From NCBI GenBank assembly GCA_963921795.1, contig OY997658.1, positions 33,431,347 to 33,495,346 of the forward strand: 64,000 nucleotides of DNA, written 5' to 3'. Under the pieces are notes generated by a model. That model saw only the letters and a list, made by a program, of their open reading frames with translations, made no database searches and was not told the origin of the DNA. Below are positions 1 through 64,000 of this stretch, piece after piece. The position numbers were made by a program, and so were the translations under genes. Each line of letters opens with the position of its first letter. Position 1 is the first letter of the stretch. This DNA is from Nannobrachium achirus. Its lineage: Eukaryota; Chordata; Actinopteri; Myctophiformes; Myctophidae.

Positions 1-1344
1 ACCATTTCATGACATTCAGCCTCTCAGACTCAAAACGCAGAATGTTTTGTCATTGTTGGATTAGGTTTTGTCCGCAATTCCATGCTGTGTTGATGTGGTA
101 TACCATAGGAGAGATAACATACAAACATAATATAATAAAACACAATTTCTACATTCTCTAATTGTGTAGACTTCTTGTAAATTAAGTAATGCAGATGATT
201 GACTATAATTTAACTCTTGAGAGCGTAAAATGAAATCTATAAGGGTCCATTTGGTAACCAACATTAATTTAGCTAGGGACCACCTGGAAGCCCCTCAAGG
301 ACCACTGGTGGTCCCCAGACTACTGGTTGATAACCACTTCAGCAGCTTGACTTCTGCCTGGCAGCATCTTCGATGAACATATACTATGGCGGTGTCGCTT
401 GCCAAAAATGAACGGATCATCTACATACAAGCAATTAACAACCATGCATTATCTCATCTTGTAGACCTGCTATTTTTGGCAAGCGATGCAAAGCTTCCAG
501 AAGAACTGACTAGTCTGTGTGTTCGAGCAGGCTTTTAAATGCACTTGTTCTTCTGTAATTGATTGTTTTATTATCGGTGGACGGTCTTATCGGTGTCGTT
601 TTAACAACACATAGCTGCCGCGTAATGTGAATAATGAACATTTATCTTATATCGTCTCTCTCTGCTCCAGTTTAGCTGGTGTGTGTGAACTTTGCACGGC
701 ACTGTGCATACAAACGACAGCGGCTCTTTTGGCTGTTGTGTTGCTGATTTTTCTTCCCTTTAACCGCACACTTTAAAGTGTTCGCTTTGAACTTGTTATT
801 ACTCTGAACTATTCAGATCAGATTATAAACCATGCATAATCTGCTATTAAGTGGCCACCAAAATCACGGGCTGTGGCGTGCAGCTGTGGGGGCGATTGAA
901 TAGACTGCTCTCTTAAATTGAATCTCCAACTCCAACTTTGTATTGTTGTGATTTGCATGAGTACGGCTGCTTGGCTGATTCAGGACTATACAGGCAAGAT
1001 AGCTTGTGTCATTTTAAACGCTGCTCTTCCTAATGCCCAAGGAACACACACAGCCTGTGGAACCAGTCAAGCAGTTTTCTGTTACATCATCATCACTCTT
1101 CCTACCTGACGGTGAGCAGGGCTCATGTCACACATCACCGATATGAGGCATGATATGTTGGCCAACTATGATACTGGGATAAGTTCCAGCCATAGCTAGT
1201 TATATGTGCAAAAACGTGTAAGTCACCCAACTCGGGGATTGTGGGTCATATTTTAGTTTACTAGCACATGGAATTAGGTTAGTACCTCTATTTGGTTGCA
1301 TCCAATGTAGGGTATATGAATCGGTCACTTCATATATGAGTGCA
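1..1344. other. No gene seen
   Basis: AT-rich sequence without credible coding frames. The strings GTCGCTTGCCAAAAATGAAC (391) and TTTTTGGCAAGCGATGC (472) are an inverted pair, TTGCCAAAAA/TTTTTGGCAAGCGA, that may be a small MITE of about 110 bases. Confidence 0.4.
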
Positions 1345-1540
1345 TGTGTATTTTGGGCGAGGTCGCGCCAATTCTTGACAATCTGGCCAACCACAGCGTT
1401 TCTCTGACTTTCCATCAGGCCTGTTGGTTTTCACGCTCCAGTGCGGCGTTCATGCGCTGCAAGTCCTTGTCCACAGCCCTACGGTCCTGGTGGCCCTTGG
1501 TATTGTTGATATTCTGGAAACGCTGCCATTGACTTGCACC
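1345..1540 (-). pseudogene. Possible decayed coding stretch, unknown
   Basis: On the minus strand a short frame reads WQRFQNINNTKGHQDRR then DKDLQRMNAALERENQQ and hits a stop. One frame over, it appears to continue as MESQRNAVVGQIVKNWRDLA. The charged, coiled-coil-like composition across a one-base frame change suggests a broken gene or transposon fragment. I do not recognise the family, and chance cannot be excluded. Confidence 0.2.
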
Positions 1541-1624
1541 AATTTTGTGAGGATATCAACCCTAGGAGACACGGGGAGAACACGCCAACCCAACCTAGGG
1601 TGTGAGCGATAGGGCCCTGACTAT

Positions 1625-2735
1625 GTTATGTCAAAACATGCCCATATGTGGACATTACCAAATATGGGCATTTCCAGATATGTCCTTAATATTGATAACA
1701 TTGGGACAGGGATCTCCATATATGGGCATAAAACGTATGTTAATTAGTAAAGCCAAGCTTGGGTTTGATGCCTTGGGATTTCTATATTTGGACATAAGTG
1801 TATACCCAATAGGTCATCATCTGGAAAGGTAGGGTGTAAATCAGAGTAAAGCAGGCTTTTGAGCTAGTTAGGGCCAGAGATTGATGACATCAGAAATCCC
1901 CATATATGGGCATAAAGGGATTTTGCTTTTGGGAATGCCCATCTATGGCATTTTAATTTTATTTTATCCTTTATTAATAAAAATACATGTATGTATCCAT
2001 ATACATATGGAGTTCAATATTGATGTTTTTGGAGAAGGTATGTTGTAAATGTATGCTACTTAGTAAGGGTTGGCGATAGGGCCTTTCTGTGTGGAGTTTA
2101 CCTAAACATGGAGATGTGGTACAGAAGGACTCATATATGGGCATAAAAAGTATGTCATGTGACATCACTTCCTGTACAGACAGACAGTCAGACAGACAGC
2201 CATTGACTCCGACCTAACAATAGCTACTGTCTATGACGGTAGTTCCATATGACATATTGGACTAGACTATCTCCATATATAGTGTTATCCACATCTCCAT
2301 GTTAGGACTCATATATGGGCATAAAAAGTATGTCATGTGACATCACTTCCTGTACAGTCAGCCAGCCATTGACTCCGGATTAACAATGGCTACTGTCTAT
2401 GACGGTAGTCCCATATGACATATTGGACTAGACTATCTCCATATATAGTGTTATCCACATCTCCATGTTTAGACAGCCAATGACTCCGGCCTAACAATGG
2501 CTACTTTCTATGACGGTAGTCTCATATGACATGATGGACTGGACTATCTCCATATATAGTGTTATCCACATTTCGTGTAGCCGCCCTGTACAGGAGGTGA
2601 TGTCACAACTCGCTGACATCACACTGACATCACAGAGGATACGGACGGTCACGAGGATACGGAAGGAAGGAAGGACACTCAAGCGACACGGTTCTTCAGA
2701 GTATATGCGACCTTCGGTCGCAATCATGATTGATT
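1625..2735 (+). mobile_element. Helentron/HINE-like non-autonomous element with about 178-base core tandem repeats
   Basis: The 5' part contains several degenerate copies of CATATATGGGCATAAA (about 1715, 1898, 2132). From about 2127 there are two full units and a partial third with a period of roughly 178 bases (unit starts near 2127 and 2305, third from about 2467). Each unit carries GACTCATATATGGGCATAAA, CATCACTTCCTGTACAG and CCATATATAGTGTTATCCAC. A GACA-rich patch (2176-2200) and an ATACGG-rich patch (2638-2692) follow the Helentron-like pattern. The hairpin GCGACCTTCGGTCGC lies at 2707-2721. No coding capacity is visible. Confidence 0.55.
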
Positions 2736-3545
2736 ATGTATGACGTTATAGAGTAGATCATGTATTCATTGATTATATTAATATCTAGGTCTGTATGATG
2801 ATACTAATACTTGATAGTTAGGAGTCGAGGCTATTGTTTTGGTAAAGCCTATCTTGTTATGGTACAGATTGTTCCAGAGGCCTTGAAGCCACACAGTATA
2901 ATTCTAGTGTCGGACCATTCTTCTTGGCAGAACTCTTTTACCACTGTCCAGAGTGATAATTGTACTTCTGTCCATGATATCATGTTATATAAACTTGACC
3001 ACACCACCACCTAATATAATTGTCTTGTCTCCTCATTTTCTCATGATTATTGATTGATCTGAAGTCCACCACAGCTCCAAAGCATAGACTAATGGCTCCA
3101 AAGCATAGACTAATGCCTAATGTAAGTTCTATCTATCGTGTGCTGTGAAACATTTAAGTTTTGCTTAAATATGGACAGTGCCTGATTTAATCCTTGGACA
3201 GCAAAACACTTGAAAGGGAAAACTGCAATTTTAAGTGAACTTATTCTCATTGCGTGTCGTGTGTGGTAGGTGAGGACAATGGACATTAAATTAAATCAGT
3301 GAGTATATTGCACACAGATCCATGGATTGATAGTGAAACAGTGTGGCAGCACACATTTCTATAGTATTCTTGTATACACATATCTTACAATAAATGCTTA
3401 GTTGCATAGTCTGCTCTGCATTAGTTGAAACTAGCAATATGTTTATTTTACATGTGAAGTGTTCTAACGTGAACAAATGTCATTTTAGTGAACACTGACT
3501 TTATAACAATGCAAGAATGAGTGTTAGATGAGATTGTGACAGCTT

Positions 3546-3690
3546 AGGCGTCAAAAAATTAACCAGGGCAAATTTGAGGTCCGATGTTGACGTTGACGTC
3601 GGCAGTGGAGCAGGAGCACCCTTCATTAATTAAAACGGGAGCGTTCCCAGCATTGACGCGGCGATCGACGCGCCCGGTGGAGCCGGGGGG
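3546..3690. mobile_element. Right-end fragment of the Harbinger-like family at 21985
   Basis: GCGTCAAAAAATTAACC through TTAATTAAAACGGGAGCG to GGTGGAGCCGGGGGG matches 22620-22788 and is followed by TTA (3691-3693). Confidence 0.75.
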
Positions 3691-6376
3691 TTAGGAATCC
3701 ATGTGAGTGAGTATGTGGATGTTTATACAAGGATATCAGACTGGAGGATTTCTCACACTAACTTGGCACAATGTGTGTCTGTTACCTAGAACTATGGGGC
3801 AGCCTGAATGCTATAGAGCTACTGTATAGCAACAGGCGTGTGACAAACTAATGCCCTGACTCATCACATGACTTGAAAACAATTTATGTTTCAAGGATTC
3901 AAGAGATTTATTTGTCACGCTCATACAAGTATGTGGGAAATGTGTCTATTCACTCTCTCTTTCGTTTGCTCTGTCTCTCTCCATACTAGTTCACTTTTGT
4001 TTTCTTTCTCTATCCTCATTCTGTTCCTCCTTTACCTCTAACCAACTCACATCTTTCTCTTACTCTATTAATTCCCCACTGTTGCTTCCCTCAATCCATC
4101 GTCATCCACAGCTTTGTCTTCTACTGTCTGATGGCTTGCATGACATACTCTCATAACCCACAACAGAGATCCAGTGTGCTTCTTTGAGTCAAATCTGTCA
4201 TCTTGTACTCATTGGCCTTTGCCCTGTGATAGATGGCTGTGTTGTGTCATTTTGAGTGATACTGTAATCATTTGACCCTTGTTCTCTCTACTAGCATACG
4301 CTGCCTGTTTGTTCTTGAGTTGTTTCTCGTTACTGTTGGGCTCATACAAATTTTGCTGACAAACGTATAGCTTCAACATTGTGAAGTGGCGTGCTATACT
4401 GAAATGTCTCACTATTAATTGAATAACTAGTTATCCTTGTGTTTAAGCCGAGGTATTGGCACACTATCAAATAGGGAAACTCTTTTCAAACTTTACAAAA
4501 ATACTAGTATACTACACCGCTGCTCTGGTTTCCACACCGTTTTCCTTTACTGACACATTAGGTTGAGTCATTTGAACCAGGCTGGAAAATGACATCCCTG
4601 TCTCTGGTGCTTAGCATGGCAATCTCCTGAACAACACCATGCCTCGCGTTTCACACAGGCTCTTTTAATGTGTACTCCCTGGTTCCTTTTAAAAAGGGGT
4701 GTCAAATGACAGCGTTCAGGGCTAAGAGGCTGGAGGAAATCTAGGCTTCCATAATGATGTTGCAACTTGCTACTTGGCCCCGCATAAAACAACACACTGC
4801 ACACAAAGACCCAATGTTAGAAGGAACTACGTTACAACGTTGCTGCGTTGTGTTTGGCAAAGAAAGACGTAGTGCAGCCTTCTGAAGTAATCTGCAGCTG
4901 TTTCTTTGTTTTTTCCTCCCCCCTTTGCTAATATCTAAATCATTCAATCTAAACTGACAGACACATCGGCATAACATGACTAATTATTAGCAATAGGGGA
5001 AGCTTTGAACAACACAAATCATTTTCAGAAGATTCAAAATTGTAAATGAGTTATAGATGTATTCTGTCCATCACATTATGGTATGTGGCCCTCAGTGTAT
5101 TATTTACATGACTCTTAGACCTTTTAATCCCTCCCCCTTGTATCTGTTAGCCTTGTCTCCTCAGTGAGCAAGTGAGCATCTTCACCCTGCTGCCTCTGCG
5201 TTTGTGTTGTCATGGCAACAGCAGTGTGACAGGTCCTGGGTGGGCGTGAGGGATGAGCTGTGGGGTAAAGGCTTTTTTTCTCCTTCTTCTTCTTACCAAC
5301 GGAGGAAGAGAGAGGAGAGGAAAAGTAGCTACGGGTAGGAGGAAAACCGGGAGGGTACGAGCTTGTAGGACTTGGGAGGAGGAGAAGTTGTGGTTTCTCA
5401 GGTTCCACTCTGATTCTTGCAGTCATTGTGATTATTAGCTGACCTCATATCCATCAATGCTAAAGCGTTGGTCTTCCCTTGTTTACAGTTCTTGTTTACA
5501 CAGTAGCCCATATAATTACCTGTTACGGCTGAACAGTATCTGTCAAGTAACCTAGAATTAACCGGACACATTAGCCAGTCATACTACTCTCCTACTGTAC
5601 CACTACGACTGTGTGGAAGATAATTGCAGGATGAAGGTGTATGCCAATCTGCTAATTGTCTGTAGGACAGAATGCAGGTTGTAGGTAGCAGCATCACATT
5701 GCACCAACTTTCTACTGAAACGACTGTTTGACACAGATATTGTTAATTTTCAGTTTTGGTTACTAACAAACTACTTAGTTGCTGTAAACACCTGTTATTT
5801 TCCCACAGCGATAGCTGTGATGTAATGCAATATGCAATACGAGAAGAAGGAGAATATGTAATCGGTAACCTCCTTTTATTTTAAAAAACAAACTCGGCAG
5901 TGCTCCAGTGATCTTCAGGCCCTTAGGCAACCCAATGATTCTGACAGCCCAGGCTCCTCCACTTACATAGGTCAGCCACAGTAAAGTGCATATTGATTTC
6001 CCCAGGCCAGATGATATTGTGTTGTCTGCTCCCCATTGCGAAGAAGGTGCCCTCAGCCAGGTTGACTTGTATTGAGGGGACTGCAGAGGTCACATGACGA
6101 CCCGGTGTGACAGTGCTGCTTCTGCTGCTGTTTGCCCTCATGGCGTCGTACGCCGGCACAGGCTGAGGTCCCAAACTGCTGAGCTGTGGGAAACCAGCAG
6201 TTTGTTGTAATGTTGCTGCTGTTTTGAAACATGTAGGCTTTCAACTTCGATTTGGGAAGCGATTGTCTGTGATTTCTTCTCATCGTTTCAATGCTTTGTA
6301 AGAGAAAAGATTGAAAATGAATTGCTTATTTACATTCATATCCAGTTTGGGATGAGTTAAGGATGCTGCTCCATCA

Positions 6377-6532
<156 letters not shown>

Positions 6533-7462
6533 GCTAGCATGTGGTTGGCAACATGCCCACTGCCCGTGGTGGAATGAATCCTTGGCACTGCGTAGAGAGT
6601 AGTTGGATTGAGTTATCCGCCTGCTAGAGTGGGTTGTGAGAATGACTAGTGAAGAATTTGAGTAGTTGAGTGTTTGTTTCTAGTGCAGGTAGTGCAACAC
6701 TGTACATCACTGCGTTGAGCTGAGGTAGTGTGTGTGGCATTGGCACGTCATGGTGAGAACAGCGGTGGTTCTCGTCCTCTTGACATAAAGCCAAAGGAAT
6801 GTGTGGATTCAGTTTCTGGCTTTTCACTCTGTACATAGAGCAATGGTCAAACTCTGACCAGCCTGATACCAGGTGTCACTGAAATAAAGGAATGTCAGTG
6901 TCTCTCTCTTTCTCTCTCTCTCCCTGCTGACTCAGCTGTGTTTCTTGGGTGACATATGTGTTTTGTCTGCCGTGCTTACCTTTACTGTTCTTCAGATGTA
7001 CAGGCAGTATCCATCCACCAGCGATGCTCCTCAGTTGAGGGTCTGGAGGCAAACCGTTAAACCACCTTCACTTTCAGCCAAGGGCTGTACATAGAATTTA
7101 TATTTTTCTGTTGGGGGGTTAGCATGATTTACGGGCCAGGCAGTGCATGGCACAACGCATGCACCCGCAGGCAGACGGCTGGGGTGACTTGACAAGACTA
7201 AGGAGAGAGCTTTCTCAGATGAGAATATAGCTCCCTTAAAAACTATACAGTATATAAAATGGAATATTAGGGCATCTATCGGTCTAAATTAATTGCATCG
7301 CTTCCTGCTCTGAGTCTGAACACACCCTCTAAATGCATCTAAACCAATCACAGCGATTGGGGGTGGGGTGTTGAGAACAGCTGTTTGGGATTTGCTTACA
7401 CAGCTGTCTCAACCAATCACAGCAATTGGGAGTGCGTTTTCAATATAGAAACATGGAAGTAC

Positions 7463-7720
7463 GTAGGGCTGTCTTCGACTCAGGATTTGTCGAGTCGGGG
7501 GGTTTAATAAGTGGTTTTAAGCCTTTAAAGTTAAATAAATCCATGAACCGCCGTGCAAATGAGACATGGCGGCGGCAGACATTAATGACGATACGATTGT
7601 GTGCAGCCGTGCATAATTGGGAATCGTGGAACAGTGTAGAAAGAACAGAGACGAGAATAATGTATCTCTTTGACCACACAAATGTGTGTCGTTTATTATT
7701 CCCACAGGTTGTATGTAAAA
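7463..7720 (+). mobile_element. Left-end fragment of the AGGGCTGTCTTCGACTC hAT family
   Basis: It begins AGGGCTGTCTTCGACTCAGG. It then follows 52380-52570 closely, including ATTAATGACGATA, GACGAGAATAATG and GTGTCGTTTATTATT. Similarity stops at about 7715, where the arm of the foldback element begins. The open frames here (7426-7848 + and the overlapping minus ones) are transposon-derived chance frames. Confidence 0.75.
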
Positions 7721-8222
7721 ATCTAATTCACCAATCACAACTCCGCCCCTCCAAACGCTGTCTCCGCCTGGACCTCCGACCAGAATCACAGCCGCCTCTA
7801 ATGGAACCATTCACTTGGATGGACATCCAGCGGACTTTTACACATTAAATATGAATTCCGTTTTGGACCCAGAGCTTCGAAATCTCTTCCAATCCATCAA
7901 CAAGGCCTGGATCTGCATTGGAAAAATATGTAGAACTTTAAACTTTTAAAACAATACGACATAGGAATATATAAGGTCGCAGCAGAGGAATAAGGAACAT
8001 TTCCATGGTTGCTGGACCACAGAAAGCCGTTTCAAACCAAAAATATGAATGGACTGTATTGGCCTAAACGACAATAACCCATGACTACAAAGTACAAACA
8101 CCTTATTTGTTATGTTAAATAGCAACTGATTAAGTAATGTACGTCTATGAATGTCTGAATGAACAGGGGTAGCGACGCGTAAGTGTTGTATTTCAACTCT
8201 GCTTTCGACTGCAGGCTGTGGG

Positions 8223-8452
8223 CAGGGGCATCACAAGGGGGGGGAAAGTGGGACTGACTTACCAGGGCCCAAGGTGGAAGGGCCTTAATTATTTTAGACT
8301 TTATCTATTGAAAAATAACAGATATACAAGCTCACAGCGTGGCACCGAGTGCCGCGCTGCGAGCTTGTAGATTTGCTATTTTTGAAATCCCACAATGTGG
8401 GCCCACAGTGAATCCTTGTACCCAGGGCCCAGAATTTGGTGCGACACCCTTG
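8223..8452 (+). mobile_element. CAGGGGCATCACAAG hAT-like MITE
   Basis: It begins CAGGGGCATCACAAGGGG and ends GGCCCAGAATTTGGTGCGACACCCTTG. It is the same family as 24928-25418 but shorter. No convincing 8-base duplication remains. It carries the palindromic module at 8308-8386. Confidence 0.7.
8308..8386. repeat. Palindromic hairpin module (full)
   Basis: TTGAAAAATAACAGATATACAAGCTC pairs with GAGCTTGTAGATTTGCTATTTTTGAA around a second inner palindrome GGCACCGAGTGCC. Predicted stem is about 35 bases. Confidence 0.85.
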
Positions 8453-8940
8453 CCTCTCCCTCTGCGGCTCGGCAGCTAAACTTGTCAGGAATCGCGAACA
8501 TTTCACGCCAGAGATATCAAATGTTATAGATTTATAAGCAATCGGCATGATAAGAAACATGTAGCCTACATTTGAAGCAGTTTATTCTGGTTGGTTCAGT
8601 TGTTTGTGTAATGGAGAGTAATAGCCTCTAAACAAATCAGTGAAAACGGCTCTGTAGGTCCAGCAGACAGGCGATTTCCTCATTCTGCTGCTGCGACCTT
8701 ATATATTTCTTTGTCGTATTGTTTTAAAAGTTTAAAGGTCTACATATTTTTCCAATGCATATCCAGGCCTTGTTGACGGATTGGACGAGATTTCAAAGCT
8801 CTGGGTCCAAAACGGAATTCGTATTTAATGTGTAAAATCCGCTGTATGTCCATTCAAGTGAATGGTGCGGCTGTGATTCTGGTCGGAGGTCTAGGTGGAG
8901 AGGTGGGGGCACGGCCTCCGTGATTGATCCATTACCATTC

Positions 8941-10004
8941 AATTTAACACTTATTGTTTTACTTTCTGGGACTGTGATAATAAATGTCATACCTCAATTC
9001 TTATGCCAAATACCTTCAGTATGGATATAACTATGGGTTCCATGTAGGCATGTTTAAATGCCTGAATTAAACAGTTGATTCACAACTAATATGATTTCAC
9101 CACGTGACTTTGACTTTAAGCATCCACAAATGAGGGGGCTATTCAAAGAGGTTGAACGCGGTTTGTTCCTGTGCTTCCCTCTATCATCTAACTTGTCAGA
9201 AAAGAAAACCTTGTCCTTTTTTTGCATCACAAAACCTGATGAGCCAGAAGTGGATGGTTGACACATTTAGCTTGTACAAAGTAACCGTAACATGATGTTA
9301 GACAATTAATTAGCAACACAACGCAAGGCTACATTTGGTGCCAGTCATGACTTAACTTAGCAGTGCCTTAGAGTAACAAAGTCCTGATGTCGCTTCCGTT
9401 ATGCCCTGGGTTACATAATTGATTTTCTAAATCTCATACACTTTTTCACGTCATATTAGAGCTGTGTTCCAAAAAAATAGTCTGACGATTCTGTCAGGTA
9501 TTCAGCAACAACAGAGGTGACTGTGTCATTTATGATATTTAGTTGCAATTGATAACATTTGTGTTTGGAAAATAGAGTGAGTTCTGCTGTGGTACCCGGA
9601 AGTAGCATTGGAAACTAACTACAGTAGGAAACCACCTGAGATCTCTTAGATATCATGACATTAGTTAACGCTGTGTGTTATCATTTAGTTTGATGAAACA
9701 ACTGAGAGCTGACAACACTACTCTCTACAGAAAGAACAAATCCAGTGCAACACAACGTTACATCAAGATGTTATACTGTATGTGTGATGGTAGTGTTGTG
9801 ATCCAGACACTGGGTAATGGGAGATGTAAGTCTTTACTCTTTGGTAATTGTAAAGCCTGAGAATTGTACTAGTCACTTTGTGGACAGTGGTTTTACTCTT
9901 TGGATGAATTGGTACCTTTAACCGTCAGTTGATGCTTCATATCCATCAAACATATAATTTTCCAAAAATCTGTCTGTCTGAAACAGCGTTTCTCCTCAGT
10001 GGCT
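8941..10004. other. No gene seen
   Basis: Unique-looking AT-rich sequence; no inverted ends or coding frames stood out. Confidence 0.4.
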
Positions 10005-10027
10005 GGGGGGGGGGGGGGGGGGGGGGG
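10005..10027. repeat. poly(G) run, 23 bases
   Basis: Uninterrupted G tract next to a foldback arm. Confidence 0.95.
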
Positions 10028-10035
10028 TAGCCATT

Positions 10036-11264
10036 AAACGAAACGGGTATTTCTTACATTGATGCTCCTACATATTATCATGCAAGCACCAGTTAAAGTT
10101 ACTTTCCATCCCTCATATACTGTATGCACAGTGCACATCCCATAACCCACACACTGCACATCATTTTGGAGCTCATATCTTTGAACGGGTAAGGGCTAGT
10201 ATAAGTAAAATCGCTGAACTCATTTGTTTGTTTTTGCAAAACGGTTCTTATATAAAGTGTTGTTAAAAGTTTCTATGGAATTGAGGCTGGTAACGGTTAC
10301 TTTATAAATGCACCATTTGCCATTTATTTTTACCATTGTGCAGTTAAAAACCTACTTATAACGCAAGTACTACCTGTCAGGGTTTCCTGCAGAAAAAAAA
10401 AAAAAAACGTTGGCCTGGTGGGAACCGAGGGGGGGGACTTAATTCACTTAATTTTACATCATTTATTCTTATTTTTATCCTGAAAATATAAGATGAGTTG
10501 CTTAACAACAAACACATCCAACAAATCAAAACTTATTTTGATTTTTGATTAATCAATTATCATTTTTGCCCTCAAAATATTAACGAGTTGGTGTGATGAT
10601 GGAAAATACAACTACATTATGCTATCATTATTCACATTTATTCAACATTGTGTTTGGCATCAAAACCAGTTTAGCTACTTTAACCCTGTACATCGGAGAT
10701 TTGAAAATAGCTGATCTACAAGATTCACACTGCTAAACGTGAGCTTGTAGATCAGGTATTGTATTTGTAATTTTCTTTAATCTTGAAATATTGAAATAAA
10801 TATTCCAGTTACTTTTAAGTACCAAGCGCTCTTATTTTGTTTTGAAGTCCACCTACAGGTTAAAAGTAGCTACTCTTATTTTGAAGCCTATAGACCGGGA
10901 GTAACAGGTGATAAGTGATCGCAATCGTCCGATAATGCCTCTATCGGCTTTGATCGGTATCGGCTTTGACGATCTACAAGCTAGATCAGTAATTTCACAA
11001 TATTTATCTGTGGGACTGAATGTAACCTCAGCTTCAACTCCTATAAGTAGAATTGGATACTAAAGGACCTCAGCCTGCAATCTCCTAATGTTTATATGTA
11101 ACTAGCCCTTACCCGTTCAAAGATATGAGCTCTGAAATGATGTGCAGTGTGTGGGTTATGGGATGTGCACTGCACACAGTATATGAGGGATGGAAAGTAA
11201 CTTTAACTGGTGCTTGCATGATAATATGTAGGAGCATCAATGTAAGAAATACCCGTTTTGTTTA
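10036..11264. mobile_element. Foldback element with about 165-base inverted arms
   Basis: The left arm 10036-10201 (AACGGGTATTTCTTACATTG to GAACGGGTAAGGGCTAGT) is repeated inverted at 11098-11264 (ACTAGCCCTTACCCGTTC to CAATGTAAGAAATACCCGTT) with very few differences. The 900-base spacer contains a hairpin module (10701-10768) and a hAT-like GATCGCAATCG stretch near 10918. A poly(G) tract (10005-10027) lies just outside the left arm, and a poly(C) tract (11322-11343) lies 58 bases beyond the right arm. Confidence 0.82.
10701..10768. repeat. Palindromic hairpin module (full, diverged)
   Basis: TTGAAAATAGCTGATCTACAAG on the left and GAGCTTGTAGATCAGGTATT on the right are complementary around a short loop. 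Confidence 0.7.
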
Positions 11265-11321
11265 CTGTGTACCGATCTGCATGATTTTTGGACAACATCT
11301 GTAACAGGGCCTGACAACAGA

Positions 11322-11353
11322 CCCCCCCCCCCCCCCCCCCCCCGCCCACCCGC

Positions 11354-11438
<85 letters not shown>
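11322..11438. repeat. poly(C) run followed by (CA)n
   Basis: 22 C, a short GCCCACCCGCCTG spacer, then 82 bases of CA. Confidence 0.97.
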
Positions 11439-11439
<1 letters not shown>

Positions 11440-12158
11440 CTGGTTAAACATGTTGCCTCATGCTAGATGCAGAATAGATATGCCTCAAGCTAGATGCAGA
11501 ATAGATATAGATACACCATACAAATGCTAATATACAGCATATGATTTGTGAAAGTGACAAACGGGCTTCACAGTTATGTTAGGTGTGTTCATATGCTGAT
11601 GGTGATACGATTTCAGATCAATTGCTCCAGCCACTGAGGAGAAACGCTGTGACAGACACTCACTCAGACAGACAGACAGACACTCAGACAGACAGACATT
11701 TGGAAAATTATATGTTTGATATACAATGTCAATGTTTTGTAAGAAGAATCATTAAATATATAAATGCTGCTACAGTAACACAATAAATAGAAGAATTTAT
11801 GGATTTGACGCTGTGATCGGGGGTATCGGCAGATACTGATTCCAGTTAATCGGTGATCGGTGATCGCAATCGGAGCATCTCTACCCTTAACTCGTCTGTG
11901 GACGAGATCAGAATAGCCTGTCAAAAGAAGTTAAGTTGTCTCATACTTAAATTGGCAGTCCCCCCCCCCCCCCCCCCCCTGCTGAAAACCTGTGTGTGAA
12001 AATGACTTTCGAATATTCCTTTAAAACACCACGTGGATTCAATCCATCCAAACCTATAGATTTTTGAATGTACATTGTTTTTAATATAAAATATTTTATG
12101 CTGTAAAAGAGAACTTAATTCGTTTTACAGCATAGTCCTTGTTCACTACAGCATTAGT
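11439..12158. other. Short tandem repeats and a hAT end
   Basis: GCCTCAAGCTAGATGCAGAATAGATA is duplicated at about 11456-11506, GACAGACA repeats lie at 11656-11697, and GATCGGTGATCGCAATCGGAGCATCTCTA (11852-11882) is the inverted end of a CCGAT-type hAT. Confidence 0.5.
11960..11979. repeat. poly(C) run
   Basis: About 20 consecutive C between unremarkable sequence. Confidence 0.95.
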
Positions 12159-12912
12159 TAGTCCCCCCAGGAATCCGCAGAGAAAAAGTCTTGATTCCAC
12201 GGAGAAGAATCCTGATTCTGCGGAATTCTGTGGTGAACAATTCTTGATTCCATGGACATTAAAAAACAACCTAAAATTACCAATTATCAAGCTAAAAATG
12301 ATATAGTTCTAATAATCAAGTAAAACCCTTCATGAAATAGCTACAATGAATTGTAATTAGTGGTTAGAATAATCAAATAATCATTTTTGAGAATAAAAAT
12401 CTAATATTAAATCTTTTTTTTTTTTTTTATGTTATTGTTTTTAATAATTACTTTCTGTTGCAAAGACTATATTGTCATGCATACCCTGCCCATAGTAACC
12501 ACATTTTAGAGGATAGCCTACCCTACTATTATTCTCTTCTGCATTAGCATTGTTATTGCCAAGACCATAGAGGCATAGAGAGGAACTATAGTTCAGGACA
12601 CGGTTTCTGTCAGGAACGAATGTGGGACCGGACCAATACAGCGTCAGTGCAACTAGCAGGAGGGAAGCTAAGCTATTCCCCCTGGCTCTGTATGAAGTGG
12701 CCACTGGCCAGACCACCGTACACATTGTTTTATAATAGTAGTAGTCCTAATAACTACTCCCGCTGCTCTGCTGCCCCACTGCTCTGCTGCCACTCGCGAC
12801 CGCTATTCCGCGGACTTCAGCAAAGTCCGCGAATGGCCGAGAAATCCGCGGGTGGTCGCGAATTCTGCGATAAATTCTGTGATCGCGGAATCGCGGATTC
12901 CTGGGGGGACTA
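12159..12912. mobile_element. TAGTCCCCCCAGGAATCCGC element, about 754 bases
   Basis: Terminal inverted repeats TAGTCCCCCCAGGAATCCGC (left) and GCGGATTCCTGGGGGGACTA (right) are perfect over 20 bases. ATTAGT flanks both ends (six bases). The interior is GC-rich at the right end with repeated CGCGGAATTC-like motifs. The superfamily is unclear, possibly hAT. Confidence 0.8.
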
Positions 12913-16639
<3,727 letters not shown>

Positions 16640-16975
16640 TTGGAATTGGCTTTATTGTCACTTAACAGGTTTTTACAGGTATAAAGAAGTGGGTGAAATG
16701 GCTTTTTTTTTACCCCCCCCCCCCTCCTCCCCCCTTTTCACAAAACATTGTTTACAATGTGTATTACATTCACATGCAGTGCATTCACACACAGATGGTA
16801 TAGGAAACCATGCAAGTCACCAACCTGATCATCGGGAGCAAGGAGTTCAGTGTCTTGTTCAAGAACACAATGACACACAGCCAGGAGAAGCTAGGGATTT
16901 CCAATTCCCAAGCTCTGTCACCTGAGCATTCAGCCACTGTACTAGGGATTCAAACCGGCCGCATCGGTGACCGGC
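16640..16975 (-). mobile_element. SINE copy, minus strand, diverged
   Basis: GGAAACCATGCAAGTCACC, ACCTGATCATCGGGAGCAAGG and a B-box on the minus strand (GGTTTGAATCCC, about 16946-16957) correspond to the reverse complement of 25680-25900. Confidence 0.65.
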
Positions 16976-17368
16976 CAGTCACTGACATAAATTCCGGTTT
17001 TATGCTGATTGTGTCTATGGCACTGCACAGCATGATGCTCTGGTCCTGTGACTAAAGTAAATTTAACAAGTAGCAGCCATTCTACTTAGTGGCAGCTTAC
17101 AGAATACAGATGTTGCTGATTACCTTTTGCAATGTAAGGATATAATCCATAATCCTGTGTCAATGTCGTCTCAAAAAAGAAGAAAATAAAAACGTGTCAC
17201 CATGCATGCTTTCCTCCTGCCTCCAGTCGGTCCATGCAGAAGGAGTTTACTTTCACTTTCATTTAACAGAAAGCAAAAGCATTGCAAAAGCTGTTGCAAG
17301 CTACAGAAAAAAGCCATCCCTTTATTGTGCCTTTGTCCCTTTATTTTAGCCAGTTTCAAAGGAAAACC

Positions 17369-17859
17369 TAGCCTGATCTCAGACTCAGCTCACGCAGTAG
17401 TCTGAAACTGTGCCTTATTCTGATTCTTATTTTTGCATGCGCGTCCGCACGGTGATCGAGACGCACGGTGATCGAGACGCACGGTGATCGAGACGCACGG
17501 TGGACGTGACGCACGGTCGCGGAGTGTGTGTGTGTGATTGTGTGTGTGTCTCTGTCTGTGCCAGTGACTGCTTCCACACAGAACTGCGACCAGAAACATG
17601 TAATCAACATTAACAGCTTGGTGAAATCAGCGCACGTGTGTGTGTGTGCCTTCCTCAGCCTGCCTGTGTGTGTGAACTTCGTTTGAATCGTTTCAACTGC
17701 TGCGCGGATTGGATATTCGTTAGACCCACCCCCAACCACCGTGCTCATTGGATCAGCCACAGTTTTTGGTTACTCAATGCCGATTCGTGTACTCAGCTCC
17801 AGACCAGAGAAAGAGTCCACTCTGAGAGTGGGCAGGGTCTATGGTCTGGAAGCAGGCTA
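17369..17859. mobile_element. TAGCCTG...CAGGCTA element, 491 bases, with 9-base flanking repeat
   Basis: Ends TAGCCTGATCTCAGAC and (inverted) TAGCCTGCTTCCAGAC; AGGAAAACC occurs at 17360-17368 and 17860-17868. Inside lies a 16-base tandem repeat (17447-17520). A 9-base duplication differs from the 8 bases of hAT elements. The superfamily is not assigned. Confidence 0.72.
17447..17520. repeat. 16-base tandem repeat, about 4.5 units
   Basis: Units of GCACGGTGATCGAGAC: three are near perfect, and the later ones are changed to GCACGGTGGACGTGAC and GCACGGTCGCGG. Confidence 0.85.
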
Positions 17860-18005
17860 AGGAAAACCACTTCCCGTTTCTCTGTTGTTGGAAAAAAAAA
17901 AGTCAGTTCACTTTGTGTGTGTCGCTGGATTAATCAATGCATGTCCAGGTGAAGCCCGTTAAAGGTCGTTATAGTCTCCTCCGATAGTTTCACAAACTAC
18001 ATTAA

Positions 18006-18291
18006 AGGGGTACTGTCACCTAAAGGGTTACTGTCACTTTTAAGAATCATCTTAAAAAACAAGTTAATATTTTTATGATGTCATTGTGGGGATGCGCAAT
18101 TATAAGCCAATCAAATTAATTGTCTGTATAGCCTGACTGTATGACTACTTACTGTACTGGTCAAGCTGTTGTTGGGGGGCGAGGGGCTGATTACACTGTG
18201 ACATGAGCTTCAGACTGTTTCAGACCGTTTTCAGAGAAGCTCATGTCACAGTGTAATCTGCCCCTCAACCCCTTTAGGTGACAGTACCCCT
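18006..18291. mobile_element. TTAA-flanked MITE, 286 bases
   Basis: AGGGGTACTGTCACCTAAAGGG at the left is perfectly inverted at the right (CCTTTAGGTGACAGTACCCCT). TTAA is present at 18002-18005 and 18292-18295, as for piggyBac- or Kolobok-type insertions. A second inner inverted repeat (CTGATTACACTGTGACATGAGCTTC / GAAGCTCATGTCACAGTGTAATC) lies at 18188-18261. Confidence 0.85.
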
Positions 18292-20254
18292 TTAAGCAAC
18301 AGAAAAGTTTTATGTAACATTTTGTCATGAGGTAATATTTTGCCCTTAAATATTTGAAAGCAATCGACTAGGGTCAGACTACTGTGACACACGGTAAATG
18401 TCTCACCTTGAAAACAATGAAATGCAACCTTATTTATTTTAGCTTTTAAGACAATCTTTTTGCTTATTTATTCAATAATAATATTATTAATAATATTTGA
18501 AATAAATGATCTCAATAAAACAAAGGTTTTGCCATAATCATGCAGCTCTAACAGTGACACAGACATACTGTAGCAGCATTGGCACAGCAATTAAAAAATA
18601 TATACAGTAGTATGTATTTAACTTTAGGCCTTTCAGTGAATGATCAGCTGGCATCAATATTATATCCATATCATATTAGACTGGATATTGTCTGTGATTT
18701 TGGATATTGTACTATCGTGATTGATTTGGTTCTTCTAGCTTATTCGTACTCAAATTGAAGTGTGTCTTGTAGGCCTACTTGGCCTGAAAAAAAGGGTATT
18801 GGAGCAACCCTATTTTCTAGTTCTTAGCTAAAGAAATCGGTATCAGAAAAATCGGTTTTGGCAGGTCAGACCTTCATAAAACCGGTGGATCGGTACCGGC
18901 CAAGAACTTTGCAATCAGTTCATCTCTTCTCTCTAGTCCAGCAAACTTGTAGGCTACACTTGGACAGTAGTGGATGATAATGAATGGGGTGTCATGACAT
19001 ATTTCCTAACCAAGATTCTCCAAACAAGTACAGTACACTGCTTTGTACCAGTAGCCTGACAGTTCACAAGCCAGCTTCCCCCTCACTACCACCATCAAAA
19101 TAAACCAAGTTCATTTCTTAATATTTAACTCCTTCTGTTTCACATTTGGTCATTTAGCGATTTATGCTGGTAATCTTGTCTCACAACACCTTAAGATGGG
19201 TAATTGTTGTTTTGTAGGGCTTCCCAAGGTGGAACAAAGCCTATTGATTATTGGTTAGGAGCAGGATGTTGGCTAAGCCTTGACCTGACCTCCTTGGAGC
19301 AGAACAAGCCCAGGGTGCTGCCATTAGGTCAGACATCAGCTCTGATTCTTATTGAATCCAGGGGCCATTAGTGGGCTATTCAAAAAGCTGCCAGCAGGGG
19401 CTCCATTGGTGTTTAGCCCCTGTGACCTGGCGATTATGGTCAATTTCTGTTCTGTGAAATATTTGCTGCTGGTCCCCATCTAATCCCCGGCCTCCTGAGA
19501 GGGCTGATGATTAGCCGCTCCGGCTTGTTAGCGCTGTTAGCAGAGCCCGGGCGACAAAGCCCTTTAACTCAAGTTCATCTCGGCTCCAAGAGAAAGTAGT
19601 GGATTACAAATGACTCCCAATCTCTGGCTTTAAGACTGCCCTGCATACTCTGATCATATCATCACTAAATGGTGCTGACAGGAAGACGAGCCAGTTGTTT
19701 ACCGGGGACTTTTGTTGGTAGGCACTTGATCAGAGAATCTGTCTCTTGGGTTGGAAATGTGAGTTCAGAGGTCACAAAACAGTACACAGAAGCTTAAAGG
19801 AGAGAGGGAGAGAGTATCATGTTCACCACTGCGTGAACTTGAAATTGTAGTCCAGCCACATCAGCAACGCTCTTTGAATTCATAGCGCTTCTCACAAGGC
19901 GCCTTTTTTAATTCAGTTTTGTTTTACCAATTCGGCTTTCATTTCACTTTCCTTTGACAGATATCGAGCTGTTTGTCTGTCATAAAGACCATGGAAACCG
20001 TGACTTTCCGCGGCACACTCACAATGAAATACATGGCTTTTCTCTCTCTCTCTGCAGAGGTGCGTTTTAATTGGCTTCTGTCTGTTTAGTAGGAGCTTGA
20101 ACTTTTAACCCGCTGAACTCTGACCTCCCACAAAATGCCAACAGATGGCAGGACAGTGAGAGGATGTGTTGGTCAGTGAGCCAAAGCCTTGATCCTCTGC
20201 AGGCCAACTGCTTTGCAACGCATCTGTGTTCACATGTGTTTTCAGGTATATGTC
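18292..20254. other. No gene; possible conserved non-coding block at 19360-19600
   Basis: 18830-18910 holds a decayed hAT (AATCGGTATCAGAAAAATCGG ... CCGGTGGATCGGTACCGG). 19360-19600 is unusually complex, repeat-free sequence with GATTA and TTTAACTCAAGTTCATCTCGG-like strings. Conservation cannot be tested here. Confidence 0.3.
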
Positions 20255-20262
20255 CTGTAAAG

Positions 20263-20686
20263 CAGGGGTCTTCAATGTTTTCAAGCCAAGGACCCCTTAG
20301 CAGAGAGAGAGAGATGAAGCAGGGACCCCCTCTATATATTGTATAAATGTGTGATGCAGATTTTCATCGATTTCATAAGATAGACTTGTTTGAGCAGCAC
20401 TGTTATCAGTCTATGTTGGATTCATGTTAATGTGTATTTTCAGACATTTAACCACTTGAATCATCCATTTTGTAAACTTGACCTTTCACTATGTACTTGG
20501 TCTGTTCTTTTTTACCTCCACACCGCTGCGAGGCGTTGAGAGCTTGTAGATCGGCTATTTTTTGCTAAAGTTCCCTCAGAATAGGGACGCGAGGGTTCAA
20601 GTTGTTAATTTAAAAGTGATCCTACCACACAAGGATTTGGCGGACCCCCTGTAGTAACTCTGAGGACCCCCTGTTGAAGACCCCTG
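20263..20686. mobile_element. hAT-like MITE, 424 bases, exact 8-base duplication
   Basis: TIR CAGGGGTCTTCAA / TTGAAGACCCCTG; target duplication CTGTAAAG at 20255-20262 and 20687-20694. Contains a half copy of the hairpin module (20528-20571: GAGCTTGTAGATCGGCTATTTT). Confidence 0.9.
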
Positions 20687-20694
20687 CTGTAAAG

Positions 20695-21981
20695 CATTGT
20701 GGAAGGAGTATACATTTAAGTTGTGTTTTCATTCCTTAACGTATTATTATTATTATTACACTTATTATATTTTTATTTTATTTGTTATTATTTATTTATT
20801 TTTATTTTTTTGGGGGGGGGGGGTGAAGCTCAGTGTCAGACTTGGCAGGGCTGTGTGTGTATGTTTCTGTGTGTACAATAGTACAATAGTAATTATTCAT
20901 GTACGGTAATAGCGGTTCGCAAGGTAATACCGGTTCATAATGTTATAACTAAAATGTAATGAAAGCACATAATGTAGTAATCAGTTCATAATGCATAAAG
21001 AACTATGAGTGCAGAATGTAATGGCAGCTTTTCGATGAATGTTTTAGATCATGAACACATAATGTAATGTGTACTCATAATGTTATAACGGCTCATATTG
21101 TTGAGAAAAGTGCTGCATTTATTTTTTACATCTGCTGCCAGGTGCCAGAGAGTAGAGTTCCTGCAGGGGAGTCTGTCTGTCTGTCCAGTATTCTGTATGC
21201 ATTTAGTGACTTTTTCTTCAGTAAATTATTATTATTAATTTACTTGTAGGTCTGATATTTTCCGCGCGACACCGTCGTGTAAGTACGAACTGAGCTTTAT
21301 TCTGCATGGTCTCCTGTGAGGCGGCTCCTTCTAGGGGCAACAGTTTTCTATGGGTCACTGGTTTCAATATAACGAATCAATTAAATAACCTTGGAACAGT
21401 AGATTTGTTCATAATATTCCATTATGAGCTGTTGTTACCTTGTGAGTGGCTACATCAGGTTCATAGTGTAATGCATTATTACATGTGAAAAGCCGTTATT
21501 ACATTATGCACTCATGGTTTTATTATTACATTATGAGCTGATTATTACATTTCAAGATTTTATTACACTATGTGTTGGAGCCAAATTGGCCTTTTGGTTT
21601 ATTTTGTTTTGATTTAATTTTAATTTATGGTGTGGCCTTGGTAATCTCAATGACGTCATGTCAATCACAGTAGATTGGCATTGTTACTCACCATGACAAC
21701 CACCACAGGGGGTGGTTACCCACTTATACCTGTTAGTGGGTGAGTGTGGCAGGTGTGCAATGGTTGCCTGGTTAATAAACCAGACTCGATCACACACTTC
21801 ATTTTGGGAAGAGAGTCTGGAATTTCAGGGAGAGATTCTTTTTCTGGGGGGCGGGCTAAAGCCTATTGACGTAATGTTTTAAAAAAATGTCAAGGTGACT
21901 TGCTCTTAATTGCTCCCTTTGAACTTCAAAGGGGTTGCAAACTGCAGTAATTGATTGAGCCATACAAGTGTCAATAGCTCG
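20695..21981. other. No gene; repeated TAATGTAATAA/CATAATG strings
   Basis: 20905-21570 is studded with short direct and inverted variants of CATAATGTAATA and TTACATTATG; this may be an old AT-rich MITE. Confidence 0.35.
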
Positions 21982-21984
21982 TTA

Positions 21985-22788
21985 CCCCAGGGCTCCACTG
22001 GCTGCGTCGCGTTGCTCTGCGTCTTGACGGCGTCATTGACGCAGACACGTTGCCGTCCGACTGGCTCCACTGAACGTGAATGTGTTGATATTTCAATCAA
22101 AGATCATAGGATATTCGCATTATCAACTGTAGTGTTATATGCCTAATTATAATAATTTATGCTGTGTAAAGTGCCGGAAAAATAGCAGATATACAAGCTC
22201 AGTAGCTCACAACATGTCGAGTGCATGAATCTGTCATCATGCTGTTGTGACTGTGTCTGAGCTTGTAGATTGGCTATTTCAGAGAACCTGTTGGCTATTT
22301 TCAGTACACCAGTCCAGCGCAGCCACGATAATGTATAGCCTAAAAATCTGTGTTCAGAGTCAGACTCAGTCACTCACTGCTGGCCTGTTTTTAGGAGGAA
22401 GAATTGAGAAAGTTGTTGCCTGTTGTGAACTTGTGATTAGCCTATATCAAGTGGGAAGACCACTGTAATTACATAAAAAATATGCGAGGAATTTTGGTCA
22501 CCCTTGTGAATGACGTGAATGGATATCCAACAGCAGAAAGGCACGTACGGTAGCTATATACATTTAATATGCAATGCAATTACATTTAATCATAATTTAT
22601 ACATGACTGGACGTTGTGGACGTCGTCAAAAAATTGAACCGGGGCAATTTTTGAGTTTGGACGCCGGCACCAGAGCGTCCGACGTTGACGTTACCGTTGG
22701 CAGTGGAGCTCCCTTCATTGATTAAAACGGGAGCGTTCCCAACGTTGACGTTGACGCGACGCTCGACGCACTCGGTGGAGCCGGGGGG
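21985..22788. mobile_element. Harbinger-like element, 804 bases, TTA duplication
   Basis: Left end CCCCAGGGCTCCACTGGCTG; right end, inverted, CCCCCCGGCTCCACCGAGTG. TTA flanks both ends (21982-21984, 22789-22791), fitting the 3-base TWA target of PIF/Harbinger elements. It contains the hairpin module at 22176-22280. A right-end fragment of the same family lies at 3546-3690. Confidence 0.78.
22176..22280. repeat. Palindromic hairpin module (full, longer loop)
   Basis: GGAAAAATAGCAGATATACAAGCTCA and TGAGCTTGTAGATTGGCTATTTC face each other across about 55 bases. Confidence 0.75.
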
Positions 22789-22934
22789 TTACTGTTCTCT
22801 GTAATCAATGAAACATCAAAGACAACTACCTCTTTGATGCCTGTCATAGAGGGAAGGGGGGAATTTGTGTCCACACAGCCTACAGCCCTGATTGGCTAAC
22901 CCTTTCTGGTGGCTGGTGGAAATGGATTCTCAAT

Positions 22935-23095
22935 TAGCCAGTAGCTATGCCCCTCCCAAAAAGCTGTTGTCCAATGCTAGCTTAGAATAACTTCCTGCTT
23001 GCCAAGGTTTGCCTTGGCAACAGCCTTGGCAAGCTGCCGGTTGCTAAGCTAGCATTGGACAAAAGCTTTTTCGGGAGGGGCATAGCTACTGGCTG
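22935..23095. repeat. Inverted repeat with 70-base arms
   Basis: GCCAGTAGCTATGCCCCTCC, AAAAGCTGTTGTCCAATGCTAGCTTAG on the left is inverted as CTAAGCTAGCATTGGACAAAAGCTTTTTCGGGAGGGGCATAGCTACTGGC (start 23045). The centre holds the small inverted pair GCCAAGGTTTGCCTTGGC. Confidence 0.8.
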
Positions 23096-24534
<1,439 letters not shown>

Positions 24535-24927
24535 AGTGTCACTGGCAACGCTGAGACTGAACATGTGACAGAGCACTAATGCTCAGAGGAAATTCCTCCA
24601 GAGGATGAGAACTGAGAGCCAAGGGGTGGGTTGTGTGTGGGTGGGTCGGGGGGGGGGGGCAGTGGAGAGAGAGCGTAAGCAGTCGCAAAGAGGAAGGCGG
24701 AGTTGAGAAACAATGTTTTGAAATGTCGCAGCAGATGTGATGGCAGGCAGAACACAAATCATAGTTTTAGTTTATTATTATTATTTGCCATTGGGAATTA
24801 TTTTCTGCTATTCAACTAATAAAACGTATTCCAATAAATATCTTTTGAAAAGCCCACACATTCATCACATCCTGTTTGTTTGGGTGAGCGGTGTGCCATG
24901 CGGCGGCACTCCAAGCAGTCATGCAGC

Positions 24928-25418
24928 CAGGGGAGTCACAAGGGGGGAAAAAGTGGGATTGAGTTACCAGGGCCCAAGGTGGAGGGGCCTTAATTATTTT
25001 ATACTTTAGTTATTGAAAAATAGCAGATATACAAGCTCACAGCGTGGCACCGAGTCCCGCACTGCAAGCTTGTAGATCTGCTATTTTTGAAAATGTGTGC
25101 AAATCTTTGAATATAATGTATTTTTTAAGCGAACATTTGTTACTAAAATTTTGCTTCTGGGAACATCATATTTTGAGATGGGGTCCGTTGCCAAATACAT
25201 ATCATTTTGGGGGTCCTTCACATGAAAGGTTTTGAGCACCACTGACAATAGAAACACAGGGTTTTCAAAAACCTTTTGAAGGATTTGAAATATTCAAAGA
25301 CTTGTACACATTTCCACGATTTTTCAAAGCTCGCAGCGCAGCACCTGCTATTTTTCAATAGTTAAAGCACGCAGTGAATCCTTGTACCCAGGGCCCAGAA
25401 TTCTTTGCGACACCCCTG
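24928..25418 (+). mobile_element. CAGGGGAGTCACAAG hAT-like MITE, 491 bases, exact 8-base duplication
   Basis: Ends CAGGGGAGTCACAAGG and TTTGCGACACCCCTG; target duplication CATGCAGC at 24920-24927 and 25419-25426. Carries a full hairpin module (25012-25095) and a degenerate one (25320-25368). Confidence 0.9.
25012..25095. repeat. Palindromic hairpin module (full)
   Basis: ATTGAAAAATAGCAGATATACAAGC pairs with GCTTGTAGATCTGCTATTTTTGAAA; centre GGCACCGAGTCCCGC. Confidence 0.85.
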
Positions 25419-25624
25419 CATGCAGCCTTTCCGCATGGCTCTTTGGCTGTGAACTTGTGCAGGCCAGGGTTCAAAAGGGGATTCAGTGTACAATTACGTC
25501 ATCACATAATATGACATCACGTGAACGCATTCCTCTGCTGGCTCAGTTGGTAGCAGGTATTTGAGAGAAACCTTCACAGTGTGTAGTGTACAACAAGAGC
25601 CGGCTGACTCTACTTCCATCTGGG

Positions 25625-25905
25625 GGGCGGCATAGCTCAGGGGTAGAGAAACCGTTATTAGAGCACGAAGGGTTCCCGAAGGGTTCCCAGTTCGAATCCG
25701 GGCTCCCCCTGAGTTAATGTCGAAGGGTCCTTGGGCAAGACTCTGAACCCCTAATTGCTCCCGGTGAGCAGGTTGGTGCCTTGCATGGTTTCCTCCGCCA
25801 CCGGTGTATGAATGTGTGCGTGAATGGGTGAATGTAATGCACAATCTATGTAAAGCGCTTTGGATAAAAAAGCGCTATATAAATGCACCATTCACCATTT
25901 ACCAT
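25625..25905 (+). mobile_element. tRNA-derived SINE
   Basis: The head has an A-box (TAGCTCAGGGGTAGAG, 25633-25648) and a B-box (AGTTCGAATCC, 25690-25699). An 11-base duplication (GGGTTCC twice) lengthens the space between them. The tail has GTAAAGCGCTTTGGATAAA and AAAGCGCTATATAAATG, typical of fish SINE 3' ends borrowed from LINEs. Reverse-complement copies lie at 16640-16975 and 54150-55035. Confidence 0.82.
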
Positions 25906-26155
25906 TTATCTGGCTACTTTTGGTGTGGGGCAAGCTCTGCCTCTAAAATGATTCTCTGGCAGCCTCATTACCGCATTGGCCGTGGTGGAGTCCTTTTTGA
26001 CGGGGATGCCATGCCAAGTAGTCACAGATCTCTGTGCTCTGGATCTCCGATGTTGTAAGCAAGCTATTCTGGCCATAGTGGCTGGTCACAGCACTCCTCA
26101 GAGCGGACACGTGTGGCTTTCGCTGGCCAGTGCTGGGAACAGACAGACAGTAGAG

Positions 26156-26590
26156 ATGTACCGATCCGATATCAGTGTGTGTAATTTCAACAAATCTAGG
26201 ACAGTGGTTCTCAATGGATCCTGGGATCCAGGGACCCTCAGGGTTCCTTGAGGGGGTTCCTAATGGACCCTTACAAGTCTGTAACTCAGAGTGTACAAAT
26301 ATTATTTGTACACTCAGAGTTATGGTATTGAGAACCACTGATCTAGGAATAAATAAAAAATCCATTAATAATTGTTAATGTGCAGTTAGTAAAAGAATAA
26401 TGTAAACCGTACAGTAAGAGTATAAAACAGTCGGACTGAAGCATTCAAAATATGACTGTAAATGAAGTGTCATGTGATGATAAATTACATGATATAAAAA
26501 TGGCATAGACTGGCATACTCGGCAATACCCTTACCCGCATTTTAAGCAGTATCGGCAGCTTTTCCGATACTGATATTGGAACAGCTCCTA
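26156..26590. mobile_element. Older hAT-like element with CCGATATC/CCGATACT ends, interrupted
   Basis: TAGAGATGTACCGATCCGATATCAGTG at the left and CAGCTTTTCCGATACTGATATTGGAACAGC at the right are diverged inverted ends, and the 139-base MITE lies within. No clear duplication survives. Confidence 0.5.
26202..26340. mobile_element. Very short hAT-like MITE, 139 bases
   Basis: TIR CAGTGGTTCTCAA / TTGAGAACCACTG with target duplication ATCTAGGA at 26194-26201 and 26341-26348. The centre is a palindrome, CTCAGAGTGTACAAATA / TATTTGTACACTCAGAG. It sits inside an older CCGATCCGATATCAGTG element. Confidence 0.92.
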
Positions 26591-27357
26591 CAGACATGAC
26601 TGCCACATCTTGTTTGTAAAGAAACTATTCATTTTAGCCGATAAATAGATCACATAGTTGTTCCGTATTGATTAATATGGCATTGAACTCAGTGCTACGA
26701 GCTTATACTTCCATGAGCGTGAGTGTTTTTATTTACTTCACACAACAACCTGTGGACGATGTTCTCTCAATTAATTAATATATATAATTATTTACCGTTT
26801 GCGTCTTCAACAATGCTGATGAAGGCTGTTTGAACTGCAAAATGTCCATTGTTGGTCTCGGTGAGGAAAATACACTTGTGAAAAGGACATTATGGTGTGC
26901 GGCTGGCTTGTTTTATCTTCTCTATGTATTTGTATACCGTGGTTTGCGCGTAGTACCTCTTCAGTTTGGAAATTAGCATGCAGCGTGGTTTGGCTTCTGT
27001 TTCTGGATCATTGCCAGGCAGGCATGTCGAGTAGGACACCTGGTTGACAATATATTCATGAAAGTAATTAAAGTGGGCTGTGCGGTGTTACCGGTGACGT
27101 TGACATGCATTTATTAGTGACGGCCCCCCTAGTCACAATGACATTCCTTTTCTTTGAACAAGTAGTTGCCTTTCCTAATTATCTGAACAAGATGAGTTAA
27201 ATTGAAACCCCTTTATCCTGTCTTAATTGTGTGTCATAATTAAAAAGCTGTGTATTCCAGGATGTAATAAGTTTGCAAGGTCTCCCAGGAGATGGACCCT
27301 GTAGACACTTCACTTAGAGCTCTACGTTAAACTAATGCTAATGATGTGCACTGCATC

Positions 27358-28589
<1,232 letters not shown>

Positions 28590-28644
28590 ACTGCATCATA
28601 ATGGAATACTTCAAGGCTGTAAATCTGTTATTAGTCTGCTAATA

Positions 28645-29347
28645 GTCGGGGACCCACTAGCCCAAAAGCTGAACCTGTGATGTCTTGCTGTACTTTTTAT
28701 TTCGGTTTTATCTATTAGTTTGGTCATTAAGGTCCACAGAATGAGAGGCCTGTTCTGCTGGAAACATCACGAAAAAAAGTTATGGCCATTTGTATATTCA
28801 CTGTCCCATTGACTCTACTATACAGGAAAAGAAAAATATTTAAAAAAGGGAAAAATCTGCTTTAAGTAGCATGTGAGGGTTTTTTCATGATTCTGAATCC
28901 ATTGCAAGCATTTGTTTTGCATGAAAAACATTCCTTGGGCTACAAATGGCCCTATTAACTGTGAAAAGTGATGCCTCATCCAAAAAAAAAGCGATGACTC
29001 ATCACTTTTCACAGTTTGTCAACTTTTGTGGGGCCATTCTTAGCCCAAGGAATGTTTTTAATGCAAAGCAAATGCTTGCAATGGATTCAGAAATCATGAA
29101 AAACCCCTAGTTTGACCCCTCACATGCTATTTAAAGCAAACTTTCCTTTTTCTTAATATATTTTTCTTTTCCTGTATAGTGGAGTCAATGGGACAGTGAA
29201 TATACAAATGTCTTTTCCGCGATGTTTCCGGCAGAGCAGGCTTCTCATTCTGTGGACCTTAATGACCAAACTAATAGATAAAACAGAAATAGAAAGTACG
29301 GCAAGACATCACAGGTCATCTCACATTTTGGGTGACTGGGTCCCCGG
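28645..29347. mobile_element. Long palindromic (foldback) element, about 345-base arms
   Basis: Left GTCGGGGACCCACTAGCCCA, GATGTCTTGCTGTAC and CATTCCTTGGGCTACAAATGGCC are mirrored at the right (GGCCATTCTTAGCCCAAGGAATG, GGCAAGACATCAC, GGGTGACTGGGTCCCC). The loop near 28985 is only about ten bases. The core is shared with 38009-38675. Confidence 0.88.
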
Positions 29348-29710
29348 CTTTAACGACTAGCTGTGGAGCAATTTACAAACTCATCGCTAGTGTCATTTAA
29401 TATTTTCAGTGTGACTGTGAATGTCAGTTTTGCACCCTACTTATTTCTCAAACGGATGATTTCTTACTTTTTCAATGCTTTAATATTGCAATAGTTTGAT
29501 TGTCACGTTGCATATCCGAACTGTATGATGTACTATCATGCAGGACAATCACAGGTCTTTGAGCAGCACCAACTTTTTTAGCACACCTCTACTACTCGGA
29601 CCATTTCTACCTTAACTGGACCACATTGCTGAGTTGTGCCGGTTCTGAAATACTGAGTAATATACTGTACATCCTTCCTTATTGTATTTTCTTTTCTTTA
29701 TTCTTTACAG

Positions 29711-29804
29711 TTCTTCAGCAGGGTGGCGTGGATGATTCTGAAAGGTTTCCCAGTGTTGTACTCCTGCAGCTATGCCCTGAGGGATCCCCTGGACTGAAGC
29801 CAAG
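29711..29804 (+). other. Candidate 5' untranslated exon, possibly of ncoa2
   Basis: A pyrimidine-rich tract (TTTTCTTTTCTTTATTCTTTACAG) ends at 29710, and CAAG|GTGAGA gives a strong donor at 29805, bounding a 94-base exon. It holds a 21-codon upstream ORF from ATG 29732 to TGA 29795-29797. The main-frame reading from the left does not look like a conserved protein. Its position upstream of the NCOA2 start exon, on the same strand, suits a 5' UTR exon. The splice sites are seen directly. Its membership in ncoa2 is inference, and it could belong to an unrelated non-coding transcript or be chance. Confidence 0.42.
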
Positions 29805-32146
29805 GTGAGAAGTGCAGTCACGGCCATCTTTCTGCTTATGTAATAATGCCTTGCAGCCCAGGCCCATATAACCTCCTCCCAACACTACAGTGAGGGACAC
29901 GAACAGCCGCGTTAAAGGCTTCTCCCTGTTCATTAAAGGGATACTCATTTGAGCTTATGCTCATTGGAACCAGCCACAGGCATACCCCTACTGCAGTTGG
30001 TGTTTTGCTTTTCTTTGCATGTGTGGTGTCCTTCCATCTTGGCTCATTGATTTGGAGAAAGTAAGGTGTTTTATCAGCTGTATTTGTGTAGTTTGAGTGC
30101 AGAAAGGGGTGATGTTGGCTGTGATATCTGAGCAGAGTTGCTCCTCCATTTGATGAGCGACACTGTGAGTGTGAGCATCTTTCTTTATCTCCCTTTCTGG
30201 CCACTATGACGAGCGCAGCTGCTGCAGGGAGATGGCCTGCATAACTGTTCTTCTTCCCCTCTCCTGCTCATCTTTCCAGTCAACCAATAAATGTCCAGAT
30301 CCAACAGTTTGGTTTTTATAGAAGTAATCTGAAAGTCCTGTCATTGTGTTGTCATTATCTGTCACGTATGAAAAGGAGCCTCTTCAAGTCTCAAGGAAAC
30401 TTCAAGTCTCCCCTGCTTTCTGTGCGACTGTATTGCTTGCTAGCTTGAACACGTTAAACGCTGATGTACGCTGCCTGGAGTTCTGCCAACAGACACCGTT
30501 GTCTCATAATGCAGCAGCTGTTGTGAAATAAGAGGCTTGCATTTGTCGAAATGCACTTTTCAAGTGTCCCACTGTCTATCTGTATCAGGTACTGTGCGCA
30601 CATGTATCAGTTGTAGATTACGTACAGAAGTAACTGATACAAAGGTAACAGATTTACAATCAAAGCACACGTTATTTAACCGTATACAATAATCTGGTTC
30701 TGAATACTGCATCTCGCTCCGAGCCTCAGATTAATTAGAGGCTGGACTGTTGTGCTCATTTGTGGCAATAAATCAATTATCTGTCCCTTCACTGCCCCCG
30801 TCCCAGTGCTGATGTCCCTCCACTGTGTTCCTCCCACAGCCAGTGTTCAGCCCACTGTACCTCCTCTCGCTCCATACTCCTCAACTTAGCGTCTTTATTA
30901 TGCACACTGCCCTCACTCTCCTCTTTCTGCCACATTCTGAAGTGACTCCTAGTGTTAAAGATTCATGAGCATGATCAGCTTTCGGTAGGTGGGGGGGGTG
31001 GGAGGGTGGGGGACTCGCTCTTGGTTGCAATTTGGCACTTTAGAGCCAATACCTTGCACTGATTCTGGAGTGGAGAAGCTCTTGAGTGGAACGGCGTGGC
31101 AGTCCAAGGACTAATGCAAAGGGTCTGTGTGTGTATGCATGCCGGAGTTGGCTCTGTTGGCTGCATGTCATGCAGTCTGAAACCAGCTTGCTTCAGCTCT
31201 CTACCCCACCCCCTTTGCATAAAGAATGAGGCTGAACCATATATGGCACAGGAATAAAGACAGACATGCTTCGACTCCTGACCTGCTTATTATCTTTTGT
31301 TTTCCCCTCCTCCTCTGTGTCGCTGTCTCTCTCTCTTGCCCTCTCTCTCCACGTACAGTTTAAGCTCTCTCGTTCCCATTTGCTTGTGTCCCCACATTGA
31401 TCTGATCCCTTAGTGTTGCGAGACCTACGTGTCCGTAAGTTCTTCTCGTTGACCCGTCCCTCCAGCTGCGTTGGAGCGCAGACCCAGAGAGCCAATGGCA
31501 GAACATCTGTTTCGAGGTAACACAGTTGTCGGCAGGGCCGGAGGGTTCACTCCTGCTGCCCGTGTTGAAATCAATAATGTTTTTAATTACACGTGTTTGT
31601 CTTTAATACCATCTGACACAATCCCAACATGCCTCTGTATGTGTCTTGGCTCTCCCGGCAACTCTCCCACCCCGGCAGATATTGAGCTGTAAATTGAGAA
31701 TGATTCCCCCCCCCCCACTCCACCCCCCTTCAGTCACTGCTTTCAGGAGTGGTTGGGGGAGGGTTTCAATGTCCAGTGATGCAATCGACCAGCAGCACAG
31801 CAGCAATAGTATTCAGTAACAGTTTACTCTTTATTTCTGTCTCTCTCAACAGTCCTGGTTTTCTCTCTTTTTCCTCTGCTGTGTAAGGACAGCCCAGGAA
31901 CCAAGCAGACATTGTTCAGTGCCCTCCTCAAGCTGTTTTGGAGTGGTTTGGCACCCACTGTAAGGGCTTTCATTATTACAGTGCACGAGACTTCAAACAC
32001 TTCCCCACTGGCTTTTGATGTAAACGTAGCAGTGTAATGCTCAGTCATGCCTGGCACTCTCTGGGGCCCCGTAAGCACTGGGTGTGCCTCATACAACCAA
32101 AGCCCTGCTAACCCACATGATTACTGGAATGGCACACTGGCACTAG

Positions 32147-32166
32147 CCCCCCCCCCCCCCCCCCCC
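32147..32166. repeat. poly(C) run
   Basis: Twenty C. Confidence 0.95.
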
Positions 32167-33633
32167 TGGCAGTCAACCGCTGGCAGAGATTGGTGGGATA
32201 TGCATTGGTCTTTTTTTTTTACTTTTTTTAATAATAATATGACAGGAATTGGTGATTCAGTGTTTAATAACCCTCTCTCCCTGCCCCTCCTTCAGGTACC
32301 GCACACAGCCTTGCTTGCCTTTTGTGTGTTGTTCTTTCAACAATATCAGCAGAACTGTCTTGACACAGATGCATGATTATCAACAGGAGAGTAATAATGA
32401 GACAATGAAGACACAGACACTACTATATTATCATCTGTCAATTACTTCCTGCCGGTACAATTCGCTGTTGGATAGGTGATATGAAGTGCCTCTGCAAAGC
32501 CTTGACCCTGTCAATCTTAATGCTGTAATCTATTGATTAAGTTCCACGGGACAAAACCGGAGCTACAATAGAGGCAGTTAAAAGCATAATGTCCTCTTAA
32601 AGAAGCAGGTCACCCTCAATGTTGTAATTTGTTTGTTGGATGTTTATTGCAACAGAGATACAGATGAATTAGCAAAAAGATCGGGACCTCAGCACGGAGC
32701 CTCTGCCCATGCACAGGCAAACCTGCACAACGTCCCCAACGGCTGCAACTGAACACATGACAAATGAATTAGCCAGCCGCTGTCTGTCTGTCTGTCTCTG
32801 TCTGTCCTCCGACAGGTGTACAGCCTAATACCATGACATTAGTCACAGGTGAAGGTACAAGCTTTTTGTTTGCAGTGCTTTTGAAGTGTTTTCTGTGGCG
32901 CTGTCATACAGTGGTTTATGCGCCGCGTGCACTACAGAGAGAAACTCTGTCTGGATGCACTTTGAGCCGCAGCCCTCCCCCGTTGTCTTTGCATTCCTCC
33001 TAGCCAGACTGTGTGGCTCCAGCTCAGGCCAGGAGAGTCTGCTCCTGTGTCACATAAGATATGAGCAACCACACACACCTCCAATCACCTACACTCAACT
33101 ACACTGGGATCTCAAAGTCAATTGATTTTTCAAACTTTAGGCTGTTTTTTTTTATCTGTTGGGCTGTCCTGCCTCATTGTTTAGTCTTTCTTAAGCTTGC
33201 TGTGGTTGTGGTTCTGTCCCTGCCTAGCCAGTTGGATAAAGCAGATCATGTTTGGCAACATTGTCACTATGTTGTAATATTTCAGAATTACTTGACCATA
33301 CCACAGTCAACTTTGGCTACCATAAAGTTGACTTTCCCTTGCCTTGCCAATCCCATACCGGTTTTGTAGGTGCCCTGTCATCACTTGGGAGATGCCATTA
33401 TTTTATTCTAACATGTTAATCATAAAAACCTCAATCTTGCATTTTTCTCCTTTTCATTTCATTTCTCTTCCTCTTACCCATCCCTTTTACTTTCTCATTT
33501 CCTTTTTGTCAAATACTGTTAGGTTACTAACGGTTAATAACATATTACTCGTGTGTACTTCGTCATTGTAATATACAAATATTATCCACCTGTTTCCGCG
33601 AGAATTTACAGTAGAATTGTGTGGGACATATCC

Positions 33634-33720
33634 GGAGAACAGCAGACATACAAGCTCACGTCGCGTCGCAGATGCAACCATTGTGAGCGTGATCTAGCAA
33701 CATATTTATTTTTGTAATTT
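33634..33720. repeat. Palindromic hairpin module (diverged)
   Basis: GAGAACAGCAGACATACAAGCTCACGTCGCG is followed by TTGTGAGCGTGATCTAGCAA; the right arm is degraded. Confidence 0.5.
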
Positions 33721-36130
33721 TTTGAATAATAATTAAAGTTTTTCAGAAAACTTAGGTCAGAAGGCGTTTTTAGAATCGGCCTCAGGCCTAAATGGGTACA
33801 TTTTTTAAGTCTGACAACCATAGAAGAAAAAAGTCCTTTTGCACACCTATAGGGACAGGTGTGTCGGAACAGTGAACATTCTGACAACCTAAAGTCAAAA
33901 CCCTACTCTCGTACTACATCACTAACTTGCCACGATGTCTATAATGTTTATGGAAAATCACTAATGTCAAACAAACTTCACTATTGCTAAGGCTTTGGTG
34001 AGCTGCTTGCTGCATAAAGGTCTTTGAGGCGAGAGGCGTATAATTAATGTTATACTAGAGGCGAGCAGACAGGTAGCGAGACGCTGGCAATCTGACAGGT
34101 CGTGCTTGTCTCATGCACATGCCTGCTCGTGCCAGAGTAGAATTTTCTTGAGCGTCTTCCCATGATGAGACATTTAGGAAAAGATTAGTTGAATGGTTTT
34201 AACTTGAAACAATGGCGTTATCAGATGGCATTATCAGGTAAAAAATGGGGTGTGTCCCTGGAAGCATCAATAGTGCGTCCTTTCGGATATAAATGCGTCA
34301 GAGATGCAGGACGGGTACCCAACAACATCACTGAGTTGGAATTGTTCCAAAAGAATGTTAAAAATGTCTTTCAGCTATGACAAGCACCTACCGTTTGTTT
34401 TGTTGAACTCACTTCGCGAGGTGAGCCCTGGCACTGAGGTATTGGAAAGTTGACGACACCACTCTGAGGCTATGTGGCTCAGGCGGTGGCATGGCCGCTA
34501 CGTTGCCATAATAATCTAACCCATCATTTGCACCCCTTGAGTCAGCCGAACGCATGAGCCCTGATGGAGATGAAACGCTGTAATGAACTGAGAAATGCTG
34601 AGTTCACACAGGCAGGGCTCACCCGTCAGCACGCAAACAGAGAAGTGTGGTTACTGTCCTCTTTGCAGGGGCGGTGACGTTTCAATATTCAAATGGGTGC
34701 TCGTTTTTGACCCCGCCCCCCCCTCCCCCCCCCGCCCCCGCCCCCGCCCGCCTGCTCGGCCAGCCGCTTAGACAAAATGATAATAATGACCATTGCTATG
34801 TTTGGCCACTAGAGGGCACTGAAAACCCACAACGCTAATATGTTCCCCATTTTCAGCAGTTTTGTGACACTTTGGTATCATGCCAATAAAGCTCCTTTGA
34901 ATTTAATTGAAAACCAATGAAACAGAGCAGCCTGAATTAAAAATGCAGACAGGCCTATACTTGAGTAACTGTAAATGTACAAACGTATTGGTATCAAAAT
35001 ATCCCATTTCATGTCAGCAAAAGAAAAGGCATTTTTTTTCCCATCATTGAGTACTTTATTTACAGTTTGCCAATAGTACAGTGGTACGATAACGATGTCA
35101 TAAAATGAATGCACTGTAGGAATTTTTTATGACACACGAGCAATCATGACTTTTCAGCAATCAGTGTGTTTCAACATCTTAACACAGTAATTAATGCATG
35201 ATATTGCACCTACATTAACATGCTACAAGCAGAAACAGACCTTTTTTTCCCAAGATCTTTGTCTATTTTAATTGTGGAGGACGCTAGTTTGCTTTGCTGA
35301 TCAGTGGGGGGAAAAAGTTTTATTTAGTATCACTTTAGTTAGTAGGCCTATCACTACAATATAGAAATACTCTGTTACAAATATAAGTCCTGAATTAAAA
35401 ATGCTGGCATGCTTACTTGAGTCCAAAAGTATTGGTATAACATAAAAAGCCTACAAAAAGGAAAAGCTAGGCTTTAGGTCTATACTGTATAGACCTACTG
35501 TATATTTGTGTATTTATATTTTTTTGGCACTGTGTTGATAAGTAGTTCCTAATGTTTGGATGAATGGACCATTGTAAGTTCTTTGAGTTTGCAATATGCT
35601 TAGAAAAGTCACTTAAAATTGCAATCCATTATAGAAACGTTAAGCACTACTATTCTTTGTTGTGTTGTGTTTTTTTTTTTTTTCAAACTGTTCTCGACAC
35701 TCGGCTGTACACAACAGTCCTTTTTATTTTTCTTACTGTCCTGTAACCTTAACTGGGTGACTTAATTTCCCCTTCCCCTTCTTTGTATATACTTACTGAT
35801 TGTTTAGACTTACTGTTTTCTCTTTTATTATATATTTTTTCTCTCTCATTTTCTTTTCTTTACATATCTACTGCATAGTACTGTGTTCTATTCGTCTGTG
35901 TCATTCAATGTTATATGATATACTTTAATGGTTTCCTGTTGAAATAAGCTTAGTCTTTTCAGGATCTCATTTTAGTAGACCTTGTACCAGTGAACTGTAC
36001 CGTCATGAAACTGTACATTTTCCTATGCAAACTTCTAATAAAGCCTTCAATCAATCAAATAGGCTTTAGGCTACATCAATTATATGTAATTCAAAGGAGC
36101 TTTACTGGCATGATAAAATACTATAATGCC

Positions 36131-36320
36131 TCATTCACATAGGGAGCAGCAAAGCTAAAGTTTAGCTTGCTTGGTCAATGTTATCTCAATGGAAACCAGC
36201 TTTAAAGCTTTCAAAGCTTGGTTCTGTGTATCTCCTGTATCTTTAAAGCTGGTTTCCATTGAGATAACATTGACCAAGCAAGCAAAACTTTAGCTTTGCT
36301 GCTCCCTATGTGAATGAGGC
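36131..36320. mobile_element. Harbinger-like palindromic MITE, TAA duplication
   Basis: TGCCTCATTCACATAGGGAG to AACCAGCTTTAAAG is inverted at CTTTAAAGCTGGTTTCC to GTGAATGAGGCA; arms about 82 bases. TAA flanks both sides (36128-36130, 36321-36323 region). Confidence 0.85.
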
Positions 36321-36327
36321 ATAAGAA

Positions 36328-38008
<1,681 letters not shown>

Positions 38009-38675
38009 AGTAGGGTCTCAAACCAAGGTTCTGTGACCATCCTCTGGCAAGGATGTTTTGATGATTGATTTGACCTCTATGGACCCTTTATAAAAGATTT
38101 AGCTCCCAGGTCCCTCGCAAAAATCCCAGGCTTTTTTGCTAGAAGCCGCTAGAGTTGGTGTCCCATTAACTTTACATTACAGGGAAAAAAAGCAAAAAAA
38201 ATATCTGTTTTAAGTAACATATGAGGGGTCAAACTAGGGGTGTCTCATGATTCTGAATCCATTAGAAGCATCTGTTTTGCACAAAAAACATTCCTTGGGC
38301 TAAAAAACGGCCCACAAGACTATGGTTTAGTGATGAAAAGTGATGAGTCATCACTTTTCACACTTCTGTGGGGGCCGTTTTAGCCCGATGAATGTTTTTT
38401 ATGCAAAACAAATGTTTGCAATGGATTTAGAATCATGAAAACCCCCTAATTTGACCCCTCATATGTTACTTAAAGCAGATACATTTTTTGCTTTTTTTCC
38501 CTGTAATGTAAAGTTAATGGGACACCAACTCTAGCGGCTTCTAGCACAAAAGCCTGGGATTTTTGCGAGGGACCTGGGAGCTAAATCTTTTATAAAGGGT
38601 CCATAGAGGTCAAATCAATCATCAAAACATCCTTGCCAGAGGATGGTCACAGAACCTTGGTTTGAGACCCTACTA
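38009..38675. mobile_element. Long palindromic (foldback) element, about 330-base arms with almost no loop
   Basis: TAGTAGGGTCTCAAACCAAG at the left is inverted as CTTGGTTTGAGACCCTACTA at the right. Every internal block is mirrored (GGACCTGGGAGCTAAATC, GGTCAAACTAGG, AACATTCCTTGGGC). The centre GAAAAGTGATGAGTCATCACTTTTC is itself a palindrome. TCT flanks both ends. Confidence 0.92.
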
Positions 38676-38760
38676 TCTAGAACAGTATTTGATTGTATGT
38701 ATGACATACATCCGTACATTCAGACATACATACTACGTAATGTATGTATAAATCGCTGTT

Positions 38761-38955
38761 GTCGGGTGGAAACCTTGTATGTCCAGAACTGTTCGTTTTG
38801 TATTCATCATTTGAAAATAGCCGATCTACAAGCACACTTTGTAGATCAGCTATTTTCACTAGTTTTGTGCGACAGTCTTGTATGATGGAGCAGGGCTTTA
38901 CTTTACGAGAAAACTTACACATCTGAAACTTGGAGATACGAGGTTTCTGCCCGAC
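38761..38955. mobile_element. GTCGGGTGGAAACCT MITE carrying a hairpin module
   Basis: Ends GTCGGGTGGAAACCT and AGGTTTCTGCCCGAC are inverted repeats. A second, partly deleted copy begins at 42300 (GTCGGGTGGAAATCTTG) and runs to about 42458. Confidence 0.7.
38809..38864. repeat. Palindromic hairpin module (compact)
   Basis: TGAAAATAGCCGATCTACAAG and CTTTGTAGATCAGCTATTTTCA with a short loop. Confidence 0.85.
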
Positions 38956-39671
38956 AGTGACGAAATGTTTGTCAGTCACCCTCACCCCAAAAAGGTAGAA
39001 CAATCACAGCTCACGCTGCTATGTACATGACCTCACGAAATGGACACCCTGGCCATTTAAGAATGCAGAAATCCCTGGTGAAGTGAAAGCAAAAGTCATG
39101 AAGATTGCAAATGGCAATCAATGGTAAGGTGAAAATTGGTTTGTTGTTATTTTATATTTTGTTTGTATTTTGGTTTGTTATGGCAACGGTTGTGTAATGA
39201 ATGGGCATTTTGTCCTACAGAGAGCAATTGGGTAGAGCACAGAGACTTGATCACATTCAAAGCATAAACACTGTTGTCATTGTAATCATCATCAGCTCCA
39301 CTGTTTGTTAATTGTGACGTATAGGCCTAAACAAGAATAACCACGGGGGGGTGTCATCAATATGTAGTAAACAGCACAGCAGTAATGTTGTGTGAAAGTC
39401 TGCATAAAACTTGAGAAAGTACCTCCTTGTGTCTTCCTTCTTTTTAATTTTAATACATTGCTGCAGGGGTGATCAGTATGTGTGGGAATTTACTACTTTG
39501 TTTTGGAATTAAAGCTTGATTGCCATCATAAACGCCTGTGTGTATGTGTGTATGTGCGTGCTTGTGTGTTCTCCGTCCGTGTGAAATCAACTGCTATGAA
39601 TCACGTTCTTTTCATTATTAATCACATTTAGAACGGGTACACATTTTGTGTATCATTATTTTATGCTTTAA

Positions 39672-39756
39672 CTATTGAAAAATAGCAGATATACAAGCTC
39701 ACAGCGCGGCACCGAGTGCCGCGCTGCGAGCTCGTAGATCTGCTATTTTTGAAAAG
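39672..39756. repeat. Palindromic hairpin module (full, best preserved)
   Basis: ATTGAAAAATAGCAGATATACAAGC and GAGCTCGTAGATCTGCTATTTTTGAA with the inner palindrome GCGCGGCACCGAGTGCCGCGC. No hAT termini were seen around it, so it may stand alone. Confidence 0.9.
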
Positions 39757-40227
39757 TCGTGAACATTAGAATTTTGACCCGATTCTATAAGTGTCTTTTG
39801 AATCCTTCTAATTCTAGGCCTAAATGGGTTAATCACATGACACAACAGGATCTCAGGAATAGATGTGTGTGCTTCTTATGTGCAGACTGGAACTGGACCC
39901 AACTTTCACTTTCTACTAAATGGGCAGGCTTTGCTTTGTGAGCATATGATCCCTGTGTATATACTGTACACAGTGACAAGAGCAGTGTAGCTCTATACAT
40001 TACTGACCCTTGGCCAGGGATGGTTGAGCTTTGCTGTCCTGATGTAGATAATTAATTCAATGACACGGCACCCTACAGTATACCATGCTAAATGCAGCAT
40101 CCGGCTGTTCAGAGTAGACCAGGAATTTGGGGCATTCTCTGAGAATTTTATAGGGAGCCCCCAGCAAAATGTGTTGATGAGTTGAGCTTCAAAATCGGTT
40201 CAACCACTTAAACCCTATGTACATTGG

Positions 40228-40280
40228 CTATTTGAAAATCGTGACGTGTTGTGATCTTTTAGATCGGCTATTTTATTATT
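40228..40280. repeat. Palindromic hairpin module (diverged)
   Basis: TTGGCTATTTGAAAATCGTG and TTAGATCGGCTATTTTATT surround a shortened arm inside a decayed hAT-like stretch ending GAGTTTGAGAACCAAG (40400-40422). Confidence 0.45.
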
Positions 40281-41679
40281 TTGATTTAGGAAGAAATGAA
40301 CAGTTTGGAATGTGTTTGAATGTGTTTTGAAGGTTTGAGGGTCCCTGGTACAAAATCTTTTCAGATGGTGGGGTGTCCGGCCAAATCCATATTTGGCGGT
40401 CCTTGAGTTTGAGAACCAAGTTTTCTAACACCGGGTCTGCTCATGCAGGGACTGGGTCCCCCAGCAACAGCAACGGCCTGGCTGTCCGGCACAACCGTCT
40501 GTATTGGTGTCATTGAGACGTGCCATGTACATCCAGTGTCTCCCTTATTTCTCTCAATGAACGGTGACCCCACCGTTATTGCCATGTCAAGGAGAGGGAG
40601 GCAACCAATCACTTTCAACCTAAAGGGACAAGTGCAGCCAATCGGCTTCGGGATCCCCATGGTAACTTGCGCTGGAAGACCAGGAGACAGCCAATGAGGA
40701 CGGAGAGCGCGGCTCGGCTACGATAGTTTAATGGCCCGTTTCTGTTGTCATTAATAAGGCGTGTAACCTCTGCTGTAGTAGAGACACTCTAGTGTAATTC
40801 CAGGGGACAGAACCGTACCACAGCATAAAGACGCCCCTTACAGCTCTCAAAAAGAGTGTAGTGTAATGTGAGGACAAAGCTTGACACACACCCAAACACA
40901 CCCCTGTTGTTTATCTGTGTCTCTGTATTGCTGCCAGCCCTTTGTTTAACCAATGAATCCATACGTTACATGGGCTGTTGAAAGCCACTCGCTTTCAAGT
41001 CACTGTCACGAAAGTGAGTCTGTGTGTTTTTCCACCCTTCCGAGTCTCCTTCCTCTCAGCCCAGACACCGTGGCTTTGATTTCAGCCATTTGAGCACACA
41101 GGCCCCTACCATTAGCTTTTAAGTAGGCCACTGCAGGCCAGTAGGGAGCCAGACTCAAGGTACTGTAGCATGGTGGCTAGATCTCCATTCACTTAATGCA
41201 GGCTTCTGCTAAGCTACACTGTTCCCACTCTGCTCTAGATTGTGCTGCGTTGTACTCTGCCTTATGTAATGGCTGAGGAGCAATACTGTGTGCTGTCGCT
41301 GTTTCCATGGTTGGTTATGCCTCGCAGGAACAACATGTTGTACGATGTGTCACAGAAAGAAAATGTCAATACATTTATTTTTCATTTGAAAATAGACATT
41401 ATTGTTGTAGAAGCATACATGAGGCTTTAGAGTGCCTCAGAGTGCATCATAACACCAAACGCCTCGACTTCTGTGCGGGGAGAAAGAACCATTTATCTTG
41501 CTGATTTATTTTGCTTTATTTGCTTTTGTTATTTTTGAGCGGTGGTAGACCGCTCCATAGCATGGCCGTGTGTGTATCCGTGTATGTATCCGTGTATGTA
41601 TGTGTGTATGTAGCCTGAACTACCACTCAGTGACCAGAGAGGGTGCTCTTGAGTCTAGTCTGAGCATCAACTGCAATAT

Positions 41680-41680
<1 letters not shown>

Positions 41681-41711
<31 letters not shown>

Positions 41712-41728
41712 GCACACACACACGCACG

Positions 41729-41774
<46 letters not shown>
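41681..41774. repeat. (CT)n then interrupted (CA)n
   Basis: CTCTCTCTCT, then CA with CGCA interruptions, then pure CA. Confidence 0.95.
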
Positions 41775-41775
<1 letters not shown>

Positions 41776-41902
41776 CCACCGCTCAGTTCACACGGGTGTG
41801 ATTTTTATTTATCCACTGTGTATGTGTCGCTCTCTGTATTGCTTTTCATTTTGTCCTCCTATATACTTTTCCTGACCCTGCTGCTTGGACCAACAGGTAT
41901 CG

Positions 41903-42293
41903 ATGCGTTCACACTAACGGCGACAAAAGCTACAAAACGTCCCAAACGCAGCCAGCTACTGTACGTTGCTGCCAAGTCGCCATTAAAAGAGTTGCTCAAG
42001 CACCACTGCGTAAATGAAAAGGGTAGGTTAAGGTTTAAATAGCACAGGGAACGGCAAGAAGGAGTTTATCTTCCTTTTACGGAACAGAGCAGGAATTGTG
42101 GGGAGAGGGAAGGGGAGTGGAACTGGGGAAACAAAAACATGTCATTGATTGACGCTTCACTGCGTCATTGGAGCGCTGCCCGTCATGCAGCGACAAGTGT
42201 TGGGCGTCAGTTTGTAGCTTCGTGTCATAATTGGCTTCCATTGTAAAAGACTTGTAGCCTGTCGTTTTGTCGCCGCAAGTGCGAACGAAGCAT
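41903..42293. mobile_element. MITE with ATGCGTTCACACTAACGGCGACAAAA-type ends
   Basis: Left TGCGTTCACACTAACGGCG and inverted right CGCCGCAAGTGCGAACGAAGCAT are imperfect inverted repeats. Interior has CACTGCGT repeats. The superfamily is uncertain. Confidence 0.6.
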
Positions 42294-44189
42294 ATTGTTG
42301 TCGGGTGGAAATCTTGTTTGTACAAAACCTTCAATTTTTTATTATTTTAAAAACAATTTAAAATGGTGAAAATAGCCCGCATCGGGAGGCGTTGCAACAC
42401 TTATTTATCAAGAAGTAGGGCTTTAGTTTACACATTTGAAGCTTGGAGATACGAGCAGGGTTCTCACTACATATCATTCAACTCATTTATTTATTGAGTA
42501 GATGCAGGGAGGGATGCGCAATTGTGCCCAAGTACGCATCTGATTTACTGAACTGATATATCCACCCATGTTGAAAGCCAACTCCATTAACTGCCATCAG
42601 ATTGCGGTGCACATGATGGTGGTGATTAAAAAGGCATTACTCCTTTGAATAATTAATCATTTTTCACTTACTGCCCCAGAGTTTGGTCTTTGTCGACTCG
42701 CAGGCTGAGGCAGTAAGGGATAAATGTATGTCTTTTATGGAGAGTTTTCCGGATCTCATGAGGACATGAACTTGGACATGCCTCTCCTCAGAGGGGGCTC
42801 TCATCTTGTCATGTCTCTTTTTGTAAGAGGTTTATATTCAGAGCAGAGACACAGTTCAGATTAATAGTGTAACTGATGGCATTTAAATCTAAGGTCGAAA
42901 GGAAATCCAAGGTAGGGCTCTGTGCAGTGTCACTTACACTGGAGCCAGCCGTATTGTCTGTCGGTGCGTGTGTATACTAGTAGTAATACACAAAACAAAC
43001 ATACCTACTGGGCTTTTGTTCTGTTGCTAGAGTGATCGCTAGCAACCAGGCACCATTGCATTCTTTGCATATTTACTGCATATACATTTTGTACTTTCTA
43101 TTTTTATTTTCTATTCTATTTTTATTTTGTGTAGCTTTTTAAAAGATTTTTCAGATGAGATAAAGAAGCGAGAAAGGTAGAGGGCTCCCCTGGTCCCCTT
43201 GATGATGTGCTTCAGTAACTACTTTCACCAATCCATATTTTAGGCATGTCATAGGCTAAAAGAAATCAAACGTTATTTTCTTTAATGGCCGATCTACAAG
43301 CTCACAATGTCTCTCATCAGGCTTATTAGGTTCATGAGATGGCCCTGAAGCCTTCTCATTAGGGGCTGAACGATTTTAGAAAAAATTAAGAATAGATTTT
43401 TCCGCTCAATATTAGCCCAAAAGTTTAATTATTACAGTAACATGAGATTGATACTGACAACATAATTTGACTTTTAAAGGAAAATACCAGTGTTATTGCA
43501 TGTTTAGCAGAATGTCTACAAGTCAATGGACAAAGTCAATAACATTGACGTAAAATAAAGGTGACATAAAGTTCACTGTGATGGATAACCTAGAGCATGC
43601 AAGTTTAGTCGTTTATTTGCATACCATACTGAAATGAAAGTCAAGAAAAGGGTAGAAGTATATATTTATTACTTAATCTAGACAGTCAGCTAAACATGTA
43701 AAACTTGTGGTCAAGTTATATTTTTAAGTGCCCTTCACTATCTATGCCGATAATTATGTGAGATTCCACGCTGATGCATGGTAGATAGGCTACGTTCTGT
43801 AGCACCAGAACGTACAGTGCAATCCAGCCATCCCACCGACCAAAAAGGCCCCCACCGCCCCCTCCTCAGCAGAAAAGAACTAGTGCTGCATGGTTAATCG
43901 TTTTCAAACCGAAATCGCGATGTGAAATCTCGCGATTAGCGAATCGCAAAGGCCAAACTTCCCAAGCAATATGGAGACGTTTTAATTTTAGAAATCCCTT
44001 CATAATTGACTAAGCAATGATCAAATCAAACTGTGGTGACTTTCTTTGCTTCCGCGCATCCCCACACCGCTGAAAGTGAAAGTGAATGTGATGGCCGGAG
44101 CCACTGTGCAGGACTCTGCCACAGCGTGGGAACTAGGGGTGCTGCAGGTGTTCCAGCACCCCTTTTCAAGTTTTCATTTTTTTATTTAA

Positions 44190-44713
44190 AGCTATACTGT
44201 GTAAGATGCTCAACTAGTGGTCAGTAGCCCTATAGCAAACCGCGGTCGCGTTCGCGTCTTTCGCCCGTTTTTCGTACCTTCACACCCCCCCGTCTGCCTC
44301 CACAACGCCGAGAGCTATCTTTAGAGGGGTCCCTGGTTCCTGTGCGTTCAGGCATTCCGGAGAAACGGACTACTTCACCCTGCCTGGTAGGCGAGATTAC
44401 CTTTTGAGTAAAGAGACACACGGGCGACTACAAATATGGCGACCCCACTTCAAGATGCGCTGTGATTGGCCGGTAGTGTACCATGTGTGCATGATCGGCG
44501 ATGTGATTGGGCAACGTATACACAACGTATACAGATGATGCAGATTACGTCATTTTGGCGCGAAATCCGGTCCACGGCCAGGATCATAGAAAACATATAA
44601 AGAGAAGGCTTCAGAAGCTGAAAATAACGGAGTGGGTGTTCTAAAACTTTAGCGATTTAACAGATAGGACAATTTTAAGATTTGTTTTATAAAAAAAGTT
44701 ACATGGTACAACT
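44190..44713 (+). mobile_element. TTAA-flanked MITE, 524 bases
   Basis: Starts AGCTATACTGTGTAAGATGC, ends TTACATGGTACAACT; TTAA at 44186-44189 and 44714-44717. Includes CTGTGATTGGCCGGTAGTGTA and the AGAAGGCTTCAGAAGCTGAAAATAACG stretch shared with 58551-59035. Confidence 0.82.
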
Positions 44714-44783
44714 TTAAATAAGAAAAGAACAAATCAAACATAGCCAAAATACGTTGCCTGTTGTTGTCGTTTTTTATTTATTC

Positions 44784-44786
<3 letters not shown>

Positions 44787-44835
<49 letters not shown>
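44787..44835. repeat. (AT)n microsatellite
   Basis: About 24 TA units in an AT-rich stretch. Confidence 0.97.
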
Positions 44836-44837
<2 letters not shown>

Positions 44838-45456
44838 ATTATAAAATGGATTAAAAAACGATAAAAATATTAGGCCTATTATTTTTTCATAGCAGAATCA
44901 TGCTTAGGGCCCACATGGACCCAGAAACGGCTCTGAATCCAGCCCACACAGAGGTGCAGAGAGATCTGAGTGCTGAAAGGTGCATTCAATAGGATGAGTC
45001 AGATTAACCATAATCTGACTGAGGTGAGATGGTTGTAGCCTACCTGAGGTAACGGCAGTTGGCCAGCTAGCGTTAGCTTGATAATAGTCTCCTCATCTAC
45101 CTTAAAAACAAAACTTTCCAAGGGCGAGTGACAGATTGCATCCCATAGTTTCAATAGCTGTCAATGCTTCTATTGTTCATGAAATCGCCCTGAAAGTTAT
45201 CGTTGATCAGTCACCTTTACAATGAGATGTAACAACTTGTATGAATAGATTGTGGAATAAGCAACACAGATAAACATGTGGGTGTGTGCCATTCACAGGT
45301 GTGTGACTGGCACCTGACCATGAGTCCTGCAACATTGTTGAGTTTGTGTATGCTTCAAGCAGAAACCCTGCCCCCAATAATAGCCCTATGCAATGGGGCA
45401 AGTGGAAGCTGATGTTCCGTTAACTGTACCCCAGGGTTAAGTGGCAGCATTATTAG

Positions 45457-45705
45457 GTGTCAGCCCTGGTACGATTTCCAAACTTAGGTCCAAGTTCCAA
45501 TTTCCGAGAGACTGGTGAAGTCAAAGACAGTCTGCAAAGTGGCCGTTCCAGGGAGACAACGTCCCAAGAAGACGCGTTCCACACCCTTGTTTTACTGAGG
45601 AACCATAGGCTTTCTTCCAAGAGATTTACTGGCAAGATTGCACAACGGTACCACAGACGAATCTCTGTCAAAGTTGCAGGACCCATGCTCACACACCTGT
45701 GACTG
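45457..45705 (+). pseudogene. Tc1/mariner-like transposase N-terminal relic
   Basis: The 81-codon frame contains FRETGEVKDSLQSGRSRETT followed by SQEDAFHTLVLLRNHRLSSK and RRISVKVAG. This is the second helix-turn-helix and GRPR-like linker (here SGRS) of Tc1-type transposases, with the usual TT..ED.....L pattern. It ends after about 60 homologous residues. The DDE catalytic domain is not found downstream, where only TGTGCTGGTTCAACACATG-like remnants follow, and no terminal repeats were seen. The assignment rests on pattern recognition only. Confidence 0.6.
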
Positions 45706-45796
45706 GCACAGCTGTGCTGGTTCAACACATGCCAGCGCACACCTGCTGGCAGGTGTTTGGCGTGCACTGCCCACGTGTTTCCCTTTTAGCTGTGTT

Positions 45797-46171
45797 TAGG
45801 CCTGTCACAGTTATTATATAATCGTCTAATCGCAATTATTTGATATAATCGTCATAATCGTTTACTTGTTGAAACATTTTCATATTTTCAAACATTTTCT
45901 AAAATAGTGGAAATAGCAGATCTACAAGCTCACAACGCGTCGCGATCTACAAGCTCGGCTATTTCCACTATCAATGTTCTTTTTAAGTATAAATTTGTCA
46001 AATATGTCGGTCGTTTCTTTGTATATTTAGGTTATGTGTCATATCTATGTGCAACTTCAAAGCCTAAAAGCCAAACAGAAATGTAGTTGTAAACGAGAAA
46101 AAGACAATTATTCGTAATTATTTGAGTGACAATTAATCGTCCTGTAAAATGTCATAATCGTGACAGCCCTA
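45797..46171. mobile_element. hAT-like MITE (TAGGCCTGTCAC...GTGACAGCCCTA), 375 bases
   Basis: Target duplication GCTGTGTT at 45789-45796 and 46172-46179. Interior has ATAATCG repeats and a full hairpin module at 45908-45972. Confidence 0.92.
45908..45972. repeat. Palindromic hairpin module (rearranged centre)
   Basis: AGTGGAAATAGCAGATCTAC on the left and CTCGGCTATTTCCACTAT on the right; the left-arm string GATCTACAAGCTC recurs in the same orientation within the right half. Confidence 0.8.
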
Positions 46172-46433
46172 GCTGTGTTCGTTCCAAGACAAAATACCTT
46201 GTTGTAAAGGTGGCTAATGAACGATAACAACAATATAAAATACAATACCAATTGGTATTATTGAAGGGCAGAAATAATCAACCCGAAGTTATGTTTCCAA
46301 CCTTTTTTGAGGAGTTTAGTTGTGGTATATGTGGTGTGGACGCTAGCATTAATTTCGGTTTGAACGATTTTTAAAACTAGTGTTCTAGTGGTGTGAATGT
46401 CCCATTACTCTATAATTTCCTATACAGTTAAAC

Positions 46434-46552
<119 letters not shown>

Positions 46553-46727
46553 TCCTCTTGCACTTCAAGGCGCGTAGAGCCAACTGTGGCAACCAGGTTT
46601 CTCCATTTGGGTCTATCGTGGGCAAGGTGTTGGGCTTGTGCCAGGGTCACATTACAGGCCCTAAGGTCCTGTGCGACTACATCCAGCCAGCGGGTGCGGG
46701 GGGCACCTCTGGGTCTTTTCCATCCGG

Positions 46728-47459
46728 CTAGCAGGGGAAAGCCAGGATGGTGCTCGTTGGGTGTTCTAGGGGTGAGCGGATGATGTGGCCGTACCAGCGC
46801 ACTCGCCGCATTGCTGCGAGACGAGATGCTGGGGGGTGTTGGGTTTGGTCCCTTAAAGTCCGGTTCGTGACATGCTGGCTCCAGCTGATGCCTTCGATTC
46901 TCCTAAGGGCCCTGGTGTCGAATCCGTCCAGCCTGGCCGCCAGGGTGTTGTTCAGCGGCCAGGTTTCAGAGCCGTACAGCAGGACGGAGATGACCGAGGC
47001 ATTATAGACCCTAAGCTTTGTCTCACGCGAGATGTGCCGGTGTCTCCACAACGGTCTCCATAGGGACTGCATTACAGAGGACGCTAGGGCACGGCGCCGG
47101 TCGATCTCAGGTTTGAGGTCGCCGTTATTAGACAATGATGATCGAAGATATTTAAAAGTGGGTACAAAGTGGACAGGGGTGCCGCCAAAGATGAGTGGTG
47201 GTGGGTCAGGTCCATTGCCTACGTGCATAAGCTCGGTTTTTGGCCAGCTTATCTTAAGGCCTAACTTCCTGGCCTCCTCATCGAACACGTGGAGAGCTTC
47301 ACGAAGCTGCTCAGCAGTCTCGCTGAACAGGGTGGTGTCATCCGCGTATTCGAGATCCCTGAGGGTGTAGTCACCTAATGGCACCCCAGGAATCCGCTCA
47401 CAGACTCTTGACATCAGGAGGTCAATGATGCAATTAAAAAGTTCGGAACTCACGATCAT
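46728..47459 (-). pseudogene. Reverse transcriptase C-terminal half of an RTE-like LINE (5' truncated, frameshifted)
   Basis: The 243-residue frame contains the catalytic YADD box at residues 39-42 in DLEYADDTTLFS, then LKISWPKTEL, a YLRSSLSNNGDLKPEIDRR region, TKLRVYNASVISVLLYGSETW and RRVRWYGHIIRS. These are hallmarks of the palm/thumb and C-terminal part of RTE-related non-LTR retrotransposon RTs. The fingers domain and endonuclease are absent, so the copy is 5' truncated near 47445. A frameshift around 46731-46745 ends the frame early; the remaining conserved tail (WKRPRGAPRTRWLD) continues in another frame to about 46555. On the minus strand the element terminates in (AAGT)n at 46521-46550, the short tandem-repeat tail typical of RTE-type elements. 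Confidence 0.85.
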
Positions 47460-48139
47460 TTCATTGTGTCCACGACATTACCAGGCTAAGAACTAAATCC
47501 ACTTTGAAATCATCTCAGGGAAAGTAATGTACGCAAAAAAAGAATCATGGACCAAATACAAACTCTAGAATTCCTCTATTTAGAAGTCCATTTTGCCTCT
47601 GTTATTTTGAAATTGCAATAGCTCATTTAGTGATTTTGAAATTATTTGTCGATGTTTTTGTTCAGGCTTTCTTCTCAAGTTATAGTTTGCAAACACGGGA
47701 ACATGTTAGCTGCTGCTGTGATTTGGCCTGCCTTTTTTATATTGTATTGTGTGGGTTTTTCTCATTGCGCGCGTAGCTGAACACACAGTCTTGGGCTGTG
47801 TGGTGGGGGGACTGTGCTCCCATTTCTCCCTCTCTGGGGAATGCTGCACCATCAGTGAGAAATGATTGAATCTCCTTCTCCGCTCCATTTTCACTCATTT
47901 CTCCGGGAGTGGATCAACCAGTGCCCCTAGCACAGGTTTGTGCTTGTGTGTAAGTGTGCGTGTCGGTCCATGGCGATGCACTCGGAAGAAATTGGCACAC
48001 CCCCATGCATGCTGTTGTTTCATTTCAGGGCATGCTTGGGTCAACCTATCAAAAGTTGTGTGTGTGCTGGTATGTGTTGTATGTACCGTCACGTGTTAAA
48101 TCCTAACAGACCTGTTATGTGTGTGTTCTCTCCCTACAG
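47460..48139. other. Intron before the NCOA2 start exon
   Basis: Only short chance frames; a pyrimidine-rich run (TTCTCTCCCTACAG) leads to the acceptor at 48139. Confidence 0.5.
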
Positions 48140-48158
48140 ACGCTGATATGCATTGAGG

Positions 48159-48247
48159 ATGAGTGGAGTCGGAGAAAACCCATCTGACCCTGCCAGGGCA
48201 GAGTCACGAAAACGTAAAGAATGTTCCACCGAACTTCTAGGCCCCAG
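48159..48247 (+). CDS. ncoa2: NCOA2 first coding exon (start codon, codons 1-29 plus two bases)
   Basis: The gene encodes a p160 nuclear receptor coactivator that binds ligand-activated nuclear receptors through LXXLL motifs and recruits CBP/p300 in the nucleus. A polypyrimidine-containing acceptor ends with AG at 48138-48139, so the exon runs from 48140 and its first 19 bases are 5' UTR. The ATG at 48159 has A at -3. The translation begins MSGVGENPSDPARAESRKRK, followed by an EC-containing segment and GP. This matches the N-terminus of vertebrate NCOA2 (MSG-GEN-SDP-RAE-RKRKEC) better than NCOA1 or NCOA3, which lack the KRKEC stretch. The exon ends AG at 48247 before GTGAGT and leaves phase 2. 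It joins exon 51672-51844 across a 3,424-base intron and completes a Ser codon (AG|C). A two-codon upstream ORF (ATG CAT TGA, 48148-48156) ends two bases before the start. Confidence 0.93.
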
Positions 48248-48317
48248 GTGAGTCTACCACACTCGGCTGCTCAAACTGGGGGACAGACTTTCCCCAAAGG
48301 TAAACTGTTATTTTGGC

Positions 48318-48638
48318 TAGGGCTGCAACTATTCATTATCTTTTTAGCGATTTTGCTATTGATTTCTGTTTTGATTAATCAAATAATTAAGAAGCACATG
48401 GGGGAGAAATCTTTTTACATTTATTTTCTTTCTCTTTCCTTTTTTATTAACGAATCAACACAAAAACCTTTAATAGAAGGTTCATAATTGACTAAATCAA
48501 TCACCAATTCAGGTCTAAAGGTCACAAGCACAAATAACAGATCAGCTATTTTAGCTATTTTTGAAAATGTGATCAATTATCAATAACTTTTTTAAATAAT
48601 GGATTAAATCAATTAATTAATTATTGATTACAACCCTA
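48318..48638. mobile_element. hAT-like MITE TAGGGCTGCAAC...TTACAACCCTA, 321 bases
   Basis: The ends are diverged inverted repeats, and no 8-base duplication is intact. It starts 70 bases after the first coding exon of NCOA2. It carries a partial hairpin module (48536-48568: ACAGATCAGCTATTTTAGC). Confidence 0.65.
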
Positions 48639-50669
48639 AATTTGTCAGGATTTCGTTGTTAATCGACAGTGCACACACAGAGGTTAATTCAATGCAGTTT
48701 TCACAGAAAGTAACATCGTTAATTAATTGTGTAACTGAACATGCAAAGGACCCCACACCACAAGAACCTAGAGTGCCATGGAATACCTTTTCAATAAAAA
48801 CTAAGTAGTAATAATAAAGGCAGTGTGTCATTGCACAAATGTTGGAATGGAATGGAATGATTGGAAAGTAAACCTACTGTTATCCCTTTTTCACCAAGCC
48901 ATTTTGAGGGCTGCTTTGGATCCATTTCTAATCTCTAACCAGTTCTTTGTTTAGACAGCAACTGGCTCTCAGCGAGAAAAACTGGTTAAACTCTGGCACT
49001 CTGGTTTTTGCTGGTCTAAAACCAAGAACCATTAATGACAGGGGCTGGGTGTGAGGTTATCCGACTTTTCCAGGAAAAGGGAAGCCCCATTTCGAGATCC
49101 ACTAACTAACATCAACAAAACACGAAGCTGCGCTGGCATCTTATCCGCGTTTGAATCCAGGAAAATGCCTACAGTGAAACTTGTAAATGACAATACATGC
49201 ATGTAAAACATATTTTTTTATCTTGTCTTGAGTAGTTTTATACTTACTGGTGAAGATGATAAAGATCTCCTGGTCTGTTTAGACAGTCTACAGTGTATTC
49301 CCATCTTTAAATACTAACCGGCTATGAACAAAACTGCATCACAGTAACAATGTTGGTGTAAATAAGAGTTTTGCAGAGGGACATTTTTATTTTTAAATGC
49401 ACAGATGATCGACTATACATAGCAATGAGAGAGATTTTACATGCACAGATCAACCATATACATAGAAATGAGGCCTTGTTTCTACAAGGAAAGTGTTTTG
49501 TATGCATCTACAGTAGCCTGTGGAAAACCAAAACATTGCTTCGAAGGTTCATAGTCAAACCATCTGTGAACGGGCATCGGCACCAGCCCAGCACCAGGTC
49601 TGTGTTGGAGGAAATGAGTCAATCATGTTGCTCAATCCTCTGAGCCAGCAGAATGCCAATTTCCAGAGGCCCCGTGAGACCTTGTACCAAGTTCATCTCT
49701 GCCCTATTGTGAACTGGTAGAACAAAGACGACCGTGGCCACTTATTAAGACATTTAACTGGATACCCAATTCCTGACTACTTTAATTCGATGGGCCCCTG
49801 TGATGCAGTAGGCACAGTCGCCACCCAGCAGCCGCTAAGAATAGCTTACTGTTACTGTGACTTCTAACCCTGGGGTACAGAGAGTCTGCTGAAGCCTATA
49901 AATGTAAATCTGCATAATTCATCTGCAGACAGGCACACAGGGGTTGTCTTTATTGATGCAGCGCTGCTCCGTGCTTGCAAAACAGAAAGAAAAATATGAA
50001 AATGCTGACTTGCTGACTGCAGATATATTTAGCTAGAGCTGTGTATCGTGCGTGCGTGCGTGCGTGCGTGCGTACGTTGGGGGAGGGTATAGTTTGACCC
50101 CGGCCCTCACCATCGTTCCGAAGCTCCATGCCAAGGTTGGCGTGGATGCTGTGCTATGGAAGTGAGAGGGCTCTTGAGCCATGTCCACAGATGACTGATG
50201 GCACGGAACCTTGGTGGAGGTGTACAGTATAGATTGAACTGCCTTGTTGTTCTGCCCCACGCTCCGTGCCCTGTTCACCCATGCCATCTTCTGCTGTGAG
50301 CAGAATAAGGGATGTGGGCCTTCTCCCTCATCTCTCTCTCCTTGCCAGTCCCATACACACAAAAACACACAAAGAAGATCCTTGCTTTAATACTAAGTTC
50401 TAGCATAATTTTATTCACATTTTCAGTGATGTCATTACGTGCGCATCCCGCATCAAAAACTCATTCAAGTCGCCCAGGGACTCATTCATGTCATGGTCCT
50501 GGGGTCCCGGGGATGCGCCTCCATTGGAGTCCATGTTAAAATAATGTACTTCTTCTACTTAAGTTGCTATATTAGTTTAGATAGTTTAATTCGTTTTTTA
50601 ATGTATTGTGTAAGATAAACACTGTAAAGATTTATTATCAGTTAAACCTGGAACAGCTAAAAACTATTT
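48639..50669. other. NCOA2 intron, no gene
   Basis: Between the two coding exons; no repeat ends or frames of interest except (GCGT)n at 50047. Confidence 0.5.
50047..50073. repeat. (GCGT)n tetranucleotide
   Basis: Six units in CGTGCGTGCGTGCG form. Confidence 0.9.
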
Positions 50670-51095
50670 TCACTAGTGGTTCTCAAAGTGGGGTCCTGGG
50701 TCCTTGAGGGAGTTCCAGGGGGTCCCCAGATAAATGATAGTTAGGAACCAAATAGAACTTTATGGGTCTGTAACTCGGTGAACAAATGGAACCAAATGGA
50801 CCTGTTCCATTTGTACTCTAGTATTTTAACATTTAATATAAATTGGGGTCCCAGTGATATAAATATAATTAAATGGGTGTCTGTAGCCTAGTGTATTTAG
50901 AAATCCTAGTTCTAAGTTCAAACATTAGCCAAATTGTAAAATAAATATAAGAAATAGGCAAACATTTTGAAAATAGCCGATCTACAAGCTCACAGCGCTC
51001 GAAAACATTGTATTGAGGACTCATTAAACTTTTCTGGGATTTGAATGACCACCTGTGGGTCCCGGGACCCATTACATTGAAAACCTAGTAACATC
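50670..51095. mobile_element. Decayed hAT-like element (CTAGTGGTTCTCAAAG...TTGAAAACCTAGT)
   Basis: Left end ACTAGTGGTTCTCAAAGTGG and diverged inverted right end ACATTGAAAACCTAGTA, related to the CAGTGGTTCTCAA family at 26202. Contains a half hairpin module (50966-51003: TGAAAATAGCCGATCTACAAG). Confidence 0.5.
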
Positions 51096-51123
51096 ACTGC
51101 ATTTTGTTTTTCCTCCTCACCTT

Positions 51124-51557
51124 TAGGCCTGTCACAATTATTACATAATCGTCTAATCGCTATTATTTGAGGTAATCGCAATTATTTAGCATAATCGTCA
51201 TAATCGTTTCCATGTTGAGAAATGTTCATATAGTTTCAAACACTTTCAAAACGTAGTGGAAATAGCATATCTAAAAGGTCACAATGCATCGCATCACGAT
51301 GTGTTGTGAGCTTGTAGATTGGCTATTTCCACTATAAATGTATAAAGAATAAAGTTATTAAATATGCCTGTCATTCCTTTGTATATTTAGTTTATTTGTC
51401 ATATCTATTCTGTGCAACTTCAAAGCCAAACAGAAATGTAATTCTTATCCATATGCGCCGGTGTTCAGCGATAAGAACACAATTAAATCGTTAATCGCAA
51501 TCATTTGTGTGACAATGAATCGTCACATAAAATGTCATAATCGTGACAGTAGCCCTA
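51124..51557. mobile_element. Second copy of the TAGGCCTGTCAC hAT-like MITE, 434 bases
   Basis: Target duplication CTCACCTT at 51116-51123 and 51558-51565. It lies in the NCOA2 intron and ends 114 bases before exon 51672-51844. Carries the hairpin at 51252-51338. Confidence 0.92.
51252..51338. repeat. Palindromic hairpin module (full)
   Basis: GTAGTGGAAATAGCATATCTAAAAG and GAGCTTGTAGATTGGCTATTTCCACTA around GCATCGCATCACGATG. Confidence 0.8.
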
Positions 51558-51671
51558 CTCACCTTGCTCTCCTTCAGTTTTTGGTCTTGGGTGTCCCCTC
51601 GCTTCAATGTCTCTGTCATCCTCACCTGTTCCATCTTATCACTACCTGGTTTTCCCTCTTTTTCTTCACAG

Positions 51672-51844
51672 CCCCAAGCGGAGCAACGAGAAGCGCAATC
51701 GCGAGCACGAGAACAAATACATCGAGGAGCTGGCCGAGCTGATCTTCGCCAACTTCAACGACATCGACAACTTCAACGTCAAGCCTGACAAATGTGCAAT
51801 CCTTAAGGAAACTGTGAAGCAGATCAGACAGATAAAGGAGCAAG
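51672..51844 (+). CDS. ncoa2: NCOA2 exon encoding the bHLH domain
   Basis: The acceptor TTCTTCACAG ends at 51671, and the donor GTACGG begins at 51845. The 173-base exon continues the frame of 48159-48247. It encodes the basic-helix-loop-helix region: basic part [18 protein letters not shown], loop and second helix containing [20 protein letters not shown]. It ends with the first base of the next codon (phase 1). The sequence is nearly identical to vertebrate NCOA2, and the [12 protein letters not shown] stretch separates it from NCOA1 (LLSANISDID). The V before KPDK is F in human NCOA2 as I remember it. The bHLH-PAS part of p160 proteins mediates dimerisation and binding of secondary partners. 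No later exon (PAS region) is visible up to 64000. A hAT-like element ends 114 bases upstream and a hairpin repeat starts 49 bases downstream. Confidence 0.95.
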
Positions 51845-51892
51845 GTACGGGGAGCGAAATTTATAGCATTGATGCTTATTATTTAATGCTTT

Positions 51893-51955
51893 AACTATTG
51901 AAAAATAGTAGATATACAAGCTCACAACAAGCTTGTAGATCTGCTATTTTTGAAA
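51893..51955. repeat. Palindromic hairpin module (minimal loop)
   Basis: ACTATTGAAAAATAGTAGAT-ATACAAGCTCACAA and CAAGCTTGTAGATCTGCTATTTTTGAA; starts 49 bases after the NCOA2 donor at 51845. Confidence 0.85.
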
Positions 51956-52150
51956 GAAATCTAGATTTTAAAAGCGAACATTTGTAACTCAAATATTTGC
52001 TTCTGGGTGGTCCCTGGAATAACATTTTGAGATGGGGGTCCACGGCCAAATACATGTCATTTTGGGGGTCCTTGACATGAAAAGGTTTAAGAACACTGAT
52101 TTAGAAGACATTTATAGAATCGGGTAAACTTGCAGAAATGTTCATGATTT

Positions 52151-52216
52151 TTCTAAAATGTCAGATCTACAAGCTCGCAGTCGTGCTGTGAGCTTGTATA
52201 TCTGCAATTTTTTAAT
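52151..52216. repeat. Palindromic hairpin module, hit by a hAT insertion beside it
   Basis: CTAAAATGTCAGATCTACAAGCTCGCAG and GTGAGCTTGTATATCTGCAATTTTTTA; the hAT at 52228 entered its right flank. Confidence 0.8.
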
Positions 52217-52227
52217 AATTAAAGCAT

Positions 52228-54003
52228 TAGGGCTGTCTTCGACTCAGGATTTTTGGAGTCGATTGGAGTCGCGGGGGTTAATGCGATTCGTCAACAAATC
52301 GTTTTATACTGTATGTTAAAAAAAAGGGGGGAAAAAAGTTGCTTTAAACCACGTCAACAGAATACAATAAAACATTAAGATGAACATTGTTTTAAGCCTT
52401 GAAAAGATCCACGAACTACCGTGCATATGATATAATGGACATTAATGACGATAAGATTGCGTCCAGCCGTGCGTAATTGTGAATCGTGGAGCAGAGTAGA
52501 AAGACGGAGACGAGAATAATGCATCTCTCTGTCAACACAACTGCGTGTCGTTTATTATTTCCACAGCTTGTATTTTCTCAGAGCGCAGCGCTGCTGTATC
52601 AAAAGAGCTATGTTGCGGATCAAGTCGTCGCTGGTGCGAGACAATAACAAACTTTTCCCCCATTGCTACTTCTCTGCCTGAGATCACACTCAGGCTCAGC
52701 GGCAAGCAGCTAGTGTGTGGCTGCCGCTGCTGCCTCTTGCGCTTGGCTATCTCCAACAAGTAGAATAACAACACGTTGGCGTATTTCCTCTCAAAGTGGT
52801 TAACTTCAAAATAAGAGCTGCCTGTAATATGATTAAGGCAACATTCAAGTCACGTTAACTGGTTTTATTTTGAAGTCTACTTACAAGTAGTAGGAAGTAT
52901 GGACTCTATTGGAAGTACATGACACCAGTCCAGCGCTATACCGCACCGCACCACAGTATTAACTCATTCAGAGCCCCAGACATTAACGGATTATTTCAGT
53001 CATGGACGCCTCCAGTCTGTTCAGTGATGTTTTTGTGTCCTTATAATTGTCACTGTTTTCCTGCCGGAGCTTTCTTATCTCTGCTAACATCTCAGATTCT
53101 GCGTTCACGTTAGCCGCAGCTTCAGTGCTAGCTGCAGCCCCAGCCATCTCCTCTGTTAGCCCAGTTAGCTTTAGCTGCGTTAGCTTTAGCTGCGTTAGCT
53201 TTAGCTGCCTTGTGTTTGGTCTCGTCCCTTCAGTGTTGTCGCTGATTGAACTTTTCCTAGTCAATCTCCCGCGTCTCAGCATTCTTCTGCAGCCATTTCA
53301 GTACTTTTCCTTTGTCAGTTGCTAGTTTTTACTTCACTTTAGGGCTATTTTTAAAGTGGGCTCGGCGGAGCTAGTGATTCACACGTCTGTGTTGCTCATG
53401 ACGTCACCGGAACCGACATTAACGGATTATAATGTCCAAAGTGCCTCCTTCAGGTCCCATTCACTTGCGTTGTCTTATTATGAAGGCCAGAAGTCCACCA
53501 CGCAATCACTTCCGGTCTGACGTCATCGGATCGTGCGCCGGAACCGATCCGTGTCCACGTGGAGTTGTGTAATGGCCGACCGGAGCTTTTATCATTGTGT
53601 AACGTAAGCGAGCATCTGCCTCCATCCTAGCTTCTAAAGTGTAGTTTTGAGATAATGGACATTAAAGATGAGATCCCCCGTCCACCTCAATGTTATGGAT
53701 GGGACTATTTTGTGCTCGTGGAGCCGTGATGATGCGAAATCAGCGACGGATTTCGTCTCCGGACCGCCGGCGATTCTTCTCGGTAATGTACTCGCCGTTA
53801 CAGTAATCTATTACTTTTCCCGAGATATCCCGTGAATGGCACTACAGATACTCGAGTACATTTCGCGAGACATCTCGTGAATGGCACTAGATGAGTTAAC
53901 TGGTAAAATAATATATTTTCGACTCCTCGACTCAAACAATTGCCGTCGATTCCGGGGGCTTAAAACGACTCGTCGATCCGCCGATTTTTAGAAGACAGCC
54001 CTA
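52228..54003 (+). mobile_element. hAT-like element, 1,776 bases, with exact 8-base target duplication
   Basis: The termini are TAGGGCTGTCTTCGACTC on the left and AGAAGACAGCCCTA on the right (inverted). The 8-base duplication TAAAGCAT occurs at 52220-52227 and 54004-54011. It inserted into the flank of a hairpin repeat (52151-52216), since TAAAGCATAAAATAATGG on the right resumes that repeat. Internal sequence carries a nested L1-like ORF1 fragment and no visible transposase. Partial copies lie at 7463-7715 (left end) and 55532-55740 (inverted right end). Confidence 0.88.
52995..53414 (-). mobile_element. L1-like ORF1 fragment nested in the hAT, flanked by a 16-base direct repeat
   Basis: Minus-strand frame 53282 to 52983 gives a 99-residue protein: a basic N-terminus, three QLKLT-type repeats, an alanine-rich stretch and a heptad-like segment EIRKLRQENSDNYKDTKTSL. 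It resembles the N-terminal coiled-coil of fish L1 ORF1 proteins. The frame stops just inside GACATTAACGGATTAT (52979-52994), and the same 16 bases recur at 53415-53430. The insert is thus bounded by what looks like a target duplication. The expected poly(A) or 3' UTR of an L1 is missing, which is odd for a normal retrotransposition. Confidence 0.5.
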
Positions 54004-54344
54004 TAAAGCATAAAATAATGGTTAAAGTGGTTCAAATCTAAAGTAACACAGATTTGCGTTTAGGTCTAAATGGTTTGAGCTGTATTTACGGTGTATGCCT
54101 GTTCAATAAAGTCTCAATGCTAACGGATAGGTCTTTCATGCTTAAGTTAATGGTAAATGGACTGCATTTACATAGCGCTTTTCTCCAAAGCACTTTACAA
54201 TGTACTTCACATTTCACCCATTCATACATTCACACACTGATGGCTGAGGAAACCATCCAAAGCACCAACCTGCTCATCGGGAGCAGTCAGGGGTTGAGTG
54301 TCTTGCTCAAGGACACTTCGATGTAGCCAGGAGGACCTAGCAAT

Positions 54345-54630
54345 CAGTATTAATTTTGTCGACTAAGACTAAAGACTAAAGTCTTTTAAAGAATTTGATA
54401 TTTAGTCGACTAAGACTAGACTAGACTAAAACAATTTCAGAAGACTAAGACTGAATGTGTTTTATTCAAAAGAGTAAGACTACATTTAAGTCTAAGACTA
54501 ATGACTGTAAAAATGTACACTGATATGCAACTGTGCAATGGAATTAAAGCCAAATACATCTTTTATCTTTAGATTTTGCACAGAGAGTAGCACAGAGTGT
54601 CAGATGAGCTGAGATTTTGTACCTGGCCGT

Positions 54631-54704
<74 letters not shown>

Positions 54705-55010
54705 GCATTGTAGCCTAGCCCTAGCAGTTTTACTTCTTTTGAGAGTTACTTAAATTAACATAAGTATTGCATTTGCTACATTTAGGTGCAATGGCATTAC
54801 AGCCAAGATAGTGTTTTGTTTATTCTTTTTTAAGAACTCAGAATTGCACTGTATTTTTCTTGACCGAAAAGACAAGACTTGACTAAGACTAAAATATTTT
54901 GATATTTTGTCGACTAAACTAGACTAAAACAATTTCAGAAGACTAAAACAGGACTAAGACTAAATGGTGTGTTATTCATAAATCAAAATTCACTGAAAAA
55001 ATGTACACTG
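54345..55010. mobile_element. hAT-like element inserted in a SINE, 666 bases
   Basis: Ends CAGTATTAATTTTGTCGAC and CACTGAAAAAATGTACACTG. The host SINE sequence CTAGCAAT is duplicated at 54337-54344 and 55011-55018. Internal repeats of GACTAAGACTA and AAACAATTTCAGAAGACTAA occur on both sides of a (CA)n tract. Confidence 0.85.
54632..54701. repeat. (CA)n microsatellite inside a hAT
   Basis: Seventy bases of pure repeat within 54345-55010. Confidence 0.97.
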
Positions 55011-55531
55011 CTAGCAATCGAACCTGGAACGTTATCAGATGTATCTCACCATTTTTATCTCATATAATATGGTTTACGGTTTTGTGACTCCCTATGTGAG
55101 AAGCGGTAGCGTGAAGCAGTGACTGAGCGGAGAGCTCTAGGTAAATGTGAGTCAGACTGGCTGGCTGAGGATGTCGACTTGTTTTTTTTTGTGACTCGCA
55201 TAGAGCCAGGCGTTATGTAATGGCAAGCAATGTGATGCACACAAACACTCCGGCTATCCATCCCTCTCTCCCTCCCCCACTCGTTTCTTTTGCCTGCTCT
55301 CTCCCTTTCTCAGCTCCTTTTTCATGCCAGGCTGGAGTGACATCCCCTGCCTGCCCTCTGAAGGCAGTCATTAGTGCAGGGCAACCAGACTATAGTACTT
55401 GTCCCACTTTATTCCATCTTCCATTTTTATTGCCGCGCTACTCCTCCCACAGTTAAGGCACGCACTCGGTACATTATGTCAAATCGACCGGCTTCATCGG
55501 GACACGCATGCGTGCTATTTTGCGAAGAGAT

Positions 55532-55740
55532 TAGGGCTGTATTGTAAAAATCAACGCATCAACGAGTCAGTCGAAGACCCCGCAGTCGACGGCAATAGTT
55601 TGAGTCAAGCCGTTAGTGGTAATTACTTTAATAGCGGAAGTTACTACTGTGGTGCTGTAAATAGCGCTGGACTGGTATGTCATGTACTTTTAATTGAGTC
55701 CATCTTACTTAAAAATAAAACTAGTTGACGTTACTTAAAA
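55532..55740 (-). mobile_element. Inverted right-end fragment of the same hAT family
   Basis: AGGGCTGTATTGTAAAAATC, AACGAGTCAGTCGA, GTCGACGGCAATAGTTTGAG matches the reverse complement of 53930-54003. No matching opposite end or target duplication was found. Confidence 0.55.
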
Positions 55741-57990
55741 GTTGACTTGATAATATTACAGGAGGCTCTTTTAAGGCTGACACAGGACTGACACAGATAT
55801 CTCCATATATGGCCATTAATTTATTAGTGAATTAATTTTCCCCATTGACTTGAATGGGGAAAATTCAAATGGTAAGACGAAATTAATTAGCGAAATTCGC
55901 GTCACAGCAACCACACATCTTTCTAGTTTTATTTGTACACGGACAGGACTCTTTGTTCACCGCCAACTGCAGATACCTTATTCGCTGTGAAATTCTTTCA
56001 TGGCGATACCGTACCTTATCTTGTACAGTTCAGGGAGGGCACAAAACGGCTGTTTCTTGTTCCCTGATACCCTTTTATGAACCAGATGTAAGCCTTGGCA
56101 CCTTATTTAGAAGCGTTCACACCTAGAGTTGACAGCGCTTGGATCGTTTGGTCTCATCTTTTTCAAAAAGCTCTTTTAGAACTTATCTGCCATAAGTACT
56201 GGTCCAAAGCCATGAAGTTCGGGTTGTAAGGCTGTGGAAATAACTGTTGGTAGTGGAGAACATTTCTCATATGGCCTTAGTTGCCCCCCATGCTTGCAGC
56301 AACATCACTGTGTAAACGATAACATTACTGTGTAACTGATTCTCAGCTTATGGTAGCACTACCGAACGCAGGGTCTTGAAATGCACACATTTAAGTTGAT
56401 AAGCCACACTGACTTGTACTACAGCCCTGGGAAGAAGCACTTTTGCTTTGTGGATGGACTTTGAGAAAGAGGCCTCCTAGGGGCAGCAGTTAATTTATCT
56501 CTGTATGTTCAACTCATGCTGTCTGCATACATTCCCTTAATTGAAATCAGGGTGGATTTGTGTACTTGGAGTGGGGAAAAAACTCACCCACTAAGCCTAG
56601 GCAATGTTTCAAGCTTGTTTGGTCTTAATAGACAATATGGCGGGTAATTGATTTCTTTATAGTGCCCATAAAGTAATGGCATAGCAGGGAATTTTATTGC
56701 TACTTTTTCACTCTGGGCTGCTGGCCTACTAATACTATATTACAGCTCAGCACTGATAGGCTGGGGCCTGTTCTGCTCGGAACTGTAATTGGATCAGAGA
56801 GAAGTTACATTCACCCTGCTAAACACCAACCTTTTAAAATAAAAAAAAGTCAAGTGAGCGGTGCGATCTGTGAGTTAATGAAGCGCCCCGAGAAGCTTGG
56901 CCATTGTGGAATGGGGCGGGACATACGTACATACACACAGACAAAGCCAGATGTAGGAGCGGTCAGCACCGCTCACAACTTGGTGATCCTAACTTTACCC
57001 AGTGTTCTAAATGCAAAAAGGAAAGAAAAAATCATTTAAAATGCCACCAGTTCACAGAACTAACACCGCTTGAAACATCTGGTAGATGTCTGGATGGCGT
57101 AAGTGGCCATTAGTTCTCAGTCCGTGTACCTGGCGTAGGGCTGCAGAAGGACAGTAGCGCCTGGCAGGAGATAGTTGGAGTCACTGAGGGCTGCCACGGT
57201 GCTGAGTGATGGCTTTGTTCTGCGGGGGCAGCTGTGCTGGTTTACTGGGCCCTGCTGGGCCTGCAGAGGCCCTGCTGATGCACACATCATTAATACTGTG
57301 TGAGAGAATGAGAGAGAGAGAGTTGGTGCGTGTGCCTGTGCGGCAGGGCAAAAAAAATGGCATTCGCTTCCGTCCTCACACACATCTGCACCCCCCCCCC
57401 CCCCCCCCCCATCCCCCTACCCCCCAAATAAAAAAAAGAAAGGCAATGGATTTGTTCCCCTTTTTCGGGCCACAGAATTTCCTCACCATATGGTCAGCCG
57501 TCACATGGGCGCAGTGCAACGATCAAATGCGTCCCCCTCCAGTTACTCCGATGGCCCCCTCGTTCCTCCACTCATGATCGTCTTCAAAAGTAGGGCAGCC
57601 CGCACTCTGAACATAAGGCTTCTCTGCACGGCTATTAACCCAATCACTCACATGGAGAAATAGAGAGCATCATTCTGCAGGTACAGGATAGACCGGAGCC
57701 TGCAGTATAGGCTACTCCATATGTTCATTTCAGGGCAAAACAATAACCTAATAAACCGCTACCTCGCTGATAAATGACTGCAGATGAAAGCAATCTGTAA
57801 TGGGATATAGATTGTTCCTCTGACGAGACATACCGAATGCGTTTGTCTTGTATAAACTGGCTTTCAGGTCTATAAGCCTGTGGCTTCTTTGTACATGCTG
57901 TTGTCAATGGTGTAACATTAAACTGTATACCGAAGTGTCGTCTCTTGCTCATCACTCAGCTGTCTAAGTAGCTGGGTAGAAACTGGTCAA
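55741..57990. other. Probable NCOA2 intron, no exon recognised
   Basis: I looked for the next NCOA2 exon (after the bHLH) and did not find it. A C-rich tract at 57390 and AG-rich strings are the only notable features. Confidence 0.4.
57390..57410. repeat. poly(C) run
   Basis: About 20 C followed by further C-rich sequence. Confidence 0.95.
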
Positions 57991-58265
57991 AGATCATCAA
58001 TTTTGTGCACTTGGTGCAAAGTTTTTGATTTTTGGTATGGTGTTATAAGTAAGGTATGGGTATAAGGTTTTCAAAAACCTTCGCAAATAAGTTGGTAATG
58101 GCCTACCAAGTCAACCATATACTGACAAATCTACTATTGAATTCATTGCAAACAGACCACTAGGGGGCGAGCCCAAATTGTTTGCGATGTTTTTTGAAAA
58201 CCTTATACCCATACCTAACACCATACCAAAAATCTAAAATTCTTCACCAAGTGCAGATTTATTAT
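57991..58265. repeat. Inverted repeat with about 80-base arms
   Basis: TTTTTGGTATGGTGTTATAAG, GGTATGGGTATAAGGTTTTCAAA on the left and TTTGAAAACCTTATACCCATACC, AACACCATACCAAAAA on the right; CTAGGGGGCGAG sits near the centre. Confidence 0.8.
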
Positions 58266-58550
58266 GAATTTCTACACATTAAAACCCAGTTTATAGGCAT
58301 TTTCAGCTCCCGGCAGCCATCGTGGACGCCATCTTGAAAATGATGCCTTTCCGGTAGTTATTTTTTCCTGAATTTTTAGTATGTTGTTTATCATACCCAA
58401 TAGTAACAGAATCCATTGAAAAATCTCTTTCATCAATTATTTGGGGTTTGAACCATATAGGCTACTGATGTATCTAATATTTGATTCATTGCAAACAGCA
58501 AGCTCAAAAACATATCTTTAAAAAAAACAAAAAACATCTGCATTACTTAA

Positions 58551-59035
58551 AGTTATACCATGTAACTTTTTTTATAAAACAAATCTTAAAATTGTCCTAA
58601 CTGTTAAATCGCTAAAGTTTTAGAACCCCCACTCTGTTATTTTCAGCTTCTGAAGCCTTCTCTTTATATGTTTTCTATGAGTTGTGAGGGGGGGAGAATT
58701 TCCCGGCAAAATGATGTCATCTCCCACATGATACACTACCGGCCAATCACAGCGCCGATCATACACCACCGGCCAATCACAGCGAGTCTTGCTGTCTCTA
58801 AAGGAAGTAGCTTCCCTCAGCAACTGTGTTTACATTGGTGAAGGAATCTTGCCTGCTACTCCCTCAATCCTGGTCTAAAAATGATGGGAGACGGCTCTAC
58901 GGAATCGTATCGGCGAGGCGGAGGTGCTCGCGACGGCCGCGGGTGGCCGGTGGTCTGCGGTGGTCTGCGGCGACTCCGGCCGAAAAAAGCAATACCGCTA
59001 CTGACCACTAGTTGAGCAGCTTCCACAGTACAGCT
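58551..59035 (-). mobile_element. Inverted copy of the TTAA-flanked MITE, 485 bases
   Basis: AGTTATACCATGTAAC at the left and TTCCACAGTACAGCT at the right, TTAA at 58547-58550 and 59036-59039. Its GGCCAATCACAGCG segment is duplicated (58741 and 58771). Confidence 0.82.
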
Positions 59036-60114
59036 TTAATTTACAAGAGGTCTACACAATTAGAGAATTTAAGTTTTGTTATTTTGATTGACGATCTCTC
59101 CTATTGGTACCACAAAATCTTTATCCAACAATAACAAAATATACTAGGTTTTGTGTCTGAGAGGCTAAATCTCCGTAGCTCAGATGTCGAATAAATAATG
59201 GACCCAGATACGAAAAAGATTGAAAACCACTGACTTAGAAAGGTTAGGATCTGGATTGGTTTAGGTAAGGGTTAGAATTCCATTCTGGGGCAAACATTAT
59301 GCCTAGTTCGGATTACTCAGAAATGATAAACCAGCTCCTATCTGGACTCAGGAATTGTTTACCCAGTAGAAGAAGCTAATGTTCTCCTTCATTCCATAAT
59401 GGCTCTTTTTTTTTGTTGGTAGATTGACAATGCCATCTATCCCATGACTGGAACCAGCGTGGCAGCTGCATGCTCCAACTCACTTGCACTCATTTACCGC
59501 CACCTTTCACCCCATCGGTTGCTAAGTGCCTGGGTTTACACCATGGCAACGTGTTTCGAATGCTTTGTGACAGTAGAGAGAGCCTTGTTAAAAGGTCTGG
59601 CTCACAAGTGACCTGTTTAAAGCACACAGGACTGTTTTAAAAGAGAAAGGGGAAAATCCTTTAACAGTGTATAAGAGTGTTTTTGTTGCCACTCATGAGA
59701 TCAGTGTTGCATCGGCCTTGCGTGGTTGAATAATTGAGCTGTAGTAGGCCATTGTTGTCATGTGTACTGCCGTCCTTGAGTGGTGCCTAACCGCTCCAAC
59801 ATTTGACAGAGTGTGTATGTCTGTCCGTCAGGCACGTGCACACATAGACATCAAAGGGGGCTGGAGCCCCTGCCCTTTTATCTGTCTGTAAAAAGTGCCC
59901 TCTCCAGACCATGAATGCAGTTTTTACTAAGGTGAAAGAAATGCAAATGGCCATACCTGAAGGCAGCATTCAAGAGAATTCCCTTTTACAAAGTCTCCTG
60001 AACTTGAATGCAGCGTCTTATGTTGAAAGGATGTCCCTCTCTGTGTAGAAATCCATGCCGTTACGCCACATCTCCAGTATAGACTTGATTATGCTTAGTT
60101 TAGTGTGGTATCAC

Positions 60115-60178
60115 ACACTGAAAATAGCCGACCTCCAAGCTCACAACGCGTTGAGCTTGGAGGTCTGGTATTTTCGAT
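60115..60178. repeat. Palindromic hairpin module (full)
   Basis: ACTGAAAATAGCCGACCTCC-AAGCTCACAACGCG and TTGAGCTTGGAGGTCTGGTATTTTCG. The GACCTCC/GGAGGTC changes are compensatory between arms relative to GATCTAC/GTAGATC. Confidence 0.85.
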
Positions 60179-60762
60179 ATTTCCATCAAAAGGCCCTTTT
60201 AGAAATGTCAACCCCTGCCTCTCTTACATTCTCTGCACGTCCCTGCTGTCCATAAGTATGTCTTTCTGTCTGTCTATATAGGATGGCCTCAACAGCTGCA
60301 ATACCGCTGGGTGCCCATTGACCGACCATATTTACACTCACACACACTGACCCATTGACTGACCATACAGGCACACATGTGCAGAGGAAGGGGTTTAAAA
60401 GAACTGCTCACTTCACACTGGGCGTGATCTTTGAAAGAGCTTTAGTGCAAATTTATTTTTATATTTGATTATGTGTCCCTCTTTAGCAGATTTCCCACTG
60501 CTATGGCTCAATAGCTACTGCTTTGGGTAGGTAAATACAAACATCATCATAGCCTAGTTAACGGCACGGTACAGACTCAAATCTATTGAGAATCAATTAT
60601 ATTGTTATAAAGCCATCAACACTTTGTAAACAACTCAACCAACCGTCCAGTCTCAACCAGGATGTTGGTCAATGAGAGAGACAGAGACAGTCACATTTAT
60701 TATGGTTGCGAACTTAAGTGTTACATTTATCAGAGCAGCGCTGTTGCTGCGTGCGTGTGCGT

Positions 60763-60764
<2 letters not shown>

Positions 60765-60812
<48 letters not shown>
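60765..60812. repeat. (CA)n microsatellite
   Basis: Preceded by GTGCGTGTGCGTGCG. Confidence 0.97.
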
Positions 60813-60813
<1 letters not shown>

Positions 60814-60894
60814 GTGTTATAATCCTCCAGTCTCATCACAGTCTCAACTAGAAGCAGTGCTCTTCCGAGCACAGGTCTCCACCAGGCCGTGCGT

Positions 60895-61985
60895 CCTGGT
60901 GGTGCTACTGTATAATAGGCCAATGTAAAAAGGGTGGCATATGTTCTTCACCTTAGATCTTTCATGGCAATCGGACGCTGCATGCATGATTTCAAGCATT
61001 GTGTTCCAAAAATGTGTTTTGCTAAAGTCTACCTGCTGGTGGCGCTATAACAGGACAATGTTAAAAAGGTAGCATTTGTTCCTTGACCTAGTGGGAATAT
61101 GTATGGCAAATGTCGCGGTAATCGCAAGCTGCGTTGATGATTTGAGGCATTTTGTTCAAAAACGGAGCAATCCTGCAAACTTTGGAAGCTAATATTAGCC
61201 AATCAGGATGGAATATGAAATATCAGACGGATCGGACTTGATCACATGACTATAGAGATACTGTGTACCGATTTGCATGATTTTTGGATAAAATCTCAAG
61301 GAGTAATATCCAAAAATGTGTTTTACATAAGTCGGCCCAAAGGTGGCGCTATAAAAGGCTGATGTGAAAAATGCAGGGCAAAGGTTTATCCTTAGCCTCT
61401 AGGGAGTGCGCTTACAAAGTTTGAAACTGATCGGTGGAGTTATAGGTAAAACCACAAATCGGGCTGTTATAGCGCCACCATGAGGCTGATTAAAAAAAAT
61501 TAAGTGGCATTTCTTCCTCGGCCTAGTGGGAACGTGTGTGCGCGATTTCATGATAATTGCACTTTGCGTTTGTGATTTGAGGCATTTTGTTCAAAACGGC
61601 TCAATCCCACAAACTTTGGAAGCCAATCTTAGCCAATCAGGATGGAATATGCAAAATCGGACAGATCCGTGTCGATCACATGACTGTCGAGATATTGCCT
61701 ACCGATTTGTAGGATTTTTGGACAAAATCTGTAAGAGTAGTGCACAGAAATGTGTTTAGCAAACATCGGCCACTAGTTGGCGCTAGAAAAGGCCCATTTG
61801 AAAAATTTAGGGCAGAGGTTCTAGATTGGCATCCAGGGAATGTGTGTGCTCACTTTGGCAGCGCCCGGACCAACGGCGACTGAGATTTGGCGCTCACAAA
61901 CTGCGAGGACGCACGGACGGACGGACGGACGGAGAGGAAAACATACTCTCCCCCATGCCTTCGGCTGGTGGAGACAACAATATGA
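60895..61985 (+). mobile_element. Second tandem-repeat element with (ACGG)n and terminal hairpin, HINE-like
   Basis: Degenerate units of about 410 bases recur: the segment GATTTGAGGCATTTTGTTCAAAA starts near 61139 and again near 61575, and TTAGCCAATCAGGATGGAATAT near 61195 and 61630. They are followed by a (ACGG)n tract at 61909-61933 and a small hairpin around GCCTTCGGC (61958-61966). A fragment with the same CTGTGTACCGATNTGCATGATTTTTGGA sequence lies at 11266-11293, so the family is dispersed. The layout (core repeats, ACGG microsatellite, hairpin with a CCTTCGG centre) parallels the elements at 1625 and 62155, although the core sequence is different. Confidence 0.5.
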
Positions 61986-62154
61986 CAGATTAGGCTACAA
62001 TGACCAAATAATAACCAGATAATTCACTTCCCTGATTCACCTGAAACGAGCAAAAGCGCTGTTACCACTGCCTATTAGTAAATGTTATACGCTGTATGCA
62101 ATACCATTTTGAATGTCATAGCGTTGACAACCGATGTGATGATGATGATGATTA

Positions 62155-62853
62155 TTGCGACCGAAGGTCGTTGCGACCGAAGGTCGCATATACTCTGAAG
62201 AACCGTGTTTGAGTGACCTTCCGTATCCTCGTGACCGTCCGTATCCTCTGTGATGTCAGTGTGATGTCAGCGAGTTGTGACATCACTTCCTGTACAGGGC
62301 GGCTACACGAAATGTGGATAACACTATATATGGAGATAGTCCAGTCCATCATGTCATATGGGACTACCGTCATAGAAAGTAGCCATTGTTAGGCCGGAGT
62401 CATTGGCTGTCTAAACATGGAGATGTGGATTACACTATATATGGAGATAGTCTAGTCCAATATGTCATATGGGACTACCGTCATAGACAGTAGCCATTGT
62501 TAATCCGGAGTCAATTGCTGACTGTCTGTACAGGAAGTGATGTCACATGACATACTTTTTATGCCCATATATGAGTCCTAACATGGAGATGTGGATAACA
62601 CTATATATGGAGATAGTCTAGTCCAATATGTCATATGGAACTACCGTCATAGACAGTAGCCATTATTAGGTCGGAGTCAATAAAGTTCATTGCCGCGTGA
62701 ACATGGAGCAGTATCCCCAGCCACCCATGTCCATGCCCACATGCTCCCATGTTCCAGGGGAGACTGCCGACGAACGTGATGTCACATGACATACTTTTTA
62801 TGCCCATATATGAGTCCTAACATGGAGATGTGGATAACACTATATATGGAGAT
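62155..62853 (-). mobile_element. Helentron/HINE-like element, inverted copy with doubled terminal hairpin
   Basis: Read on the minus strand this block repeats the sequence at 2270-2735: tandem units with CATATATGGGCATAAAAAG and GTCATGTGACATCAC, then an ACGG/ATACGG-rich stretch, then the hairpin GCGACCTTCGGTCGC. Here the hairpin occurs twice, at 62157-62170 and 62173-62187. Homology to the left copy stops just after GGTCGCAAT, marking one end of the element. Core tandem repeats followed by a short-period stretch and a 3' hairpin is the architecture described for Helentron-derived non-autonomous elements. That class assignment is inference, because no Rep/helicase is present. Confidence 0.55.
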
Positions 62854-63827
62854 GTGACTACAAGATTATACTGACCCGTAACAGCAATGTCGTGCTCTGT
62901 GTTAGCAGCACAAAGATCAATACCTTCGTACCCATCAGTGAGATAGAGAAAAAAGACCCAAACAGCCTTATTGACGTGATTGGAATTTGCAAGAGTGTTG
63001 AACCAGTGTCAGAAAAGAAAACTAAAGAGGGCGTCAAGATCTGCAAGAGAGACTTCCAGTTAATGGACGACAGTGGTAAAGAGATAACATTCACCCTGTG
63101 GGAAGATAAAGCAAGGAAGTTTGATGGGACAAGTCAAGCCATTGTCGCAGTGAGATCAGCAAAGGTGTCAGATTTTGGAGGCCGATCTCTGAGTATGTCA
63201 TACAACTCAACTATCATGGTCAATCCAGATATAACAGAAGCGACTAGGCTTAAAAGATGGTACAAAAAACAAGGAAAAGTCTTCATCACTGAATCCCTGA
63301 CAAATTCACAGAATGTCGTGATCAACTGGAAATCCCTGAGCGAGATGAAAAATGCACCAGAAGAAGAGGGAGAATGGGAGAAATACTATGAAGTAACAGC
63401 AAAGGTTGCTGACATTGAACAGGACATATATGAAGCGTGTACCACTGACAGATGCAACAGGAAACTTAGAGACCTGGAAAAGGGATCCTACTATTGTCCC
63501 AAATGCGAAAAGACCTCTCCAAACGTTAAATACAGACTTCGGCTGAAGGTAAAAATTGAAGAATCTGGAGATGTTCAATGGGTGACATGCTTCCACGAAA
63601 CAGCTGAGGTACTGCTGGGTCACAACATGACCCAGGAATCACTGAAAAATTTCAAAGAGAATGACAAAATTGCATTTGAAGACATATTGAATAAAGTAAT
63701 CTCAACAAGTCATGTCTTCATAATCAAAGTCAAGGTGACAACATACCAAAATGAGAAACAAATGAACCACACAGTACTGAGAATCAACTGCTGCTCTGGA
63801 ACACAGGTTAGTGTTCCAAACATCTAG
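62853..63827 (+). CDS. RPA70-like single-stranded DNA-binding protein fragment (DBD-B and DBD-C), mobile-element associated
   Basis: An uninterrupted frame is open from 62838 and becomes RPA70-like from about 62857 (DYKIILTRNS). It has no suitable ATG at the start, and the first in-frame start-like codon is GTG at 62892. Numbering from that GTG, residues 12-125 match DNA-binding domain B: SLIDVIGICKS, then the TLWEDKARKFDG and VSDFGGRSLS segments, whose W70 and F95 correspond to the DNA-stacking aromatics of human RPA70. Residues 146-300 match domain C, with a complete zinc ribbon C183-X4-C188-X13-C202-X2-C205 and QWVTCFHETAEVLLG. The N-terminal domain, DBD-A and the true RPA70 C-terminus are missing; the frame stops at TAG 63825-63827. 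Vertebrate rpa1 has many introns, yet this region has none, so it is a mobile-element gene or a retrocopy rather than the host rpa1. RPA70-like proteins are known passengers of Helitron-class transposons. The upstream 700 bases are an inverted copy of the repeat at 1.6-2.7 kb. Confidence 0.8.
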   Translation, partial: CDYKIILTRNSNVVLCVSSTKINTFVPISEIEKKDPNSLIDVIGICKSVEPVSEKKTKEGVKICKRDFQLMDDSGKEITFTLWEDKARKFDGTSQAIVAVRSAKVSDFGGRSLSMSYNSTIMVNPDITEATRLKRWYKKQGKVFITESLTNSQNVVINWKSLSEMKNAPEEEGEWEKYYEVTAKVADIEQDIYEACTTDRCNRKLRDLEKGSYYCPKCEKTSPNVKYRLRLKVKIEESGDVQWVTCFHETAEVLLGHNMTQESLKNFKENDKIAFEDILNKVISTSHVFIIKVKVTTYQNEKQMNHTVLRINCCSGTQVSVPNI

Positions 63828-63870
63828 GCTGATAATCCAGCTTTTGCAGCGTCACAGGTTCAAGTCCTGA
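63797..63870 (+). other. tRNA-like sequence with perfect B-box, overlapping the RPA-like frame's end
   Basis: GGTTCAAGTCC at 63857-63867 matches the RNA polymerase III B-box, and flanking bases form a T-arm (CAGG/CCTG around TTCAAGT). GGTTAGTGTTC near 63807 is A-box-like at about 50 bases upstream. The window ends in an A-rich region (63920-64000) with two repeats of ACACAAGACTAAGAAA (63912 and 63951). It could be the head of a tRNA-derived SINE or a chance match; no full cloverleaf is present. Confidence 0.25.
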
Positions 63871-64000
63871 CTTGCGACCTCAAGTCCCCATCTCTTCCTG
63901 TACGGGGCGGCTACACAAGACTAAGAAATACAAAAAAAAAGAGAAGGATACACAAGACTAAGAAAGACAAAAAAAGAGAAGAATAAAAAAGAAAAAAAGA

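What the first reader, a model, noticed from the sequence alone, without database searches (positions are those of the whole stretch)
8308..60178. High-copy palindromic hairpin module embedded in several unrelated transposon families
Seen: about 13 full copies (8308, 10701, 22176, 25012, 33634, 38809, 39672, 40228, 45908, 51252, 51893, 52151, 60115) and about seven partial ones (20528, 23931, 25320, 42370, 43285, 48536, 50966) share the arm TTGAAAATAGC-GATCTACAAGCTCACA and its complement. Copies lie inside at least four element families with different terminal repeats, and also outside any. Inference: either this is an independently mobile short palindrome that prefers transposons, or it is a functional part (replication, transposase or RNA-structure signal) exchanged among elements.
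Basis: partly seen in the sequence, partly recalled or inferred. Interest (0 to 1): 0.78.

Follow-up and report, generated by a model that had tools for sequence, protein, structure and literature searches.

The report
Shared hairpin inside many fish transposons
A fish genome carries an estimated few hundred thousand copies of one roughly 85-letter DNA hairpin, sitting inside several different families of small transposons and keeping its two arms matched as it changes, which suggests that the hairpin itself may have helped these transposons to spread.

Summary
The window lies in a 1.66-Gb fish-like genome in which the exact 16-mer GATCTACAAGCTCACA occurs 158,789 times and the pattern read backwards 0 times. 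A covariance model finds 11 full hairpins in the window and 59 in 200 kb elsewhere, about 0.3-0.67 million genome-wide by extrapolation. The unit is an 83-89 bp near-perfect palindrome inside short protein-less elements with unlike ends, several clearly hAT (8-bp duplications). Within a family it sits at one place; copies lacking it mostly show deletions. Four of 17 such K copies and the query have similar junctions, so an empty site is not excluded. Between families the arms change together: 27 of 39 pairs with double changes against 14.3 shuffled. In family J the half-sites have 1 change in 576 bases against 26 expected; family K does not show this. Best reading: an old foldback core carried by hAT transposition and passed between families, probably kept by selection for the hairpin. 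Independent mobility has little support. Several decisive genome searches did not complete.

The parts
8303..8391 (.). full palindrome copy, A type, inside an E-type hAT copy (about 8225-8452)
   Evidence: 74.5 bits
10695..10771 (.). full palindrome copy inside element C
   Evidence: 44.2 bits
10035..11264 (.). element C: long terminal inverted repeats (103 + 72 bp blocks reported), probable TA duplication; superfamily not settled
   Evidence: I3, I7
20263..20686 (.). hAT1-family element, TIR CAGGGGTCTTCAA, exact 8-bp duplication CTGTAAAG; half palindrome at 20535-20562
22170..22289 (.). full palindrome copy with enlarged inner arms
   Evidence: 39.7 bits
24928..25418 (.). E/A-family hAT element, exact 8-bp duplication CATGCAGC; one full palindrome and one shortened palindrome in opposite terminal repeats
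25008..25096 (.). full palindrome copy, A type
   Evidence: 69.9 bits
33635..33691 (.). degenerate copy, one good arm
   Evidence: not found
38760..38956 (.). H-family element (TIR ..TGTCGGGTGGAAACC), palindrome 38805-38865 with short inner part
39670..39758 (.). full palindrome copy at the truncated end of an A element (39655-39804)
   Evidence: 77.7 bits
40228..40276 (.). degenerate copy; right flank related to element A
42290..42470 (.). second H-type copy with a palindrome remnant
   Evidence: by eye
45797..46171 (.). B-family hAT element, TIR TAGGGCTGTCAC, exact 8-bp duplication GCTGTGTT; palindrome 45901-45974 with part of its right arm inverted
48318..48638 (.). probable hAT element (TAGGGCTGCAAC / TAGGGTTGTAAT), duplication matches at 6 of 8 bases; possible palindrome remnant near 48539 (5.8 bits)
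   Evidence: by eye
50966..50998 (+). single arm inside a CTAGTGGTTCTCAA-type hAT-like element
51124..51557 (.). second B-family hAT element, exact 8-bp duplication CTCACCTT; full palindrome 51250-51338
   Evidence: 80.1 bits; duplication read by eye
51884..52229 (.). element A with a palindrome in each terminal repeat (51893-51959 and 52146-52220); its right end is split by hAT element D
52228..54003 (.). hAT element D, exact 8-bp duplication TAAAGCAT, inserted in the right end of element A; no palindrome found in it
59829..60245 (.). probable Z-family hAT element, ends CAGGCACGTGCA / CAGGGACGTGCA, duplication matches at 7 of 8 bases; full palindrome 60112-60183
400..486 (.). decayed palindrome whose outer arms TCGCTTGCCAAAAAT / ATTTTTGGCAAGCGA extend beyond the core

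Best explanation
The module is the centre of an old inverted-repeat (foldback) core that lies inside many families of short, protein-less transposons, several of them clearly hAT elements. SHOWN: carriers with hAT-type ends and 8-bp target duplications; a fixed place of the palindrome in each family; loss of parts of it in many copies; arms that differ between families in a matched way. INFERRED: the copies spread because hAT transposases move the carrier by its ends, and the palindrome rides along. INFERRED: the core was passed from family to family when copies nested or recombined, giving the same core new ends. INFERRED, weakest step (about 0.4 on its own): the hairpin with its conserved 16-bp half-sites helps the carrier to multiply, for example as a paired binding site or a DNA or RNA hairpin, so that lineages with an intact hairpin founded the large families.
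For: A scan blind to the palindrome for exact 8-bp duplications plus inverted ends found 18 elements in 264 kb (0 in each of 3 simulated controls); 11 hold the palindrome; of the 14 shorter than 1.2 kb 8 hold it, 2.34 expected at random places (binomial about 0.0007). 8-bp duplications in families J and K read by eye. Of 201 paired-flank comparisons from 56 query sites (not independent) 188 have the palindrome between the flanks and 13, at six places, do not; on reading, five of the six places keep a shortened or decayed palindrome and one (L027:2729) does not. 26 copies: 84.2% of cells paired against 33-40% when slid by 1-3 columns; 27 of 39 pairs with a double change against 14.3, 0 of 500 shuffles as high. 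Half-sites in 18 dispersed J copies: 1 change of 576 bases, flanks of the same copies 216 of 4752. The motif TTTAACCACTTGAACCC lies near the palindrome in 25 of its 51 hits, and 25 of 25 point towards it, so the shared core is larger than the palindrome.
Against: K family: half-sites 3 changes of 160 bases (six left and four right sites) against 21 of 750 in the flank by which the copies were found, so no extra conservation there; two further gap-free left sites (L067, L069) were set aside as not homologous, one (L071) as internally deleted and one copy (L076) for gaps. A family, found by a flank: 22 of 341 against 66 of 624, a much weaker effect, two of the 11 copies being the same rearranged array read twice from overlapping loci. 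The J query contained the palindrome; the blind repeat did not complete. 9 of 20 A copies have lost part of the palindrome. Four of 17 P-less or shortened K copies (L029, L030, L037, L038) and the query keep both outer flanks with similar junctions, as an empty site might. Transfer between families was not caught in the act. No transposase and no expression data were tested. 7 of the 18 elements have no palindrome.
Confidence: 0.55

Rival explanations
1. An independently mobile palindrome (a eukaryotic counterpart of bacterial REPINs) that inserted once into the founder of each family.
For: Families with unlike flanks share only the palindrome and a short motif. Near-perfect palindromes occur with no both-flank partner in the sample. 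Four of 17 K copies and the query lack the palindrome but keep both outer flanks with similar junctions.
Against: By eye no duplication at its own borders; outer borders differ between families yet stay paired. Most P-less or shortened K copies have different breakpoints, seven of 17 keep part of a half-site and L032 keeps part of an outer arm. The shared motif outside the palindrome argues for a larger unit.
Confidence: 0.2
2. One ancestral hAT element had the core; families are its descendants with fast-changing ends, so no transfer was needed.
For: J and hAT1 have similar ends; A-F, hAT1-L014c, H-L014a and M-L027b flanks align. The outward motif is shared by several families.
Against: TAGGG-type and CAG-type hAT ends and the H and C elements are unlike each other; of 946 flank comparisons 11 reach z > 6, nearly all between close relatives, within one element or at a nested K end.
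Confidence: 0.25
3. The arms match only because hairpin-templated repair copies one arm onto the other; no selection is needed.
For: Matched changes also in the outer and inner arms, where sequence is free to vary. Copy 45908 has an inverted inner arm, as a template switch would give.
Against: In 18 young J copies 24 single-arm changes and 0 double changes; within-copy arm mismatch 3.5% against 3.2% between copies, so no correction in place on that time scale. Element A keeps the same arm mismatches in many copies.
Confidence: 0.2
4. The hairpin is an RNA element, for example a transposon-derived microRNA or small-RNA precursor.
For: A conserved stretch of about 16-22 bases in each arm with structure-only conservation outside it; microRNAs from short inverted-repeat transposons are known in human (PMC1784062, search listing and start of abstract only).
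Against: No Rfam match in the window at gathering scores. Mismatches within 62 two-arm copies show no strand bias: 34 G-T against 46 A-C types, 117 others. No expression data.
Confidence: 0.12

Closest known systems
Non-autonomous hAT elements / MITEs (hAT superfamily)
   Same: 8-bp target duplications, CAG- or TAGGG-type inverted ends, short, high copy
   Different: Several families share one internal palindrome that varies by matched changes
Foldback elements and the Angel-type inverted repeats reported in teleosts and in the medaka hAT element Tol2 (recalled; no paper on them was read here, and the one passage opened, PMC2874221, did not cover it)
   Same: Internal or whole-element inverted repeat in a fish hAT setting
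   Different: Here the palindrome is only 83-89 bp, has conserved half-sites and recurs in several families; sequence identity with Angel was not tested
REPINs and other bacterial palindromic repeats (PMC3116915, search listing and start of abstract)
   Same: Short near-palindrome in very high copy
   Different: Not bacterial; no partner enzyme was searched for; carried inside TIR transposons at fixed places
Made1 / mir-548 (PMC1784062, search listing and start of abstract)
   Same: Short inverted-repeat transposon forming a hairpin
   Different: No evidence of transcription or processing here; several carrier families instead of one

Membership tests
hAT superfamily, non-autonomous (the carriers) | 8-bp target site duplication | tested here: met
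   18 exact cases in 264 kb, 0 in 3 controls, 11 with the palindrome, two of the 11 (in L018) nested readings with non-hAT ends; further cases by eye in J and K. H undetermined; C looks like TA.
hAT superfamily, non-autonomous (the carriers) | short inverted ends of CAG..CTG or TAGGG..CCCTA type | tested here: met
   families J, hAT1, E/A, B, K, M; not met for H and C
hAT superfamily, non-autonomous (the carriers) | mobilised by a hAT transposase | not tested
   a transposase search of the genome was planned but never sent
MITE (the palindrome itself as a stand-alone element) | own target duplication at its borders | tested here: inconclusive
   none seen by eye at the borders of two-arm copies; no automatic scan at those borders
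MITE (the palindrome itself as a stand-alone element) | empty sites in related sequence | tested here: inconclusive
   one family tested: 17 P-less or shortened K copies, mostly different breakpoints, but four and the query with similar junctions and both flanks
REPIN-like element | partner HUH/RAYT-type enzyme | not tested
   no search made
Rfam RNA family | match at gathering score | tested here: not met
   0 matches in the window
microRNA precursor | small-RNA reads with fixed ends | not testable with these tools
   no RNA data held

The most novel reading that the evidence does not exclude
The palindrome is a trans-family amplification signal: a hairpin with a fixed pair of 16-bp half-sites, read as DNA or RNA by a host or element factor, that hAT carriers must keep to multiply well in this fish, so that otherwise unrelated transposon families compete for the same part and exchange it.
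Probability: 0.25. Interest if true: 0.88.

Novelty: new variant of a known kind. Interest (0 to 1): 0.63.

Why it matters
Non-autonomous transposons are usually thought to need only their ends. A shared internal hairpin that stays paired through matched changes in several families, at several hundred thousand copies, would mean that an interior part helps to decide which elements succeed, and would help to explain how DNA transposons enlarged this genome. It also gives a ready test: remove or mismatch the hairpin and measure mobility. As a practical point, the palindrome is often partly deleted after insertion and elements often break off at it.

Tried and rejected
Helitron reading (hairpin plus CTRR end): one copy reads CTAG after the hairpin, the others I looked at do not, so dropped (by eye). 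Known RNA families: no Rfam match in the window. Exact arm patterns in the viral and prokaryote contig collections: 0 hits. Arm 12-13-mers in the held paper library: 3 papers, unrelated by their titles and abstracts. Literature on shared palindromic cores in fish hAT elements (listings): nothing that describes this; this is a statement about those searches only. Fuzzy-string scan: too weak, replaced by profile searches. A permissive clustering of outward flanks joined 118 of 181 arms in one group and was not used; weak TIR/duplication pairs are no better than the controls (best control scores 12.5 and 14), so only exact cases or cases with further support are called hAT. Strand-bias test for an RNA role: no bias.
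Full report
What was checked. A profile of single arms has a row at all 20 listed places, 17 of them strong, and three weaker extra ones. The covariance model built from 26 copies finds 11 full hairpins in the window. The genome search, when it answered, placed the window at C21:33,431,347-33,495,346 of a 1,658,514,493-base assembly of 564 contigs and counted 80,229 + 78,560 exact matches of GATCTACAAGCTCACA, with 0 + 0 for the same pattern read backwards. In 20 stretches of 10 kb taken at preset round positions on 15 contigs there are 91 arm sites and 59 distinct hairpin places at E <= 0.01 (two stretches of the 20 have no arm site and three have no hairpin). That extrapolates to about 0.49 million hairpins (0.31-0.67 million from the scatter between stretches) and about 0.75 million arm sites (0.52-0.99 million). 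The reversed-sequence control printed nothing and is not used. The arm profile was seeded from window copies, and 16 of the 26 rows behind the model come from these same stretches (7 more from L001-L008, 3 from the window), so the model's count is not independent of its training; the exact 16-mer count is.

Organism. Not given. Contigs of 53-90 Mb, 1.66 Gb and the many hAT elements fit an anchovy: E. encrasicolus is reported with a 1.4-Gb assembly on 24 chromosomes, k-mer size estimates of 1.47-1.72 Gb, DNA transposons 16% of the genome and hAT 39.5% of those (PMC13403563, passages; no occurrence of palindrom or MITE there). This is a guess from size and repeat content, not a test.

Anatomy. 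The common unit is an 83-89 bp near-perfect palindrome. The two half-sites (about GATCTACAAGCTCACA) are nearly constant; the outer arms and the inner arms differ between families but stay paired: for example TTTGCC/GGCAAA, CTAGTG/CACTAG, TTGTG/CACAA, AGAAGC/GCTTCT outside, and GCCTCGC/GCGAGGC or GCATCGC/GCGATGC inside. On 26 copies chosen to represent different contexts (of 62 two-arm copies measured), 39 pairs: 84.2% of cells pair, 33-40% when slid; 27 pairs have double changes, shuffled mean 14.3; covariation score 0.226 against 0.120; 0 of 500 shuffles reach the observed value on any of the five measures. The alignment contains relatives (three J, two or three hAT1 and two M copies), so the shuffles overstate the case; the slid controls keep relatedness. 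RNAalifold, run on 22 of these 26 copies, gives 10 of 16 predicted pairs with double changes.

Carriers. In a scan that did not use the palindrome, exact 8-bp duplications next to inverted ends (at least 11 of 14) gave 18 elements in 264 kb and none in three simulated controls; 11 contain the palindrome and 7 do not. Two of the 11 (in L018) are nested readings with non-hAT ends. Of the 14 shorter than 1.2 kb, 8 contain it against 2.34 expected. Families read from alignments or sequence: J (CAGTGGTTCTCAACC, 442 bp), hAT1 (CAGGGGTCTTCAAC), E/A (CAGGGGTGTCGC, palindrome in each long terminal repeat), B (TAGGGCTGTCACGA), K (TAGGGATGGGACGATA), M (CAGTGGTGGAAAAAAGTA), Z (CAGGSACGTGCA, probable), H (TGTCGGGTGGAAACC, class unknown) and C (long terminal repeats, probably TA).

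Mobility. Of 132 sites in 288 kb (L006 and L007 overlap by 0.9 kb and L003 and L004 are near-identical), 56 fall in 13 clusters by both flanks and 76 stand alone at this sample size. Of 201 paired-flank comparisons from 56 query sites 188 hold the palindrome at the same place and 13, at six places, do not (recounted). Read by eye, five of the six places keep a shortened or decayed palindrome (L018:6812, L013:5017, W:25317, L021:3898, L011:9391) and one, L027:2729 of family K, keeps no half-site. I used that K copy as query (45 matches, 40 scored of 2,262 candidates) and fetched 20. Of the 17 that match the query across the junction, seven keep part of a half-site (L031, L033, L034, L036, L039, L040, L044), L032 keeps part of an outer arm, and nine keep no half-site. 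Breakpoints differ in most; L036 and L039 are alike and L031 is close to them. Four (L029, L030, L037, L038) and the query keep both outer flanks with similar though not identical junctions near CAAATGTC/TTTTTTGGCAAATG. I read the set as repeated deletions, some perhaps shared by a subfamily, because L032 shares the shortened left flank of L030, L037 and L038 and still has an arm remnant; an old empty site is not excluded. Ten K copies were fetched for their left flank, three of them seen before: nine keep at least part of the palindrome (L067 only an outer arm) and L069 stops before it; L067, L071 and L073 break off inside or just after it, though copies were picked there partly for lacking a match on the right. 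Of 20 A copies found by their inner flank 9 have lost part of it. So the palindrome is unstable after insertion, yet the typical member of each family was founded with it.

Conservation. J was collected with a query that includes the palindrome (40 scored of 3,271; 22 of the 40 are near-identical or duplicated copies, mostly at chromosome ends, and were left aside). The 18 fetched dispersed copies all have the palindrome. Half-sites: 1 change of 576; flanks (left of it and 150 bp to the right) 216 of 4,752; expected 26.2; Fisher 2.7e-10; singletons only 1 against 16.8 expected, 1.6e-6; without CG/TG/CA sites 1 of 270 against 124 of 3,350, 6e-4. The left 16 bp of the element have 11 of 283 changes and the right 16 bp 38 of 287, the latter swollen by truncated copies. 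The query should not favour the half-sites over the rest of its own span, but the blind repeat did not complete. In K, found by flank, half-sites have 3 of 160 and flanks 21 of 750: no effect. In A the effect is weak: 22 of 341 against 66 of 624, Fisher 0.02. I therefore treat strong conservation as shown for J only.

Arm correction. J copies have 24 single-arm changes and no double change, and arm mismatch (3.5%) is about the divergence between copies (3.2%). So copies do not mend their arms in place on that time scale; matched changes belong to founders. Copy 45908, with part of one arm inverted, suggests that arm rewriting can happen.

Shared core beyond the palindrome. The motif TTTAACCACTTGAACCCTATGTACAT has 51 hits in the sample at a permissive threshold; 25 lie within 250 bp of a palindrome (23% of bases do; binomial 4e-5) and all 25 point towards it. 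The eight seeds of the motif come from this same sample, so the figures are somewhat inflated. Otherwise flanks of different families do not align, apart from relatives.

Other genomes. One 99-aa conceptual protein on a 695-bp ENA contig is 44% identical over 67% of a frame across the window's H element, and its residues fit a translated complete palindrome (by eye; the DNA was not seen; source organism unknown). Exact arm patterns had no hit in IMG/VR or in the prokaryote collection.

Verdict. The carriers are ordinary hAT-type elements; the shared, paired core at several hundred thousand copies is unusual. I rate it a new variant of a known kind, with the function of the hairpin open.

Noticed in passing
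window 2126-2723 and 62171-62853: A 96%-identical inverted repeat 60 kb apart, each side with 111-bp tandem units; two copies of one repeat or the ends of a large element.
   Followed up: no
window 62892-63827 +: Open frame of 311 aa with replication protein A OB and C-terminal domains right beside that repeat; possibly part of a transposon.
   Followed up: partly
window 46728-47459 -: Reverse-transcriptase fragment with DUF6451, probably a LINE remnant.
   Followed up: no
window about 51690-51845 +: Reads like the bHLH exon of a nuclear receptor coactivator gene (by eye, recalled; the one database check failed on frame).
   Followed up: no
L006:2156-2742 (G000 contig C1, near 144 kb): Tandem array of 31- and 52-bp units made of half a palindrome plus a piece of the E element: the module has seeded a minisatellite.
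   Followed up: partly
G000 ends of C1, C2, C3, C4, C6, C14, C23: J copies 99-100% identical repeated near chromosome ends, pointing to shared subtelomeric duplications.
   Followed up: no
window 45901-45974: Palindrome with the inner part of its right arm inverted, as if a template switch had rewritten it.
   Followed up: no
L008:1497-1562: Palindrome whose arms extend about 36 bp further outward at 97% (63-base arms in all, two gaps), the longest measured.
   Followed up: no
window 6380, 15939, 23502, 24349, 27977, 36624: Very long (128-185 bp), 98-100% matching CA/GT repeats.
   Followed up: no
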